Assembly: GCF_003095655.1 (NCBI RefSeq)
Contig: NZ_CP029151.1
Location: 2,913,001 to 2,977,000 of the forward strand
Direction of reading: 5' to 3'
Source: Dokdonia sp. Dokd-P16
GTDB lineage: Bacteria; Bacteroidota; Bacteroidia; Flavobacteriales; Flavobacteriaceae
Length of the DNA: 64,000 nucleotides
Positions within the stretch are counted from its first letter, which is position 1, and each line of letters begins with the position of its first letter. Under the pieces are notes generated by a model, which was not told the origin of the DNA, ran no database searches, and saw only the letters and a list, made by a program, of their open reading frames with translations. Below are positions 1 through 64,000 of the stretch, piece by piece. A program made the position numbers and the translations under genes.

Positions 1-2
1 AG

Positions 3-563
3 GCAGATAAAATAGCGGTAGTTCACGTTTCACGAGCACAAGATGCTTTTGATGCTCTCTCTAGTGGTGCAGATGGTCTCGTGCATATTTATAATGATGC
101 GCCTCTCACAGCAGCACAGCTCGCCATACTTAAGGAAGATGCAAACTTCTTTGTGATACCTACCATACTCACCACAGTATTGATTCAGCCTTTGTACTAC
201 AATAAAACAGCGGAAGAAACTGCCGAAATAGAAACGCGTCTCATCAAGGAAGTTAAGCGCTTATACGATGCAGGAATTCCGATACTAGCAGGTACGGATC
301 CGCCAAATGCCAATATTAATATAGGCAGCGATTTGTATAAAGAATTGGCTTTTTTCGCGAAAGCGGGATTACCCATAGAAGCAGTGCTCGCGAGTGCCAC
401 CTCATTACCAGCAGATAAGTTTTCTCTAGAGAACGTAGGTTATATAAAAGAAGGCTTTAAAGCAGATATGTTATTGCTTGATAAATCTCCTGTTGAAGAT
501 GTATTAAACATGAACTCGATAGCCAAAATCTGGAAAGAGGGCGTGCTTATCACACAAGAATAA
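3..563 (+). CDS. Amidohydrolase family protein, C-terminal part
   Basis: The frame is open from base 3 through the window edge, so the N-terminus lies upstream; the GTG at 81 is internal. The visible part has a metal-site type segment (GLVHIYNDAP), the GTD motif of the amidohydrolase barrel (ILAGTDPPN, the last metal ligand Asp), and the usual C-terminal composite-domain pattern (SATSLPADK, GYIKEGFKADMLLLDKSP). Members of this family, near imidazolonepropionase, hydrolyse cyclic amides or dipeptides; the substrate cannot be told from this fragment. A near-match of the window-wide palindrome lies in frame at 351-364 and encodes FAKA. The response regulator follows after 49 bp. Confidence 0.8.
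   Translation, partial: ADKIAVVHVSRAQDAFDALSSGADGLVHIYNDAPLTAAQLAILKEDANFFVIPTILTTVLIQPLYYNKTAEETAEIETRLIKEVKRLYDAGIPILAGTDPPNANINIGSDLYKELAFFAKAGLPIEAVLASATSLPADKFSLENVGYIKEGFKADMLLLDKSPVEDVLNMNSIAKIWKEGVLITQE
351..364. repeat. Near-match of the palindromic repeat
   Basis: TTTTTCGCGAAAGC, 12 of 14 bases of the core, with the left arm lost. In frame within the amidohydrolase gene (FFAKAG). It is 3.5 kb from the next copy, in phase with the spacing of the first half of the window. Confidence 0.5.
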
Positions 564-612
564 GGAATTAGTATTTTTACCTACATCAACAAAACCATCA
601 AATAACCAATCC

Positions 613-1371
613 ATGAACGTACTCATTATAGAAGACGAAAAACCATCTGCAAGACGCCTCAATAGAATGCTTGCCGAAGTAGGAGTTACTGTAAATGAAA
701 TGCTGCATTCTGTAGAGGAAGCTGTGGCTTGGTTTAAAACGAATACGCACCCAGATTTGATTTTTCTAGACATCCAACTTTCAGATGGATTGTCTTTTGA
801 GATTTTTGATCAAGTAGAGGTGAAGAGTGCTATTATTTTTACGACAGCTTTTGATGAATACGCGCTACAGGCTTTTAAACTTAATAGCGTAGATTATCTA
901 TTAAAACCTATAGACGACGAAGACCTTGAAAAAGCAGTAAACAAGTACAAGGAGCGCATGCCTAAGGCGCAAGATGTGTCACTCAACTTTGAAGACATCC
1001 GCAAGCTACTTGGCGCAACAGCAGTAGAACGTGAGTATAAAAAGCGATTTACAACTAAGATAGGGCAGCACATAAAAATGATTCCTATAGATGAGATTGA
1101 GTGTTTTTATAGTGAAAACAAAGGGACGTATGCCGGTACTATAGATGGACGTAATTATTTGCTGGATACCACACTCGAGTTACTAGAGAATGATCTAGAG
1201 CCTGAAACCTTCTTCCGCGTAAGCAGGAAGTTTTATGTAAATATTAATGCGATAGCAGATATCATAGCATACACAAACTCAAGATTAAAAATAAAGTTGA
1301 ACACTTGGAGCGAGCAAGAAATTATTGTGAGCAGGGAGCGTGTAAAAGACTTTAAAACGTGGATTGCTTAA
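613..1371 (+). CDS. LytTR-family response regulator
   Basis: 252 aa. The N-terminal receiver domain has the acidic pocket E7-D8-E9, phosphoacceptor D53 (LIFLDIQLSDG), T77/T78 and K98 (LLKPI). Residues about 145-250 form a LytTR DNA-binding domain (IGQHIKMIPIDEIECFYSE, then RVSRKFYVNINAI). Such regulators usually pair with a membrane histidine kinase of the LytS/YehU type; no kinase is adjacent on the downstream side. The stop codon shares TTAA with the stop of the convergent LETM1-like gene, so the two coding ends overlap by a few bases. Confidence 0.93.
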   Translation: MNVLIIEDEKPSARRLNRMLAEVGVTVNEMLHSVEEAVAWFKTNTHPDLIFLDIQLSDGLSFEIFDQVEVKSAIIFTTAFDEYALQAFKLNSVDYLLKPIDDEDLEKAVNKYKERMPKAQDVSLNFEDIRKLLGATAVEREYKKRFTTKIGQHIKMIPIDEIECFYSENKGTYAGTIDGRNYLLDTTLELLENDLEPETFFRVSRKFYVNINAIADIIAYTNSRLKIKLNTWSEQEIIVSRERVKDFKTWIA

Positions 1372-2561
1372 TCCTCAAGGTTTTCATTAAAAGCACTAGG
1401 TAGCATTGTTGGGATTAATCGCACGAGAATAGGAAGCAATAATCCGCCTCCTGGAAGTAAGAATACTGCCAGTGATGGTATGCTCTTGCAAATGTCAAGT
1501 AGCTGTTTTTTTACCACTTTGCGCTCTTCTTTAGATAAATCTCGCGTAGTAGACTGACCTAGTAAAATCACTAAGTCACGACTCTCTCTTATTTCTCTCA
1601 CAAGGCGATTGCTATTGCGTGAGATAAGATTGCCGACAGAAGAAGTCGTCTGACTATAAAAGTGCTTTATAGGATTACTGTATTTGAGATACGAAATCTC
1701 TGTGCCGTGCTCCGTCAAGAATGTTTTTACGGCAAGTACAGCATCTAGGTAACCTTTTTCATCAAGCCCCATAATCGTACAGAACTGCATGATAAATTCG
1801 CGCTCGTGCTTATCGATTTTCTCGTCATCCCATAGCGATAGACTACATAAATCTAGAAGGTATTGTTGCTCTAGAGGTTCGGTAATAATCTTGAGGTTAA
1901 TCTCAGAAACCTCGGTATGTGTGTGCTTTATGAGTTCGTTATAGCGTACAGAGCTTTCAAATAATTTTATAAGAAGCTTGTTATATTCATCCTTACTCTC
2001 CTTTTGTTGCAATGCCAGCCATATAGATTCTGTAAGAACAGCCTCTAGGTTTTTTGCATACTCATAAGGATCACCTTGAGTAATGAGATAGTGATCAAAA
2101 CTTAGGATATCTATAAAAACTAAGGCATTGGTAATCAGATGGCTAAAACTCTTCTGCAAGGCAGACTCATTAGTCTGCACCCGCTGGTGGATAATTTTCT
2201 CAACCTTAGAGGAAGCAGATTCATTACCCAAAGGGATTTTAATAAAGTACTGTTCCTTTTTATCTAACTGTCTATAAAATGAAACGATGGCTTCTAGGCA
2301 GTCTTCTTGTCTTGCATTTGCAATCGTATCGTAATACGTAAAAGCAAGAGCGTCAAAAAGGTTAATCTTTGTTTTCTCTTGTACCGTCCACTTAAGTTGT
2401 GACGATTCACTATCCAGCAAGGTATCTAGAGAGTGTCCATAGATAAAACCCTTGGCTCTTAGCGAGTCATAAAATGCACGCTCATCCATTGGGTTCTTAA
2501 CCAGATAGTCAAGAAGCTTTGGGAAATGTTTATTTATCCAGCCAGTGGCAGAAGGATTCAT
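1368..2561 (-). CDS. LETM1-related biofilm-associated type protein
   Basis: 397 aa. The C-terminal 60 residues carry the LETM1-like signature (LSKEERKVVKKQLLDICKS followed by a hydrophobic LLPGGGLLLPILVRLIPTMLPSAF-like stretch). A TerB-like helical segment precedes it (LWDDEKIDKHEREFIMQFC, about residues 245-270). In Bacteroidetes such proteins are named LETM1-related biofilm-associated; the molecular role is not established. One membrane-associated segment is likely near the C-terminus. It is convergent with the response regulator, with overlapping stop codons. Confidence 0.75.
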   Translation of the reverse strand: MNPSATGWINKHFPKLLDYLVKNPMDERAFYDSLRAKGFIYGHSLDTLLDSESSQLKWTVQEKTKINLFDALAFTYYDTIANARQEDCLEAIVSFYRQLDKKEQYFIKIPLGNESASSKVEKIIHQRVQTNESALQKSFSHLITNALVFIDILSFDHYLITQGDPYEYAKNLEAVLTESIWLALQQKESKDEYNKLLIKLFESSVRYNELIKHTHTEVSEINLKIITEPLEQQYLLDLCSLSLWDDEKIDKHEREFIMQFCTIMGLDEKGYLDAVLAVKTFLTEHGTEISYLKYSNPIKHFYSQTTSSVGNLISRNSNRLVREIRESRDLVILLGQSTTRDLSKEERKVVKKQLLDICKSIPSLAVFLLPGGGLLLPILVRLIPTMLPSAFNENLED

Positions 2562-2619
2562 AAGTGAGCTTATTTATAAAACGATAGTTATTCGAAATTT
2601 GCTAATTGTGAGCGTTGTA

Positions 2620-3861
2620 TTAAGCGTTCTTTTGTGCTGTGATTTCTGTAATTCGCACAATGACCTCAACGGCTTTCATCATACTTTCTACAGGTACATA
2701 TTCATATCGCCCATGGAAGTTATGGCCACCTGCAAAAATATTAGGGCAAGGTAATCCCATAAACGAGAGTTGTGATCCATCTGTACCTCCACGTATAGGT
2801 TTAATAAGTGGTTCTATGTCAAGAGACTTCATAGCTTCTTCTGCAATATCTACAATGTGCATTACAGGTTCTACTTTCTCGCGCATATTGAAGTACTGAT
2901 CTTTAATCTCTACAGTCACCACTTCTTTTTCTAGCTGTGCATTAAGCTCATCTGCTAGTTGGATCATCATTTCCTTACGTGCTTCAAAATGTCCTTTGTC
3001 GTGATCTCTTATGATATATTCTAGCGTAGTATTATCTACACTTCCAGTAATGTCATGTAAGTGAAAGAATCCTTCACGGTCAGAAGTGTGTTCTGGAGTT
3101 TCTAGTCTAGGTAAGCTGTTGATGTAGTCTGTAGCGATGTACATACTATTTACCATTTTACCTTTTGCATAGCCTGGGTGTACTATTTTACCTTCTATGG
3201 TAACCACTGCTCCAGCAGCATTAAAGTTTTCATATTCTAGTTCGCCTATCTGGCTACCATCCATCGTATAGGCCCATTCCGCACCAAATTTTTCTACATC
3301 AAATTTATGTGCACCACGACCTATTTCCTCATCTGGCGTAAAGCCTACGCGTATTTTTCCGTGTTTTACTTGAGGATTTGCAAGCAGGTATTTCATTGCT
3401 TCCATAATCTCAGTAATACCCGCTTTATCATCTGCACCTAGTAGCGTCGTACCGTCTGTTGTGATAATGGTTTGCCCTTTATATTGCTTTAAGTCGTCAA
3501 AGTATTCTGGCGATAACACGATATTCTGTTCCTTATTAAGAACAAGATCTCCACCGTCATAATTTTTCCAAATCTGCGGTTTCACGTCTTTTCCTGTAAA
3601 ATCTGGAGTCGTATCAAAGTGTGATATAAATCCTATAACCGGTACATCATGAGCTACATTGCTAGGTAGTGTCGCCATCACATATGCATGTTCATCTATC
3701 GTCACCTCACTCATTCCCATTGCCTCGAGTTCATCTTTGAGCTGTCTCGCAAGATCCCACTGGCACTCCGTACTTGGAGTGGTGTCACTGTTTGGGTCAC
3801 TTTCGGTATAGGTAGTTACGTAGCTTATAAATCTTTTAAGAAGTGCGTCTTTATCAATCAT
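2620..3861 (-). CDS. pepT: Peptidase T (tripeptide aminopeptidase)
   Basis: 413 aa, the usual length. An M20-family dizinc cytosolic enzyme that removes the N-terminal residue from tripeptides. Visible ligands and catalytic residues: H81 and D83 (SHFDTTP), D144 (LLGADDKAG), catalytic E178 with E179 (TPDEEIGRG), and the C-terminal zinc histidine in AGGHNFHGRYE. RGGTDGSQLSFMGLPCPN is also characteristic. It is divergent from pyrD; the 107-bp region between them holds a perfect 20-bp copy of the palindromic repeat. Confidence 0.95.
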   Translation of the reverse strand: MIDKDALLKRFISYVTTYTESDPNSDTTPSTECQWDLARQLKDELEAMGMSEVTIDEHAYVMATLPSNVAHDVPVIGFISHFDTTPDFTGKDVKPQIWKNYDGGDLVLNKEQNIVLSPEYFDDLKQYKGQTIITTDGTTLLGADDKAGITEIMEAMKYLLANPQVKHGKIRVGFTPDEEIGRGAHKFDVEKFGAEWAYTMDGSQIGELEYENFNAAGAVVTIEGKIVHPGYAKGKMVNSMYIATDYINSLPRLETPEHTSDREGFFHLHDITGSVDNTTLEYIIRDHDKGHFEARKEMMIQLADELNAQLEKEVVTVEIKDQYFNMREKVEPVMHIVDIAEEAMKSLDIEPLIKPIRGGTDGSQLSFMGLPCPNIFAGGHNFHGRYEYVPVESMMKAVEVIVRITEITAQKNA

Positions 3862-3877
3862 AATGGGTGGTTGTGAG

Positions 3878-3897
3878 TACGCTTTCGCGAAAGCGTA
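3878..3897. repeat. Palindromic repeat copy, perfect 20 bp
   Basis: TACGCTTTCGCGAAAGCGTA, its own reverse complement. It lies 17 bp upstream of the pepT start and 72 bp before the chosen pyrD start, in a divergent intergenic region. First complete member of the family described in the findings. Confidence 0.97.
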
Positions 3898-3941
3898 AAA
3901 ATCATCATTCAGTTCTGCTTCAAAAATACCTCTTTTTGGAC

Positions 3942-3949
3942 TATTTTTG
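3942..3949 (+). promoter_or_regulatory. Putative Bacteroidetes -7 box for pyrD
   Basis: TATTTTTG matches the TAnnTTTG -7 motif of Bacteroidetes sigma factors. Transcription would start about 7 bp downstream, leaving a short leader before the ATG at 3969. No clear -33 TTTG is seen, so this is tentative. Confidence 0.4.
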
Positions 3950-3968
3950 CACCACAGAAACGACCGAA

Positions 3969-5003
3969 ATGTACAAACTCCTCATACGCCCAATTCTCTT
4001 TTCCTTTGACCCAGAAAAAGTGCATTATTTTACCTTTAGATGGATAAAGCGATTGCACAAATTAGGACTCTCAGGACTTCTTAATCGTATGGGAAAGGTG
4101 GAAGACAAGCGACTAGAGCGCAAAGTGCTGGGACTTACTTTTAAAAACCCAGTAGGACTAGCAGCAGGTTTTGATAAGGATGCAAAGCTTTTTAATGAAC
4201 TAGGAGACTTAGGATTTGGTTTTATTGAGATAGGTACGGTTACTCCAAAGGCACAAGAAGGAAACCCAAAGCAGCGTCTGTTTCGATTAAAAGAAGATCA
4301 GGGGCTCATAAACAGAATGGGTTTCAATAATGGAGGAGTAGCAGAAGCGGTAACTCGATTAAAGTCTCGCAAGAATCATAACATTATCATAGGTGGAAAC
4401 ATCGGTAAAAACACCGATACCAAGCCAGAAGATTATACAGCCGACTATCTTACTTGTTTCCACGAGCTACATCCGGTAGTAGATTATTTTGTGCTCAATG
4501 TAAGCTGCCCGAATGTGTCTAGTCACGCAAAACTAAATGACAAAGATTATCTAGAGGAACTTATAGGGGCAGTGCAGCAAGCAAATAAGAAGTATGCAGT
4601 ACAGCGACCAATTGTACTTAAAATAGCCCCAGATCTTAATGATCAGCAATTAGATGAAATCGTAGCGCTTGTAAAAGAAACAGGTCTAGATGGTGTGATT
4701 GCAAGTAATACCTCTGTAAATAGAGAGGGATTAATAACCACAAATGCCCGTCTAGCAGAAATAGGCAACGGCGGACTAAGCGGTAAGCCAGTAACTGATC
4801 GTTCTACACGTGTGATTAAATACTTATCAGACAAGAGTAATAACTCATTCCCAATAATAGGTGTAGGAGGGATTCACTCTGCACAAGACGCTCTTGATAA
4901 ACTTGAGGCAGGAGCATCACTCGTACAACTATATACAGGCTTTGTATATGAAGGTCCAGGGTTAATTAAAGAGATAAATAACGCCATCTTAGCGAAAGGA
5001 TAG
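3969..5003 (+). CDS. pyrD: Dihydroorotate dehydrogenase, class 2 type
   Basis: 344 aa from the ATG at 3969. An upstream in-frame ATG at 3867 would add an unlikely leader that overlaps the repeat and the promoter-like motif. The N-terminal amphipathic segment ([20 protein letters not shown]) is the membrane/quinone-contact helix of class 2 enzymes, which oxidise dihydroorotate to orotate at the membrane. FMN-site segments are clear ([36 protein letters not shown]). Oddity: the catalytic-base position reads NVSCPN, with C180, where well-studied class 2 enzymes have Ser and class 1 have Cys. Confidence 0.95.
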
Positions 5004-5101
5004 TACGTCACTGCCGTCTAGTAACTACACGCTAATCAATTCATACCATGAGGAATTCTCATAAACTTATTTTTGCTTCCATTGCCGTCATGCTTTTTGC
5101 C

Positions 5102-5209
5102 ATGAAACCTGATATCGCAACCTTTATCCCGCAATGGGCAAAGCTCGCTGCAGCAGGTCTTTTATTATTGCTAGGCTTTTACTCGATGTGGAAGGAACGA
5201 CAGTGGTAG
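5102..5209 (+). CDS. Possible small hydrophobic ORF
   Basis: A short frame of about 35 residues (starting MKPDIATFIPQWAK) with one hydrophobic helix (LAAAGLLLLLGFYSMW) and a basic tail, between pyrD and the LysE gene. An ATG at 5049 would give a longer, also membrane-like N-terminus, but by my count it is in another frame, so either the start is at 5102 or there is a frameshift. I do not recognise a family. Support is only hydrophobicity and position. Confidence 0.3.
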   Translation: MKPDIATFIPQWAKLAAAGLLLLLGFYSMWKERQW

Positions 5210-5265
5210 TGTTGTAGGCATCATGTTTTTTCTTATTTTGCGAGGACTAACTAACTAGTATTCCT

Positions 5266-5883
5266 TTGATAGAATCCATCATTGCTTTTCTAGCAGCAAC
5301 TGCTTTACTTGCGTTTTCGCCAGGGCCAGATAACATCTATGTACTCACGCAAAGTGTTGCAAATGGTAGTAAATCTGGACTAGCAACCACCGCAGGATTG
5401 ATTTCTGGATGTATTGTGCATACTACACTTGTTGCTTTTGGGCTCTCGGCAGTGATTGCTGCTTCGCCTTTTCTGTTTTTTGCAATTAAAACGGTAGGAG
5501 CAATGTACTTGCTTTATCTAGCCTTTAAAGTATACCGCAGCGATGCGTCTATTAATCTCGCAGATGGTGCTCCAAAAAAATCGTACACAGCCCTTTTTAA
5601 ACAAGGTGTGATTATGAATATTCTTAACCCTAAGGTGACCATATTCTTCTTAGCATTTTTCCCAGGATTCCTCTGGGATCCGGAAGGCAATACCGTATAT
5701 CAATTTTATGTATTAGGATTGCTATTTATGCTAGAATCCTTTGTCATCTTTGGAAGCATTGCACTCGTCGCAGGAAAAATCTCTCATGTACTACGCACTA
5801 ATAAGAACGCGGGTATTGTTTTAAAGTGGCTCCAGATTATCGTTTTTATAGGGATTGCTGTTTACATTTTTATAGACGGTTAG
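5266..5883 (+). CDS. LysE/RhtB family amino-acid exporter
   Basis: 205 aa with about six membrane segments. The N-terminal signature AFSPGPDNIYVLTQSVANG, with a glycine-rich loop (GLISGCIVHT), is typical of LysE/RhtB translocators, which export amino acids or related small metabolites by proton exchange. The start is TTG at 5266, the only codon giving the expected N-terminus (IESIIAFLAATALLAFSPGP). Its stop overlaps the stop of the convergent glucosidase by a few bases. Substrate unknown. Confidence 0.88.
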   Translation: MIESIIAFLAATALLAFSPGPDNIYVLTQSVANGSKSGLATTAGLISGCIVHTTLVAFGLSAVIAASPFLFFAIKTVGAMYLLYLAFKVYRSDASINLADGAPKKSYTALFKQGVIMNILNPKVTIFFLAFFPGFLWDPEGNTVYQFYVLGLLFMLESFVIFGSIALVAGKISHVLRTNKNAGIVLKWLQIIVFIGIAVYIFIDG

Positions 5884-7574
5884 TTTTCTAAACGATATAC
5901 AATAGCTTGCCATGGGCGTAGTGTGAATTCCTTAAAGGTTCTATCATCTATAATTTTATCATTTGAAATTACTTTGATCTTTCTGTTATAGCTTACAGAA
6001 AGTGGTAGCGAGAAATGCGCTGTATCTTCAGAGAAGTTTAAAAGCACTAAGAAACGCTCACTCTCTAGCGTGCGCGTGTAGCAATATATTTGCTCATCTT
6101 CAGCCTTGATGCACTTATAAGCTCCATAAACAAGCGCTGGGTACTTCTTACGTAAGGCAGTCATCTGTTTGAAGTAGGAGAGTGTAGAGTCTTTTTTATT
6201 GAGTTGGTCTTTTACACTCACACCTGTCTTGTAATCACTATTTACATTTATCCACGGAGTGCCGCTTGTAAATCCAGCGTTTTCTGTATTGTCCCACTGC
6301 ATGGGAGTGCGTGCATTTTCCCTAGCGGCATGTTGCTCGCTGTCCATAAAAGCCTCAAGATCTCCGCCTCTTTTCTTAACAGTCTCATATCTGTTAATCG
6401 TATTAATGTCCCGATAATCTTCTATGTCTGTAAAACGTACGTTAGTCATCCCAATCTCATCACCTTGATAAAAGTATGGAGTACCGCGCATGGTCAATAA
6501 AAATGTTTGAAGTAGTGTAGCGCTATTTCTCCAGTGTTCTGGAGTGTCATTACCCCAGCGGCTTACCGTTCTAGGGAAATCATGATTTGCTAGAAATAAT
6601 GATCCCCAGCCGGCTTTTGCAAATGCCGCATCCCAGTCAGTAAATACTTTTTTAAATTCAGGTAAGGAATAGCCGCCATCACGCATTTTAAATACTTCGC
6701 CAGGTGCACGATCTAAGCTCATAAGGTCAAAGTGGAAGAACATATCGATCTCCTTGCGGTCTTCATGAACAAAATCCAGTGCATCATCAATGCTTATCCC
6801 TGGGCCTTCACCTACCGTAAATGCGTCGTATTTTGAGACTACTTCATTATTGAGTTCGTTGAGGTATTCATGCACTTTTGGGCCATTTGCATAATATGCA
6901 ATGTATTCATGTGGTTCCTTTGCGTCAATTTCTGGGTAGGTGATGTCTTTGCTTATAAAGGGAATTACATCCATACGGAAACCATCTACTCCTTTTTGAA
7001 ACCAGAAGTGCATCATGTCATATACCTCTTGACGAACTTTTGGATTTTCCCATTTGAGGTCGGGCTGTTTTACGGCAAAGTAGTGTAAGTAATAAGCATC
7101 CGTTTGTTTATCGTATTGCCATGCATTTTCTTCTAAGTCAAAGTAGCTCCATCTTTTTGGAGGAGTACCTTTTTCGGCTGGCCACCAGTGGAAGTAATCT
7201 CGATAAGGATTATCACGAGAAGCCCTACTTTCTTTAAACCATTCATGCTCATCACTACAGTGATTTACCACAAGATCCATCACTAGTCGTAATCCTCTAG
7301 CTTTCATGCCAGAAAGCAACTCGTCAAAATCATCCATAGTTCCAAACTCGGCCATAATCTTTCGGTAATCACGTATGTCATAACCATTATCATCATTAGG
7401 AGAATCATAAATAGGGTTGAGCCAGATAATATCTACCCCTAGACTAGCGATGTAATCTAACTTTTCTATGATTCCACGCAAGTCACCTATACCATTACCT
7501 GTGGTATCTCGATAGGATCTAGGGTAAATCTGGTATACAATTCCTTCTTTCCACCATGTTTGAGTTTGCATCAT
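5880..7574 (-). CDS. GH13 alpha-glucosidase (oligo-1,6-glucosidase type)
   Basis: 564 aa, single GH13 barrel plus C-terminal beta domain. Nucleophile D202 (GFRMDV), acid/base E256 (FTVGEGPG), transition-state stabiliser in N330-H331-D332 (LANHDFPRTVSRWG), and conserved DLVVNHCSDEHEWF. Val directly after the nucleophile is the residue associated with alpha-1,6 specificity in this subfamily (Thr or Ala goes with alpha-1,4). No signal peptide, so probably cytoplasmic, releasing glucose from isomalto-oligosaccharides. Start chosen at the first of two ATGs (7574 and 7571). Divergent from pyrR. Confidence 0.92.
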   Translation of the reverse strand: MMQTQTWWKEGIVYQIYPRSYRDTTGNGIGDLRGIIEKLDYIASLGVDIIWLNPIYDSPNDDNGYDIRDYRKIMAEFGTMDDFDELLSGMKARGLRLVMDLVVNHCSDEHEWFKESRASRDNPYRDYFHWWPAEKGTPPKRWSYFDLEENAWQYDKQTDAYYLHYFAVKQPDLKWENPKVRQEVYDMMHFWFQKGVDGFRMDVIPFISKDITYPEIDAKEPHEYIAYYANGPKVHEYLNELNNEVVSKYDAFTVGEGPGISIDDALDFVHEDRKEIDMFFHFDLMSLDRAPGEVFKMRDGGYSLPEFKKVFTDWDAAFAKAGWGSLFLANHDFPRTVSRWGNDTPEHWRNSATLLQTFLLTMRGTPYFYQGDEIGMTNVRFTDIEDYRDINTINRYETVKKRGGDLEAFMDSEQHAARENARTPMQWDNTENAGFTSGTPWINVNSDYKTGVSVKDQLNKKDSTLSYFKQMTALRKKYPALVYGAYKCIKAEDEQIYCYTRTLESERFLVLLNFSEDTAHFSLPLSVSYNRKIKVISNDKIIDDRTFKEFTLRPWQAIVYRLEN

Positions 7575-7612
7575 TTTTTGAAAGTTGAGATTATAACGAA
7601 GTTAGTAATAGA

Positions 7613-7632
7613 TACGCTTTCGCGAAAGCGTA
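7613..7632. repeat. Palindromic repeat copy, perfect 20 bp
   Basis: TACGCTTTCGCGAAAGCGTA in the divergent region between the GH13 gene and pyrR, about 30 bp upstream of the pyrR -7 box. Confidence 0.97.
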
Positions 7633-7663
7633 ACAAACATTACCATCAATCCACAGAATTATG

Positions 7664-7671
7664 TAACTTTG
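7664..7671 (+). promoter_or_regulatory. Putative -7 box of the pyrR-pyrB operon
   Basis: TAACTTTG matches TAnnTTTG exactly. The start of transcription would fall near 7678, about 20 bp before the pyrR ATG at 7699, leaving no room for a Bacillus-type PyrR attenuator. No clear -33 element. Confidence 0.5.
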
Positions 7672-7698
7672 ACCCCCGAACAGATTTCGGAAAATTCT

Positions 7699-8238
7699 AT
7701 GAGCCAAAAAGTACTTCTTACTGCGACAGAGATTAACATCATTCTCAATCGTCTGGCTTGTCAACTCATTGAAAATCATACTGATTTTAAAAATACCGTT
7801 CTCATTGGGATACAGCCTCGCGGCGTTTATCTAGCAGAACGTATTAAAAAGTTGCTCACTACAGACTATGGCATTGAGGCTATTAAACTTGGTTATCTAG
7901 ACATTACATTTTATCGTGATGATTTTCGCCGTAGCGAGAAAACACTAGAAGCAAATAAAACCAAAATAGACTTTGTAGTAGAGGATAAGAAGGTGGTCTT
8001 TATAGACGATGTCTTGTATACTGGGCGTAGCATAAACGCTGCTCTCACTGCTGTGCAGAGTTTTGGGAGACCAGAAGAAGTAGAGTTATTATGTCTTATA
8101 GATAGACGTTTTTCTCGCCATTTACCTATACAGCCAGACTATAAAGGCCGTCAGGTAGATGCAATAAATGATGAACAAGTGAAGGTGTGCTGGGAAGAAA
8201 ATGATGGAGAAGACACCGTATATCTAGTAAAAAGCTAA
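7699..8238 (+). CDS. pyrR: PyrR bifunctional regulator / uracil phosphoribosyltransferase
   Basis: 179 aa from the ATG at 7699; the TTG at 7669 coincides with the promoter motif and is rejected. The PRPP-binding loop is VVFIDDVLYTGRSINAAL; GIQPRGVYLAERI and LIDRRFSRHLPIQPDYKGR are conserved PyrR segments. In Firmicutes PyrR binds pyr mRNA and also makes UMP from uracil and PRPP; in Bacteroidetes the RNA role is less clear. It is followed 5 bp later by pyrB, so it sits in a pyrimidine operon. Confidence 0.94.
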   Translation: MSQKVLLTATEINIILNRLACQLIENHTDFKNTVLIGIQPRGVYLAERIKKLLTTDYGIEAIKLGYLDITFYRDDFRRSEKTLEANKTKIDFVVEDKKVVFIDDVLYTGRSINAALTAVQSFGRPEEVELLCLIDRRFSRHLPIQPDYKGRQVDAINDEQVKVCWEENDGEDTVYLVKS

Positions 8239-8243
8239 CTATT

Positions 8244-9173
8244 ATGAGCGAGTTGAGTGTCAATCATCTGTTAGGTATCAAGTACATAAACGAGGCAGAT
8301 ATTGATCTTATTTTTAAAACGGCAGATCACTTTAAGGAAGTGATTAATCGCCCTATTAAAAAGGTGCCATCACTGCGTGATATTACTATTGCAAATCTCT
8401 TTTTTGAAAATAGTACACGTACAAAATTGTCTTTTGAGCTTGCAGAAAAACGTTTAAGTGCAGATGTAATTAACTTTTCGGCAGCAGCATCATCTGTAAA
8501 GAAAGGAGAAACGCTCATTGATACTGTAAATAATATTCTATCGATGAAGGTAGATATGGTTGTCATGCGACACCCTAATCCTGGAGCTGGCGTATTTTTA
8601 TCTAAGCATATCAAGGCAAGTATTGTAAATGCTGGAGATGGAGCACATGAACATCCTACACAAGCATTACTAGATAGTTATTCTATAAGAGAGCGTCTAG
8701 GTGAAGTTGCCGGTAAAAATGTGGTGATTGTAGGCGATATTTTACACAGTCGTGTTGCACTTTCAAATATATATGCACTAAAATTACAAGGTGCAAACGT
8801 AAAAGTATGTGGTCCAAGAACATTACTGCCTAAGTACATAGAATCACTAGGAGTAGAAGTAGAGCTAGACTTGCGTAAAGCACTTGAGTGGTGCGATGTG
8901 GCAAATATGCTCCGTGTGCAAAATGAGCGAATGGATATTAGTTATTTCCCTAGCACAAGAGAATACACACAGCAATACGGAGTAAATAAAAAGTTACTAG
9001 ATTCTCTAGATAAGCAAATTGTAATTATGCACCCAGGACCTATAAACCGTGGTGTGGAGATTACCAGTGATGTAGCAGACTCAGAACATGCAATCATCTT
9101 AGATCAAGTGCAAAACGGAGTAGCAGTGAGAATGGCAGTAATGTATCTACTTGCATCAAAAATCAAACAATAA
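8244..9173 (+). CDS. pyrB: Aspartate carbamoyltransferase catalytic subunit
   Basis: 309 aa. The carbamoyl-phosphate site S57-T58-R59-T60 (FFENSTRTKLSFELAEKRL) and the motifs MRHPNPGAG, GDGAHEHPTQALLD and MHPGPINRGVEI are all present. It condenses carbamoyl phosphate with aspartate in pyrimidine synthesis. It is 5 bp after pyrR, and its stop overlaps the next start (TAATG), so the operon is translationally coupled. No pyrI-like regulatory chain is present next to it. Confidence 0.97.
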   Translation: MSELSVNHLLGIKYINEADIDLIFKTADHFKEVINRPIKKVPSLRDITIANLFFENSTRTKLSFELAEKRLSADVINFSAAASSVKKGETLIDTVNNILSMKVDMVVMRHPNPGAGVFLSKHIKASIVNAGDGAHEHPTQALLDSYSIRERLGEVAGKNVVIVGDILHSRVALSNIYALKLQGANVKVCGPRTLLPKYIESLGVEVELDLRKALEWCDVANMLRVQNERMDISYFPSTREYTQQYGVNKKLLDSLDKQIVIMHPGPINRGVEITSDVADSEHAIILDQVQNGVAVRMAVMYLLASKIKQ

Positions 9174-9508
9174 TGACGGTTACAGAAAAGCCTACCTATA
9201 CCATACTTACAGATGACCGCACAGACGTGCGTGATTTTGCATTATACCTAGAAAATATAGTACCAGAACACTATGATCAAAAGAATCTAGTCATAGATCT
9301 TCTTAAGTATGATAAACTCACACTTGAAGATCTTGTACAATTCTTAAAACTCTCAAACTACCAGCGTGCAGATAAGAAATCATTTGTATTTGTAAATACA
9401 GGGATAAATTATGATGCTGTACCAGATGAGATGATTGTGGTTCCTACGATTGAGGAAGCTGGAGACGTTATTGAAATGGAAGAAATAGAGCGCGATCTCG
9501 GATTTTAA
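9173..9508 (+). CDS. Small protein between pyrB and rnz, STAS-like
   Basis: 111 aa, soluble. The pattern of short strands and helices (YTILTDDRTDVRDFALYLE, NLVIDLLKYDKLTLEDLVQFL, SFVFVNTGINYD, MIVVPTIEEAGDVIEMEEIE) resembles a single STAS or anti-sigma-antagonist-like fold; that is a fold guess without a signature motif. It is coupled to pyrB by a one-base overlap and is 8 bp from rnz. Its function is unknown to me; a partner of ribonuclease Z is possible from position only. Confidence 0.7.
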   Translation: MTVTEKPTYTILTDDRTDVRDFALYLENIVPEHYDQKNLVIDLLKYDKLTLEDLVQFLKLSNYQRADKKSFVFVNTGINYDAVPDEMIVVPTIEEAGDVIEMEEIERDLGF

Positions 9509-9516
9509 TATTTTAT

Positions 9517-10434
9517 ATGTCTAGCAATCTACATCTTACAATTTTAGGTTGTTATGCGGCAGCTCCCAGCTCTTTTAAAAATCCTACCTCACAGGTTTTA
9601 GATATACGCAATCATTTATTTCTCATAGACTGTGGAGAAGGTACACAAGTGGCACTACGCCGTAATAAGATTAAATTTTCTCGTATAAAGCATATATTTA
9701 TATCGCATTTGCACGGAGATCATTTTTTTGGAGTCATGGGAGTCATTACTACCTTTAGTCTTCTTAAGAGAACCGCACCACTTACCATTTATGGACCTAA
9801 AGGCCTCAAAGAAATTATACTTTTACAACTCAAAATCACGCAAGGATTTACTAGTTATCCGCTACGCTTTGTAGAGATTACTAGCAAAGAACCTACGGTT
9901 ATTTATGAGGATGATGAGGTGACGGTAACTACAATACCACTTAAACATCGCATTTACACTAATGGTTTCTATTTTCAAGAAAAGCTTGGTGAACGTAAGC
10001 TTGATATAAACGCGTGCCTCAATCTTGAAATTGATAAAGCTTATTATTCAAAAATTAAGCAAGGAGGCGATATTACCTTAGACGATGGAACGCTTATCCC
10101 TAATGATAAGCTTACCTTTGACCCAGCTAAGCCTAAGAGTTATGCATATTGTAGTGATACTGCTTACAAAGAGGCAATAGCCACACAGATTAAAGGAGCT
10201 ACCGTGTTATATCATGAAGCAACTTTTTTAGAAAGTCACGCACATCTGTGCAAGCCTACGGGGCATAGTACTGCGGCACAAGCAGCACAGATAGCCGCAA
10301 AGGCTGAGGTGGAAAGCTTAGTATTAGGTCATTATTCCATAAGATATGGAGATTTGAATCTATTTGCAGAAGAAGCTAGGCCTCATTTTGAGAATGTCTT
10401 ATTAGGAGACGATGGTAAAGAATTTACATTTTAA
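9517..10434 (+). CDS. rnz: Ribonuclease Z
   Basis: 305 aa. Metallo-beta-lactamase fold with H64-x-H66-x-D68-H69 (ISHLHGDHFFGVMG), the downstream Asp (YCSDTAYKE) and the HEATFLESHAHLCKPTGHST block that completes the dizinc site. It trims tRNA 3' ends or acts as a general endonuclease. N-terminal LGCYAAAPSSFKNPTSQ is typical for the bacterial family. It lies in the pyrR-pyrB run and is followed 6 bp later by a small unknown gene. Confidence 0.95.
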   Translation: MSSNLHLTILGCYAAAPSSFKNPTSQVLDIRNHLFLIDCGEGTQVALRRNKIKFSRIKHIFISHLHGDHFFGVMGVITTFSLLKRTAPLTIYGPKGLKEIILLQLKITQGFTSYPLRFVEITSKEPTVIYEDDEVTVTTIPLKHRIYTNGFYFQEKLGERKLDINACLNLEIDKAYYSKIKQGGDITLDDGTLIPNDKLTFDPAKPKSYAYCSDTAYKEAIATQIKGATVLYHEATFLESHAHLCKPTGHSTAAQAAQIAAKAEVESLVLGHYSIRYGDLNLFAEEARPHFENVLLGDDGKEFTF

Positions 10435-10440
10435 AGCGTT

Positions 10441-10857
10441 ATGATGGAAGAAGAAATTAAGAAAATAGCAAAACCAGTGCTGGCTAAGTTGCAAGAGCAT
10501 TTTGATATTTTGATACCGCGTAACCTATTTCTAGTAAGCCCAGATACGCAGCTTAAGAAGATTAATACCATTTATGGATCTACTTCTGTAAAAGGAAATA
10601 TCAGTATTACTTTTAAGTTGTTTATGCTGGAAGATCAATATATCTGTGAGTACTTTTTACAAGCAGATGGATTTACAGAGCATCGTCGTTATAATATTTA
10701 CACAGATCGTGTGGAGATGCTAGAAAACTTTGAAGGTCAGTTTGCCGCATCAGGAGTAGATGATGAGGATATGGATTATGAAGAGTTTACACGTATTAGA
10801 AAGCATAATGATAAGGTGAGGAAGCTTTTGATTAAAAAAAGATTCATGAGGAAGTAG
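10441..10857 (+). CDS. Conserved hypothetical protein
   Basis: 138 aa, soluble, rich in charged residues, with no signal peptide or membrane segment. A basic C-terminus (VRKLLIKKRFMRK) and an acidic stretch near residue 110 (DDEDMDYEEF) stand out. I do not recognise a family. It is the last gene of the pyrR-pyrB-rnz run by spacing. A palindromic repeat copy begins 4 bp after the stop. Confidence 0.75.
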   Translation: MMEEEIKKIAKPVLAKLQEHFDILIPRNLFLVSPDTQLKKINTIYGSTSVKGNISITFKLFMLEDQYICEYFLQADGFTEHRRYNIYTDRVEMLENFEGQFAASGVDDEDMDYEEFTRIRKHNDKVRKLLIKKRFMRK

Positions 10858-10860
10858 AAG

Positions 10861-10880
10861 TACGCTTTCGCGAAAGCGTG
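10861..10880. repeat. Palindromic repeat copy, 19/20
   Basis: TACGCTTTCGCGAAAGCGTG, with the last base differing from consensus. It begins immediately after the stop of the preceding gene and about 107 bp before pdxH. Confidence 0.95.
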
Positions 10881-10986
10881 CACCTCAAAATCTTTATCTT
10901 TTAAAGAGTATATTTTAGTTCATTTTTACGAATTCTGGACTAATTCTGACTTTTATCTTCACCACGGTCTTCGTACATTTACTGCA

Positions 10987-11631
10987 ATGAACAGAGACTT
11001 ACACGACTACAGAAAATCATACGAGAAAGGCGAGTTGCTATTAGAAAACTCGGCTTTAGACCCTATGGACCAATTTAAAACTTGGTTTAAGGAAGTTGAA
11101 GACGCCGGAGGCGTTGCCGAACCGAATGCGATGACTGTCGCTACGCTAGGAACAGACGGTTTTCCAAAATCAAGAATCGTTCTTCTCAAAGAGCTAGATA
11201 CAGATGGGTTTGTTTTTTATACAAACTATACAAGCGAGAAAGGAGAGAGTATAGCTCACCACGATAAGGTGGGAATTTCTTTTTTCTGGCCTAATCTAGA
11301 ACGTCAAGTGATTATCAAAGGTGATATAGAAAAAGTAAGTACAGAGCGCTCTGATACTTATTTTAATGCTAGACCAAAAGATAGTCAGCTAGGTGCTTGG
11401 GTGTCTGACCAAAGTAGCGTGATTGCAGGAAGAGAAGTGCTAGAAGATAAGATGAAGGAGCTCAAAGACACTTATGAAGGAAAAGATATACCACGTCCAG
11501 CACACTGGGGTGGTTATATTGTAAAGCCAGTATCTATAGAATTCTGGCAAGGAAGACCGAGCCGTTTACATGATAGAATACGCTACAGACTAGAAAACGA
11601 CCAGTGGATCAAAGAAAGACTAGCTTCATAA
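10987..11631 (+). CDS. pdxH: Pyridoxamine 5'-phosphate oxidase
   Basis: 214 aa, the usual length. FMN-dependent oxidation of pyridoxamine/pyridoxine phosphate to PLP. Recognisable segments: N-terminal LHDYRKSYEKGELLLENSALDP-like helix, PNAMTVATLGTDGFPKSRIV, VFYTNYTSEKG, the NARPKDSQLGAWVSDQSSVI block, and C-terminal EFWQGRPSRLHDRIRYR, which carries FMN and substrate contacts. Followed one base later by the SixA-like gene. Confidence 0.97.
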   Translation: MNRDLHDYRKSYEKGELLLENSALDPMDQFKTWFKEVEDAGGVAEPNAMTVATLGTDGFPKSRIVLLKELDTDGFVFYTNYTSEKGESIAHHDKVGISFFWPNLERQVIIKGDIEKVSTERSDTYFNARPKDSQLGAWVSDQSSVIAGREVLEDKMKELKDTYEGKDIPRPAHWGGYIVKPVSIEFWQGRPSRLHDRIRYRLENDQWIKERLAS

Positions 11632-11632
11632 T

Positions 11633-12115
11633 ATGAAAACACTCTACCTCGTAAGACACGCAAAATCAAGTTGGAAATTTGATGTTATAGATCACGAGCG
11701 ACCGCTCAATGAAAGAGGTCTAGAAGATGCACCTGCTATGGCTGCCCATATTTCTGCAACAATGCCTAAGCCAGATCTTATGATGAGTAGTGATGCATTA
11801 AGAGCAAAAACTACTGCAGTATTTTTTGCCCAAGCATATGGAATTGATGATAGAGAAATACAATTAGACTATAAAATGTATGACTTTGCAGGTACAGATC
11901 TCGTTGAGGTGATACGTGCAGTAAATGATGAGGTTAATTGTTTAATGGTTTTTGGGCATAATAATGCAATGACTAATGTGGTTAATACGTATGGAAATGA
12001 AACCATAGATAATGTCTCTACAGCTGCATTTACAGCAATAACTTTTGATATTGATAGCTGGCAAGATCTCAATAAAGGAAAGACGATTTATTACAAAGCT
12101 CCTAAAGAATTATAG
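11633..12115 (+). CDS. SixA-like histidine phosphatase
   Basis: 160 aa. The N-terminal RHAKSSW is the phosphate-binding RHG motif variant of the SixA subgroup; the second histidine is in MVFGHNNAMTNV. SixA in E. coli dephosphorylates phosphohistidine proteins; the target here is unknown. Position is telling: it lies tightly between pdxH (1 bp) and ppk1 (2 bp), and PPK1 works through a phosphohistidine intermediate. That link is inference. Confidence 0.88.
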   Translation: MKTLYLVRHAKSSWKFDVIDHERPLNERGLEDAPAMAAHISATMPKPDLMMSSDALRAKTTAVFFAQAYGIDDREIQLDYKMYDFAGTDLVEVIRAVNDEVNCLMVFGHNNAMTNVVNTYGNETIDNVSTAAFTAITFDIDSWQDLNKGKTIYYKAPKEL

Positions 12116-12117
12116 TA

Positions 12118-14184
12118 ATGACACAAACAGGCGAAAATAGATATATAAACCGAGAGTTAAGTTGGCTGCAATTTAACGCTAGGGTATTACAAGAAGCTGC
12201 AGATGAAAATGTACCACTTATTGAGCGTTTTCGTTTTTTAGGTATTTTTTCAAATAACCTAGACGAGTTCTTTAGAGTGCGATATGCTACAGTGCGTAGA
12301 ATTGTAGATGCTGGTAAAACAGGAAGAAAGGCCTTAGGAGTTTATTCTGCCGAAGAATTACTTGAAAAAATCACTGAGATTGTAATAGAACAGCAAACAG
12401 AAAGCCTCAAGATTCTTGAGGATATTTATAAAAAGCTAGAAAAAGAAAACATTTACATGCTCACCGAAGATGAGATTACACTTCCGGAGCATAAAACATT
12501 TATTAAAGACTTCTTTACAGATCAAGTATCTCTCGCTGTAGAAACCATTATCCTACGTGAAGATGTAGAGCTGCCACGTATACAAGATCTTGACGCCTAT
12601 TTAATGGTAAAGATGGTGCTTTCAGATACAAAGAAGCCGTTATATGCACTTTTAGAGATACCAAGTACGATAGATCGTTTTGTCGTGTTGCCGCAAGTAG
12701 ATGGTAAGGATTATATCATGATGCTTGATGATTTGATTAGGTATAATCTTGATACCATTTTTAGCATTTTTGATTATGACAGTATTACTGCTCATATGAT
12801 TAAAATAACACGTGACGCAGAGCTAGATATTGAGTCTGATTTAGGTAAGAGCTTTTTAGAAAAACTCACTCGAAGCGTTAAAGGGAGAGAAGATGGGGAA
12901 CCTGTGCGCTTTGTTTTTGATAAAACAATAGAGCAAGAAACGCTACAGTTTCTACTTAGTAAATTAGGTATAGAGCGCATAGATAGTATCATTCCTGGTG
13001 GTAGATATCACAACAGGAAAGATTATATGAACTTCCCGACCTTTGGTAGGAAAGAGCTCTACTACCCAAGTGTCAAGCCATTACCTATTGCTGGAATAAG
13101 CTTAGAAGATAACCTACTAGCTAAGGTTGCAAAGAAAGACTTCTTGCAATACACACCTTACCAGAGCTTCTCTTATACTATTAAATTTTTAAGAGAAGCA
13201 GCACTAGATCCTAAAGTGAGATCTATAAAAATCACTATTTATAGACTTGCAAAATTATCAAGTATCGCAAGCGCACTTATTAACGCCGCCCAAAATGGAA
13301 AAGAAGTAACGGTACAAATAGAGCTGCGGGCACGTTTTGACGAAGAGTCGAACATGCGCTATGCAAAGAAAATGCAAAATGAAGGTGTACGTCTCATCTT
13401 TGGTGTGCCTGGTTTAAAAGTGCACAGTAAAGTCTGCGTGATCGATAGAGAGGAAGAAGGGAAGATCGTGAGATATGGTTTTATAAGTACAGGAAACTTT
13501 AACCACGCTACGGCCCGTATTTATACAGATTACACACTCTTTACATCAAACAAGGAAATATTAAAGGATTTAAATAAGCTCTTCAATTTCTTTGACACCA
13601 ATTATATAGTAAATAAATACAAGCATCTCGTTGTAGCGCCACACTACTCAAGAAATAAGATGTACAGGCTTATTCAAGAACAAATAGAGGTTGTAAAAAA
13701 TGGTGGGAACGGTTTAATACGATTAAAGCTCAATAGTATCTCAAATTATGAAATCATTGATAAGCTTTATGAGGCGAGTAACGCTGGCGTAAAGATAGAG
13801 ATGATTGTACGTGGTGTATGTTGTTTGATTCCTGGGGTACCTGGAATGAGTGAGAACATTAAAATAATTAGTGTTATAGATAAATTCTTAGAGCATACAA
13901 GAGTATATATTTTTGGAGAGCCAGGATGGGAGAAAGTTTTTATCTCTTCGTCGGACTGGATGAGCCGTAATCTTGATAATAGGGTAGAGGTAACTGTGCC
14001 TATTTACGATGAGGATGTCAAGAAAGAAATAATAGAGACACATGAGATTGCGTGGAGTGATAACGTAAAAGCACGTGTACTAAATAAGGAGATGGATAAC
14101 AGATACAAAATAGACGATATGCCAGCGATAAGATCACAATTTGCTACGTATGACTATTATGTAAATAAACTCTCTCAATTATAG
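12118..14184 (+). CDS. ppk1: Polyphosphate kinase 1
   Basis: 688 aa, normal length, four-domain PPK1. N-terminal NRELSWLQFNARVLQEA, central LYYPSVKPLPIAGISLEDNLLAK, the catalytic histidine in LKVHSKVCVID at residue 436 (E. coli H435 equivalent), and FNHATARIYTDYTLFT with the second conserved histidine. It makes polyphosphate from ATP reversibly. The stop overlaps the GTG start of ppx by one base, making a polyphosphate cluster with the SixA-like gene. Confidence 0.97.
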   Translation: MTQTGENRYINRELSWLQFNARVLQEAADENVPLIERFRFLGIFSNNLDEFFRVRYATVRRIVDAGKTGRKALGVYSAEELLEKITEIVIEQQTESLKILEDIYKKLEKENIYMLTEDEITLPEHKTFIKDFFTDQVSLAVETIILREDVELPRIQDLDAYLMVKMVLSDTKKPLYALLEIPSTIDRFVVLPQVDGKDYIMMLDDLIRYNLDTIFSIFDYDSITAHMIKITRDAELDIESDLGKSFLEKLTRSVKGREDGEPVRFVFDKTIEQETLQFLLSKLGIERIDSIIPGGRYHNRKDYMNFPTFGRKELYYPSVKPLPIAGISLEDNLLAKVAKKDFLQYTPYQSFSYTIKFLREAALDPKVRSIKITIYRLAKLSSIASALINAAQNGKEVTVQIELRARFDEESNMRYAKKMQNEGVRLIFGVPGLKVHSKVCVIDREEEGKIVRYGFISTGNFNHATARIYTDYTLFTSNKEILKDLNKLFNFFDTNYIVNKYKHLVVAPHYSRNKMYRLIQEQIEVVKNGGNGLIRLKLNSISNYEIIDKLYEASNAGVKIEMIVRGVCCLIPGVPGMSENIKIISVIDKFLEHTRVYIFGEPGWEKVFISSSDWMSRNLDNRVEVTVPIYDEDVKKEIIETHEIAWSDNVKARVLNKEMDNRYKIDDMPAIRSQFATYDYYVNKLSQL

Positions 14185-15077
14185 TGCTTACCATAAAAAA
14201 ATATGCCGCAATAGATATAGGTTCTAATGCAGTACGTCTGCTCATAGCAAACATCATTGAGCAGGAAGATGGACCTACGCTATTTAGAAAAAACGCGTTA
14301 GTCCGTGTGCCTATTAGGCTTGGAGAAGACGTTTTTATTAACGGGGAGATTTCTACAAAAAATCAAGAGCGCATGGAGGATGCCATGAAAGCTTTTAGGT
14401 TACTTATGAATGCTCATCAAGTGCTAGAATATAGAGCTTGTGCTACAAGTGCGATGAGAGATGCTCGCAATGGTTTTGCTTTCGCGAAAGCGTTAAAGAA
14501 AAAAACGAATATTACAATAGATATCATAGACGGTGAGGAAGAGGCAAAAATTATAGCCGCTACAGATCTTAATAGCTTTATTAAAGAAGACCGAACCTAT
14601 ATTTATGTAGATGTAGGAGGAGGAAGTACAGAGATAACCATCTATCATATGGGTAGCATGATTGCATCTAGATCGTTTAAAATAGGAACCGTACGCTTGT
14701 TAAATGATCTCGTATCTCAAGAAGATTGGGAAATTATGCAGAAATGGATTGCTTTAAAATGTGAAAACTATGATCATATTGACCTAATAGGATCTGGAGG
14801 AAATATAAATAAGGTGTTTAAGTTAAGTGCAAAAAAGCCAGGAAAAACCTTATCATACCTCTTCCTAACGCAATTATATAAAGAGCTCAAAACTTTAAGC
14901 TATGAAGAGCGAATTGTGAAGCTGTCTCTCAACCCAGACCGTGCAGATGTAATAATTCCAGCATTGCATATTTATTTACAAGCAATGAAATCATCAAAAG
15001 CAAAACAGATAATTGTTCCAAAAATTGGACTTGCCGATGGTATTATCAAAAGTTTATATCATGCTAATAATTCATGA
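14184..15077 (+). CDS. ppx: Ppx/GppA family exopolyphosphatase
   Basis: 297 aa, starting at GTG overlapping the ppk1 stop. Actin-like ATPase fold: phosphate 1 loop AAIDIGSNAVRLLIANI, the glutamate-containing DGEEEAKII and phosphate 2 loop YVDVGGGSTEITI. It lacks the C-terminal HD-type domains of long Ppx proteins, as in the short Ppx class. A perfect 14-bp palindromic repeat core at 14478-14491 is read in frame as AFAKA, in the helix just before the nucleotide-binding strand; compared with the family pattern I recall, no extra length is added there. Confidence 0.92.
   Translation: MLTIKKYAAIDIGSNAVRLLIANIIEQEDGPTLFRKNALVRVPIRLGEDVFINGEISTKNQERMEDAMKAFRLLMNAHQVLEYRACATSAMRDARNGFAFAKALKKKTNITIDIIDGEEEAKIIAATDLNSFIKEDRTYIYVDVGGGSTEITIYHMGSMIASRSFKIGTVRLLNDLVSQEDWEIMQKWIALKCENYDHIDLIGSGGNINKVFKLSAKKPGKTLSYLFLTQLYKELKTLSYEERIVKLSLNPDRADVIIPALHIYLQAMKSSKAKQIIVPKIGLADGIIKSLYHANNS
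14478..14491. repeat. Palindromic repeat core inside ppx
   Basis: GCTTTCGCGAAAGC, a perfect 14-bp core without the outer TA arms, read in frame as Ala-Phe-Ala-Lys-Ala. Confidence 0.97.
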
Positions 15078-15097
15078 TGAGGATTTTAAATTTAATG

Positions 15098-15105
15098 TAT
15101 ATTTG
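15098..15105 (+). promoter_or_regulatory. Putative -7 box for the first barrel gene
   Basis: TATATTTG matches TAnnTTTG, 33 bp before the ATG at 15139. No clear -33 element. It implies the barrel genes are transcribed separately from ppk1-ppx. Confidence 0.5.
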
Positions 15106-15138
15106 CTTGTAAAACGTAGAACTACAAAACTTTAGCTT

Positions 15139-15744
15139 ATGAAAAAGTCATTATTTTTTATTACGGGATTGTTTCTTTTATCTTTTTCTTGCATCAACGC
15201 CCAAGTTACGTCTGGATTCAAAGCAGGGGTAAATATTGCAGATGTAAATGGATTGTCTTTTGACAATGATGGCAGCGCTTCTGCAGATAGAATTGAAAAC
15301 CAACTTGACGGTAAGCGCACAAGTTATTTTGTAGGTTTTTTAGTAGATATTCCTATCTCAGAGAAGTTAAGTTTTATGCCAGAATTTATCTTTTCACAAC
15401 AGGGGAAGAATTTGGAGAGCTTCCGTTTAGATTACTTAAACCTTCCTTTAGGATTAAAGCTTAATTTAAGTAATCTTTATATCAATGCAGGACCACAAGT
15501 AGGAGTAAAAGTATGGGACCCTAATAAGTCTGGAATATTTTCAAACTTTGAAGCTTCTGCATTTGGAGGTCTAGGATACATCTTTGATTCTAATATTTTT
15601 ATTGAGGCAAGATATACTTATGGCCTCACAGATATCTTTCAAGACAACAACAATTTTACTTTTGATAACGCTGGCGAGACTCGATTTTCAGATTTAGAAG
15701 GTAAAAATGCTGTGATTCAATTGGGAATAGGCTATAGACTTTAG
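15139..15744 (+). CDS. Outer-membrane beta-barrel protein (PorT-like), copy 1
   Basis: 201 aa. Signal peptide MKKSLFFITGLFLLSFSCINA, cleavage near AQ. The mature part alternates amphipathic strands typical of a small eight-stranded porin-like barrel (FKAGVNIADVNG, FLVDIPISEKLSFMPEFIFSQQG, LDYLNLPLGLKLNL, YINAGPQVGVKV, ending in an aromatic-basic strand IQLGIGYRL). Its function is unknown. The next gene is a clear paralogue, so this is a tandem duplication. Confidence 0.88.
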   Translation: MKKSLFFITGLFLLSFSCINAQVTSGFKAGVNIADVNGLSFDNDGSASADRIENQLDGKRTSYFVGFLVDIPISEKLSFMPEFIFSQQGKNLESFRLDYLNLPLGLKLNLSNLYINAGPQVGVKVWDPNKSGIFSNFEASAFGGLGYIFDSNIFIEARYTYGLTDIFQDNNNFTFDNAGETRFSDLEGKNAVIQLGIGYRL

Positions 15745-15900
15745 ATCAAATCGTGTTCGTTATCGGGTGTAATTTGTTTTTTATAGTTTATTTACTTGGT
15801 TTTGTTATTTTACTATAGAAAACTGATTTATACAATTTATCTTTATACCCTGAGGTTCCCGACGTTATCTCTATTTACTAATGACGAATATCTTTTAATT

Positions 15901-16566
15901 ATGAAAAAAATAGTACTATCTATCATCTTTTTTGCATTTTTATGTAGCACACAGCTTTTTGCACAAGGCGTACGTTTTGGCTTTAAAGCAGGATTGAGTG
16001 TGAGTGAAATAAGCAATCTAGAGTACACTATCGTAAATACAGGTTTAGATGGCGATCCGGCTATTGCGCCTTTTAATTCAATAGATGAAGGCCGCTACGG
16101 ATTTGCAGTTGCATTTCTTGCAGAAATTCCAGTAACTAACAAATTAAGCTTTCAGCCAGAATTTGCTTTTGCATCACAAGGAAACAAGTATGAAGGTGTT
16201 CGTTATGATTTTTTACAAATCCCTTTAGGATTACGTCTTAATCTTAACAGACTTTTTCTAATTGCAGGACCACAAGCAGGACTTAAGATTTCATTTTATG
16301 AGCAATCAGAAAATTACAAATCATTTGACTTTTCTGCATTTGGTGGTGTAGGATATCACTTTAACGAGAGCATCTTTGTAGAAGCTCGCTTTACAAAAGG
16401 ATTCTTAGAGGTTTTTGAAGACGATGCAGCGGTACGTTTACCATATACTCCTGGAGAAGGAGATCCACAAGCAGATAATAATAGTCTTGTAAATGGTGAT
16501 AACTTCCTTGTAAATGGATCAGGAACTAATCAATACATAACATTAAGTATAGGGTACCGTTTATAA
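15901..16566 (+). CDS. Outer-membrane beta-barrel protein (PorT-like), copy 2
   Basis: 221 aa from the ATG at 15901, which gives a signal peptide (MKKIVLSIIFFAFLCSTQLFA, cleavage before QG); an upstream start would bury it. It shares its whole plan with the preceding gene (FGFKAGLSVSEISN, FLAEIPVTNKLSFQPEFAFASQG, YDFLQIPLGLRLNLNRL, AGPQAGLKI, SIGYRL), but has longer loops near residue 35 and before the last strand (GEGDPQADNNSLVNGDN). It ends before a strong bidirectional terminator. Confidence 0.88.
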   Translation: MKKIVLSIIFFAFLCSTQLFAQGVRFGFKAGLSVSEISNLEYTIVNTGLDGDPAIAPFNSIDEGRYGFAVAFLAEIPVTNKLSFQPEFAFASQGNKYEGVRYDFLQIPLGLRLNLNRLFLIAGPQAGLKISFYEQSENYKSFDFSAFGGVGYHFNESIFVEARFTKGFLEVFEDDAAVRLPYTPGEGDPQADNNSLVNGDNFLVNGSGTNQYITLSIGYRL

Positions 16567-16586
16567 GTTACCTTTTATGAAATATG

Positions 16587-16617
16587 AAAGCCCAGCTATA
16601 TCTAATAGTTGGGCTTT
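16587..16617. terminator. Bidirectional rho-independent terminator
   Basis: A 13-bp stem with one G-T wobble (AAAGCCCAGCTAT / ATAGTTGGGCTTT) and a 5-base loop, followed by a T run on the + strand and preceded by A on the left. It lies between the convergent barrel gene and the phosphatidyltransferase gene. Confidence 0.9.
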
Positions 16618-16638
16618 TTTGATTTGTAAAAACAAGTG

Positions 16639-17412
16639 CTACTTTTCTTTTGTAACAATCATTCTAGTTACTATGAGCATAGGGATCATAATAGAATACG
16701 CTATAAAAAAAGGAATGATATAATCTGCAAGCCCAACTACAAGAAACAACGCAATTAATAATAATTGAAAGCCTAGACCAAAAGTAGAAACTATTGTCAT
16801 TAACCAGTTAGGTGTGATAGATCCTTTCTCTGCCTTAGGGTCAAGTTTATAAATGATGGCATCAAATGCGCCATACAACACTCTGTAGGTTTTATATAAA
16901 AAGGTAACCGTACTTTGCTGCTCTCCTGGTAATGCGGTAGGAATTCCTATTTCTATAACACGACTTGTGGTGTCGCCATCAAGCTTGCTGCGCAATATCA
17001 CATAATAGTAATTATATAATGTTCCTTGCAGCTGAATACATAAGAAGGCAAGTACTGTCCAGTATAAACTAGTGTCAGTTATAAACCCAATAGTATAGAG
17101 AATTGCAGCGTTTAGAAGAATATCAGATATAGAATCTAGGTATCTTCCTGTATATGAAGGAGTATTTTTAATTCTTGCGAGTTCGCCATCTGCGGCGTCA
17201 AGAATTGATTTTAAAATTAAGAAGAATGCAGCCCAAAAGTAAAATCCTTTTACAATACAAATAATAGCAATAAAACCACTTATTACAAAAGAGTAGGTTA
17301 CTTGTACAGGGGTAGCAGAAGTGTTTTTTAGAGAAAGAGCGATACGGCGAGCTATGGTCCGGCCATAATCAGAAAGGTCAACAAATTTGTGGGCTTTGGG
17401 TAATTTTGACAT
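16639..17412 (-). CDS. CDP-alcohol phosphatidyltransferase family protein
   Basis: 257 aa with about six membrane segments. The full family signature is present, D-x2-DG-x2-AR-x8-G-x3-D-x3-D (from DAADGELARI through GRYLDSISD). It transfers a phospho-alcohol from a CDP-alcohol at the inner membrane. The acceptor cannot be told; phospholipid head-group and inositol-phosphate types share the motif. It is transcribed towards the terminator at 16587. Confidence 0.88.
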   Translation of the reverse strand: MSKLPKAHKFVDLSDYGRTIARRIALSLKNTSATPVQVTYSFVISGFIAIICIVKGFYFWAAFFLILKSILDAADGELARIKNTPSYTGRYLDSISDILLNAAILYTIGFITDTSLYWTVLAFLCIQLQGTLYNYYYVILRSKLDGDTTSRVIEIGIPTALPGEQQSTVTFLYKTYRVLYGAFDAIIYKLDPKAEKGSITPNWLMTIVSTFGLGFQLLLIALFLVVGLADYIIPFFIAYSIMIPMLIVTRMIVTKEK

Positions 17413-17509
17413 AAACTTCTAGGTAGTAGCATTTTTAAAAACCTAGAAGGTGCATTTAAAACAGCAATTTATTTTGGGTACAAAGATACGGGTTAAGTAT
17501 GTTTATTTT

Positions 17510-17523
17510 GCTTTCGCGAAAGC
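17510..17523. repeat. Palindromic repeat core with one arm
   Basis: GCTTTCGCGAAAGC followed by GTA on the right; the left arm is TTT instead of TAC. It begins 6 bp beyond the stop of the 332-aa membrane protein gene. Confidence 0.95.
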
Positions 17524-17528
17524 GTAAA

Positions 17529-18527
17529 TCATCCATTAATTTCTCGTTTTACAAACGGATATATAGATAGCATTAAAAAGAAAATGATGCTCACTACAAC
17601 AATTATAGATATAAAACCGAATACTACATTTAACCCGAAGAGAAGTGTAATGGTAGGTTGTATTACCCCAAACATAACGAGCAATACAATTAGTATAAAT
17701 GCAACCGTTATGACTTTGGGAACCTTTCGTACAGACTGCGATGTAAGACTTAGTAATTGAGGTAGTACTTCTTCAGATAGGTGCATTCCAAGTTTTGAAA
17801 TAAGCTCTTCGCTGAATCCCATACCTCTGTATCTTATAGGATCTAACTGTGTTGCATACTTTAAGATCCTCTCTTGATGGCGTTCATACACGCGATGTAT
17901 ATCTAGTTCTTCTTTAAACTGGTTATATTTAAACCCAAAGTAATGGTTCCAGCCCATTCCTACCTTATGCTCTGTCCATTTTTTGAGCATGCGTACATCA
18001 TATTCTTTAGGATTCATGTAACCTTTTACACTGCTCTTACTAGGGTCGTTGAGAAGTAATGCTTTGGTTTCTAGGTAAAGTATTTCTGTTTCTCCGTAGC
18101 GATCTTTTTCTTCAATATATTCTAATGCTAGTTTAGACCTTCCTTTGTAGAACTCTTTGACTAAAAAGTAGTTGAGACTTGAGAATTCCTCATCAATATA
18201 TTCTTTAAGACCCGGTGCCCACACTGATGATCTTAAAAGAATATCTGCAATATCTCTAAAGTAGTGAACTTGCTGTGTCAATTTTTGTATCTCTTGAGAT
18301 AATGAATCTCCAGAAAACTTAAGACGGGCGGTTTTTGAGAGAATAAAACCTAGAAGAACGACAACAAGAATAGAACTCAAAAATAATAGTAAAAGAAGTA
18401 TGTTTTTAAGCTCAGGTAGGTGGTCATTTGTAAAAAATAACTCTAAGCTTATCATCATAGTAATGCCTCCGCAAACGCTCATAAGCGCCGGGATAAAGGG
18501 TACAACCGTCTTGACAAAATTACGCAA
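17529..18527 (-). CDS. Membrane protein of unknown function
   Basis: 332 aa. Two N-terminal membrane helices (VVPFIPALMSVCGGITMMISLELF and NILLLLLFLSSILVVVLLGFIL regions), a soluble middle of about 200 residues rich in charged residues (with YKGRSKLALEYIEEKDRYGE), and two C-terminal helices. No signature I recognise. It is followed on the same strand by the phosphatidyltransferase gene, but a repeat copy and about 100 bp separate them. Confidence 0.75.
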   Translation of the reverse strand: MRNFVKTVVPFIPALMSVCGGITMMISLELFFTNDHLPELKNILLLLLFLSSILVVVLLGFILSKTARLKFSGDSLSQEIQKLTQQVHYFRDIADILLRSSVWAPGLKEYIDEEFSSLNYFLVKEFYKGRSKLALEYIEEKDRYGETEILYLETKALLLNDPSKSSVKGYMNPKEYDVRMLKKWTEHKVGMGWNHYFGFKYNQFKEELDIHRVYERHQERILKYATQLDPIRYRGMGFSEELISKLGMHLSEEVLPQLLSLTSQSVRKVPKVITVAFILIVLLVMFGVIQPTITLLFGLNVVFGFISIIVVVSIIFFLMLSIYPFVKREING

Positions 18528-18662
18528 TTTTATCTAATCTTTTGATTAATAATAGGTTGGGCCTTTATCTCTTGTGGAGACGCAGGAAGCAAATAAACCA
18601 TTAATATTTGAATTTACAAAATCTGGTTTTAGTTCTAGTGTTTTGAGTACAAATGCAAGTGA

Positions 18663-19367
18663 TTACTCATTTACAAAAGCGACGCTGTGACAAGCAACTA
18701 CAGCTGCTGTCTCTGTGCGTAAACGACTATTACCAAGAGACACAGGAGTTATACCTTGCTTGAGAGCAAGTTCAATTTCGGCTGTAGAAAAATCTCCTTC
18801 TGGACCTATGAGTATAGTGTATGATTTGTTTGGCTTGAGATAATCTTTAAGGGACTCTTTTTTAAGATCTTCACAGTGGGCAATGAAGGTATTTTCTATA
18901 CTACAATGCTCCACAAACTCAGAAAATGACGTGAGCGGATGTAAGACAGGAAGATGATAATGCAGTGATTGCTTCATTGCGCTTTGGATAATCTTCATGA
19001 AGCGCTCTTCTTTTATAACCTTGCGTTCACTATGGTCACAAAGTAGTGGTGTAATTTCTGTGATACCTATTTCTGTAGCTTTCTCTAATAACCACTCAAA
19101 GCGGTCATTAAGTTTTGTGGGTGCAACAGCTAGATGAAGTTTATAATCTCTAGGCTCTTGATAACGGTAGCTTTCTATTTGTAATCTACACTTGTTAGGA
19201 TTTTCTTCTGCCACGATTGCATTAAAAAGATATCCCTGTCCATTAGTGAGGTGAATTGCATCACCAGTTTTTTTACGTAACACACGTATTACATGCTTAC
19301 TTTCATCTTTAGGTAGAGTATAAGTATCGCTATCTATTGTTAATGTCTCACTATAAAATAACTGCAT
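18663..19367 (-). CDS. rsmE: 16S rRNA m3U1498 methyltransferase
   Basis: 234 aa, SPOUT family. The deep-knot SAM site is clear at the C-terminus (YTILIGPEGDFSTAEIELA, then SLGNSRLRTETAAVVACHSV). The N-terminal PUA-like part has KDESKHVIRVLRKKTGD and the middle has LLEKATEIGITEITPL. It methylates U1498 of 16S rRNA. It is 2 bp from tsaD on the same strand, so probably co-transcribed. Confidence 0.96.
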   Translation of the reverse strand: MQLFYSETLTIDSDTYTLPKDESKHVIRVLRKKTGDAIHLTNGQGYLFNAIVAEENPNKCRLQIESYRYQEPRDYKLHLAVAPTKLNDRFEWLLEKATEIGITEITPLLCDHSERKVIKEERFMKIIQSAMKQSLHYHLPVLHPLTSFSEFVEHCSIENTFIAHCEDLKKESLKDYLKPNKSYTILIGPEGDFSTAEIELALKQGITPVSLGNSRLRTETAAVVACHSVAFVNE

Positions 19368-19369
19368 TC

Positions 19370-20410
19370 TTATATTTTTAATCGTGATTGAGCACTAACA
19401 CCAAGGTCTTGATACACGTTTTTCTCAGATAGCTCATTATATTTTAAATAACCCACAATTCCTATCATTGCTGCGTTATCTGTGGTGTATTGAAATTTAG
19501 GTAAATAGGTAGTCCATCCATATTTTGACTCAGATGCTTTTAATGCACTGCGTATTCCACTATTTGCTGAGACACCTCCTCCTATGGCAATTTGTGTAAT
19601 ACCAGTTTCTTTTACCGCTTTTTTAATTTTGTCCATTAAAATATTGACAATAGTATATTGGATGGAAGCACAAACATCATCACGACGATTATCTATAAAG
19701 CTTGGATCTGCTAGCTGTTGCTTCTGTACAAAATACATGATTTGCGTTTTAAGACCACTAAAACTGAAGTCTAGTCCGCCTACTTTAGGTTTTGTAAAAG
19801 GAAAGGCCTTTGGGTCCCCTAGTTGTGCATATGTGTCAATTAATGGTCCTCCAGGATATGGTAGGCCTAAGATTTTTGCGCTTTTATCAAAAGCTTCGCC
19901 TACGGCGTCGTCTATAGTTTGCCCTATTACTTCCATAGTGAAGTAATCATCTACACGTACAATCTGTGTGTGACCTCCAGAGATAGTAACTCCTAGAAAG
20001 GGAAATGTAGGTTTACTATAGCCTTCTTCATCAATAAAATGAGCTAGAATGTGTGCTTGCATATGGTTTACATCAATAAGCGGTATATCTAGACCCATAG
20101 CAAATGACTTAGCAAAAGAGGTACCTACAAGTAAAGATCCTAATAAGCCCGGACCACTTGTAAAAGCTATAGCGCTTAGCTGATTTTTATCGATATTTGC
20201 CTTGCGTAAAGCAGCCGTTACAACGGGAACAATATTTTGTTGATGTGCACGTGAAGCAAGCTCTGGAACTACCCCTCCATATTCTTGATGAATGTCTTGG
20301 TTTGCAACAACATTTGAGAGTACCTTGTCGTTGTGTAAAACAGCAGCAGCGGTGTCATCACAAGATGATTCTATAGCAAGAATATAAGTAGAAGTAATCG
20401 TATTATTCAT
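19370..20410 (-). CDS. tsaD: tRNA N6-threonylcarbamoyladenosine transferase TsaD
   Basis: 346 aa. The metal-binding H116/H120 (NHMQAH), ATP-loop IAFTSGPGLLGSLLVG, N-terminal AIESSCDDTAAAVL and C-terminal GGGVSANSGIR are all present. It transfers the threonylcarbamoyl group to A37 of ANN-decoding tRNAs with TsaB, TsaE and TsaC, which are not in the window. Divergent from the tamB-like gene with only 21 bp between starts; a minus-strand TAACTTTG at 20437-20444 could be its -7 box and would lie inside the neighbour's first codons. Confidence 0.96.
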   Translation of the reverse strand: MNNTITSTYILAIESSCDDTAAAVLHNDKVLSNVVANQDIHQEYGGVVPELASRAHQQNIVPVVTAALRKANIDKNQLSAIAFTSGPGLLGSLLVGTSFAKSFAMGLDIPLIDVNHMQAHILAHFIDEEGYSKPTFPFLGVTISGGHTQIVRVDDYFTMEVIGQTIDDAVGEAFDKSAKILGLPYPGGPLIDTYAQLGDPKAFPFTKPKVGGLDFSFSGLKTQIMYFVQKQQLADPSFIDNRRDDVCASIQYTIVNILMDKIKKAVKETGITQIAIGGGVSANSGIRSALKASESKYGWTTYLPKFQYTTDNAAMIGIVGYLKYNELSEKNVYQDLGVSAQSRLKI

Positions 20411-20431
20411 AAGGCACGTATGTTGCAGTAA

Positions 20432-23400
20432 GTGTACAAAGTTAAAACAATAAGCCCTATCAAGAAATTTAAAAAAATAGCACTTCGCACACTTCTAGTG
20501 TTATTCTTGCTTTTTGGGCTCATTCTATTGTTGTTTTCTCTTCCCAGCGTTCAAACTCGAATTGCCAAGAGCGTTACAGAGCGCATTAATAACACCTATG
20601 GTACCAGTATACAAGTAGAACGTGTAGGTCTCAAATGGAATGGAGATGTCCTTGTAAAAGGAACATTAATTAAAGATCACAAGCAGGATACCATGATCTA
20701 CGTGAGAGAGCTTGCTACAAGTCTCTACAGCGTGCAGAAGGTGCTAGACAATAATATGGAGCTGGGCGATATTTCACTTGAAGGTGTAAACTTTTATCTC
20801 ACAAAGTATAAAGGCGAAGCTTCAGATAACTTAACGCTATTCTCACGCCAGTTTGCGACAAATACTCCTAAATCTGGAAAGGCTTTTATTATGTCTTCAG
20901 ATAATGTGGCAATTTCTGAAGGTCGATTTATGTATGTAAATGGAGATTTAGAAAACTCGTTAGTGCTCGATTATCAAGACCTTTCAACTAACTGGGAAGA
21001 TTTTTATCTCAATAGCAGTTCTGTAGATGCTCATATTGAATCACTATCATTTGATGCTATAAGAGGCTACCAGATAAGATCGCTAGATGGAACTTTTCAC
21101 TATGATCCAGATTTAATAACGCTCAAAGATTTTTCACTTACAACAGATTTTTCTGCTATAGAGGGTGATATCAAGTTAGATACCTCAGATGGAGCGCTAG
21201 ATGATTTTAATACGCTAGTGGAGGTGGATGCCGCTTTCGCGAAAGCTAAAATATCTACTAATGATATACGCCCATTTTATAGAGAGATTGCGCCAGACAT
21301 TGATTTAGATATATCTGGGAATGTAAATGGACACCTTAATGACTTTAGAGTGCCAAATCTTAAAGTAACAGGATTAGGGAATTCTGTGATAGAAGGTGAT
21401 GTTTATTTTGACGGAGTAGTGAGCGGTGATGATTTTAGAATATCTGGAAATTATAATAAGCTTGAAACCAATTATTTTGATTTAAAAAGATTGTTGCCAG
21501 ACGTACTCTCTTCCTTGCCAGCAGAAATGTCAAAATTAGGTCAAGTATCTTTCCGAGGTGCTAACGCGGTTACGCTTTCTACAGTTGTATCCGAAGGTGA
21601 TATTACCACAAACTTAGGTGATATCTCACTGAATCTTTTATTGAAAGGATTGAGAGATGCAGATAATGCAGGCTATGAGGGGAATGTAAAGTTCGATAAC
21701 TTTAACTTAGGTAAACTGCTAGATGATAAGCGACTGGGGAAGACCACCTTTGACATGGATGTTGAGGGAAAAGGATTTATACAAGAAACCATAAACACAA
21801 AGCTCTCTGGAAGCATAAGAAGTATAGAATATAATAACTATGTCTATAAACATATTACGGTCTTTGGAAATCTTAAAGCGCCAGTTTTTGATGGAGAGTT
21901 ATTGCTTGATGATCCTAATGCAAAAGCAAAACTTAACGGATTAATAGATATCTCAAAAGAGTTTAATAGCTACGATCTAGAAGCTCAAATTGACTATGCA
22001 GATCTTAAAATGCTCAATTTTATTAATGATAGCATTTCTATCCTTAGGGGTAATGTAGTCATTGATATGAAAGGTACAAATGTAGAGGACGTCTATGGTA
22101 GAATTTCCTTTGCAGATGCTAGTTATCAAAATAAGAATAATACCTACAGCTTTAAAGATTTTGAAATCACCTCAAAGTTTGACGCAAAGAAAGTGCGTAC
22201 CATTGATATCAACTCCACAGAGATTATAAGTGGAGAGGTTCGAGGTGTTTTTAAATTTAATGAAGTAGTACCATTATTTAAAAATGCTATTGGGAGCTTA
22301 TATACAAACTATCAGCCAGAAATTCTTACACAAGATCAGTTTATGGATTTTGAGTTTACCATCTTTAATAAGATAGTAGCCATATTTGTTCCCGAGTTAG
22401 ATTTTGAGCCAGAAACAATCATACGAGGTAGTGTGGTGGCAAATGATTCTGAATTTAAACTTACGTTCAAGTCGCCTAAGATTGATGCTTTTGGCTATAT
22501 GGCAAAAGATATTGAAATACGTGTAGATAATAAGAACCCTTTATTTAATACTTACGTAGCTGCAGATAGTATAAATGCAGGTTTCTATGCAGTATCAGAT
22601 TTTAATCTTATTAATGTTACTCTAAAGGATACATTATTCATGAGGTCAGAATTTAAAGGTGGTAAGCGCAACGATGATTCCTTTGATCTCTCTTTATATC
22701 ACACCATTAACGCAGAAGGAAACTCTGTGTTAGGATTTAAGAAATCAAAAATTATCTTTAAAGAGAAACCTTGGTTTATCAATGAGGAAAATGATAGAAA
22801 AAACAGCGTAGTCTTTGATAATAATTTTAAGGACATCGATATTAATACACTCGTATTAAGTCATCAAGATGAGCGTATTGATCTTAAGGGACAGCTCAGG
22901 GATAGCACCTACAAGGATATCAAAGCCAATTTTAAAAATGTTGACCTTGCCAAGGTAACACCAGATCTTGACAGTCTTGATTTAGGAGGACGTATCAATG
23001 GTAAACTCGATATCTTACAAAAGAACGGTGCTTATTTGCCAAATACGTCTCTTGCCATTAAAGACTTTTCGGTAAACGGGACTAATCTTGGTCAGCTGGA
23101 CTTAAATGTTACTGGTAATGCAACACTTTCAAAATATAGTATAAAATCTAAGTTAGAGCGCGATGGTCTCCGTTCTTTAACAGCAGATGGAAGTATAGAT
23201 GCTTCGGGAAAAGTGCCTTATATTGATATGGATGTAGGACTCAGTGATTTAGATTTAAGCCCCTTTAACCCGATGGGTAAAGGAGTTATAGATCAAATAA
23301 GAGGACTAGCAAGCGGAGAGGCAAAAGTAGTAGGTGATTACAGAAATCCTGACATTAATGGGAATCTCACGCTAGAGAATGCGGGAATTGCCATTCCTTA

Positions 23401-24892
23401 TTTAAATGTAAACTACGATTTCAAAGGCACTTCAAATGTTACATTAAATAAACAACAGTTCATTTTTGATGCAATACAGTTGGAGGATGTTAAGTATAAA
23501 ACGCTAGGTGCACTTAACGGTTCTATAAGTCATAAGTCTTTTAGTGATTGGAAACTTGATCTTGGCATTTCGTCTACGAGAATTGCAGTGCTGGATACCG
23601 AAGAAAATCTAGAATCACTGTATTATGGTACCGCTTTTTTAGAAGGTGAAGCGTTTATCAAAGGGCCTACAGATAACTTGGTTATTGATGTTTTTGGAGA
23701 AACTGCGAGAGGAACTACTTTTAAGATCCCGATAGATGACTCTGAGGCACTAGGTGACAACTCTTATATTAAATTCTTAAGTCCAGAAGAAAAAGAAGCG
23801 CGCATTAATGGTGTACAAGTAATTACAGAGGCTGTAAAAGGACTTTCTGTAAACTTTGATCTAGATATTGATCCAGATGCAGAAGTAGAGGTTGTGGTTG
23901 ATAAAGCAAACGGAAGTACGCTAAGAGGTAGAGGAGTGGGAACACTATTGATACAGCTAGATACTAACGGCAAGTTTATAATGAACGGAGATTTTATTGC
24001 TACCGAAGGAGTCTTTAACTTTAGATATGGTGGCTTTATTACAAAGGATTTTATATTACAACAAGATGCAAACATACGTTGGGATGGCGATCCTGCAAAA
24101 GCACTTCTAGATGTAAGCGCAATTTATAGAACGCAAGCCAATCCTGGGACGTTACTGCAAACTTCTACAGTAAATAGAAAGATTCCAGTAAATGTAGTTA
24201 TCAATTTAGATGGTGAGCTACTTAAGCCAGATATTACCTTTGATATAGAATTTCCAGGAGCAGGAAGTACGGTGGTTTCAGAATTAGAATTTTTATTACA
24301 AGATAGAAATGCCAAGGAGCTTAACGCTATATCACTAGTATCTCAGGGAGCCTTTTTAAGTACGGCAGATATTAATACGGCTTCGGCTGCGGTAAATAAC
24401 CTACTTGAGACTACGTCGTCTATTCTATCTGGAATTCTCTTTAATGATGACGACAGTATTTTTGACGTAGGTATAGATCTTGTACAAGCAGATCGTGACC
24501 CTACACTCGATGTACAGTCTGCCGGTAGAGTGGGAGTCACGCTCTCTACACAAATTACAAACCGTGTACTTATTAATGGTAAGGTAGGAGTGCCTACGGG
24601 TGGAGTGAGTGAGAGCGTGATTGTAGGAGATGTAGAAATAGATTTTCTCTTGAACGAAGATGGGACACTGCGCGCCAAAGTTTTCAACCGCCAGACAGAT
24701 ATTCAATTTATAGGCGAGACAGAAGGATATACGCAAGGAGTGGGATTATCGTATGCGGTAGATTTCAATACCTTCAAAGAATTACTTCGTAAAATCTTTA
24801 AGGGTAAAATAAAAGAAGCTGTTGAGCAAGCCATAGGTGAAAAGGACGTGCCTAAAAAAATAGCTCCAGATGGAGTTCAGTTTAATCGCTAA
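20432..24892 (+). CDS. tamB: TamB-like translocation/assembly module protein (DUF490)
   Basis: 1486 aa. A cytoplasmic basic start, one membrane helix at about residues 17-36 (LLVLFLLFGLILLLFSLP), then a very long repetitive beta region of AsmA/TamB type, and the DUF490 C-terminus (GEGVFNFRYGGFITKDF-like block, IPVNVVINLDGELLKPDITF, VGVTLSTQITNRVLINGKVGVP). TamB-like proteins bridge the periplasm and are linked to lipid transport or outer-membrane protein assembly. The start codon is GTG; no better start precedes the membrane helix. A 14-bp palindromic core at 21233-21246 is translated as AFAKA. No tamA-like gene is adjacent. Confidence 0.92.
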   Translation: MYKVKTISPIKKFKKIALRTLLVLFLLFGLILLLFSLPSVQTRIAKSVTERINNTYGTSIQVERVGLKWNGDVLVKGTLIKDHKQDTMIYVRELATSLYSVQKVLDNNMELGDISLEGVNFYLTKYKGEASDNLTLFSRQFATNTPKSGKAFIMSSDNVAISEGRFMYVNGDLENSLVLDYQDLSTNWEDFYLNSSSVDAHIESLSFDAIRGYQIRSLDGTFHYDPDLITLKDFSLTTDFSAIEGDIKLDTSDGALDDFNTLVEVDAAFAKAKISTNDIRPFYREIAPDIDLDISGNVNGHLNDFRVPNLKVTGLGNSVIEGDVYFDGVVSGDDFRISGNYNKLETNYFDLKRLLPDVLSSLPAEMSKLGQVSFRGANAVTLSTVVSEGDITTNLGDISLNLLLKGLRDADNAGYEGNVKFDNFNLGKLLDDKRLGKTTFDMDVEGKGFIQETINTKLSGSIRSIEYNNYVYKHITVFGNLKAPVFDGELLLDDPNAKAKLNGLIDISKEFNSYDLEAQIDYADLKMLNFINDSISILRGNVVIDMKGTNVEDVYGRISFADASYQNKNNTYSFKDFEITSKFDAKKVRTIDINSTEIISGEVRGVFKFNEVVPLFKNAIGSLYTNYQPEILTQDQFMDFEFTIFNKIVAIFVPELDFEPETIIRGSVVANDSEFKLTFKSPKIDAFGYMAKDIEIRVDNKNPLFNTYVAADSINAGFYAVSDFNLINVTLKDTLFMRSEFKGGKRNDDSFDLSLYHTINAEGNSVLGFKKSKIIFKEKPWFINEENDRKNSVVFDNNFKDIDINTLVLSHQDERIDLKGQLRDSTYKDIKANFKNVDLAKVTPDLDSLDLGGRINGKLDILQKNGAYLPNTSLAIKDFSVNGTNLGQLDLNVTGNATLSKYSIKSKLERDGLRSLTADGSIDASGKVPYIDMDVGLSDLDLSPFNPMGKGVIDQIRGLASGEAKVVGDYRNPDINGNLTLENAGIAIPYLNVNYDFKGTSNVTLNKQQFIFDAIQLEDVKYKTLGALNGSISHKSFSDWKLDLGISSTRIAVLDTEENLESLYYGTAFLEGEAFIKGPTDNLVIDVFGETARGTTFKIPIDDSEALGDNSYIKFLSPEEKEARINGVQVITEAVKGLSVNFDLDIDPDAEVEVVVDKANGSTLRGRGVGTLLIQLDTNGKFIMNGDFIATEGVFNFRYGGFITKDFILQQDANIRWDGDPAKALLDVSAIYRTQANPGTLLQTSTVNRKIPVNVVINLDGELLKPDITFDIEFPGAGSTVVSELEFLLQDRNAKELNAISLVSQGAFLSTADINTASAAVNNLLETTSSILSGILFNDDDSIFDVGIDLVQADRDPTLDVQSAGRVGVTLSTQITNRVLINGKVGVPTGGVSESVIVGDVEIDFLLNEDGTLRAKVFNRQTDIQFIGETEGYTQGVGLSYAVDFNTFKELLRKIFKGKIKEAVEQAIGEKDVPKKIAPDGVQFNR
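21233..21246. repeat. Palindromic repeat core inside tamB-like gene
   Basis: GCTTTCGCGAAAGC, in frame as Ala-Phe-Ala-Lys-Ala, between the reading-frame segments VEVDA and KISTND. Confidence 0.97.
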
Positions 24893-24903
24893 TTAGACTT
24901 TTT

Positions 24904-24923
24904 TACGCTTTCGCGAAAGCGTA
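24904..24923. repeat. Palindromic repeat copy, perfect 20 bp
   Basis: TACGCTTTCGCGAAAGCGTA, beginning 12 bp after the stop of the tamB-like gene, in the region before pfkA. Confidence 0.97.
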
Positions 24924-24987
24924 TTTCCAATATTTCTCTTCTATTTTCTTCATTTTTTCTCCCAAATTCTCAGAATCTGAAAAAACT

Positions 24988-25009
24988 TTTCAAACGAAAA
25001 CGTTTGAAA
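24988..25009. promoter_or_regulatory. Operator-like inverted repeat upstream of pfkA
   Basis: Perfect 9-bp arms TTTCAAACG and CGTTTGAAA around AAAA, about 82 bp before the pfkA ATG. It also contains the CG-centred palindrome AAACGTTT, which resembles operators of LacI-family regulators. The regulator is not in the window. Confidence 0.55.
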
Positions 25010-25090
25010 TTGACAATCCCGCAAAATACCCTCTAATTCCTTGATATTTCTAGGGTAAGTTTCCTAAATTTAATTTTTATTGGCTCTTAT

Positions 25091-27096
<2,006 letters not shown>

Positions 27097-27112
27097 TACC
27101 GTTATTGATAAT

Positions 27113-27151
27113 CTAGTAGCTATTGATGTGCAATGCATCAATAGCTATTAG
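27113..27151. terminator. Long hairpin after gapA
   Basis: A 16-bp stem with one wobble pair (from CTAGTAGCTATTGATG to CATCAATAGCTATTAG) and a 7-base loop, 17 bp after the gapA stop. No T run follows, so it may stabilise or process the mRNA 3' end instead of terminating by itself. Confidence 0.65.
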
Positions 27152-27174
27152 AATTATTTATCATACAACTATAT

Positions 27175-27193
27175 ATGCGCTCTCGTAGCGCAT
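27175..27193. terminator. Second hairpin, terminator-like
   Basis: A 7-bp GC-rich stem ATGCGCT / AGCGCAT with loop CTCGT, followed by TATTTTCTCTTT. A plausible terminator for the pfkA-gapA transcript, 37 bp before the next ATG. Confidence 0.55.
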
Positions 27194-27229
27194 TATTTTC
27201 TCTTTATACACAATCTTACACACTTCTAT

Positions 27230-28096
27230 ATGATCTTAGTAGTAGATAGCGGATCCACAAAAACAGATTGGATCGCACTTTCTGATGATGGTAAACACCT
27301 CTTCCAGACTCAAACATTGGGCTTAAATCCGCAGGTATTATCACAAGAAATTTTACGTGAACGCATCGTAAATAACTTTGAACTATATAAGGATCGAAAA
27401 AAAGTAAAAGGACTTTACTTTTATGGAGCAGGTTGTGGAACTACAAAACCTCGCGAACTTATAAGAGAGGTATTTGATGAGATATTTAAGGAAGCAGATG
27501 AGATTGTAATTAAGGAAGATACATATGCTGCACTATATGCAACTGCTACAGAAGGTGAGAAGAGTGTCGTTTGTATACTAGGTACTGGTTCTAACTGTAG
27601 TTACTTTGATGGTAATGATATCATTCAAAAAGTAGTGTCACTGGGTTATGTATTAATGGATGACGCTAGTGGTAATTACTATGGAGCAGAACTCATAAGA
27701 GACTATAAGTTTGGAAAAATGCCTAAATATTTATCAGAGAAGTTTGAGACAGAATATGACCTTACCTCAGAAAATATTAAGAATCATTTATATAAAAACC
27801 CTAACCCTAATACGTATCTAGCAACTTTTGCTCGTTTTCTTATTGAAAATAAGGACGAGGATTATTGCCAAGGTGTAATAAAGAGAGGACTCTCTCTCTT
27901 TATAGAACATCAAGTAGTGCTTCAATTTCCAAATGCAAAGGATATACCAATTCACTTTGTAGGCTCTATAGGTTTCTATTTACAAGCAGAATTAAAAGAA
28001 GTGCTTAAAGGTTTTGGATTAACACCTGGTAAAATTTTAAAAAGACCTATTGATGGTTTAGTCGCTCACCACAAGCAGCACATTTTAGAAGCTTAA
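27230..28096 (+). CDS. N-acetylglucosamine kinase-like protein (BadF/BadG ATPase fold)
   Basis: 288 aa. Sugar-kinase/Hsp70-type ATPase: phosphate 1 motif LVVDSGSTKTDWIALSDDG, acidic EDTYAALYATA, phosphate 2 motif VCILGTGSNCSYFDG and adenosine-side VGSIGFYLQAELKEVL. NAGK-like proteins phosphorylate amino sugars such as GlcNAc or muramic-acid derivatives; the substrate is not provable here. It stands alone after the gapA hairpins. Confidence 0.88.
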   Translation: MILVVDSGSTKTDWIALSDDGKHLFQTQTLGLNPQVLSQEILRERIVNNFELYKDRKKVKGLYFYGAGCGTTKPRELIREVFDEIFKEADEIVIKEDTYAALYATATEGEKSVVCILGTGSNCSYFDGNDIIQKVVSLGYVLMDDASGNYYGAELIRDYKFGKMPKYLSEKFETEYDLTSENIKNHLYKNPNPNTYLATFARFLIENKDEDYCQGVIKRGLSLFIEHQVVLQFPNAKDIPIHFVGSIGFYLQAELKEVLKGFGLTPGKILKRPIDGLVAHHKQHILEA

Positions 28097-28122
28097 CCGT
28101 TTGTAGCAATGTCTTTAGATTA

Positions 28123-28548
28123 TTAAGTTAGATAGTACTGAAATAGGCTTAGCAACAGGATCAAAACCCAAAGTATTACTCGTATCCAATTATGATGTAC
28201 AAGCTTTTGTAGGTCCTTATCGCTGTGTTCACTTTTTCCAATACGATTGTGAATAGGTACAAACAAGACTGCCGTAGATATCCACGTAGCAGTGACTAGT
28301 AATAAATATATACTCCCAAATAAAAATTCTTGATGTGCTATTAATACGTAGATAGCCATTCCAAGTTGCGCAAGCATTAATGGACCTACAATAACCGCTA
28401 TGGCACCTGTATACTTCTGATGCCAGCGCACTAAATCTTCAGTCTTGTAATACAGAAAACTGGGGTAAATGGTGAGTTGTACCATAAGGATCAACACTAC
28501 GAGCCCAAAATCAATAAGAAGTTGAAAAAGGCTTAAAGCATCTATCAT
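28123..28548 (-). CDS. Small four-helix membrane protein
   Basis: 141 aa with four hydrophobic segments, at about residues 8-30, 47-69, 75-98 and 120-140. A conserved-looking YPSFLYYKTEDLVRWHQKYTG loop follows helix 1 and an HNWIR segment precedes helix 4. No family recognised. Convergent with the NAGK-like gene. Confidence 0.7.
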   Translation of the reverse strand: MIDALSLFQLLIDFGLVVLILMVQLTIYPSFLYYKTEDLVRWHQKYTGAIAVIVGPLMLAQLGMAIYVLIAHQEFLFGSIYLLLVTATWISTAVLFVPIHNRIGKSEHSDKDLQKLVHHNWIRVILWVLILLLSLFQYYLT

Positions 28549-28588
28549 GATAGTTGGTTTTTGCTTTTAAAATTTTTTAGCGTAGCTG

Positions 28589-29737
28589 CTAGAAGTCTTT
28601 TCTATAAGTTCTTCTACGTTTATGGAGAATATGTTCGTAGTTTTTCCACAGCTGCTGTATTGCTTTGTTTTCCTCTAGCTCAGGATTTGTCTCTACTTGA
28701 GTAATCCCTCGCTTATTGAAAAGCTCTTGCATTTTTTGGAAGATTACCGCAGTAACTCCTTTGTTTTGATATTCTGGATCAATACCTATGAGATAGAACG
28801 CAGCAGTGTCATTTCGTTTTTTCGCTTTAAGCAAGTGATAAAAACCAAAAGGAAATAAACTTCCATTAGCCTTCTTAAGTGCTTCATTAAAAGAGGGCAT
28901 AGTGATCGCAAATGCAACTAGTTTTCCATCTTTATCTTGCACACACTTAATAAAATCAGGATGTATGTACTTGATGTACTTTTCCTTATAATGATCAATC
29001 TGGTACTGCTGTATGGGAACAAACGTACTTAGCTTGTCATAAGTTTTGTTAAGCAAGCCAAACATCTCATTTACATAAGGCTTTACATCTGCAGAGGTTT
29101 TAAACTCTAACGGACTAAGCTCATATCTCTTTGCAATGATATCTGCAAACTTCTTAACCTTTGGATTTTGTGCTTCTGGCGGATCAATTTGTATTTTAAA
29201 CTCTACCCATTCGGCAGCTTTTTCAAAGCCTAGTTGTTCAAAGTGATCTTTGTAGTATGGGAAGTTATACCAAGTAATCATGGTATTCATATACTCATAA
29301 CCTTCTACAAGTAATCCTGCTTTTTCCATATTAGAAAATCCTACCGGACCTTCTATAAACTCGAGATTATTCTCTTTTCCTATTTCGGTAACCTTAGCAA
29401 GCAGTGCCTTGGTTACTTCGATATCATCAATAGCGTCAAACCATCCAAAACGCATTTTCGGTTTCCCTTGCTCTTTAATTTCAATGGCATTAATGATTGC
29501 ACATATTCTTCCCACTACCTCTTCTTTTCCATTTTCCGCTTTCGCGAAAGCAAGAAAGTAACGAGCTGTGGCATTTTTGAAAACTGGATTTTTTGCTGGA
29601 TCCATACTATCTAGCTCATCTGCCACGATAGGAGGTACCCATTTAGGTTCATTTTTATATAGGGAAAATGGGAACTTTACAAATTGTTTAAGTTCTCTAG
29701 GGGTTGACATTTCCTTAAGAGTAATCATCGATTGCAT
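28589..29737 (-). CDS. GNAT-fold acetyltransferase-like protein
   Basis: 382 aa, soluble. The C-terminal third has an acetyl-CoA-type loop LIGIDPEYQNKGVTAVIFQKM and a GNAT-like tail (ELEENKAIQQLWKNYEHILHKRRRTYRKDF). The N-terminal half is a second related domain (VKFPFSLYKNEPKWVPP). Such double-GNAT proteins are common in Bacteroidetes; the substrate is unknown. A 14-bp palindromic core at 29538-29551 is read as AFAKA (RYFLAFAKAENG). Start at 29737 or, with little difference, at M4. Confidence 0.75.
   Translation of the reverse strand: MQSMITLKEMSTPRELKQFVKFPFSLYKNEPKWVPPIVADELDSMDPAKNPVFKNATARYFLAFAKAENGKEEVVGRICAIINAIEIKEQGKPKMRFGWFDAIDDIEVTKALLAKVTEIGKENNLEFIEGPVGFSNMEKAGLLVEGYEYMNTMITWYNFPYYKDHFEQLGFEKAAEWVEFKIQIDPPEAQNPKVKKFADIIAKRYELSPLEFKTSADVKPYVNEMFGLLNKTYDKLSTFVPIQQYQIDHYKEKYIKYIHPDFIKCVQDKDGKLVAFAITMPSFNEALKKANGSLFPFGFYHLLKAKKRNDTAAFYLIGIDPEYQNKGVTAVIFQKMQELFNKRGITQVETNPELEENKAIQQLWKNYEHILHKRRRTYRKDF
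29538..29551. repeat. Palindromic repeat core inside GNAT-like gene
   Basis: GCTTTCGCGAAAGC; on the coding (minus) strand it is read as Ala-Phe-Ala-Lys-Ala. Confidence 0.97.
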
Positions 29738-29746
29738 TTAGGGGAG

Positions 29747-30742
29747 TTAGTTTGTATCGTTGCTTTGACCATCTGGATCTACAGCATCCTTACGTTTCTT
29801 TTTATTTATGCGCTTTGCTTGTCTTTTAGATGAACTGTTCTTATCATCAGCCGCATTTTTATCTTCTATAATTTCGTCTTTCTCGTGTAGGTCTAATCGG
29901 TATGATACTCCTGCCGAAACGTTCCATCGAGTTGGTGTGTCCTTAAAATTTACAAGACCGCCTAAGTCAACTTGTAAATCCTTTGTAATTAAATATGCAG
30001 CTCCAGCTCTCACAATATAATCGGCATATAAATCGCCACTTATAAGTTGGTACTCTGCAAAACCAGCAAACTTCTCATTGAAGGAGTGTGTAAGCGTAGT
30101 AATCCATGAGTTTGTAGGAAATTCAGTGCCTACTCTGTCTAAAATGATATTATTTACCCATACCCAACGACCCCAGTTGTGCTGTAATAGTAAAGCGATA
30201 TTAGGACTAATTCCGTCCTCTCTTACTGTATTGAACTGGCTATTTGTAAAGTCAAAAACACCGGCTGCATAAACACTTACTGCTGGAATTAATGTTTTCC
30301 ACTTAAAGCGGTTATTTGCATGGTAACTGTATAGATTTACCTCGTCTTGAGCGTATTTATAAGGATCATAGACTAAATATTTTGCTCCTATTTGTACCGT
30401 TTCTAATCCAGAAATAGGGTCTAATGGAGCAGATCCAGAAGTAAAGGAAACCTCGTTACGTTGATAACGCATAAGCCCGTTTAATTCCAGATTTTCAAAA
30501 AACAAACCATATCTCAAATTAAGATTATAGCCTATTATGTCTGTGTCTGTTTGTAATAAAGAGTGAGTGTCGTTACCTATATCAAAACCTGTCTCTACTT
30601 GTAAAACTCGAGTGCCTACGCTAAAAGCGCCTTGCGATTCTCCAGGCCTATTTGAATTAATAGTCTCAGTATATTGAGCTGTAGCCGAGGCAACGACTGC
30701 AAAGTATATGAAGATTGAGGTTAAAAAACGCAACGTATGCAT
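29747..30742 (-). CDS. Outer-membrane beta-barrel protein
   Basis: 331 aa from the ATG at 30742, which starts a signal peptide (MHTLRFLTSIFIYFAVVASATA, then QYTETINSNRPGESQGAFSVG). An upstream in-frame ATG at 30820 would add a non-signal leader. NSNRPGESQGAFSVGTRVLQ and later strands fit the MetA-pathway-type transporter/porin group of Bacteroidetes. The C-terminus is a basic, lysine-rich tail beyond the barrel (KRQAKRINKKKRKDAVD). Substrate unknown. Confidence 0.82.
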   Translation of the reverse strand: MHTLRFLTSIFIYFAVVASATAQYTETINSNRPGESQGAFSVGTRVLQVETGFDIGNDTHSLLQTDTDIIGYNLNLRYGLFFENLELNGLMRYQRNEVSFTSGSAPLDPISGLETVQIGAKYLVYDPYKYAQDEVNLYSYHANNRFKWKTLIPAVSVYAAGVFDFTNSQFNTVREDGISPNIALLLQHNWGRWVWVNNIILDRVGTEFPTNSWITTLTHSFNEKFAGFAEYQLISGDLYADYIVRAGAAYLITKDLQVDLGGLVNFKDTPTRWNVSAGVSYRLDLHEKDEIIEDKNAADDKNSSSKRQAKRINKKKRKDAVDPDGQSNDTN

Positions 30743-30850
30743 AGGTTTGTAGGTTAGTAAATCAAATATAGGAGAATTTATCTTTTTTTTAAGCTTATAC
30801 GGGCTATTGTTGCGATTCATAATTACTAATTTTGTTTAAAAGCTACTTTT

Positions 30851-31120
30851 ATGCTCTTAGTTGCAGAAATTCCTAGTTTCCTAAAAACCTTAGCCATTAT
30901 ATTGATGGTGTATTTTGGGTTGCGCTTCTTAGGTAAATTACTTTGGCCTTATCTCGTAAAATATATTACAAAAAAAGCGGGGCAGAAGATGGAAAACGCC
31001 TTTAAAGGTTTCCAGCAGCAAGCACAACAAACACAACGACCTACAGCTCAAACTAAAGATGTGCCTAAAAAGGCTTCAAAAGTGGTAGGTGAGTATGTAG
31101 ACTATGAAGAAATAGACTAA
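30851..31120 (+). CDS. DUF4834-like small membrane protein
   Basis: 89 aa. One N-terminal hydrophobic segment (FLKTLAIILMVYFGLRFLGKLLW), then a Gln/Thr-rich linker and an acidic end (GEYVDYEEID). This plan matches the small flavobacterial DUF4834 group, of unknown function. Divergent from the outer-membrane protein gene. Confidence 0.75.
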   Translation: MLLVAEIPSFLKTLAIILMVYFGLRFLGKLLWPYLVKYITKKAGQKMENAFKGFQQQAQQTQRPTAQTKDVPKKASKVVGEYVDYEEID

Positions 31121-31209
31121 TCTTCTTTTTGTCTACGATTCCAAAAAATTACATTTCAATTTTTAAATTCTAGTTCGGTTTCAAGGTGGTAAGGACTTAT
31201 CTTCGCGCT

Positions 31210-32769
31210 ATGTCTACACTTGTTCAAATAAACGTACTCCCACACCAAGCAGAAGATGATGATTACATCGCAGAAGTTGCCTTTAAAAAAGCGCGACTCA
31301 GAGCAGATGATGTAAGAGAATGGGATATACGTAAGCGTTCTATAGATGCTCGCAAATCTCCAGTGAAAGTCTCCCTACAAATAGAATTCTGGAAAAATGG
31401 TGAGGAGCGACCACAAATTCCTCCTTTTGTACCTCAAGACGTTTCAAATGCAAAGGAAATCGCAATTATAGGTGCTGGTCCCGCAGGATTATATGCTGCG
31501 CTACGTGCCGTAGAAGGTGGATTAAAACCTATCGTATTTGAGCGAGGAAAAGATGTACGTGCAAGAAGACGCGATCTAGCAGCTATCAATAAGGAACATA
31601 TTGTAAATCCAGATTCCAACTATTGTTTTGGAGAAGGAGGAGCAGGAACATATTCTGATGGAAAATTATATACACGTTCAAAAAAACGGGGTAACGTACT
31701 AAAAGCACTTGAGTGGTTTGTACATTTTGGTGCAGTGGAAGATATCTTAGTAGACGCGCATCCACATATAGGGACTAATAAATTACCTAAAATCATTACT
31801 GCGATGCGTGAAGCCATCATCCAGTATGGTGGAGAGGTGAGATTTGATACTAAACTTACAGATCTCAAAATTGAAGATAGTGCCATTACAGCAATACAAG
31901 TTAATGATACCGATTGGCTCAATTTTGATAATGTAATTCTTGCGACCGGTCATTCTGCACGAGATATATTTTACTTACTTCATAAACGTAACATTAAAAT
32001 AGAGGCAAAGCCGTTTGCTATAGGTGTTCGCATTGAGCACCAGCAGGAGCTTATAGATGATATACAGTATCACTCAGATGGAGATAACCCATATTTACCA
32101 CCAGCTTCTTATAGCCTAGTACAGCAGGTTGATGGACTAGGAGTGTACTCTTTCTGTATGTGTCCTGGCGGAATTATAGCACCTTGTGCTACAGATCAAG
32201 AAGAGATTGTAACTAATGGATGGAGCCCGTCAAAACGTGATAATCCATATGCAAACTCAGGAATTGTGGTAAGTGTAACTCCAGAAGATTTACCTAATTA
32301 TATAGAAGGAAATCCTTTTGTGTGTTTAGATTTTCAAAAGTCGGTAGAGCGTGCATGTTGGGAGGCGGCAGGAAAAACACAAGCTGCTCCTGCACAACGT
32401 ATGCGTGATTTTATAGATGGTCGTGTGTCAAAAGACTTTCCTAAAACCTCCTACCAACCAGGAATTGTAGCGGTAGATCTCAATAAGGTCTTACCAGATT
32501 TAATTGCAAAACGATTAAAGAAAGCGTTCTTAGGTTTTGGACGCAAGATGCAAGGCTACCTCACTAATGATGCAGTCATACACGCTCCTGAGAGTCGTAC
32601 ATCATCTCCAGTTTCTATTCCTCGAGATTGGGAAACACTTGAGCATATAGAGATTAAAGGATTATATCCATGTGGTGAAGGTGCTGGATATGCTGGAGGG
32701 ATTATATCTGCTGCGATAGACGGCATAAACTGTGTAGATAAAATTGTTGCAAAACAAGAAGCGCAGTAG
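31210..32769 (+). CDS. FAD-dependent NAD(P)/FAD oxidoreductase
   Basis: 519 aa from the ATG at 31210 (a GTG at 31186 would add 8 residues). A nucleotide-binding Rossmann motif AIIGAGPAGLYAALRAVEGG at about residue 88 is preceded by an N-terminal domain of about 80 residues, as in the uncharacterised YtfP/NAD(P)/FAD-dependent group. CFGEGGAGTYSDGKLYTR, VILATGHSARDIFYLLHK and the C-terminal GLYPCGEGAGYAGGIISAAIDG are family hallmarks. Substrate unknown. Confidence 0.88.
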   Translation: MSTLVQINVLPHQAEDDDYIAEVAFKKARLRADDVREWDIRKRSIDARKSPVKVSLQIEFWKNGEERPQIPPFVPQDVSNAKEIAIIGAGPAGLYAALRAVEGGLKPIVFERGKDVRARRRDLAAINKEHIVNPDSNYCFGEGGAGTYSDGKLYTRSKKRGNVLKALEWFVHFGAVEDILVDAHPHIGTNKLPKIITAMREAIIQYGGEVRFDTKLTDLKIEDSAITAIQVNDTDWLNFDNVILATGHSARDIFYLLHKRNIKIEAKPFAIGVRIEHQQELIDDIQYHSDGDNPYLPPASYSLVQQVDGLGVYSFCMCPGGIIAPCATDQEEIVTNGWSPSKRDNPYANSGIVVSVTPEDLPNYIEGNPFVCLDFQKSVERACWEAAGKTQAAPAQRMRDFIDGRVSKDFPKTSYQPGIVAVDLNKVLPDLIAKRLKKAFLGFGRKMQGYLTNDAVIHAPESRTSSPVSIPRDWETLEHIEIKGLYPCGEGAGYAGGIISAAIDGINCVDKIVAKQEAQ

Positions 32770-32868
32770 TAGATGTCGTTGAATCTTGTTGACAAGTAAA
32801 TTATAAAATCATCACTTAATTGTCGCTTCTAGTTGTGATACAACAATTGAAACTGCTATTTTTACTTA

Positions 32869-33735
32869 GTGAATGAGAATGTAAAAATTATTGAGTGTCC
32901 TCGTGACGCGATGCAAGGTATAAAAGACTGGATTCCTACGGAGTCTAAGGTTCAATATATTCAATCATTATTACGCTGTGGTTTTGACACCATAGACGTA
33001 GGTAGTTTTGTGTCGCCTAAGGCGATACCTCAAATGCAGGACTCTGCAGAGGTATTACACAGTCTTGACCTATCAAAAACAGATAGTAAGTTACTTTCTA
33101 TTGTAGCAAACTTGCGTGGTGCGCAAGATGCGGTACAGCATGAAATGGTAGATTATCTAGGTTATCCATTTTCTATCTCAGAGAACTTCCAGATGCGTAA
33201 CACGCATAAAACAATCGCACAATCTGTAGATTTATTGAAAGATATTATAGAGCTCGCTTCTTCTAAGAATAAAGAGCTCGTTGTCTATATTTCTATGGGA
33301 TTTGGTAATCCTTATGGAGATCCATGGAATGTGGATATCGTAGGGGAGTGGGCAGAGAAGCTCAGCAGTATGGGAGTAAAAATACTTTCACTATCAGATA
33401 CTGTTGGTACCTCAGATGCAGAGACGATTGATTATCTTTTTTCTAATCTCATTAAGCGTTATCCAGAAGTAGAATTTGGCGCTCATCTTCATACAACGCC
33501 AACAACTTGGCATGAGAAAGTTGATGCCGCTTATAAAGCTGGTTGTCGCAGATTTGATGGTGCAATTCAAGGTTTTGGAGGTTGCCCTATGGCAGCAGAT
33601 GATCTTACGGGTAACATGCCTACAGAGAAACTCGTTTCATATTTTGCCTCTGTAAAGGCAAATGATAACGTGAATGCAATGAGTTTTGAAAGTAGCTACA
33701 ACGAAGCTTTAAAAATCTTTCAGAAGTACCACTAA
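32869..33735 (+). CDS. Hydroxymethylglutaryl-CoA lyase
   Basis: 288 aa with a GTG start giving NENVKIIECPRDAMQG. HMGL-like TIM barrel: VGSFVSPKAIPQMQD, metal ligands in FGAHLHTTP, and the catalytic-cysteine loop FGGCPMAADDLTGNMPTEKLV. It cleaves HMG-CoA to acetyl-CoA and acetoacetate in leucine breakdown. The rest of the leucine pathway is not adjacent. A palindromic repeat begins 10 bp after the stop. Confidence 0.93.
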   Translation: MNENVKIIECPRDAMQGIKDWIPTESKVQYIQSLLRCGFDTIDVGSFVSPKAIPQMQDSAEVLHSLDLSKTDSKLLSIVANLRGAQDAVQHEMVDYLGYPFSISENFQMRNTHKTIAQSVDLLKDIIELASSKNKELVVYISMGFGNPYGDPWNVDIVGEWAEKLSSMGVKILSLSDTVGTSDAETIDYLFSNLIKRYPEVEFGAHLHTTPTTWHEKVDAAYKAGCRRFDGAIQGFGGCPMAADDLTGNMPTEKLVSYFASVKANDNVNAMSFESSYNEALKIFQKYH

Positions 33736-33744
33736 TATTTCTTT

Positions 33745-33764
33745 TACGCTTTCGCGAAAGCGTA
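33745..33764. repeat. Palindromic repeat copy, perfect 20 bp
   Basis: TACGCTTTCGCGAAAGCGTA in the 47-bp convergent gap between the HMG-CoA lyase and radical-SAM genes, where it could also act as a hairpin at both 3' ends. Confidence 0.97.
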
Positions 33765-33782
33765 CCTCAACAACCTATAATC

Positions 33783-35960
33783 TTATATGACGAGGAGTCC
33801 TGCTTCTCGCAGACTTAGCATAGCCTTCGAATACCAGAATAACTCAAAATTTTCTTGCGTTTCCTCATATGAAGTCTTGAGTGCTGCGTAAGTCGGTAAC
33901 TTATCTTGATTTGGGCTCGCGATTTCTAGCATATCAATTAGCCAAAGTGCATCCTGAGTATCTACCGTAATTTGTGTAGTTCCTGTTTGATCGTGAAATG
34001 TAAGTTCTGTGAGTTCGCGTTTTTTCTTCTTAAATGTTCTCTGCGTGGGAGCAAAACCAAGCCAGAGAATTCTAGAGGTAGATTTTGTGCTTAACTGCAA
34101 TTCGTCTTGAAGGCTATCTTCTATCACATGCGGGTGTATGATTGTGCGAGGAACCTCAAAGTCAAACCATTCTTGCAAGCCTTCATCAAATCCAATACCG
34201 TGCATGTAATTGAATAGTGATTTCTTAAGTCCGTAACTGAATTTGCTATGGTCTATTCCTGTGCTATCACTAAAGTCCACATCATTATTTGCAAAGGTAA
34301 TCTCATTGTAATGTGGAGTTACTCCGTAGCTCTCCGGGTCTTTGCCTACAGGGCTGTGTGTGGTAAGTGCAAATTGGTGCCAGAATCCTGATTGTATAAT
34401 GCCTAACTCAAAAAGCTGGCGCACCATCTCAAGACTATCTATCGTTTCTTGCTCGGTTTGAGTAGGATACCCATACATCAAGTAGGAGTGCACCATAATA
34501 TCTGCCTCTGTAAAGTTGAGTGTGACTTGAGCAACTTGTGCAACAGTTACTCCTTTATCGATAAGTTTTAATAGTCTATCTGAAGCGACTTCCAGTCCGC
34601 CAGAAACGGCAATACAACCAGAGGCTTTAAGGAGTCTACATAAGTCTTTAGTGAAGTTTTTTTCAAACCTGATGTTTGTCCACCAGGTGACCACCAGTTC
34701 ACGTTTGATTATTTCTAGCGCAAGGGCTTTCATTAATGCTGGTGGTGCGGCTTCATCCACAAAGTGGAAACCAGTTTCTCCTGTTTGTGCTACAAGCGCT
34801 TCCATACGATCTACGAGAATACTCGCAGCGATGGGCTCGTAAATTTTTATATAATCTAACGAAATATCACAAAAGGTACATTTACCCCAATAGCAACCAT
34901 GCGCCATGGTTAGTTTGTTCCAGCGTCCATCACTCCACAAACTGTGCATAGGATTTGCAATCTCAATCACAGAGACATACTGATCAAGCAATAAATCTGA
35001 ATAGTCGGGAGTGCCGAGATATGCTTGTTTATAATCTTGACGGAGCGTGTTATTCTTGTAAACAACTTCACCATTTTCTAGAATGAATGTGCGCTTATAG
35101 GTAGGGTTTTCAACGTTTTGAACAACATCTTCTACAAGAAGTTCTACTGGAAGTTCGCCATCATCTAAGGTGATGTAATCTATAAATTCAAAGACTCTTG
35201 TGTCTTTTAATTCTCGTAATTCTGTATTAGGGAAACCACCTCCCATAGCCACTTTGACTGATGGATAGTGTTCTTTAATCCACTGCCCACATCTAAAAGC
35301 GCTGTATAGATTTCCTGGAAATGGAACCGACAGTAATATTAGTTTTGGTACGCTTTCGCGAAAGCGTGCTTCTAAAATCTCTATAGTAATCTCATCTACA
35401 ATAGTGAGGTCATCTTGTAGCGAGGTATATAATTCATCAAAAGAGTTTGCACTCTGACCCAAACGCTCTGCATAGCGACTAAACCCAAAATTAGGATCAA
35501 TACACTCCACAATAAAATCTGAGAGATCTTCTAGAAAAAGTGTGGCAAGGTGTTTTGCTTTGTCTTGCATTCCCATCTCACCAAAAGCCCACTCCATATC
35601 ATCTAGCTGATCAAATCGAGAAGCACGTGGTAAGAAGTTGCCCGTGCATATTTGCCTAGCGATGGTTTGATTATGTCCTTGTAAAAAGGAAACAACCTCA
35701 TCAAGTAGCTTTATATATGTATCTCGCATAGCGTAGATACGCTTGCAATTATCTGAAACAATCGTGTCATGCTCGTGAGCAATCTCAAACAGCCTTGTAA
35801 ATTCCTTTGCCGAAAATAGTTGCAAAATCACCTCTATACCAAGATCCATCTGGAATGATGAGATATCCTTAGTGTTTAAAAACCCTTTAATATATGCCGT
35901 AGCAGGATAAGGGGTGTTGAGTTGCGTAAATGGCGGAGTGATGAGTAAAATATCTTTCAA
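33783..35960 (-). CDS. B12-binding-type radical SAM protein
   Basis: 725 aa. The N-terminal half resembles a cobalamin-binding domain (MKDILLITPPFTQLNTPYPA start, IKEHYPSVKVAMGGGFPN). The radical SAM centre is C356-x4-C361-x2-C364 (HGCYWGKCTFCD), one residue longer than the usual C-x3-C-x2-C, followed by GFHFVDEAAPP, CIAVSGGLEVAS and SYLMYGYPTQTEQET. Reaction unknown. A 20-bp repeat copy with one mismatch at 35349-35368 is read as RFRESV. The gene is isolated between a convergent partner and an NTF2-like gene. Confidence 0.88.
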   Translation of the reverse strand: MKDILLITPPFTQLNTPYPATAYIKGFLNTKDISSFQMDLGIEVILQLFSAKEFTRLFEIAHEHDTIVSDNCKRIYAMRDTYIKLLDEVVSFLQGHNQTIARQICTGNFLPRASRFDQLDDMEWAFGEMGMQDKAKHLATLFLEDLSDFIVECIDPNFGFSRYAERLGQSANSFDELYTSLQDDLTIVDEITIEILEARFRESVPKLILLSVPFPGNLYSAFRCGQWIKEHYPSVKVAMGGGFPNTELRELKDTRVFEFIDYITLDDGELPVELLVEDVVQNVENPTYKRTFILENGEVVYKNNTLRQDYKQAYLGTPDYSDLLLDQYVSVIEIANPMHSLWSDGRWNKLTMAHGCYWGKCTFCDISLDYIKIYEPIAASILVDRMEALVAQTGETGFHFVDEAAPPALMKALALEIIKRELVVTWWTNIRFEKNFTKDLCRLLKASGCIAVSGGLEVASDRLLKLIDKGVTVAQVAQVTLNFTEADIMVHSYLMYGYPTQTEQETIDSLEMVRQLFELGIIQSGFWHQFALTTHSPVGKDPESYGVTPHYNEITFANNDVDFSDSTGIDHSKFSYGLKKSLFNYMHGIGFDEGLQEWFDFEVPRTIIHPHVIEDSLQDELQLSTKSTSRILWLGFAPTQRTFKKKKRELTELTFHDQTGTTQITVDTQDALWLIDMLEIASPNQDKLPTYAALKTSYEETQENFELFWYSKAMLSLREAGLLVI
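35349..35368. repeat. Palindromic repeat copy, 19/20, inside radical SAM gene
   Basis: TACGCTTTCGCGAAAGCGTG. The coding strand reads it in the third frame, giving Arg-Phe-Arg-Glu-Ser-Val. The widest in-gene copy, keeping almost the full 20 bp. Confidence 0.96.
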
Positions 35961-36050
35961 AAAGAATGCTTTTTCTAACGGGGCATAAAGATACTTGAAT
36001 TACCCCACACTATTGATATGGGTAACGTGACACTTTAAAAGTAAGCCGAC

Positions 36051-36524
36051 TTATTGCGGATTTATCTCCATGTATTTTTTGAGCATCTCATTCGTCTTTT
36101 TTTGAATCGAGTTACGCATAAATCCTGACCATCCTAACAAGAAACCTGGTGCGCCTAGTGCTTGTTTAGTCCAGCTATACATATCAAAAGTATCGTGATG
36201 TTCTATGATTTTACCATCCTTAAATGTAAAATTTGCAGTCACATGATTTACAACGGGACGTTTTTTTGGTCCGTATGGATAACGGGCTGTCCACTGCGCA
36301 CTTCCAGTGGTGGCTGTGGTTTTAATGTTACTATAGCTCACTTTATTGGCTCCTTTTCCACGCTCGATAAGCATGTGCCACATGGCTTTTGCTTTTTTTC
36401 CATGTAAGGTTCCAAACGCAGGATCAGAAAAAATAATGTCATCATGATAGCATTCGGTCATTCCTGCAGCATCTCCATTAGTAAACGCTTTGTAAAATGT
36501 TTCAATAAGAGTGTTGTGGTTCAC
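36051..36524 (-). CDS. NTF2-like (SnoaL-type) protein
   Basis: 157 aa, single cone-shaped NTF2-like domain (NTLIETFYKAFTNGDAAGMTECYHDDIIFSDPAFGTLHG). Members are small isomerases, hydrolases or plain binding proteins. The C-terminus GAPGFLLGWSGFMRNSIQKK is hydrophobic, of uncertain role. No catalytic assignment can be made. It has its own start, with the repeat copy at 36602 in the upstream gap. Confidence 0.8.
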   Translation of the reverse strand: MNHNTLIETFYKAFTNGDAAGMTECYHDDIIFSDPAFGTLHGKKAKAMWHMLIERGKGANKVSYSNIKTTATTGSAQWTARYPYGPKKRPVVNHVTANFTFKDGKIIEHHDTFDMYSWTKQALGAPGFLLGWSGFMRNSIQKKTNEMLKKYMEINPQ

Positions 36525-36601
36525 GAGCTACAATTTTTTGGTTTCAAGTAGATGCTATGGCAATCATTCCAGTAATAGCATGTTTGTATATAAAAGATGG
36601 G

Positions 36602-36621
36602 TACACTTTCGCGAAAGCGTA
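36602..36621. repeat. Palindromic repeat copy, 19/20
   Basis: TACACTTTCGCGAAAGCGTA, with one substitution in the left arm (A for G). It begins 14 bp beyond the stop of the M28 peptidase gene. Confidence 0.95.
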
Positions 36622-36634
36622 CCCATTATTTTAA

Positions 36635-38185
36635 TTAATCCATTCCTCCTTTACGAGTAGGGGATTTAGTAGTAGGCCATTCACCAGGCTCTCCAGAACG
36701 ACGATCTATAGGTAATACTGCTCGCTCACGAGATGTAAACTCTGGATCTTCACTAGCCATATACGTTAATATTGCTGTAAGAATTACGTTGTTTTGTATA
36801 TCGTCAAAAACAATTTTATCATAGGTGTCACGGTTGGTGTGCCATGTGTAGTTCCAGTAAGACCAGTTAAGGCTGCTTAGGCTAAATCCTGGTGCACCAG
36901 CTGCTTGAAAGGATGCATAATCAGATCCTCCACGTGCAGGAGCTCCTGGAAATGTCGTCTCAATCTCATCTGTAATTTCGTTTGGCACTGCATTAAGCCA
37001 TCTATTCAAATAGTCGTAGCTTCTTAAAAATCCGCCACCATTAAGGCGTACTACACGTCCAGTACCGTTATCCTGATTAAAAGATGCTTGGACCTTAGCA
37101 ACAATCTCTGGATGATCTTCTACAAAAGCTCTTGATCCATTAAGACCTTGCTCTTCACTTCCCCAGTGACCTACTAGGATGGTACGTTTTGGGTTAGGGT
37201 AGATTTTCTTTAGAATACGCATAGCCTCCATCATTACTAGCGTTCCTGTACCGTTGTCTGTCGCTCCAGTACCACCATCCCAAGAATCAAAATGCGCCGA
37301 AAGTATTACATATTCCTCTGGTTTTTCGGTTCCTTTTATTTCTGCAATGGTATTGAAAGCAGGTACAGCCCCAAGTTCTTTTGAAATGGCTGTGATATTA
37401 ATTTTTGGTGTATGTCCAGACTCAGCAAGTCGGTATAGCATTCCATAATCCTCTAGTTCTAAATCTACGGTTGGGATTTTCTTCGTACGTGCACTAAAGA
37501 TTTTATTCACACCAAAACCTCTTGACCAGTTTGAAGTTACAATACCCACAGCTCCAGCATTTTCTAGTGCTTCTGGCAATCCTCTGTTAGTAAATCCTGT
37601 ACGTTGTATGTTATCATTCCATAGGTTAGAAAGCGAGTCGCGTTGTCTTTTCATTTTGGCAAAAGACTTTTCGGTTGCAAACTCTTCCCAGTTGTAATCT
37701 GGTCGTCCTGTGATTTGTGGCATAGAAAGGAGTACAATTTTTCCTTTTACATTTTTAAGCCATTTTTCAAAATCTTTAGCATCTTTTACAGTAGGTAAGG
37801 TGATTACCTCTGCAGTAACTCCTTCTTTTGAGGTACTAGGATTCCATGCGAGTTGTGTACCGCGCAAACTTTGTACACGTGGTTCTAGCATATCTATGTG
37901 TGAGATACCACGTTCCCAGCCGCGCCATTCTCCATACTGCTCATTTCTTGCTTCAATTCCCCAAGATTTATATTGTGCCACTGCCCAGTCATTGGCAGCT
38001 TGCATTTGCGGGGTTCCTACGAGTCTAGGTCCTAATACATCTGTAATTTCATGTGCTAGTGTTTCTAGCTGCGAGTTGGTGGTGGCTTCTTTAATAAGCG
38101 CCTGTACTGTTGGATTGTCCTTTTGGGCAAATAGCGAAGTGCTTAATACAAGTCCTAGCGCTAGCGTGCTGTATTTTAATTTCAT
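36635..38185 (-). CDS. Exported M28-family zinc peptidase
   Basis: 516 aa. Signal peptide MKLKYSTLALGLVLSTSLFA, then a PA-like insert domain (GLPEALENAGAVGIVTSNWSRG) and the M28 aminopeptidase core: first zinc ligand and Asp in SAHFDSWDGGTGATDNGTGT, GHWGSEEQGLNGSRAFVEDH with catalytic and zinc glutamates, and the last histidine in WNYTWHTNRDTYDKI. Exported, likely periplasmic or surface peptide degradation. The C-terminal tail (RSGEPGEWPTTKSPTRKGG) is not a recognised sorting signal. Confidence 0.93.
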   Translation of the reverse strand: MKLKYSTLALGLVLSTSLFAQKDNPTVQALIKEATTNSQLETLAHEITDVLGPRLVGTPQMQAANDWAVAQYKSWGIEARNEQYGEWRGWERGISHIDMLEPRVQSLRGTQLAWNPSTSKEGVTAEVITLPTVKDAKDFEKWLKNVKGKIVLLSMPQITGRPDYNWEEFATEKSFAKMKRQRDSLSNLWNDNIQRTGFTNRGLPEALENAGAVGIVTSNWSRGFGVNKIFSARTKKIPTVDLELEDYGMLYRLAESGHTPKINITAISKELGAVPAFNTIAEIKGTEKPEEYVILSAHFDSWDGGTGATDNGTGTLVMMEAMRILKKIYPNPKRTILVGHWGSEEQGLNGSRAFVEDHPEIVAKVQASFNQDNGTGRVVRLNGGGFLRSYDYLNRWLNAVPNEITDEIETTFPGAPARGGSDYASFQAAGAPGFSLSSLNWSYWNYTWHTNRDTYDKIVFDDIQNNVILTAILTYMASEDPEFTSRERAVLPIDRRSGEPGEWPTTKSPTRKGGMD

Positions 38186-38292
38186 TTGGATTGGTTTTTA
38201 AGATGGTAAAAAATACGAATGAATATTAGATTGAGAGCAAGATGACTCACAATAAAGTGATTTCTCAGTCATAGTGCATCAATAACCACATG

Positions 38293-38308
38293 ATTATCTA
38301 TAGATAAT
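38293..38308. promoter_or_regulatory. Perfect 16-bp palindrome
   Basis: ATTATCTATAGATAAT, upstream of the M28 peptidase on its transcript side, about 110 bp before its start. It may be a protein-binding site; AT-rich palindromes also occur by chance. Confidence 0.3.
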
Positions 38309-38351
38309 AGAAATCGTCAAATACTTGACATCCTAAACATACCTCTAAATT

Positions 38352-38365
38352 TCCCTTCAAAGGGA
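38352..38365. repeat. REP-like hairpin, single copy
   Basis: TCCCTTCAAAGGGA: 6-bp arms around CA, with the same TTCAAAGGGG-type core as the hairpins at 52981 and 53068. A solitary, degraded-looking member. Confidence 0.55.
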
Positions 38366-38507
38366 GACTATTAATTTGGTAACCTACAAAAGGAACGATG
38401 GATAACGAATTAAGAAAATTCTTATCAAAACTAGTCGAATCTTATCTTATGCTATAGTAGCAGACTAACTTGTATAAAATTAATCAGTTAGCTTAATCTC
38501 TACCTCG

Positions 38508-40244
38508 TTACAAGTTCATTATCATCTTTTTTACACCATTAGAAACATGAGTAATTGTAAATGAGTGATCTGTGAGATTTGCTTGTAGTGTGGCGGTTTC
38601 TGTATCGCTTTTCCAGCTAATTTCTAATTTTCCATTATCATGACTAGCTATCGCCATATCGCCAGAAAATGCAGTAGATGTATTACGCAAGCGCAGCATG
38701 TCTAATTGTAATAATACGACTTGTTTTTCTAGTCCGCGCTCAATGTCTTCTTGTGTTAATGTTGTTCTATTAATTTCTTTATGACCTCCAGTACCAGCAG
38801 CGTCTGCCGCCTCATAATCATTCTTTCCTGCAAAAAGGTCTAGATACCAAACCTGCGGGATTCCAGGCATAAATATTTGTAAAGCACGAGCAAGTAGAAG
38901 CTTGCGGTCATCTTCGCCTAAGGCGCTGTAAAACGTAGCGTTTACTTGATAGTAGGAGATTTTATTCCCTTCGGGATCATAGATATTCTTTACACGTCCG
39001 CCACGATCTAATATCGTTTCAATAATGTGTTCAATTTCGGCGTCTTTGAGCAGTCCTGGATGGTTGTTTCCTTGAGCATCTGTAATTCCTTTAAGGTCGA
39101 GTACGGGAATCCCGTCATGGCAACCTAGCATATTTACGGTTTTATAACCTTTTGCAATAACTTCTTGTGCCCATTTTATAAAAGCTGCAGTGTCTCCAGT
39201 TTCAATGGTGTGAATAACAAGCCCAGGGAAAAAGAAGTCATAGATTTGGTATCCTTCAGAAGCTACTTCGTCGTGTAGGCCTAATCCATATTCTGAGTGA
39301 ATTTCTGGCAATAAAGTAAGATCATATTTTTGAGCAATCTGGTTGATACGCTCTAGATATGTCCACGTACCTGGTTTGTTGAAAAAGTTAGTTTCGCCCA
39401 CTTCTTTATGCAAATAAGCAAAGGCATCAAGACGCAAGATTTTACAACCAAAATCGGCTACTTTTTTTAGTGTTTCATCATAAAAATCCCACACCATTTC
39501 CGAGTTTCCATTCACATCCATTTGCCCTAGGTAAGAACGTTGTTGCTCTATCATCTGTAAAAGCTTAGGTAGGTGAGGTGTTACGCTTTCGCGAAAGCGC
39601 ACTTCAGAAATATCAAATCCACCAGCAATCGCATTATTTACGAGCGCTACGGTATCCTTTTTATCTTCTTCTGACAGTTCGTTTAAAGTTTCTAAGTCTT
39701 CAACTGTTATCGCGTGATACGTAATTTGCTGATAGAAAGTATTCCAGTATGGACGTTCTGTACCATCGGGAAATAACACTTTAAGCACAGGCAGACCTGG
39801 CTTGCGCATAAATAATTTATTGAGATGTTCCTTTTTGGGAACTGCTACGCCGTTGTTGTAAGAAGCTGTGTTGCCCTCCCAGAAGGCATTCCAATCAATA
39901 AAAAAGTCTTTGTATGGTGATGCATCACCCTTTTCTAGAATATCCTTAAACTGTGGTGAGCCTACAGATAGGTGATTAAGTACAATGTCAAACTTAAGCA
40001 TGACATCTAGTTTTTTAAGCGCATCGAGATCCTCTTGCGAGACAAGCTCTGTATTGATGTTGTAATCAACAATCGAAAATCCGCGATCTAGGTCGCTATT
40101 AAAAAATGTAGGTAAGACGTAAAATAGGGAGAATACATCCTGTAATTCTGGGCGTTGCAGTAAAGCTACGGTATCGCTTAATTTTTTTCCTATACTATCT
40201 GGGTATGCATTAAGCATTACACCGTTTGGGATTGTTGACTTCAT
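38508..40244 (-). CDS. GH13_18 sucrose phosphorylase-type protein
   Basis: 578 aa. The subfamily pattern is clear: FDIVLNHLSVGSPQF, nucleophile Asp in KILRLDAFAYLHKEVG, acid/base Glu in LLPEIHSEYG, and GCHDGIPVLDLKG, which is typical of sucrose, sucrose 6F-phosphate, and glucosylglycerate phosphorylases. These split an alpha-glucoside with phosphate to give glucose 1-phosphate in the cytoplasm; substrate choice within the subfamily cannot be made. A repeat copy at 39582-39600 is read as RFRESV. Confidence 0.88.
   Translation of the reverse strand: MKSTIPNGVMLNAYPDSIGKKLSDTVALLQRPELQDVFSLFYVLPTFFNSDLDRGFSIVDYNINTELVSQEDLDALKKLDVMLKFDIVLNHLSVGSPQFKDILEKGDASPYKDFFIDWNAFWEGNTASYNNGVAVPKKEHLNKLFMRKPGLPVLKVLFPDGTERPYWNTFYQQITYHAITVEDLETLNELSEEDKKDTVALVNNAIAGGFDISEVRFRESVTPHLPKLLQMIEQQRSYLGQMDVNGNSEMVWDFYDETLKKVADFGCKILRLDAFAYLHKEVGETNFFNKPGTWTYLERINQIAQKYDLTLLPEIHSEYGLGLHDEVASEGYQIYDFFFPGLVIHTIETGDTAAFIKWAQEVIAKGYKTVNMLGCHDGIPVLDLKGITDAQGNNHPGLLKDAEIEHIIETILDRGGRVKNIYDPEGNKISYYQVNATFYSALGEDDRKLLLARALQIFMPGIPQVWYLDLFAGKNDYEAADAAGTGGHKEINRTTLTQEDIERGLEKQVVLLQLDMLRLRNTSTAFSGDMAIASHDNGKLEISWKSDTETATLQANLTDHSFTITHVSNGVKKMIMNL
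39582..39600. repeat. Palindromic repeat copy inside GH13_18 gene
   Basis: TAC plus the perfect 14-bp core plus GC; only the right outer arm departs from the 20-bp form. Read as Arg-Phe-Arg-Glu-Ser-Val, the same peptide as in the radical SAM gene. Confidence 0.95.
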
Positions 40245-40322
40245 AGTGGATAATAGATTATGAAATCTAAAAATAACAAAATAGACAGAAGAAAACGCGG
40301 CTATGAACTTCTTATATGAAAA

Positions 40323-41279
40323 TTACTGCGCTCTGCGTTGTGCAGCGATAATTTCGCCAACGGCTTGTTTATATTTTACAGGATTTCCAGCCTTTTTAAT
40401 GGCTTTGTACACCTTTTGCGGATTGTGAGTAGACTGAGAGAAAAACTCCCAGAAACCTAGCATTTTCATCTTGATAGGTGTAGGACCAGAAAGGGCAGCA
40501 TCATATTGCTCGTAAATGGTATCGTGAAAAGCTCTAAAAGTTTCCCATCGCTTTGCAGGATACTCCGTCGTATCTGCTTTAATCATGCTTGGCAAAAACG
40601 GATCTGCAATGAGACCTCTACCTATCATAAAATGCTCGATAGAAGGAAATAGTTCGCGCATTTTTCTAAACTGCTCGACGCTTGTAATATCACCATTGTA
40701 GTATAGGGTGTGTTTTGCAACGTCTATACATTTCTGGAAACTTTCAAGATCAACGCCACCTTTATACAGCTGTTTACCAAGTCGCGCATGAATAGCCACA
40801 TTTTTAAGCGGATATTTATCTAGCACTTTAAAAGATTCTAAAATCTCATTTGGGCTCTCATAACCTAGGCGCATTTTCATAGAGATGGTCACATTAGACT
40901 CGCTATGTGCACGATCAAGAATGTGATCAATTTTTTCTGTGTTACAGATAAGCCCAGAACCCATTCCGCTTTTTGTAACCATCGGGTAGGGGCAACCTAA
41001 GTTCCAGTTGAGCTCCGTGTAGCCCAGTGATTCTATATATTTAATCACAAACATAAACTCATCTGCACTTGCCGTCATCACCTGTGGGATTACCTCAAGT
41101 GTAGTATTTGCCGCAGGATCAAGATCACGTTGATAAGAACCCTTTATCGCCATCTTCCCGTTGAGACGTATGTATGGCGCGTAGTAGGTGTCTATACCAC
41201 CAAAAAATTGCTGTTGCGCATTACGGAATCTAAAGTCTGTAAAGCCTTGTAGTGGTGAGGAAAGAAGGGTATAAGGCAT
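40323..41279 (-). CDS. tRNA-dihydrouridine synthase
   Basis: 318 aa. FMN-dependent TIM barrel; the catalytic cysteine is C96 in LNWNLGCPYPMVTKSGMGSG. SPLQGFTDFRFRNA at the N-terminus, AIHARLGKQLYKG and FMIGRGLIADPFL are FMN-site segments. The closest subgroup is DusC-like, but I cannot assign the modified position. No close operon partner; a broken repeat copy lies 57 bp upstream. Confidence 0.92.
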   Translation of the reverse strand: MPYTLLSSPLQGFTDFRFRNAQQQFFGGIDTYYAPYIRLNGKMAIKGSYQRDLDPAANTTLEVIPQVMTASADEFMFVIKYIESLGYTELNWNLGCPYPMVTKSGMGSGLICNTEKIDHILDRAHSESNVTISMKMRLGYESPNEILESFKVLDKYPLKNVAIHARLGKQLYKGGVDLESFQKCIDVAKHTLYYNGDITSVEQFRKMRELFPSIEHFMIGRGLIADPFLPSMIKADTTEYPAKRWETFRAFHDTIYEQYDAALSGPTPIKMKMLGFWEFFSQSTHNPQKVYKAIKKAGNPVKYKQAVGEIIAAQRRAQ

Positions 41280-41335
41280 TGTTTGTATTTGGCTGCAAAG
41301 ATAAATTTAAAAAGGATGGTATGAGATACGTTTTT

Positions 41336-41350
41336 TACGCTTTCGCGAAA
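41336..41350. repeat. Broken copy of the palindromic repeat
   Basis: TACGCTTTCGCGAAA, 15 bp of the palindrome, then unrelated sequence; CGAAAGC recurs at 41396-41402 after an insert of about 45 bp. See the tandem repeat entry. Confidence 0.85.
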
Positions 41351-41393
41351 TGAATTCGGGACAAGTTGCGCGAAATGAAATCGGGACGAGTTG
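41344..41393. repeat. 25-bp tandem repeat inside the broken palindrome
   Basis: Two adjacent 25-bp units, 41344-41368 and 41369-41393, identical at 23 of 25 bases, each starting CGCGAAATGAA and ending AGTTG. The unit starts with the right half-core of the palindrome, so the insert duplicated part of the site. Confidence 0.85.
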
Positions 41394-41417
41394 ACCGAAA
41401 GCTTATTTTTTTAAAGA

Positions 41418-42686
41418 CTAGGCTTTATCATTACGAAGCGAAAATCGATAAAACAATACAGAAGCCCCCAAGCCAACTGCCGAAAACGCAGCGAGTAGCC
41501 AGAACACAGCCTCATGACCCGCACGACCAGGCATCCCATCTAAAAAGTAGCCAATCATAGGTCCTGCAAAAATATCTGGGGTGTAGCCTATAAACGAAAT
41601 AACGCCTACGGCAGTTCCCGTGAGATATAAGGGGATATTTCCTTCCTTCATGACTGCAAAATACAGCACACGCGCAGCATACACACCTACGGCTGTGATA
41701 ATGATAGAGAGAAAGAATAGTAGCGTAGTTCCTTCTTGAAGCACTCCCGAAGCAAATAATATGGCACCCAAAACTGACAATATAAAACCTATCATCAAGT
41801 ATACAGAAGCTCTAGATCTATCTGCTAGAAAGCCAATTACCACGCCTACTACAGGACGAATAAAAAGTAAGAACGTTCCCGTTTTGGCAGCGTCCACTTC
41901 ATTGTATCCCATGACTACATTTGCGTAAAGAGAAAAGATATCGGTGATTTTGTAGCCCACATAAGCACATAAAATAATAATCATTAATAAGGGCACAGAG
42001 GGAAGTTTGAGTACCGTTTTTATGGTATTCAAAGTGATTTTTTCCTTATTTATTTCTTGAGCTTCTACATCACTTTTAAGAAAGAAGAACACAAGAATCC
42101 CAATAATTGCTACAATAGCAGAGGAGTAATAGATTACAGAAGTGAATGCCTCCGCTTGCTGTTCTGGTGATAGTTCGCTTCCATTTTCTGGAGCAAATAA
42201 TGAAAAGATAAATACTCCTAACGCTCCAAAAAGCGCACCTACGAGGCCGCGACCACCATCTAGAAAGCCGAAGGCTTTCCCTTGACTTTTCTCACCACCC
42301 CAAACACGCGTTGCTTTAATCATCGCTGCCCAGAACAAGAAAATGGTCGTAAACCCCCAAAATCCATACAGTACTTGCAAAGTAACTAGTGACGGATTAT
42401 TTGCATATAGCAGTCCGCCGCAGGCGGTGAGCACCAGCGCCACACCCATTAACTTACGAGGAGGAAACTTATCTGCCAGCGGACCACCAAAAAGATACGA
42501 CACCAGTGCCACCAGACCATAAATTGAAAAGCAAAAACCGAGTTCTGTGTTGTTTATCTCAAATACATCAAGTACCGTCGCCCTAAATACCCTAGCCAGC
42601 ACAAACGGCAATATAAAAACCGCCTCACCCGCTAGTATAAGTAATACGATATAAGTGACGGAATATTTTTGCGGTTTGGCGTCCAT
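41418..42686 (-). CDS. MFS transporter
   Basis: 422 aa, twelve predicted membrane segments in two halves. The inter-helix motif GGPLADKFPPRKLMG after TM2 is the MFS signature. The second half repeats it in weaker form (FLADRSRASVYLMIG). No substrate motif recognised. The start at 42686 gives a short cytoplasmic tail. Its neighbour upstream is the low-GC helicase gene, about 106 bp away. Confidence 0.88.
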   Translation of the reverse strand: MDAKPQKYSVTYIVLLILAGEAVFILPFVLARVFRATVLDVFEINNTELGFCFSIYGLVALVSYLFGGPLADKFPPRKLMGVALVLTACGGLLYANNPSLVTLQVLYGFWGFTTIFLFWAAMIKATRVWGGEKSQGKAFGFLDGGRGLVGALFGALGVFIFSLFAPENGSELSPEQQAEAFTSVIYYSSAIVAIIGILVFFFLKSDVEAQEINKEKITLNTIKTVLKLPSVPLLMIIILCAYVGYKITDIFSLYANVVMGYNEVDAAKTGTFLLFIRPVVGVVIGFLADRSRASVYLMIGFILSVLGAILFASGVLQEGTTLLFFLSIIITAVGVYAARVLYFAVMKEGNIPLYLTGTAVGVISFIGYTPDIFAGPMIGYFLDGMPGRAGHEAVFWLLAAFSAVGLGASVLFYRFSLRNDKA

Positions 42687-42792
42687 AGGTTGAGTGCTGG
42701 TGGTGTGTTACTCAAAGATATGGTTTTGGTGGGGATGGGGTTGGTCACTGTAAATATCTCAAATACGTTTACGCGAAATGTAGATAGATATT

Positions 42793-45700
42793 CTACACAA
42801 TTAATTTGGCTGACTCGTTCCAAATATATTTTGGTAAAGGCTCTTCTAATTCCCAATTTATATTCATAGGTTTTGAGCCTGAGTAGTCTTTTAGTTTGCC
42901 ACGTCCTATAAATACATATCCAATTGTATTCTCATATTCATCTTTGGCTTGTTCTCTTAGAAATAGAAGAATAATCTTTTCATTTTTTTGATGTTGTATA
43001 TAAGATAATCCTTTACCAATATCTGGTCGGGCAGAATTTTGTGTTTGCCAGTGAAATAGTGACTCTGTTACTGCATAATCATCATACATCGTTGTTGGCG
43101 AAAAATTCTCTTCTGATTTGATAAGATTTATAAATAGAATCTCAGTGTTTAATTTTTTATTTTCAGCAGTTCCTTCTCTGTTTGAAGATTTTTTCTCAAA
43201 TGTACTACTACCAAATCCTGCTAAAATTTGGTCTCTAGTGTATCGAGCATGAACTTTCAATGGTTGAACATATGGAAGAGAAATATCATATTCTTTAAAG
43301 TCTATTTTATCAATAAGAATCTCTAGAACTTCTTTCAATTCTTTAACTAATATTTTATTAGCTCCTATTTCTCTAACGCTCTCCTCTAGGTTTTTAAATC
43401 CTGCTTCTTTTTGCCAAAAATCATAATGTAGCATTAACAACATTTTCTGTTCACTCTCAGAATATTCTTCAAGTTTTATGTCAAAATTTTTCTTAGTTAA
43501 AGACAATAGAAAATTGAAATAGCTTGATGATTTGCATGACAGCCATTTTTTACCAATTGTAGAAATTATTTCTTTCTCATTAGTTTGAGGGAAATTCGGG
43601 ATTTTTCCAGCAATTTGACATAGCCTTGACCAACAGCCTTTTTTATAAATGGTTTGAAGAGGAATATTTGTAAAGTCAATGAAATTGGCAAGTGTTAACT
43701 TAAGGTCAGTTTTATTATTGAAAGTTTTTATTTTTTCTATAAGTTGATTGCGGTTGAATCGTGTCGCATTTCGGATATTATTTAATATTGTTTTTTTTGC
43801 TATTTTTTCAAGAATTATAGAACAACCTAGTGGCAAGTGAGGAAACTCATCTTCTATTTCTTTGATGACAGAACTATTGGTTTTCCCAATCAAGGCTCTA
43901 AATTTATTTTCAAAATTATATTCAGGTTTTGCATTACCAACAAAGTCTAAAACAGTTAGACAATCTTTATCTTCTGAAAGCCTCAATCCCCTGCCTAGTT
44001 GTTGTAGAAAAACTGTTAAACTTTCAGTAGGTCTTAAAAATAATACCGTATCAATCTCAGGTATATCGACGCCTTCGTTAAAAATGTCAACTACGAAGAG
44101 ATAATTAATAGTTTTCATTTCTAAGTCTCTACGTATTCGGATTCTCTCTATTTTGTCAGTATTTCCAGTTATAAAATTAGCACTTAAACCTGCTAGTGTA
44201 AACTTCTCCGCCATATATTGAGCGTGTTTAATTCCTGCACAAAAACATAGCGCACGCACTTCATTTATATCATTGGTATATTTTTCTAGACCACTTATTA
44301 TTTCTCCTACTCGAATATCATTTTTTGTATAAATCTTTGTTAGCTCAGATGCCTTATATTTTCCTTTTTCCCAAGTAACTCCAGATAAATCTATACTATC
44401 AGAAATTCCAAAGTAGTGAAATGGACAAAGAAGTTTGTTATTGAGTGCTTCGGGTAATCTTATTTCTGCAGCTATTCTATTCCCAAAGTCTTCCTTAATA
44501 TCTTCGCCGCTCATTCGTTCCGGTGTGGCGGTCAAACCTAAAAGAATTTTAGGTTTAAAATACTCAAGAATTGTTCTGTAACTAGAAGCTGTAGAATGAT
44601 GACATTCGTCAATAATTATGTAATCGTAGTAATCTGGAGATAGGTCTAAAGAACTTAATTGGTTTTTTACAGTTTGTACTGAAGCGAAAACATTATTGTA
44701 GGAAGCAGGTACTTTTCCATCACCCCAAAATTCACCAAAATTTTGATCTTTTAGGACAGCTTGAAATGTTTGTAGAGACTTATGAAGAATTTCTTTTCTA
44801 TGAGCTATAAATAGAAGCTTACTTGATGAATGAGTAATTTTAAATCTTTTGTAGTCAAAGGCAGCAATCATTGTTTTTCCTGTGCCAGTGGCTGCGACAA
44901 CAAGGTTTTTATGCTCTTTGTGTACAGTTCGCTCAACTTCTAATTTTTCTAAAATTTCTTCCTGAAAAGGATAAGGCTTTAGATCAAAATAGGTCATCAA
45001 ACTATTTGAAATATTTGGAACTCCTCCTTCTTTAAGAGCGCCGATTAATTTTTCCTGTTGCTTTTTGTCATCATAAATTTCAAAGTCTCTATTTTCCCAA
45101 TAGCTATCAAAAATCTTTTCAAATTTTTCTATAATATGAGGTACTTCTTTAGTAGTTATTTTAATATTCCATTCTAAGCCATTTGTTAGTGCAGAACGAG
45201 AAAAATTTGAAGAACCTATATAAGCAGTATGAAAACCAGTGTTTCTTTTAAATAAGTATGCTTTCGCATGTAGTCGTTCATTTCCTGTATTATAAGATAT
45301 TTTGATTGTAGTGTTAGGTAAATTTGACAATAATTTGATTGCTTTATAATCTGAAGCCCCCATATAGGTTGTTGTAATGATGCGCAACTGACCTCCATTA
45401 GAAACAAATCTTTTCAATGCCGGCTCCAGGATTCGTATTCCTGAAAATTTGATAAAAGACACAATTAAATCAATTTTATCTGAAGAAAGAATTTCTTTAC
45501 GAATTTCACTTTCGAGTGAAATTCCCTTATTCGACCCAGTAAATAATTCACTATGAGTCAATCTCGTATATGGAGTTATTTCCGAAAGCTTCAAGTCCAT
45601 GTCAGAATAATAATTATCTGCTTTGGTAAATACACCTTTTAGTATACTGCCTTCGTTCTCAATTATATCATCTTCAAAGTTTACATTTTCTAATTCATCA

Positions 45701-45933
45701 CGAAGTAGTCTAATTATTTTATTGGCTATACTAATTTTCCTGTTAGTTTTATCTGAGTTCTTAATTAGATTAAGCGCCTGTTTAATAGAATAAAAAAGAT
45801 GTCTTGAAAGTATCAGTGAAGCTTCATCTCTATCAACGGGTACTTCTTTAATATAAAAGACATCCGCATTTATTGTTTCTATTTTTGTTCTTACCAATTT
45901 AGTGATGATCTGTTCATATATACCTTCCTCCAT
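42793..45933 (-). CDS. PLD-nuclease / DEAD-box helicase / DUF3427 protein
   Basis: 1046 aa. Domain order: N-terminal about 130 residues of unknown type, a PLD-like nuclease domain (one HxK motif, H222-A-K224, with YIGSSNFSRSALTNG), SF2 helicase with Walker A ATGTGKT at 348-354, IDECHH (D442-H445, DEAH-type box), LTATPERMSG, and QQLGRGLRL, then a long C-terminal DUF3427-like part. Such proteins are found in phage-defence and accessory regions; a role in cutting or unwinding foreign DNA is plausible but unproven. It is a standalone gene, visibly more AT-rich than its neighbours, and holds no copy of the palindromic repeat. Confidence 0.88.
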   Translation of the reverse strand: MEEGIYEQIITKLVRTKIETINADVFYIKEVPVDRDEASLILSRHLFYSIKQALNLIKNSDKTNRKISIANKIIRLLRDELENVNFEDDIIENEGSILKGVFTKADNYYSDMDLKLSEITPYTRLTHSELFTGSNKGISLESEIRKEILSSDKIDLIVSFIKFSGIRILEPALKRFVSNGGQLRIITTTYMGASDYKAIKLLSNLPNTTIKISYNTGNERLHAKAYLFKRNTGFHTAYIGSSNFSRSALTNGLEWNIKITTKEVPHIIEKFEKIFDSYWENRDFEIYDDKKQQEKLIGALKEGGVPNISNSLMTYFDLKPYPFQEEILEKLEVERTVHKEHKNLVVAATGTGKTMIAAFDYKRFKITHSSSKLLFIAHRKEILHKSLQTFQAVLKDQNFGEFWGDGKVPASYNNVFASVQTVKNQLSSLDLSPDYYDYIIIDECHHSTASSYRTILEYFKPKILLGLTATPERMSGEDIKEDFGNRIAAEIRLPEALNNKLLCPFHYFGISDSIDLSGVTWEKGKYKASELTKIYTKNDIRVGEIISGLEKYTNDINEVRALCFCAGIKHAQYMAEKFTLAGLSANFITGNTDKIERIRIRRDLEMKTINYLFVVDIFNEGVDIPEIDTVLFLRPTESLTVFLQQLGRGLRLSEDKDCLTVLDFVGNAKPEYNFENKFRALIGKTNSSVIKEIEDEFPHLPLGCSIILEKIAKKTILNNIRNATRFNRNQLIEKIKTFNNKTDLKLTLANFIDFTNIPLQTIYKKGCWSRLCQIAGKIPNFPQTNEKEIISTIGKKWLSCKSSSYFNFLLSLTKKNFDIKLEEYSESEQKMLLMLHYDFWQKEAGFKNLEESVREIGANKILVKELKEVLEILIDKIDFKEYDISLPYVQPLKVHARYTRDQILAGFGSSTFEKKSSNREGTAENKKLNTEILFINLIKSEENFSPTTMYDDYAVTESLFHWQTQNSARPDIGKGLSYIQHQKNEKIILLFLREQAKDEYENTIGYVFIGRGKLKDYSGSKPMNINWELEEPLPKYIWNESAKLIV

Positions 45934-45998
45934 AACTGTACGAAATAATTTGACAAAGTTTTAAAGGCTGAAATTAATGAAAATGTTTATCACAATTA

Positions 45999-46012
45999 TG
46001 TGGTTACCCACA
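45999..46012. promoter_or_regulatory. Short inverted repeat upstream of the helicase gene
   Basis: TGTGGTTACCCACA, 5-bp arms TGTGG and CCACA (minus-strand reading TGTGGGTAACCACA), about 65 bp before the ATG. A -7-like AAACTTTG lies nearer, at 45952-45959 on the minus strand. Candidate control region only. Confidence 0.3.
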
Positions 46013-46048
46013 AATAGAGAAAATAATTTGATTTATATTAACCCACAA

Positions 46049-46078
46049 AAAAACCACCCAATTCCTCGGGTGGTTTTT
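46049..46078 (-). terminator. Rho-independent terminator of pyc
   Basis: An 11-bp stem AAAAACCACCC / GGGTGGTTTTT with an 8-base loop; on the minus strand it is followed by a run of T. It lies 55 bp after the pyruvate carboxylase stop and 115 bp before the helicase start. Confidence 0.88.
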
Positions 46079-46085
46079 AGTTTGT

Positions 46086-46105
46086 TACACTTTCGCGAAA
46101 GCGTA
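46086..46105. repeat. Palindromic repeat copy, 19/20
   Basis: TACACTTTCGCGAAAGCGTA, the same left-arm variant as the copy at 36602. It lies between the pyc stop and its terminator. Confidence 0.95.
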
Positions 46106-46132
46106 CTTAAAAGAAATCAATAGCGCAGCGTA

Positions 46133-49100
46133 CTATTCAATGGTAAGAACGAGGTCATTTTGTGAGACCATATTGCCGTCGCTTACGGTAATGGATGCTA
46201 CGCGGCCGTTTGTTGAGGCGACTACGGTGGTTTCCATTTTCATGGCTTCTATGATAAAGAGTGGGTCGTTCTCCTTTACCTCTTGACCTTTTTTGACAAG
46301 TACCTTGTAGAGGGATCCTTGTAGGGGAGCGCCTATCTGGTTGCTGTCTTCTGGGTCTACTTTAAGATTTTCTACTTTCTTAATGTTGAGTGAGGTGTCG
46401 TGTACTTCGACAAAGCGGTTCTCACCATTTACTTTAAAAAACACGGTACGCATTCCTTCATCACTAGGTATCCCAATAGAAAGTAACTTGATGATGACTG
46501 TTTTACCAGGTTCTAGCTCAATGAGAATCTCTTCTCCTAACGCCATACCGTAAAAGAAATTCTTAGTAGGTACGAGGGCTAGGTTGCCATACTTCTTATA
46601 ATTCTCATGCGCTTGCTCAAACACCTTAGGGTAGAGCATATATGATAAGAAGTCTTCCATCTCTAGAGGACGTGTAAATCCTTTTTGAAACTTGGTTGTA
46701 AACGCTGTGTATTCTTCATCAAAATCTACTGGAGCAAGATGCGCATTAGGACGGTCTGTATACGCTTCTTTATTCTTTAAGATGATAGCTTGTAACTTTT
46801 TAGGGAAACCACCTACTGGCTGACCTAAATCGCCTTTAAAGAAATTAATCACAGATTCTGGGAAGGAAATCGTGTCGCCACGTTCCATCACATCTTCTGG
46901 CGTAAGGTTATTAGTCACCATAAATATTGCCATATCACCCACTACTTTTGAGCTAGGTGTTACTTTAACTAGGTTTCCAAACATACTATTTACAGCAGCA
47001 TACATCTTTTTTACTTCGGCAAAGCGATCACCAAGACCTAAAGCAGTTGCTTGTGGTCTCAGGTTAGAATATTGCCCTCCAGGAATCTCATGCTGGAAAA
47101 CCTCTGCCGTTCCTGCCTTGAGTCCAGACTCAAAAGGGTAGTAGAGCTCGCGGGTGTCTTCCCAGAAATTTGAAAACTGATTGAGTTTGTCCATCTCAAA
47201 AGGATGCTCACGCTCTTGATATTTCATCATCTCTACCACCGCATTAAAGTTAGGTTGAGAGGTGAGTCCTGATAGTCCGCCCAGGGCTACATCTACTACG
47301 TCTACATTTGCCTCAATGGCCTTGAGATAGGTAGCCGTCTGTAGTGATGACGTATCATGCGTATGTAAATGTATCGGTAAGTTTACGGTGTCTTTAAGCG
47401 CTGTTACCAGTTCTGTAGCGGCATATGGTTTCAAGAGTCCTGCCATATCTTTTATGGCAATCATATGTGCTCCTGCGTTTTCAAGATCTTTTGCTAGTTG
47501 GGTATAATACTTAAGATCATACTTAGTTTGCTTTACATCAAGAATATCTCCAGTGTAGCTTATCGCACCTTCGGCAATTCCTCCTGTGAGGTTACGCACG
47601 TACTGGATGCTAGGTTCCATGGCTTTTACCCAGTTAAGCGAATCAAAAATTCTAAAAATATCTACACCATTCTCCCAAGATTTTTCGACAAATTTCTCTA
47701 TCAAGTTATCTGGATACGCCTTGTATCCTACACCGTTTGATCCTCTCAAGAGCATCTGGAAAAGAATATTAGGCACCGCTTTACGCAGTTCGCGCAGTCT
47801 TGTCCATGGGCTTTCGTGTAAGAAACGCAAGCAAACATCAAAGGTTGCACCTCCCCAAACTTCCATACTAAAGGTGTTAGGGTGATTTTTTGCAAAACTA
47901 GATGCTACTTTGAGCATATCATACGAGCGCATGCGTGTAGCCAGTAGGGACTGGTGTGCATCACGCATGGTTGTATCTGTAAAATGTATCTTTTTTTCTG
48001 CCATGAGCCATTTACAGAATTCCTCTGGACCTAACTCTGTGAGTAAGTCTTTGGTCCCTTTCGGGAAAGGGTCTGAGAGGCTGTATAATGGGGTTTCTGG
48101 TGTTCTAAATATCTTAGAGTCATCCTTTTTCTTTACGTCAGAATTTCCATTGACACTTACCTCTGCAAGAAACTGAACTACTTTTGAAGTTCTGTCTTGT
48201 GATAGCTTGATGTCAAATAGGGAAGGAGTGTTCTGTATAAAGTTTACGGTAGTTTTTCCATTCTTAAAAGTATCTGTCTGGATGACATTTTGCAGAAAGT
48301 GAATGTTCGTTTCTACACCACGTATTCTAAACTCTTTTAAGGCTCTGACCATCTTACGAATAGAGCCATCAAGCGTTCTACCATGTGCAGAAACTTTGAC
48401 AAGCATAGAGTCAAAAAATGGACTTACTTTATACCCTTGATAAATACTTCCTGCATCAAGACGGATTCCCATTCCAGATGCACTGCGGTAGGTGGTAATC
48501 TTACCATAATCTGGCGTAAAGTTATTTACAGGATCTTCAGTTGTAAGTCGGCATTGTATCGCAAAACCATAAGTTCCAATAGATTCCTGACCGTAAATTT
48601 TAATCTGCTTATCTGAAAGATTATAACCTCCAGCGACAAAAATCTGTGTTTTTACAAGATCAATACCCGTTACCATCTCAGTAACCGTATGCTCCACTTG
48701 AATACGCGGATTTACCTCAATGAAGTAAATATTATCATCTGCATCCACAAGAAACTCAACAGTACCAATATTGTTATAGTTTACTTCGGTAGCGATGGCA
48801 ACGGCATATTTATATAGATTATCACGTAGTGTTTGTGATAACCCAAAAGAAGGAGCCATCTCTACCACTTTCTGGTGTCTACGCTGTACAGAGCAATCAC
48901 GCTCATACAAGTGCCTGATGTTACCGTGAGAATCTGCTACAATCTGTACTTCTATATGCTTAGGATCTTCTACATATTTCTCTAGAAACATGGTATCATC
49001 CCCAAATGAGTTTAGCGCCTCATTACGAGCCGAGTCAAAGCTAAGCTGTAAATCTTCTATCTTACGAATGATACGCATCCCTCGACCACCACCACCTGAG

Positions 49101-49585
49101 GCAGCTTTAAGCATCACAGGATAGCCTATTTTTGTAGCTTCACTAAGAGCGATGTCAAGCGTGTAAAGTGCAATTTTATTACTTTCTATAATAGGAACAC
49201 CACACTTTTGAGCAACTTTTTTTGCAGTGATTTTATCACCTAAGGCATCCATCACTTCAGGTTCGGGACCTATAAAGATGATACCGTTTTCGGCACATTT
49301 TCTTGCAAAGGTGGAGTTTTCAGATAAGAAACCGTATCCGGGGTGAATGGCATCTACATGTTTAGATTTGGCTAGGTCAATAATCTGATCCATATCAAGG
49401 TAGGGCTTGAGTGGCTCATTATTCTTGCCTATTTGGTAAGACTCATCTGCTTTATTGCGATGTTGTGAGTATCTGTCTTCGTAGGTGTATATCGCAACCG
49501 TAGCGATGTTAAGTTCTGTACAGGCACGTAGTACTCTAATAGCAATTTCCCCGCGATTGGCGACAAGGACTTTTTTAATTTTCAT
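46133..49585 (-). CDS. pyc: Pyruvate carboxylase
   Basis: 1150 aa, full-length single-chain enzyme. Biotin carboxylase domain (ANRGEIAIRVLRAC, ATP loop KAASGGGGRGMRII, EVNPRIQVEHTVTE), carboxyltransferase barrel (DTTMRDAHQSLLATRMR, FDSLNWVKAM, metal HLHTHDTS), and a C-terminal biotin carrier with the biotinyl lysine at about residue 1116 (IEAMKMETTV). It fixes bicarbonate on pyruvate to replenish oxaloacetate in the cytoplasm. Free-standing: terminators flank it on both sides. Confidence 0.98.
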   Translation of the reverse strand: MKIKKVLVANRGEIAIRVLRACTELNIATVAIYTYEDRYSQHRNKADESYQIGKNNEPLKPYLDMDQIIDLAKSKHVDAIHPGYGFLSENSTFARKCAENGIIFIGPEPEVMDALGDKITAKKVAQKCGVPIIESNKIALYTLDIALSEATKIGYPVMLKAASGGGGRGMRIIRKIEDLQLSFDSARNEALNSFGDDTMFLEKYVEDPKHIEVQIVADSHGNIRHLYERDCSVQRRHQKVVEMAPSFGLSQTLRDNLYKYAVAIATEVNYNNIGTVEFLVDADDNIYFIEVNPRIQVEHTVTEMVTGIDLVKTQIFVAGGYNLSDKQIKIYGQESIGTYGFAIQCRLTTEDPVNNFTPDYGKITTYRSASGMGIRLDAGSIYQGYKVSPFFDSMLVKVSAHGRTLDGSIRKMVRALKEFRIRGVETNIHFLQNVIQTDTFKNGKTTVNFIQNTPSLFDIKLSQDRTSKVVQFLAEVSVNGNSDVKKKDDSKIFRTPETPLYSLSDPFPKGTKDLLTELGPEEFCKWLMAEKKIHFTDTTMRDAHQSLLATRMRSYDMLKVASSFAKNHPNTFSMEVWGGATFDVCLRFLHESPWTRLRELRKAVPNILFQMLLRGSNGVGYKAYPDNLIEKFVEKSWENGVDIFRIFDSLNWVKAMEPSIQYVRNLTGGIAEGAISYTGDILDVKQTKYDLKYYTQLAKDLENAGAHMIAIKDMAGLLKPYAATELVTALKDTVNLPIHLHTHDTSSLQTATYLKAIEANVDVVDVALGGLSGLTSQPNFNAVVEMMKYQEREHPFEMDKLNQFSNFWEDTRELYYPFESGLKAGTAEVFQHEIPGGQYSNLRPQATALGLGDRFAEVKKMYAAVNSMFGNLVKVTPSSKVVGDMAIFMVTNNLTPEDVMERGDTISFPESVINFFKGDLGQPVGGFPKKLQAIILKNKEAYTDRPNAHLAPVDFDEEYTAFTTKFQKGFTRPLEMEDFLSYMLYPKVFEQAHENYKKYGNLALVPTKNFFYGMALGEEILIELEPGKTVIIKLLSIGIPSDEGMRTVFFKVNGENRFVEVHDTSLNIKKVENLKVDPEDSNQIGAPLQGSLYKVLVKKGQEVKENDPLFIIEAMKMETTVVASTNGRVASITVSDGNMVSQNDLVLTIE

Positions 49586-49609
49586 TATATAAGATAGGGT
49601 GTTGTGTTA

Positions 49610-49622
49610 CGAAATCGTTGTA
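49610..49622. promoter_or_regulatory. 13-mer shared with the fad regulator promoter
   Basis: CGAAATCGTTGTA upstream of pyc; the same 13 bases occur at 55981-55993 before the MarR gene. It may be a common element or chance. Both copies lie within about 40 bp of the start of the gene they precede. Confidence 0.25.
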
Positions 49623-49638
49623 GTAGTAGGGTACAAAA

Positions 49639-49667
49639 AAAGCCACTCCGATTGTAGAAGTGGCTTT
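49639..49667 (-). terminator. Rho-independent terminator of the fad operon
   Basis: A 9-bp stem AAAGCCACT / AGTGGCTTT with an 11-base loop and, on the minus strand, a following T run. It ends the acyl-CoA dehydrogenase gene before pyc. Confidence 0.82.
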
Positions 49668-49761
49668 GATAACATTAAATTTTCGCGCAAGCGAACATAA
49701 ACACTTTTAAGTCATTTTCAATACGTAATCTATTACACATGTTTAAGTGACTTATTAAGGT

Positions 49762-51579
49762 TTATTGTGCGTCAAAGCGATATTTTCCAGCTTGCTCAAC
49801 ATCTGCAGCAATCTGGTTGCGTAAGCCTATTACATTAGGCTGGTTTGTATACTTTGTAAAACGCTTAAGACCCATAAGCATCATGCGTTGCTCATCACCT
49901 TCGGCAAAAGAGATAATCGCTTCTTTAGCCTTCGTCTGGATAATATCTACTGCGTTAAATAAGTATAGTTGAGTCATTGCAAGTTGTGTTGCTTGGCTCT
50001 CAAGACCAGAACGCTTGATATTCTTCTCAGTACGTAAGATTGCACTCTCAGACATATAGATTTCAATCAAGATATCTGCAGCAGCCATTAGTAATTGCTG
50101 GTGTTGCTCAAGTTCTGTACCGTACTTCTTTGCAGCAGATCCTGCTACCATTAAGAATACTTTCTTAAGACGCTTAAGAAGATCTTTCTCTTCAGATAAC
50201 GTTTCAGAAAAGTCTGGTGTATCAAAAGAAGGAATACCCATAAGCTCTTCACCTACAGCAGTAGCAGGCCCCATAAAGTCTACATGACCTTTCATTGCCT
50301 TCTTTACCATCATTCCTACCGCTAGCATACGGTTAATCTCGTTTGTACCTTCATAGATACGAGCGATACGAGCATCTCTCCAAGCAGATTCCATAGGAGC
50401 ATCTGCACTAAAGCCCATTCCTCCAAAAACTTGGATACCTTCATCTGTTGTATTCTGTACATCTTCAGATACGGCAACCTTAAGGATAGAACACTCAATA
50501 GCATACTCCTCAACACCTTTAAGCTCTGCTTCTTGGTGTGTATTTCCTTCTGCATGACGCATAGCGATACGATCCTCTATGTTCTTTGCAGCTCTGTATG
50601 ATGCAGACTCATCTACATATACATTGGTAGCCATTATAGCAAGTTTTTGCTTGATTGCTCCAAAGTTTACAATAGGAGTTTTAAACTGTACACGCTCCTT
50701 AGCATACGTTACTGCTTCATTTACTACACGACGTTGTGCATCAAGACAAGCAGCTGCAAGTTTAATACGTCCTACGTTAAGTGCGTTCATCGCAATTTTA
50801 AATCCATTACCTCGCTCAGAAAGCATATTATCTGCAGATACTACTGTATCGTTAAAGAATACCTGACGTGTAGAAGAAGAGTGGATACCTAATTTTTTCT
50901 CTTCGTCACCTAGTGTGATTCCGTTAGAAGGATCATTTTCTACAATAAATCCTGTAATGTTCTTATCGTCTTCTATTCTTGCGAATACAATAAAAAGGTT
51001 ACAGAATCCTGCGTTTGAAATCCACATTTTCTGTCCAGAAATCTTGTAAGATTTTCCATCTTCAGAAAGAACTGCTTTTGTTTTACCTGAGTTTGCATCA
51101 GATCCAGCACCTGGTTCTGTAAGACAGTAAGCACCAAACCACTCACCAGTAGCAAGTTTAGGTACGTATTTTTGTTTTTGCGCTTCGTTACCGTATAAAG
51201 TAATTGGCATGGTACCAATTCCTGTATGTGCTCCAAAGGCTGTACTAAAAGATCCAGTTGCACCAGAGATGTAATCACAAACAAGCATTGTAGATACAAA
51301 GCCCATTCCTAATCCACCATACTCTTCTGGTACTGCAACACCTAGTAAACCAAGTTCACCAGCGGTACGCATTGTCTCCTCTGTGTATGCATAATCTTTC
51401 TTTTCAAAACGCTCCCAGTGTGCCCATAGATCACGATCTACAAACTCCTTAGTACTGTCACGCATCATTTTCTGCTCCTCGTCAAGGTCTTCCATTGTGA
51501 AGACATCTTCACAAGCTGTTTCTTTTACGATAAATTGTCCACCGCGTAGGATATCTTTTTTTGTTTCTTCTGTTGCCAT
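49762..51579 (-). CDS. fadE: Acyl-CoA dehydrogenase (FadE-type)
   Basis: 605 aa, the long form. First beta-oxidation step, FAD-dependent. Motifs: YCLTEPGAGSDANSGKTKA, KMWISNAGFCNLFIVFARIE, IQVFGGMGFSADAPMESAWRDARIARIYEGTNEINR near the middle. The C-terminal extension of about 200 residues is typical of the long FadE/VLCAD-like group. The third gene of a run fadN-fadA-fadE, the same order as in Bacillus subtilis. Confidence 0.93.
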   Translation of the reverse strand: MATEETKKDILRGGQFIVKETACEDVFTMEDLDEEQKMMRDSTKEFVDRDLWAHWERFEKKDYAYTEETMRTAGELGLLGVAVPEEYGGLGMGFVSTMLVCDYISGATGSFSTAFGAHTGIGTMPITLYGNEAQKQKYVPKLATGEWFGAYCLTEPGAGSDANSGKTKAVLSEDGKSYKISGQKMWISNAGFCNLFIVFARIEDDKNITGFIVENDPSNGITLGDEEKKLGIHSSSTRQVFFNDTVVSADNMLSERGNGFKIAMNALNVGRIKLAAACLDAQRRVVNEAVTYAKERVQFKTPIVNFGAIKQKLAIMATNVYVDESASYRAAKNIEDRIAMRHAEGNTHQEAELKGVEEYAIECSILKVAVSEDVQNTTDEGIQVFGGMGFSADAPMESAWRDARIARIYEGTNEINRMLAVGMMVKKAMKGHVDFMGPATAVGEELMGIPSFDTPDFSETLSEEKDLLKRLKKVFLMVAGSAAKKYGTELEQHQQLLMAAADILIEIYMSESAILRTEKNIKRSGLESQATQLAMTQLYLFNAVDIIQTKAKEAIISFAEGDEQRMMLMGLKRFTKYTNQPNVIGLRNQIAADVEQAGKYRFDAQ

Positions 51580-51689
51580 AATTTGATATTAGATTCGAGA
51601 TTTTAGACGTTAGATAGGGGGTAATCATCCTTCTAAAATCTGATCTCTATGTTTAAATTGTGTTATTCTTTTTTAATTTTTCTTTTCCC

Positions 51690-51703
51690 GCTTTCGCGAA
51701 AGC
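51690..51703. repeat. Palindromic repeat core between fadA and fadE
   Basis: GCTTTCGCGAAAGC, with inner C and G flanks but no TA arms. It begins 53 bp beyond the thiolase stop. Confidence 0.96.
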
Positions 51704-51755
51704 GAACTTTAGATAGATGAGATGATCCTTTTAATAGAAGATCTCATCCATCATA

Positions 51756-52949
51756 TTATTTAAGGAATTCGTAAATCCCTGCTGCTCCTTGTCCAGTACC
51801 TACACACATAGTTACCATCCCGTATTTACCTGACATATCACGCTTGCGCATCTCGTCAAATAACTGTACCGAAAGTTTACCTCCTGTACATCCTAGTGGG
51901 TGACCTAAAGCGATTGCTCCACCATTTACGTTAATAATATCTGGATCAAGACCTAGCTCACGAATTACTGCAAGTGATTGTGATGCAAATGCCTCGTTAA
52001 GTTCGATAAGCTCAATATCATTTTGCTTAAGACCTGCTTGTTTTAATGCCTTAGGAATCGCAGCTACAGGACCTATTCCCATAATACGTGGTGGTACACC
52101 AGCCGCAGCATAGTTTACCATACGTGCGATAGGTTCGATATTTAATTCTTTTACCATCTCCTCACTCATCACCATCACAAAAGCAGCACCATCACTCATT
52201 TGTGAAGAGTTACCAGCAGTAACGCTTCCGCCAGCAGCAAATACTGCTCTTAGCTTTGCAAGCGCTTCTTTACTAGTCCCAGCACGTGGTCCTTCGTCTT
52301 TATTTACAGTGTAAGATCTAGTTGCTTTCTTACCATTTGCATCGATATACGTTTGCTCCACATCAATAGGAACAATCTGATCTTGGAAACGGTCTTCTGC
52401 AAGCGCACGTAATGCCTTCATGTGTGAGTTGTATGCAAACTCATCTTGATCTTCACGAGATACCTTGAATTCATTTGCTACAGCCTCTGCGGTGTTACCC
52501 ATTCCCCAGTAGTAATCTTCGTGTCCAGTTTTTACAATGGCATCGTAGTTCAATTCTGGTTTAAATCCGGTCATAGGTACAGAAGACATAGACTCCGCAC
52601 CACCAGCGATAATACAATCGCCCATTCCTGCTTGAATCTTTGCAACTGCCATCCCGATAGTTTCTATTCCAGAAGAACAAAAACGGTTTACGGTTACACC
52701 AGGTACATCAATTACGTCAAGTCCCATTAATGAGATAAGACGCGCCATGTTAAGACCTTGTGATCCTTCTGGCATTGCATTTCCTACGATTACGTCATCT
52801 ATGCGTTTTTTATCAAACTCAGGCAGCTCCTTCATCATATACTGGATGGTTTCTGCAGCAAGCTCATCTGCTCGCTTGAATCTGAAGACACCTTTAGGTG
52901 CTTTTCCTACTGCGGTACGGTAGGCTTTTACTATATATGCTGTTTTCAT
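51756..52949 (-). CDS. fadA: Acetyl-CoA C-acyltransferase (thiolase)
   Basis: 397 aa. The active-site cysteine lies in [12 protein letters not shown], the histidine in [16 protein letters not shown], and the second cysteine in [12 protein letters not shown]. It cleaves 3-ketoacyl-CoA to acetyl-CoA. It belongs to the MarR-fadN-fadA-fadE operon; a repeat pair of REP-like hairpins lies between it and fadN. Confidence 0.96.
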
Positions 52950-52980
52950 AATAACAGTGTTTCTTTATTAGGTTATAATC

Positions 52981-52998
52981 CCCCTCTTTGAAGAGGGG
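52981..52998. repeat. REP-like hairpin, left copy
   Basis: CCCCTCTTTGAAGAGGGG: 8-bp arms around TG. Its right flank CTAGGGGAGATG is related to the reverse complement of the left flank of the next hairpin. Confidence 0.8.
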
Positions 52999-53067
52999 CT
53001 AGGGGAGATGCTATTGTAGTTAGAAAGTTATATGCTGATAACATCTAAATTTAAACATCCCCACCAA

Positions 53068-53087
53068 CCTCCCCTTCAAAGGGGAGG
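53068..53087. repeat. REP-like hairpin, right copy
   Basis: CCTCCCCTTCAAAGGGGAGG: 9-bp arms around CA. With the hairpin at 52981 it forms an inverted doublet spanning 107 bp between fadN and fadA. Confidence 0.8.
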
Positions 53088-53104
53088 CTAAGGGCATTTA
53101 TATA

Positions 53105-55513
53105 TTAGTTACGTAAAGGCTTCCCTTTCTGTAGCATATGCTGGATACGCTCTAGTGATTTTCTCTCAGTAGCTAGTGATAAGAACGCTTCGCGTTCAAG
53201 ATCTAATAAGTACTGCTCAGAAACTCTTGTAGGCTCAGAAAGATCTCCACCTGCCATAACGTAAGCAAGTTTATTTGCAATCTTTTTATCGTGCTCAGAG
53301 ATGTAGTGAGAAGCTTCCATAGAATCTGTTCCTACTAAGAACATTCCTAATGCCTGCTTACCTAATACAAGTACATCATTACGTTTTACCGGTTGTGTAT
53401 ATCCTTGATCTGCCATCTGGCGTGCTACAGCCTTAGCCGTTGCAATCTGACGATCACGGTTTACCACAACGATATCTTTACCGTGCTTTAGGATATTAAG
53501 GTCATAGGCTTCATGAGCAGATGTAGAGACTTTTGCCATACCAATGGTAAGGAAGTGCTCTTGAAGTACATTTAACTGTACATCACCTTTATCAAACTTA
53601 TCTGATGCTCTTAAAGCCATTTCCTTAGATCCACCACCACCAGGGATTACACCTACACCAAACTCAACGAGTCCAATATAAGATTCGGCAGCAGCTACTA
53701 CGCGGTCTGCGTGCAGTGTCATCTCACATCCACCACCTAAAGTCATACCGTGAGGTGCAACAACTGTAGGGATAGCAGAGTAACGAAGACGCATACACGT
53801 ATCTTGGAAATATTTTATAGCAGCGTTAAGCTCATCATATTCTTGCTCTACGGCATACATGAAAATCATTCCAATATTTGCTCCTACAGAGAAGTTAGTA
53901 CCTTGATTTCCTACTACTAGTCCGTCGTAATCCTTTTCGGCCATATCAATAGCCTTATTTAATCCTGCAAGAACATCACCTCCTATAGAGTTCATCTTAG
54001 AGCGGAATTCTACATTTAAGATTCCGTCTCCTAGATCTTGTACAGATACTCCAGAGTTTGAGAATACTTCAGTTTGTTTTCTAATGTTGTCAAGAATGAT
54101 AAATGAATCTTGACCAGGTTTTTTTACATGCGCTTTCGCGGAAGCGGAATATACATGCGTAGCTCCATCTTTTACTGAATAGAATGTATCGATTCCAGCA
54201 GCAGTCATATCTGTTACCCAAGTGGCAACCTCAAGACCTTCTGCTTTCATTAGTTCGATACCTTTTTCTACACCAACGGCATCCCAAATCTGGAATGGTC
54301 CGTGCTCCCAGCCAAAACCAGCTTTCATAGCATCATCTATCTTGTAAAGCTCATCTGTGATTTCTGGAATACGATTTTGTACGTATGCGAAAAGGTGTGC
54401 AAAAGACTTGCGGTAAAATTCACCAGCCTTGTCCTTACCACCTACAAGCACTTTAAAACGATCGTATACATTATCGATAGTTTTAGTAAGCTCTAAGGTT
54501 GCAAATTTTGCTCTTTTTGCAGAGCGGTAATCCATAGTATCTAGGTCTAGCGTAAGGATTTCTTTCTGTCCTGTCGCATCAACATTCTTTTTATAGAATC
54601 CTTGACCAGTTTTTGAACCTAACCATTTATTTTCCATCATGGTACTGATGAAACCTGGTAAGGCAAATAATTCTTTTCTTTCGTCCTTAGGACAGTTTTC
54701 TGAGATACCGTTTGCAACATGTACAAGGGTATCAAGACCAACAACATCTACAGTACGGAACGTAGCCGACTTAGGACGACCTATTACTGGTCCCGTGAGT
54801 TTATCTACTTCTTCAACCGTCATTCCCATCTCCTTAACCGTGTGGAATAATGACATGATAGAGAAGATACCGATACGGTTACCTATAAACGCTGGAGTAT
54901 CTTTTGCTACTACAGATGTTTTTCCTAAAAATTGCTCACCGTAGTTATTTAAGAAATCAAGTACGCTCTGGTCTGTTTTTGGTCCAGGGATGATTTCAAA
55001 TAATTTCAGGTAACGCGCAGGGTTAAAGAAGTGTGTCCCACAGAAATGCTTCTGGAAATCTTCACTACGACCCTCAGACATAAACTGGATAGGAATACCA
55101 GAAGTGTTTGAAGTAATAAGTGTGCCAGGAGTTCTGTGTTTTTCTAAGTTTTCAAAAACTTGCTTTTTGATATCAAGTCTTTCTACAACTACTTCTATAA
55201 TCCAGTCTACGTCTTTCACTTTTGCAATATCATCCTCAAGGTTTCCTGTGGTGATTCTACTTGCAAAAGATTGGTTGTAAATAGGAGAAGGCTTACTTTT
55301 TAAAGCAGTAGTAAGTGCATCGTTTACCATACGGTTACGAACTACTTTATCTTCAAGTGTAAGACCTTTTGCTTGTTCTTTAGCATTTAGTTCTCTAGGT
55401 ACGATGTCTAGTAAGAGTACATCTACACCGATATTTGCAAAATGACAAGCGATACCGCTTCCCATAATTCCGCTACCGATGACGGCTACTTTCTTTATTC
55501 TACGTTTTGCCAT
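53105..55513 (-). CDS. fadN: 3-hydroxyacyl-CoA dehydrogenase / enoyl-CoA hydratase (FadN-type)
   Basis: 802 aa. Domain order is dehydrogenase first (NAD loop VAVIGSGIMGSGIACHFANIG at the start, FCGTHFFNPARYLKLFEIIPG) and hydratase last (MTLGGGCEMTLHADRVVAAAE, LVEFGVGVIPGGGGSKEMALR). That is the FadN order of Bacillus, not the FadB order of E. coli. It does the second and third beta-oxidation steps. Its start overlaps the MarR stop by one base. An imperfect repeat core at 54132-54145 encodes ASAKA. Confidence 0.94.
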   Translation of the reverse strand: MAKRRIKKVAVIGSGIMGSGIACHFANIGVDVLLLDIVPRELNAKEQAKGLTLEDKVVRNRMVNDALTTALKSKPSPIYNQSFASRITTGNLEDDIAKVKDVDWIIEVVVERLDIKKQVFENLEKHRTPGTLITSNTSGIPIQFMSEGRSEDFQKHFCGTHFFNPARYLKLFEIIPGPKTDQSVLDFLNNYGEQFLGKTSVVAKDTPAFIGNRIGIFSIMSLFHTVKEMGMTVEEVDKLTGPVIGRPKSATFRTVDVVGLDTLVHVANGISENCPKDERKELFALPGFISTMMENKWLGSKTGQGFYKKNVDATGQKEILTLDLDTMDYRSAKRAKFATLELTKTIDNVYDRFKVLVGGKDKAGEFYRKSFAHLFAYVQNRIPEITDELYKIDDAMKAGFGWEHGPFQIWDAVGVEKGIELMKAEGLEVATWVTDMTAAGIDTFYSVKDGATHVYSASAKAHVKKPGQDSFIILDNIRKQTEVFSNSGVSVQDLGDGILNVEFRSKMNSIGGDVLAGLNKAIDMAEKDYDGLVVGNQGTNFSVGANIGMIFMYAVEQEYDELNAAIKYFQDTCMRLRYSAIPTVVAPHGMTLGGGCEMTLHADRVVAAAESYIGLVEFGVGVIPGGGGSKEMALRASDKFDKGDVQLNVLQEHFLTIGMAKVSTSAHEAYDLNILKHGKDIVVVNRDRQIATAKAVARQMADQGYTQPVKRNDVLVLGKQALGMFLVGTDSMEASHYISEHDKKIANKLAYVMAGGDLSEPTRVSEQYLLDLEREAFLSLATERKSLERIQHMLQKGKPLRN
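54132..54145. repeat. Imperfect palindromic repeat core inside fadN
   Basis: GCTTTCGCGGAAGC, one substitution (G for A) that breaks the palindrome. Read on the coding strand as ASAKA. Confidence 0.85.
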
Positions 55514-55968
55514 TATTTTACTAAGGTTTCTTTTTGGTTAAAAACTTTTCTATTTTGAATCAAATCATTGATGGTATCAATAACTTCATAAAAGTTGTTG
55601 ATTTTTTCTTCACTTATAGTTTCTCTCACAGCACCATTAAAGGTTTTTACTTTTGTTTTTGAGAAATCTCTTTTTTCTTTTCCAAATGGAGTAAGATGTA
55701 TAAGAACACCGCGTCCGTCTGCTGGATTAGGTTTGCGTTCTATCAAGCCTTTTTCTTCCATAGTCTTAAGTGTACGAGATAGGGAAGTAGCTTCCATACC
55801 CATACGTGGACCTAATGCTGTAGAAGGTGTGCCTTGGTCTGGATCTATACTTAACAGGGCAAAACCAACGGCCATCGTTACATCAAACTCTGCTGCTTGT
55901 TCATTATACATTTTCATAACTGCTTGCCAAGTGGCTCTCAAACAGTAGTCTATTGTTTTGTCATTCAT
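55513..55968 (-). CDS. MarR-family transcriptional regulator
   Basis: 151 aa, winged-helix. GPRMGMEATSLSRTLKTMEEKGLIERKPNPADGRGVLIHLT contains the recognition helix and wing. First gene of the beta-oxidation operon by overlap with fadN, so it most likely represses the operon and responds to an acyl-CoA or fatty acid (inference by analogy). A near-palindromic site lies about 40 bp upstream. Confidence 0.93.
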   Translation of the reverse strand: MNDKTIDYCLRATWQAVMKMYNEQAAEFDVTMAVGFALLSIDPDQGTPSTALGPRMGMEATSLSRTLKTMEEKGLIERKPNPADGRGVLIHLTPFGKEKRDFSKTKVKTFNGAVRETISEEKINNFYEVIDTINDLIQNRKVFNQKETLVK

Positions 55969-56007
55969 AAGGTTTCATTCCGAAATCGTTGTAAATATAC
56001 AATAATT

Positions 56008-56025
56008 TACTATGCACGCACAGTA
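56008..56025. promoter_or_regulatory. Putative MarR-type operator
   Basis: TACTATGCACGCACAGTA, two 8-bp arms matching at seven positions, 40 bp upstream of the MarR gene. Size and position suit autoregulation by a MarR dimer. Confidence 0.45.
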
Positions 56026-56206
56026 GTTTTTGCGAATTTTATTGATTTCTAGTCATTATTTTATTTGAGTAGTTGCTAATACATTGACTGTAATATACCT
56101 CAAGTTCGCAAAAAATTTGTAAATTCTATGTTATTATATCGTCTCAACTCATTCAATACAGTCAAAATGATATCGTATAAACGCTATAACGTTAAAAGTA
56201 AGCCGT

Positions 56207-56214
56207 TATCTTTG
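56207..56214 (+). promoter_or_regulatory. Putative -7 box for the GAF kinase
   Basis: TATCTTTG matches TAnnTTTG. Transcription should start near 56220, which excludes the TTG at 56219 as a start codon. Confidence 0.55.
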
Positions 56215-56269
56215 CCTCTTGAGCCGAACTGTTCAACACCCTAAAACGGCTCTTAAATGTATCGCCAGT

Positions 56270-57472
56270 ATGATAGCACCAGCAACACCCGTAAATGAGT
56301 TTAAGCGCATGAAAGCTCTGCATGGTCTAGAACTTCTAGATACAGCTCAAGAACCAGACTTTGATTATATTACTAAACTTGCTGCTTACATATGTAATAC
56401 GCCTGTAGCTCTCGTGACACTTGTAGACGAAGACAGACAGTGGTTTAAGTCTAAAGTAGGTTTTGCACCTTGCGAAACCTCACGAGATAGTTCCTTCTGC
56501 GCGCATGCGATTTTAACACCCAATGAGATTTTTGAAATCCCAGATGCTACTAAAGATTTGAGGTTTGTAAACAATCCTCTTACTAAAGGTGATTCACCAG
56601 TTATATTTTACGCGGGAATACCATTACGCACTAAAAACAGAATGGCAGTTGGATCACTATGTGTGATTGATCACAAACCTAATAAGCTAAATCAAGAACA
56701 ACGAGAGGCTCTCATTACTCTAGGTAAACAAGTAGAACGCCTTTTTGAATTACGATCTGTAAATGCCAAGTTAAGAGCTGCCAAGGAAAATCTTACTAAG
56801 CATAATTCTTTACTACAAGATTTTGCAGGGACTGTGTCTCACGATCTTAAAATGCCGCTTGCAAATCTCATATTAACATCAGATATTTTAAAGAAAAAAT
56901 ATAATGATGAGATAGATGAAAAAGGTAAAAACTACTTGAGCTACCTCAAAAAATCATCGATGTCTATGAGTAAGTATATCACTAATATACTCACGCATTA
57001 TGAGAGTACTGCTTATGATAAGGATGATGTGCATGAGTTCATGCTCAACGATATGCTTGAGGATCTTGTAGATCTTCTTAACATCAACTATGAGTGCGAA
57101 GTTCATTTTCCAGATAATAACATAGAGCTGCATTGTAATAGATCTGCACTAGATCAGATTTTCTTAAACCTTATAGGTAACAGTCTTAAGTATAACGATA
57201 AGAAGCATACAGTAATAGATATTAAAGCCACACAAACGTCTAAGCATTTTGAGTTTTCGGTAAGAGATAATGGTCGCGGTATAGAGGAAGATAAGGTAGA
57301 GAGTATTTTTACGCTTTTTAGTACTGTAGGACACCTAGATAAAAATGGAGAGCGCGGTCATGGAATCGGACTTTCTACTGTACAAAAACTTGTAAATAAT
57401 CTTGGCGGTACCATAAGAGTTGAGTCAGAGCTGGGGAAATTTACAGAGTTTATTTTCACGATTGCAAGGTAG
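56270..57472 (+). CDS. GAF-domain sensor histidine kinase
   Basis: 400 aa from the ATG at 56270. A TTG at 56219 would start at the predicted transcription start and is rejected. The N-terminal half is a GAF domain (LVDEDRQWFKSKVGF, FCAHAILTP, FYAGIPLRTKNRMAVGSLCVID). The HisKA helix has the phosphoacceptor in AGTVSHDLKMPLANL, followed by HATPase boxes N (NLIGNSLKYND), G1 (DNGRGIEED) and G2 (GERGHGIGLSTVQKLV). No membrane segment, so a cytoplasmic sensor. No response regulator gene is adjacent. Confidence 0.93.
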   Translation: MIAPATPVNEFKRMKALHGLELLDTAQEPDFDYITKLAAYICNTPVALVTLVDEDRQWFKSKVGFAPCETSRDSSFCAHAILTPNEIFEIPDATKDLRFVNNPLTKGDSPVIFYAGIPLRTKNRMAVGSLCVIDHKPNKLNQEQREALITLGKQVERLFELRSVNAKLRAAKENLTKHNSLLQDFAGTVSHDLKMPLANLILTSDILKKKYNDEIDEKGKNYLSYLKKSSMSMSKYITNILTHYESTAYDKDDVHEFMLNDMLEDLVDLLNINYECEVHFPDNNIELHCNRSALDQIFLNLIGNSLKYNDKKHTVIDIKATQTSKHFEFSVRDNGRGIEEDKVESIFTLFSTVGHLDKNGERGHGIGLSTVQKLVNNLGGTIRVESELGKFTEFIFTIAR

Positions 57473-57477
57473 GTTAA

Positions 57478-57497
57478 TACGCTTTCGCGAAAGCGTA
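57478..57497. repeat. Palindromic repeat copy, perfect 20 bp
   Basis: TACGCTTTCGCGAAAGCGTA, beginning 6 bp after the stop of the kinase gene. Confidence 0.97.
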
Positions 57498-57635
57498 ACG
57501 CTTCATATCAGTATTATTTCAAGCCTATAAATGCTATCATAATTATATTATTTACTAATGAGTGTTCTCTAGACTGTAATCGTTATTATTAAGTTAATTA
57601 TCACTTAGATTTACGTTAATCTCTAGTCAATCAAA

Positions 57636-57661
57636 TTTGGACTAACCTATATTAGTCCGAA
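57636..57661. promoter_or_regulatory. Inverted repeat upstream of the dikinase-like gene
   Basis: GGACTAA and TTAGTCC arms around a 6-base spacer, extended to 10 bp with one mismatch. It is flanked by a direct repeat CAATCAAAT at 57628 and 57662. It lies 22 bp before the ATG, so it may be an operator or a 5' leader hairpin. Confidence 0.5.
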
Positions 57662-57683
57662 CAATCAAATCAAACAACACTAC

Positions 57684-60602
57684 ATGTTGAAAATTACCCA
57701 GTTATTGCTTACAAGTTTTACTATCTGTATAGCAAGTACAGTGTATGCGCAGGACCTTCCTGTGGCATCTATAAAAAAGAGTATTGAAACATTTAAAGAA
57801 AATGCTCGCGGTCCTTACAAAAAGATAGAATGGTTTTGTAAAGATGGTACACAGCGTGAAGCCCGTGACCCTTGTCCAGACGATATAGGTGGTGGTGTAC
57901 AGCACGCTAGTTATAGCGATGATCTTATTGCTCTTGGTAAAAAGCATCATTTATATGTAGCAGATATACTTGCAAATACAGACAAAGAACTTTTTTGGGA
58001 TGTGGCAAATGACCATAGCCGCATTAAACAATATCAACTCGCTCGCTACTTAGGCAGTGTAGATGATGGATGGGTGCAGCGCAAATCTCAATTTTATAGA
58101 GGCGCAGTACAGTCTGAAGATGAAGAGGCATGGGGTATCGACTTTTATGAGTGGTTACTGCGCAGCGATACGAGACTAAGACAGAATTACTACCTATTAC
58201 GTCAGACATTGCGAGATATACCACACGATGGAGATAGTAATATTGCACAACGGATGCGTAGCGAGTCAAAAATCCTTGCCGAAGATTATCCTAAGTTTAT
58301 GGATGCTCGTATTAAAATACATGGTAAGCCTAGCGTGAGCGATATCCAGATGGTTCAAGAGTTTAGGGCAAAGCATAAAGGCAATCTCTCTGATAAATTA
58401 AAATCTCAGTTTGATACTCTAGAAAAAACTATGGCTGCTTATTATGCACCTATTAACTTTAAGGAATTGCAAGCACAAGTAAATCGTGTATCTGTAAAAA
58501 ATGATCTTACAGAACGTATTGAAAGTTTTCTTTCAAACAGTGAGCGTGACGCCTCTCCTGAAATTTTAGTCCCAGAAATTGCAGATATTTTATGCTTAAT
58601 CCGTCAGGAGATAGAAACTTTAGATAGAGGAAGTGATAAGCTTACCATGCTTGATCTTTCTAACGAACTTGAAGATATACTTCTTATAAAAACACAAGAG
58701 TGGAAACCAGAGACGCTTAAGAGTTTGCTATATAAGATTCAGACGTTGGGTTATGCCGCAACGGGAACAGGACTTATAGAAATGAATGAGTGGGCGGCTG
58801 TGGAGCCTTATTTAATAGCAGATAGTTATCATAATGATAGAAGCGTAGCACAACTTAATGATTTTCTTGCTACATCAAGAGGACTTGTAGAGTGGAGTGC
58901 TTCTCAGGTAAAAGCAAACTATCAGGAGATTGTAGATATCTATGCGCAATTTGAACCTAAGGCATATGGTTTTATAGATGATCGTGTACGTTCATCTGTA
59001 GCGCTAGACCTAGGAGAGAGTGTAAGCACCTTAGGAGCTTTTATCGCAAAGCATTCAGGTCTTGAGAATAAAGTAATGGATATAGATGGACAGTCTTCTG
59101 TAAGAGGATTAAACCCTGGGTATGCTTATGGTGAACTTGTGGTTATAGAAGGATCTCCAGAAGGAGTGGAGGTAGATACGGAAAAGATTTACGTTTTTGA
59201 AAAACCACCATCAGATCTTAAACCCGTTGCGGGAATTATGACCGTATCAGAAGGTAACCTTGTTTCTCACGTGCAATTACTAGCTAGAAACTTAGGTATT
59301 CCTAATGCGGCATTATCACAAGAAAACCTTCAGGATTTGAATAAGTATAGCGGTAAGAACGTGTTTTATGCAGTTTCAAATAAAGGAAGCGTTATCATAA
59401 AAGGCGAAGACGATATTACAGATGAGGAACGTGAGTTATTTACAAAGAAACAACGTTCTACGAGCCAAGTAACGGTACCTGTAGAGAAGATTCAGCTTGA
59501 TAAAAAGAATATTATAAACATGCGAGATCTTGATGCAAGCGCATCTGGAAAACTTGTAGGTCCTAAAGCGGCAAATCTTGGTCAGCTTAAAAAGATGTTT
59601 CCAGAACAGGTGGTAGAAGGTCTTGTGATTCCTTTTGGAATATTTAAAGATCACATGGACCAAAAAATGGCCGATTATGACGGTTCTTACTGGGAGTTTT
59701 TAAATAACGCTTTCGCGAAAGCGGAAGACATGAAAGCCTCTGGTGCATCATCAAAAGAAATAGAGACCTTCCAACTAGAAGAGTTGAAGAGGTTACGTGA
59801 TGCGATTAATGTAATGACACTGAAACCGTCATTTGTGAATAGCTTGAGAGCAGATTTCCAGAAAGTATTTAAATCACCTATTGGTAAAACACCAGTGTTC
59901 TTACGAAGTGACACTAATATGGAAGACCTTGAAGAGTTTACAGGCGCAGGATTGAACCTGACACTCTTTAATATCTTAGATGAGGATAAAATCTTAAAAG
60001 GGATTAAGGATGTCTGGGCTTCTCCATACACGGAGCGTAGCTTTAAGTGGCGTCAGCAATATTTAAGTAACCCAGAGAATGTATTTCCATCCATTTTAAT
60101 TATACCATCTGTAGATGTTGCTTATAGTGGAGTAATGATTACTAAAGGGATTAATCAAGGAACGGATGAGGATCTTACAATTGCCTTTAGCCGTGGAGCA
60201 GGAGGTGCTGTAGATGGCCAAGCTGCCGAAACTAGACTTGTGACAGCAACGGGAAGCAGATTACTTTCTCCTGCACGTCAAGCAGATTATATACGCTTAC
60301 CAGCAACAGGAGGAGTAGAGAAGAATATAGCAACCTTTGATAAGCAAATTTTAAACGAGAAAAACATAAATGATATACGTGCAATAGCTCAGTCTATAAG
60401 AACACGCCTTCCAGAAATGACAGGATCTACTTATGATGGAGCTTATGATGTTGAGCTAGGATTTGAGAATGATAAACTGTGGTTGTTCCAGATTAGACCT
60501 TTCGTAGAAAATAAAACGGCCAAGACTTCTGAATATTTAGAATCTATATCGCCTGTAATTAATGAAGACTTTTTAATAACCTTAGACGCACCAATAAACT
60601 AA
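57684..60602 (+). CDS. Exported glucan-water-dikinase-like (PEP/pyruvate-binding) protein
   Basis: 972 aa. N-terminal signal peptide MLKITQLLLTSFTICIASTVYA. Residues about 30-480 form an uncharacterised helical region. Then a swivelling phosphohistidine domain with a histidine at residue 529 (NLVSHVQLLARNLGIP), then an ATP-grasp domain with LVGPKAANLGQLKK, VIPFGIFKDHM, RSDTNMEDLEEFTGAG (R741), VWASPYTERSFKW and LFQIRPFVE. Histidine domain before ATP-grasp, with PFGIF and EDLEEFTGAG-like segments, is the order and wording of plant alpha-glucan water dikinases; PPDK has the reverse order. A signal peptide on a nucleotide-dependent enzyme is unexpected. It is coupled to the next gene. A 14-bp repeat core at 59709-59722 is read as AFAKA. 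Confidence 0.85.
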   Translation: MLKITQLLLTSFTICIASTVYAQDLPVASIKKSIETFKENARGPYKKIEWFCKDGTQREARDPCPDDIGGGVQHASYSDDLIALGKKHHLYVADILANTDKELFWDVANDHSRIKQYQLARYLGSVDDGWVQRKSQFYRGAVQSEDEEAWGIDFYEWLLRSDTRLRQNYYLLRQTLRDIPHDGDSNIAQRMRSESKILAEDYPKFMDARIKIHGKPSVSDIQMVQEFRAKHKGNLSDKLKSQFDTLEKTMAAYYAPINFKELQAQVNRVSVKNDLTERIESFLSNSERDASPEILVPEIADILCLIRQEIETLDRGSDKLTMLDLSNELEDILLIKTQEWKPETLKSLLYKIQTLGYAATGTGLIEMNEWAAVEPYLIADSYHNDRSVAQLNDFLATSRGLVEWSASQVKANYQEIVDIYAQFEPKAYGFIDDRVRSSVALDLGESVSTLGAFIAKHSGLENKVMDIDGQSSVRGLNPGYAYGELVVIEGSPEGVEVDTEKIYVFEKPPSDLKPVAGIMTVSEGNLVSHVQLLARNLGIPNAALSQENLQDLNKYSGKNVFYAVSNKGSVIIKGEDDITDEERELFTKKQRSTSQVTVPVEKIQLDKKNIINMRDLDASASGKLVGPKAANLGQLKKMFPEQVVEGLVIPFGIFKDHMDQKMADYDGSYWEFLNNAFAKAEDMKASGASSKEIETFQLEELKRLRDAINVMTLKPSFVNSLRADFQKVFKSPIGKTPVFLRSDTNMEDLEEFTGAGLNLTLFNILDEDKILKGIKDVWASPYTERSFKWRQQYLSNPENVFPSILIIPSVDVAYSGVMITKGINQGTDEDLTIAFSRGAGGAVDGQAAETRLVTATGSRLLSPARQADYIRLPATGGVEKNIATFDKQILNEKNINDIRAIAQSIRTRLPEMTGSTYDGAYDVELGFENDKLWLFQIRPFVENKTAKTSEYLESISPVINEDFLITLDAPIN
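59709..59722. repeat. Palindromic repeat core inside the dikinase-like gene
   Basis: GCTTTCGCGAAAGC, in frame as Ala-Phe-Ala-Lys-Ala, between the ATP-grasp subsegments FLNN and EDMKAS. Confidence 0.97.
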
Positions 60603-61849
60603 TGAAGACATTTATCACATTTACATTTATTGCATTATCCACACTTGTTGCCACGATGATCTATCCTATTGATGGTTATGATAGCACTGGAATCAAAAGA
60701 TTGTATCGTCTTCAAAAGATGGAGAAAGATAGCATCACTAATAAACGTATTCCTAACGGAGCTTACTTGAAACTAAATGATATTAAGTTGAATTTGCTTT
60801 CGCGAAAGCAGGATTCTCTTGGTGCACTTCTCGTAGAAGATCCAGAGTTTGCACGTGCCATTGCAAGAATCACTCCCGGCGGAAACTACTCCCTTGCAGT
60901 TCTTGATATGAGCGATCCAGAAAACTTGAAATATGCAGCCCACAGAGAGAATGCTGGTTACCAGCCAGGAAGTGTAGGTAAAATTGCTGTACTCAACGGA
61001 TTTTTTAATGAGCTTGCAGAAACTTATCCAGATGATTTTGCACTGCGCACAGGACTTATGTGTAATAAGCGAGTGAAAGCACGTTATTGGGGTACAGGTG
61101 ATCATCATACGATTCCTATTTATGATATCGATAAAGACAAGCTTACAAAGCGTCAAGTAGTGGCAAGTGATGAATTCTCATTATACGAGTGGGCAGATCA
61201 TATGGTGTCTGTGAGTAACAATGGAGCTGCGAGTGTATTATACAGAGAAACGATGTTGCTAGACGCCTTTGGAAGAGATTATGCCGACTTAACAGAAGAG
61301 GAGTCTGAAAATTACTTTGTAGAGACAGACAGAGACTCTCTTACAAGCCAAGCAAACCGAGTTGTGAATCAGCCACTAAGAGAGCTAGGAATAACAGAAG
61401 ACGACTGGAGACTAGGAGGTATGTTTACAAGACCTGCTGGGAAGTATGTAGGTCGTGAAGGTGGAAGTATAGGTACTCCTAAAGGGCTCATGAAATTTCT
61501 AGTAGCCTTAGAGCAAGGAAACGTAATAGATGAAGAAAGCTCACTTGAGATGAAGCGTTTATTATACATGACAGATAGAAGAATACGTTATGCACAATCT
61601 AATAGACTTGATGATGCTGCTGTATTTTTTAAATCTGGATCTTTTTATAAATGTGATCGCAGTAAAGACCCAGGATGTGAAGATTATGCAGGTAATGTAT
61701 ATAACTACATGAACTCCGTAATCATTGTAGAACAACCTAATGGAAAGAAATACATCGTTTGCTTAATGACTAATGTTCTTAATAAAAACTCTGCTGGAGC
61801 TCATATGTATCTTGCAAGTAGTATTGATGAGGTGGTAAATCCATCTTAG
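60602..61849 (+). CDS. Exported serine hydrolase of class A beta-lactamase/PBP fold
   Basis: 415 aa. An N-terminal hydrophobic segment (TFITFTFIALSTLVATMI) acts as signal or anchor. The three active-site motifs are in order: S124-V-G-K127 (QPGSVGKIAVL), S205-N-N207 (VSVSNNGA) and K344-S-G346 (FKSGSFYKC). These define penicillin-recognising serine enzymes, but the long N-terminal part and KSG in place of KTG do not match a resistance enzyme. Its ATG overlaps the stop of the dikinase-like gene (TAATG), so expression is coupled. A 14-bp repeat core at 60796-60809 is read in the remaining frame as LSRK. Confidence 0.85.
   Translation: MKTFITFTFIALSTLVATMIYPIDGYDSTGIKRLYRLQKMEKDSITNKRIPNGAYLKLNDIKLNLLSRKQDSLGALLVEDPEFARAIARITPGGNYSLAVLDMSDPENLKYAAHRENAGYQPGSVGKIAVLNGFFNELAETYPDDFALRTGLMCNKRVKARYWGTGDHHTIPIYDIDKDKLTKRQVVASDEFSLYEWADHMVSVSNNGAASVLYRETMLLDAFGRDYADLTEEESENYFVETDRDSLTSQANRVVNQPLRELGITEDDWRLGGMFTRPAGKYVGREGGSIGTPKGLMKFLVALEQGNVIDEESSLEMKRLLYMTDRRIRYAQSNRLDDAAVFFKSGSFYKCDRSKDPGCEDYAGNVYNYMNSVIIVEQPNGKKYIVCLMTNVLNKNSAGAHMYLASSIDEVVNPS
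60796..60809. repeat. Palindromic repeat core inside the serine hydrolase gene
   Basis: GCTTTCGCGAAAGC, read as Leu-Ser-Arg-Lys. The only copy seen in this third frame. It is 1,087 bp from the previous copy, the shortest gap in the window. Confidence 0.97.
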
Positions 61850-61869
61850 TCATCACCATTAATACATTT

Positions 61870-61906
61870 AAAAATGCCCATTAGAACTCATCTAATGGGC
61901 ATTTTT
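61870..61906. terminator. Strong bidirectional terminator
   Basis: A 16-bp stem from AAAAATGCCCATTAGA to TCTAATGGGCATTTTT with a 5-base loop. T run on both sides. It separates the convergent serine hydrolase and transporter-HEAT genes. Confidence 0.93.
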
Positions 61907-61910
61907 TATA

Positions 61911-64000
61911 TTATTTCTTTGCTTTTTGAGAACTTTTAAGACCTTGTAATACTCTCGTAGCTAGCTTGCTTATGCCTTTATTTCTATGTTTAGTAAAGGA
62001 TTGTGTGATGGGAATATATCTCGTGTCCTCTAAGATTTCTATAAGATGAAGCATGGCGATATTCATCTGCCTGCTTCGGTTTCTTATTAAGTTACGAATA
62101 GTTTGAAATTCTGACTGATCTTCTATTTCAAAGTGTGCTGTATCTGCTTCTTCTGTTTCAATAATGTTGTATTCTAACAGCGGTAGAATTTTATTCTTAA
62201 GCTTGATATGAAGTAGATTGTCTAGAAATTCGATAGCGTTCACTTTTGCAATATCATCATCGCTTTTTAATCCTAAAAAAGCGGCTGTAATGTCATCTTG
62301 GTTATAGCGTATGCTCAGTAATGTAAAAATACTATTCAAACTTAAATCTACCTGCTCTCTTAAAATGATAACAATCGCCTCACGAGCAAGTAAAATTTCT
62401 GTTTCTTTATCTGTGGAGCTTTCCAGCATACTTGTATTATTTACAAGCTTTAAAAAAGTTGATAGGGCATTTATAGTACTTTGATAATAGTTGCTTTCCG
62501 TTAGAATATACCTCGTTATACGTCGCTTATCAATTACTAGAGAAGGATTTTGTGTACTCAGCTTTAGCAGTGATTTTGAAGCATTTTTACGTACGATAAG
62601 ATTATTACTAGCTAGGAATTTATATAAAATGCGCACGGCATTTTGCGAATTAAAAGTTGCGATAACTTTAGGTAAATTTCTTTTGATGTCAAGGCTAAAG
62701 GCATCCTCACTTTCTAATTGAAGCAGGGTCTTAGTAATCTCTGGCCCATACTGAGTTAAACTTTTAATAGCGCTTTTTCGTAAGTCTTTGTCCTCAAGAT
62801 TCTGAAGTAGATGACCTACAAAAAGTGGGTCTGTTGTTATTCCTGCAGCCTGAATAGCCTTTCTAGCAACAGAACGTTGCTTATTGCTAAAATGAATAGA
62901 AATGAAGTAATAAAATTCTTTCATTCCAGAATATGCAATCGTTAGCAGTAATTCTGATGTTTCTTTTTGATTTTCTAATCCTTCAGGAGTTCCTAATCTC
63001 TCGATTTCTTTGGCAATACGATTTCTTAAATCAAATCGTGTTGCAAGGCGGTTATTAGTGCGCGCATCTTGTGCAAGGCAAAGTAATGCTGCTTTTGATA
63101 TTCTTTGATTAGCGTGGTTGAGGTATTCGTTAAAGACGCTGTCATCTTCCAATTGGGTATGATGAAGTAGATATTGTAGTACCGCAAGGATGAGTGCATC
63201 ATCTTCACTAGATAAAAGTGTTTTCACCTTTGCCAGCGCTGTGCCTTCTTTATAATAATATAATTCTTCTAAGGCTGCTTTTTTTACAGCGTTAGAAGGG
63301 TGATCGAGAAGTTTTACAATATGTGACTTAAGGGGATTGAGTTTTGTAGTAGATAACCTCGTAAGGAGCGTTAGTATTTCTTGCTCTTCACCGGTTTGTA
63401 AAATACGTTTCGCGGTAGAGATTGTTCTATCTTCTTGGAATGTCTTTTTAGAACTCTCCTTGTTGAGAAGTAAACTTTTTAAGTTACTACGGAAAGAGTC
63501 AAAATAAGCATCTCTTAATTTGTAAATTAAAATGAGCCAAACAAATAGAAAAAAGAGCGTGAGTACTGTCACAAACTTTGTGTCTAGCTCCATACCTTTT
63601 ATTACGAAAATGAGCAAAAACCCAGCGAGACCTGTAGCAACACTGTCTACCACAATATCTATAAATGATTTAGCTTGATTTTTTATTGCGTAGGGTATGG
63701 GTAAAATAGAAAGCTCGGCAGCAGCTTTGTTTATTGATTGTTTGAAGCTACCATCTAATCCTTTGATAATGATAAGTACCCAAAGCTCAGGTACTGTGAG
63801 AAATAGAAGGGATCCTAAAGCAATCCCTAGTGGAAGGATGAGCATGGTTGAGGTTACCCCTAGATAACTGAGCACTCTATTTGTAATAAACAGCTGTATT
63901 AATAGTGCAACCACATTAAAAGAAGAGAACCAAAAACCTAAAAACGAAGCTAACTCATCTGAATCTGGCAATGCTCTATGCGCAAAATCACTAAATTGAA
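61911..64000 (-). CDS. Transporter / HEAT-repeat fusion, C-terminal part
   Basis: The frame is open to the window edge, so the N-terminus lies beyond 64000; the apparent start at 63971 is a TTG inside an open frame (preceded by HRAL). The visible part has about five membrane segments (VVALLIQLF, MLILPLGIALGSLLFLTV, VDSVATGLAGFLLIFVI, VTVLTLFFLFVWLILIY), which resemble the NTP/NDP exchange (ATP/ADP translocase-like) or MFS fold, then about 480 residues of HEAT-like helical repeats. Substrate unknown. Confidence 0.78.
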   Translation of the reverse strand, partial: QFSDFAHRALPDSDELASFLGFWFSSFNVVALLIQLFITNRVLSYLGVTSTMLILPLGIALGSLLFLTVPELWVLIIIKGLDGSFKQSINKAAAELSILPIPYAIKNQAKSFIDIVVDSVATGLAGFLLIFVIKGMELDTKFVTVLTLFFLFVWLILIYKLRDAYFDSFRSNLKSLLLNKESSKKTFQEDRTISTAKRILQTGEEQEILTLLTRLSTTKLNPLKSHIVKLLDHPSNAVKKAALEELYYYKEGTALAKVKTLLSSEDDALILAVLQYLLHHTQLEDDSVFNEYLNHANQRISKAALLCLAQDARTNNRLATRFDLRNRIAKEIERLGTPEGLENQKETSELLLTIAYSGMKEFYYFISIHFSNKQRSVARKAIQAAGITTDPLFVGHLLQNLEDKDLRKSAIKSLTQYGPEITKTLLQLESEDAFSLDIKRNLPKVIATFNSQNAVRILYKFLASNNLIVRKNASKSLLKLSTQNPSLVIDKRRITRYILTESNYYQSTINALSTFLKLVNNTSMLESSTDKETEILLAREAIVIILREQVDLSLNSIFTLLSIRYNQDDITAAFLGLKSDDDIAKVNAIEFLDNLLHIKLKNKILPLLEYNIIETEEADTAHFEIEDQSEFQTIRNLIRNRSRQMNIAMLHLIEILEDTRYIPITQSFTKHRNKGISKLATRVLQGLKSSQKAKK

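Follow-up and report, generated by a model that had tools for sequence, protein, structure and literature searches.

A directional 12-bp word, mostly paired into a palindrome, recurs about every 3 kb along the Dokdonia chromosome and may mark self DNA

The chromosome of Dokdonia sp. Dokd-P16 (3.62 Mb; G000) carries about 1,180 sites of a repeated sequence whose elementary unit is a directional, non-palindromic 12-mer, GCTTNCGCGAAA, with 11 fixed bases and one tolerated N position. Most sites hold two such copies, overlapping on opposite strands, and it is this overlap that makes up the palindrome previously taken as the motif in the first-pass annotation; the palindrome is real, but it is not the elementary unit. 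The composition of the palindrome from directional units, the even spacing of the sites and their place-by-place conservation between species are new here. The motif may represent a putative self-DNA recognition signal acting in DNA uptake and/or recombination; this is the leading explanation, although not a secure one, and we would give it somewhat less than an even chance.

The window, i.e., the whole stretch of 64,000 nucleotides that was analysed, had been reported to contain 15 perfect copies of the 14-mer GCTTTCGCGAAAGC and five variants. All 15 were recovered at the same starts, and so were the near copies at 351, 36605, 46089 and 54132; the fifth, placed at 41336, starts at 41339. With at most two mismatches allowed, 20 matches are counted, whereas 100 dinucleotide shuffles average 0.17 and reach 2 at most, in agreement with the earlier view that the copies are far above chance. 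The five full 20-mers were also confirmed, and all five are intergenic according to the ORF calls; this holds as a bias and not as a rule, since the 20-mers of a wider sample of the same genome (115 sites) are 20 intergenic and 5 coding. The sites of the window are as follows (gene calls from a greedy ORF rule, gene names by eye; palindromic sites have no strand):

353-364, minus strand: one-sided unit GCTTTCGCGAAA, inside ORF 81-563 (variant formerly given at 351)
3881-3894: palindromic site, 20-mer at 3878-3897, intergenic, kept in relatives
7616-7629: palindromic site, 20-mer at 7613-7632, between divergent ORFs, kept in relatives
10864-10877: palindromic site, stop codon 7 bp before
14478-14491: palindromic site, inside ORF 14184-15077 (Ppx/GppA-like), substitution variants in relatives
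17510-17523: palindromic site, 6 bp past the stop codon of ORF 17529-18527 (minus strand)
21233-21246: palindromic site, within the long ORF 20432-24892 (TamB-like)
24907-24920: palindromic site, 20-mer at 24904-24923, stop codon 15 bp before
29538-29551: palindromic site, in ORF 28589-29737
33748-33761: palindromic site, 20-mer at 33745-33764, between convergent ORFs
35352-35365: palindromic site, in ORF 33783-35960 (radical-SAM-like)
36607-36618, minus strand: one-sided unit, intergenic (variant formerly given at 36605)
39585-39598: palindromic site, in ORF 38508-40244
41339-41350, plus strand: one-sided unit, intergenic (variant formerly given at 41336)
46091-46102, minus strand: one-sided unit, intergenic (variant formerly given at 46089)
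49681-49692, minus strand: one-sided unit GCTTGCGCGAAA, between ORFs 46133-49585 and 49762-51579 (not listed formerly)
51690-51703: palindromic site, intergenic
54134-54145, minus strand: one-sided unit GCTTCCGCGAAA, in ORF 53105-55513 (variant formerly given at 54132)
57481-57494: palindromic site, 20-mer at 57478-57497, stop codon 9 bp before
59709-59722: palindromic site, in ORF 57684-60602
60796-60809: palindromic site, in ORF 60602-61849

The motif is not restricted to the window: the whole genome harbors 808 perfect copies of the 14-mer (none of the reversed control), 151 of the 20-mer and 31 of a 22-mer, TTACGCTTTCGCGAAAGCGTAA (TTAC...GTAA), the last found all round the chromosome with gaps of up to about 320 kb. 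The 12-mer unit occurs 998 and 992 times on the two strands (reversed control, 4 and 0). Thus, neither of the two results named in the first-pass annotation as refuting was obtained. The 14-mer was not found in the open-access literature searched, in accordance with the first-pass description of a sequence without a described function; the listed papers containing shorter words from the motif bear unrelated titles.

The rule of the unit emerges from 68 loci (1.37 Mb), where 396 sites fit it and their two arms fall into the classes P-P (284), P-t (76), P-v (9) and t-v (27), each with a chance expectation of less than one; these counts are not independent, related species being counted separately. 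Both symmetric half-broken forms, t-t and v-v, are absent, and eight perfect arms do not fit the rule. The P-P class, which holds the unit in both orientations, makes up about 70% of the sites; in 464 kb of the own genome alone, 116 sites are two-way and 35 one-way, 13 of the latter having A, C or G at the N position. Imperfect copies are few: 12-mers with one mismatch outside the tolerated position number about 8 (1.4 for permuted words), and those with two mismatches are at the background level (29 vs. 25).

The units are evenly spaced, at about 3 kb, in all three motif-dense lineages; the coefficient of variation of the spacing is 0.62 (random, 0.93; 151 units) in Dokdonia G000, 0.41 (random, 0.88; 41 units) in g11 and 0.57 (random, 0.86; 34 units) in g191, the last two lineages being placed by a ParB tree only. 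Moreover, one-way units avoid palindromes, with 5 out of 35 lying within 1 kb of one versus 13.9 at random (P=0.0005). Twenty stretches of 20 kb across the chromosome contain 2-8 palindromic sites each; thus, the motif is neither confined to nor shut out of a chromosomal domain, and by inspection no clear ori-ter gradient appears in this sample. One-way units lie on the plus strand in 5 of 11 cases in positive-skew stretches and in 2 of 7 in negative-skew ones, very small numbers in both cases. ORFs make up about 90% of the DNA, whereas only 61 out of 116 sites are inside them (own-genome sample), and 30 of the 38 sites in tandem gaps are closer to the upstream stop than to the next start. A mobile cassette array of about 23 kb has no unit (the two palindrome-free gaps examined were the longest among the first 100 sites), and some units are present on phage-like contigs.

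The 20-mer is present in all 18 genomes of the genus Dokdonia. In a sample of 299 genomes of the family, three out of 236 genera (Dokdonia and two others) are motif-dense, the remaining 233 have at most 19 copies each, and the motif is missing from close relatives; the repeat is genome-wide and lineage-specific. Some genomes are intermediate (43-64 units). Apart from these, the idea that low-copy genomes retain a decayed system was set aside, the clusters examined being transferred metal-efflux DNA. No equally dense word emerged in other genera when 9-22 kb stretches were searched for palindromes of 12-14 bp, palindromes with a gap and dispersed 13-mers. Non-palindromic 13-mers occur 3-5 times in some of these stretches (e.g., L208, L213, L215, L219, and L283) and are probably local repeats; GTAAAACGTTTTAC is found twice in 20 kb of G144.

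The conservation of single places was scored on alignments in which the motif had been masked first, since unmasked ones may be helped by the motif itself. In species at 78% identity, the coding sites are kept in 7/8 (G299) and 7/7 (G313) cases and the intergenic ones in 2/3 and 2/2, compared with 0.09-0.12 for control 10-mers; counts across relatives are not independent. Site 17510 was scored as lost in G299 owing to a shift, and a detailed comparison showed it to be present. Alignment succeeds for few sites in the most distant Dokdonia, and fewer still are kept. The coding site 14478 aligns without gaps in 12 out of 18 relatives, including motif-free ones; the other six have short gaps, and none of them lacks a 14-22 bp block as such. 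The changes at this site are substitutions, not insertions.

According to the leading explanation, which takes up the uptake-signal analogy of the first-pass annotation, a sequence-specific and asymmetric putative reader would recognise the unit when DNA of the same species is taken up and/or used in homologous repair; two-way copies, forming a palindrome of 14-22 bp, would be readable from either side, and keeping one unit per roughly 3 kb would leave nearly every fragment of own DNA tagged. We infer here a protein reader, its accessory nature and a benefit in uptake or recombination. In Neisseria, the DNA uptake sequence (DUS) is described as belonging to the core genome and absent from recent acquisitions, lying in permissive places, conserved and spaced like conversion fragments (PMC2397512); the placement, conservation and spacing of the Dokdonia motif parallel these traits, as its absence from the one cassette array may, and argue for a self-DNA signal. 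The two-arm rule, the distance that one-way units keep from palindromes and the gapless alignments at 14478 are further points in its favor. On the other side, the uptake signals described in PMC1939737 are non-palindromic and show a graded over-representation at 1-5 mismatches, so that the palindromic form and the few imperfect copies found here count against it; the 12-mer by itself is likewise non-palindromic, but 284 of 396 unit sites carry it both ways. The same holds for the units on phage-like contigs, which uptake does not need, and for the poor alignment and retention of sites in the most distant Dokdonia. Furthermore, the pilus/T2SS ATPase (PF00437, the sole pilus family searched) is below the cut-off in five out of eight motif-rich genomes (G000, G206, G299, G010, and G190, three of which are single-contig), implying that these genomes lack the usual route through a pilus, which is a further argument against this explanation.

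No reader protein was found among ParB, the pilus ATPase, the PF00145 and PF01555 methyltransferases, ComEC and the genes beside close site pairs. ComEC was found in every one of the 15 genomes searched, motif-free ones equally, and therefore does not discriminate; the genes beside pairs of sites less than 800 bp apart include nothing reader-like (names by eye).

In a second scenario, a protein that organises the nucleoid, segregates the chromosome or controls division would bind the motif all along the chromosome, in a role like that of Noc/NBS, SlmA/SBS or MatP/matS, with the 3-kb sites anchoring loops or loading a factor. The palindromic form of 14-22 bp would suit a dimer, the sites lie all round the chromosome, imperfect copies are few and no pilus is needed; in addition, even spacing is the expectation for chromosome-compacting sequences given in PMC1939737. 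Nevertheless, the asymmetric two-arm rule (t-v 27, t-t 0, v-v 0) misfits a simple symmetric dimer, seven out of eight motif-rich genomes have a single ParB and G300 has two, and by eye the chromosomal ParB resembles that of motif-free relatives in its HTH region. Known systems, as described in PMC4726725 and PMC3116907, comprise about 23-70 sites confined to particular domains, against the roughly 1,180 counted here. On balance, we regard this scenario as possible though rather unlikely.

A Chi-like signal, that is, a directional word read by an end-processing machine of the RecBCD/AddAB type and doubled so as to act from both sides, appears less probable, and we consider it doubtful. The directional unit and its strong two-way preference (284/396 unit sites) would fit, and the even spacing is of the same order as that of Escherichia coli Chi (about 4.5 kb); phages can carry Chi, as the phage-like contigs carry units. 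However, known Chi sites have 5-8 bases compared with the 11 fixed ones of the unit, the end-processing enzymes are expected widely, yet only 3/236 genera are motif-dense, and neither strand is favored by the unit (998 vs. 992).

A HIP1-like reading, with the motif as the target of an orphan DNA methyltransferase kept by methylation-linked repair, is very improbable; the analogy with HIP1 was drawn in the first-pass annotation. It has in its favor an iterated palindrome with a CGCG/TCGCGA centre, and in cyanobacteria HIP sequences are described as tracking their methyltransferases (PMC4390886). Against it, outside the sites both centres of the motif (TCGCGA and TTCGCGAA) occur as often as expected or nearly so (TCGCGA, 60 observed vs. 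58-69 expected, both strands counted), and the co-occurring methyltransferase that had been envisaged did not emerge from the two families covered: of the 13 motif-rich genomes, 8 lack PF00145 (present in 5), 11 lack PF01555 over the cut-off (present in 2), and 7, G000 included, lack both. To our knowledge, a methyltransferase target of 12-14 bp is unheard of. A transcription terminator or RNA hairpin is scarcely credible: the RNA folds as an 8-bp stem with a CGCG loop and 19 out of 54 intergenic sites lie at most 30 bp past a stop codon, but TTTT follows only 2 of these 19 (1/19 on the mirrored side), ORFs contain 61/116 sites, and sites are at least as common in divergent gaps (10) as in convergent ones (6); the idea was rejected. 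An inserted mobile repeat (REP/MITE-like), suggested by the many near-identical copies, can practically be dismissed given the gapless or short-gapped alignments at 14478, the flank signal, which has faded some 14 bases away from the centre, and the place-by-place conservation.

Few kinds of whole-chromosome sequence are known, namely uptake signals, Chi, HIP1 and domain markers, and we know of no such chromosome-wide signal in Bacteroidota. The Dokdonia motif is long, with few imperfect copies, evenly spaced, dense in three genera and absent in close relatives. An even, conserved genome-wide word points to an undescribed system reading the bacterium's own DNA, and the identity of its reader would reveal either a signal for uptake or recombination, the first in Bacteroidota, or a new system that organises the chromosome. 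It is conceivable, although we hold it to be unlikely, that the motif founds a class of its own among self-tags spread over whole chromosomes: a selected directional 12-bp word about every 3 kb, preferred in two-way form and read by an accessory factor that moved between Flavobacteriaceae genera and acts independently of pilus uptake, of methylation and of site systems of the ParB/TetR type.

Comparing the motif with the known systems, it is directional and dense like Chi and lies on phage-like contigs as Chi does on phages, and differs from it in a longer unit, mostly two-way, that is dense in three sampled genera only. With HIP1 (GCGATCGC) of cyanobacteria it shares the character of a genome-wide, highly iterated palindrome in coding and non-coding DNA; it differs in having 12-22 bp instead of 8, a non-palindromic unit, a centre that is not enriched alone and no PF00145/PF01555 methyltransferase common to its carriers. 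The sites of Noc (NBS), SlmA (SBS) and MatP (matS) are likewise (near-)palindromic, of 12-14 bp and scattered on the chromosome, whereas they are described as few (23-70) and restricted to domains, in contrast to a chromosome-wide motif with an asymmetric minimal unit. The DUS of Neisseriaceae and the USS of Pasteurellaceae are described as sharing with the motif a directional unit of about 9-12 bp, copies in the order of a thousand, an occurrence in genes and gaps with gap preference, interspecies conservation and kb-scale spacing (PMC2397512, PMC1939737, PMC7811141). Unlike them, the Dokdonia motif belongs to Bacteroidota, with several carriers lacking the pilus ATPase, is mostly two-way, has few imperfect copies, and lies about 3 kb apart with close pairs avoided; the evenness and sharpness figures refer to the motif-bearing genomes analysed here and the DUS/USS side to published descriptions, so that this comparison is not like for like.

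The 15 perfect copies of the palindromic 14-mer GCTTTCGCGAAAGC that the first-pass annotation had reported in the window were found again at the same positions, as were its five near copies, and its chance expectation of far below one also held, the mean over 100 shuffles of the window being 0.17 matches even at up to two mismatches. Moreover, the word is not confined to the window: the whole genome (G000, a single contig of 3,623,447 bp) harbors 808 copies, and none of the reversed 14-mer used as a control. The window occupies bases 2,913,001-2,977,000 of that contig. Together with 20 stretches of 20 kb spread evenly over the genome (464 kb in total), it yielded 116 perfect copies, 11 with one mismatch, and 18 with two, versus averages of 0, 0.06, and 0.83, respectively, for about 200 control palindromes with a permuted half-site.

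Within the same 464 kb, GCTT[ACG]CGCGAAA occurs 13 times; 150 permuted 12-mers gave on average 1.4 one-mismatch matches (maximum 7), all positions together. None of the 169 TTTCGCGAAA cores from these 464 kb and stretches L001-L030 of the same genome was without GC on both sides. The arms around every CGCG were classed in 1.37 Mb of motif-rich DNA.

Table. Arm pairs around CGCG (68 loci; related species counted separately). P, GCTTT; v, GCTT followed by A, C, or G; t, xxTTT without GC; x, other.
P-P: observed 284, chance 0.02
P-t: observed 76, chance 0.20
P-v: observed 9, chance 0.07
t-v: observed 27, chance 0.38
t-t: observed 0, chance 0.58
v-v: observed 0, chance 0.06
P-x: observed 8, fits no unit

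According to these counts, a site requires GCTT in one arm and TTT in the other; thus, the elementary unit is the directional 5'-GCTTNCGCGAAA-3', and the palindromic site is the same unit on both strands. This two-way arrangement accounts for 284 out of 396 unit sites in the 1.37 Mb, far above chance. The unit is present in all five near copies of the window, with a further one at 49681-49692. Over the whole genome, 998 units were counted on the forward and 992 on the reverse strand; they make up about 1,180 sites, of which 808 are two-way and 374 one-way.

The units are evenly spaced in all three lineages that are rich in them. In G000, the coefficient of variation (CV) of the spacing is 0.62 versus 0.93 at random placement, and 14 out of 130 spacings are below 1 kb versus 39 expected; the CV is 0.41 versus 0.88 in genus group g11 (41 units, 140 kb) and 0.57 versus 0.86 in g191 (34 units, 140 kb). 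Other Dokdonia species, whose sites are partly the identical ones, have 10 out of 94 spacings below 1 kb versus 25.5 expected. Furthermore, one-way units avoid palindromes (5 out of 35 within 1 kb versus 13.9 at random, P=0.0005), and 12 of them fall in two long gaps between palindromes (82-119 kb and 258-285 kb). About 23 kb of the first gap lack any unit, and this region is integron-like:

G000:C1 about 89,950-113,225 (L347:7934 to L348:11209), integron-like cassette array, no motif units inside
L347:7954-8775, minus strand, tyrosine recombinase (PF00589), adjoining the repeated units of the array

The recombinase is followed by about 15 ORFs of at least 150 aa, as well as small ORFs, with repeats of 200-600 bp between them that terminate in CCGCACTCGCTTTATGYAGTGGCCTGTTR; the repeat extends into three of the ORFs, which therefore begin with MQWPV.

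Concerning gene context, 61 out of 116 sites in the 464 kb lie within ORFs (called by a greedy rule), versus about 90% of the DNA. The 54 gap sites with both neighbors called comprise 38 tandem, 10 divergent, and 6 convergent cases; in tandem gaps, 30 out of 38 sites are closer to the upstream stop than to the downstream start. Sites 6-16 bp past stop codons (e.g., 10864, 24907, and 57481 in the window) are far commoner than sites near starts, and 19 out of 54 lie at most 30 bp from a stop. A role as terminator was rejected: the RNA could fold, and nothing else speaks for termination, TTTT following only 2 of these 19 sites.

The sites are conserved between the nearer species. After masking of the motif, alignment showed an identical 10-bp core at seven out of eight coding and two out of three intergenic sites that aligned in G299, and at seven out of seven and two out of two in G313 (both 78% identical overall), versus 0.09-0.12 of control 10-mers. 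In closer relatives, it was kept at 18/18 sites in G301 (controls 0.57-0.63) and 15/15 in G302 (0.37-0.42). More distant relatives offered few aligned sites (kept: coding, G304 1/2, G311 1/2, G306 1/1; intergenic, 2/3, 0/1, and 1/2, respectively). In unmasked alignments, the sole aligned site of G206 was kept, and none of three in G314 and G300. At the coding site in ORF 14184-15077, variation occurs by substitution, 12 out of 18 relatives being gap-free across the site and six having short gaps.

All 18 genomes of the genus Dokdonia carry the 20-bp form (4 to 254 copies). The count over related Flavobacteriaceae, also envisaged in the first-pass annotation, retrieved at least one 14-mer from 61 out of 299 genomes (236 genera), and the word is dense in only five genomes of three genera: G000 and G206 (857 copies, 367 one-way sites) in Dokdonia (g1), G010 (578, 58) and G242 (664, 76) in g11, and G190 (408, 290) in g191. 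The next highest count was 19, and none of 395 genomes sampled from the phylum, except G000, exceeded six. Among 54 loci of 3-22 kb, fetched via a protein named PPK by eye, at least one 14-mer was present in each of 11 titled Dokdonia and in one MAG matching G303; single stretches from 10 Leeuwenhoekiella and one untitled close relative had none, nor did the remaining 31, two of which contain one 10-bp core. In a tree of ParB (about 300 aa), g191 groups with Leeuwenhoekiella at a local support of 0.96, close to Dokdonia, and g11 is placed elsewhere (0.95) on a long branch. If so, and on the basis of one short protein, either the trait would have passed between lineages or Leeuwenhoekiella would have lost it.

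Several genomes with one to nine 14-mers have clustered copies, with a recurring distance of 933 bp; this pair sits at an OEP gene, whose signal peptide contains AFAKAQ. Twenty stretches from such genomes are mostly mutual homologs (64-97% identity), and among the ORFs examined in four (Pfam at one locus) are genes for RND efflux, outer-membrane efflux, and heavy-metal P-type ATPases. Such clusters look like metal-resistance DNA transferred from a motif-bearing donor, not a resident system; in L031-L039, L041, L044, and L047, metal-efflux DNA 64-97% identical across genera, the copies are likely fossils of a motif-rich donor. Intermediate counts of GCTTNCGCGAAA (43-64 by strand count) occur in G042 and G144, mostly one-way (6 and 9 palindromes), G076, about half palindromic (16), and G287 and G051, mostly palindromic (19 and 17); recent gain, loss, or transfer are the alternatives. 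G144, from another genus, has 25 and 29 units on its two strands, and its first 20 kb (L217, G144:C1:1-20000) contain the palindrome GTAAAACGTTTTAC twice. Among the 80 matches listed, out of at least 120 stretches, phage-like IMG/VR contigs also bear several units:

L122: 3 units in 11.3 kb; head maturation protease and endolysin encoded
L092, L109, and L114: one 38-kb contig, 4 units; CI-like S24 repressor in L114
L076 and L123 (one 31-kb contig), L091, and L105: unit-bearing, phage-like as judged by eye from ORFs
L145: unit-bearing, putatively phage-like

A protein recognizing the word was sought. The co-occurring methyltransferase suggested in the first-pass annotation did not emerge: PF00145 was found in 5 and PF01555, over cut-off, in 2 out of 13 motif-rich genomes, and 7 lack both. 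ParB is single-copy in seven out of eight motif-rich genomes (two copies in G300), and its HTH region resembles, by eye, that of motif-free ones. The pilus ATPase PF00437 exceeded the cut-off in 4 out of 20 genomes, three of them motif-rich (G300, G306, and G242), and fell below it in motif-rich G000, G206, G299, G010, and G190. ComEC (PF03772), present in 15/15 genomes, does not discriminate motif-rich from motif-free ones, and the genes adjoining close site pairs gave no lead.

A search of 5.39 million open-access papers retrieved neither the 14-mer nor, among the matches listed for uptake sequences, a title with Dokdonia (subscription papers not covered). Our tentative preference is a self-tag for uptake or recombination. 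Like the DNA uptake sequence (DUS), the Dokdonia signal has a directional unit, is conserved, and occupies permissive places; DUS are described as belonging to the core genome, missing from recent acquisitions, conserved, located in permissive places, and spaced like conversion fragments (PMC2397512). Uptake signals are also described as non-palindromic, over-represented in a graded manner with mismatches, located in ORFs at 65% in H. influenzae and 35% in gonococcus, and less evenly spaced than compaction would need (PMC1939737), with USS about 1 kb apart (PMC7811141); natural transformation is known in Riemerella, assigned to Flavobacteriaceae in PMC7965970. A chromosome-architecture site is only slightly less likely; even spacing and a dimer-like form are common to the Dokdonia signal and chromosome-organizing sites. 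Among the latter, the 14-bp palindromes of Noc number about 70 and the sites of SlmA 24-52, with few of either near Ter, and there are 23 matS sites (PMC4726725, PMC3116907). HIP1 is reported to track methyltransferases (PMC4390886). A Chi-like role is less likely than either, the likeness being that the signal, as Chi, apparently must be readable from both sides.
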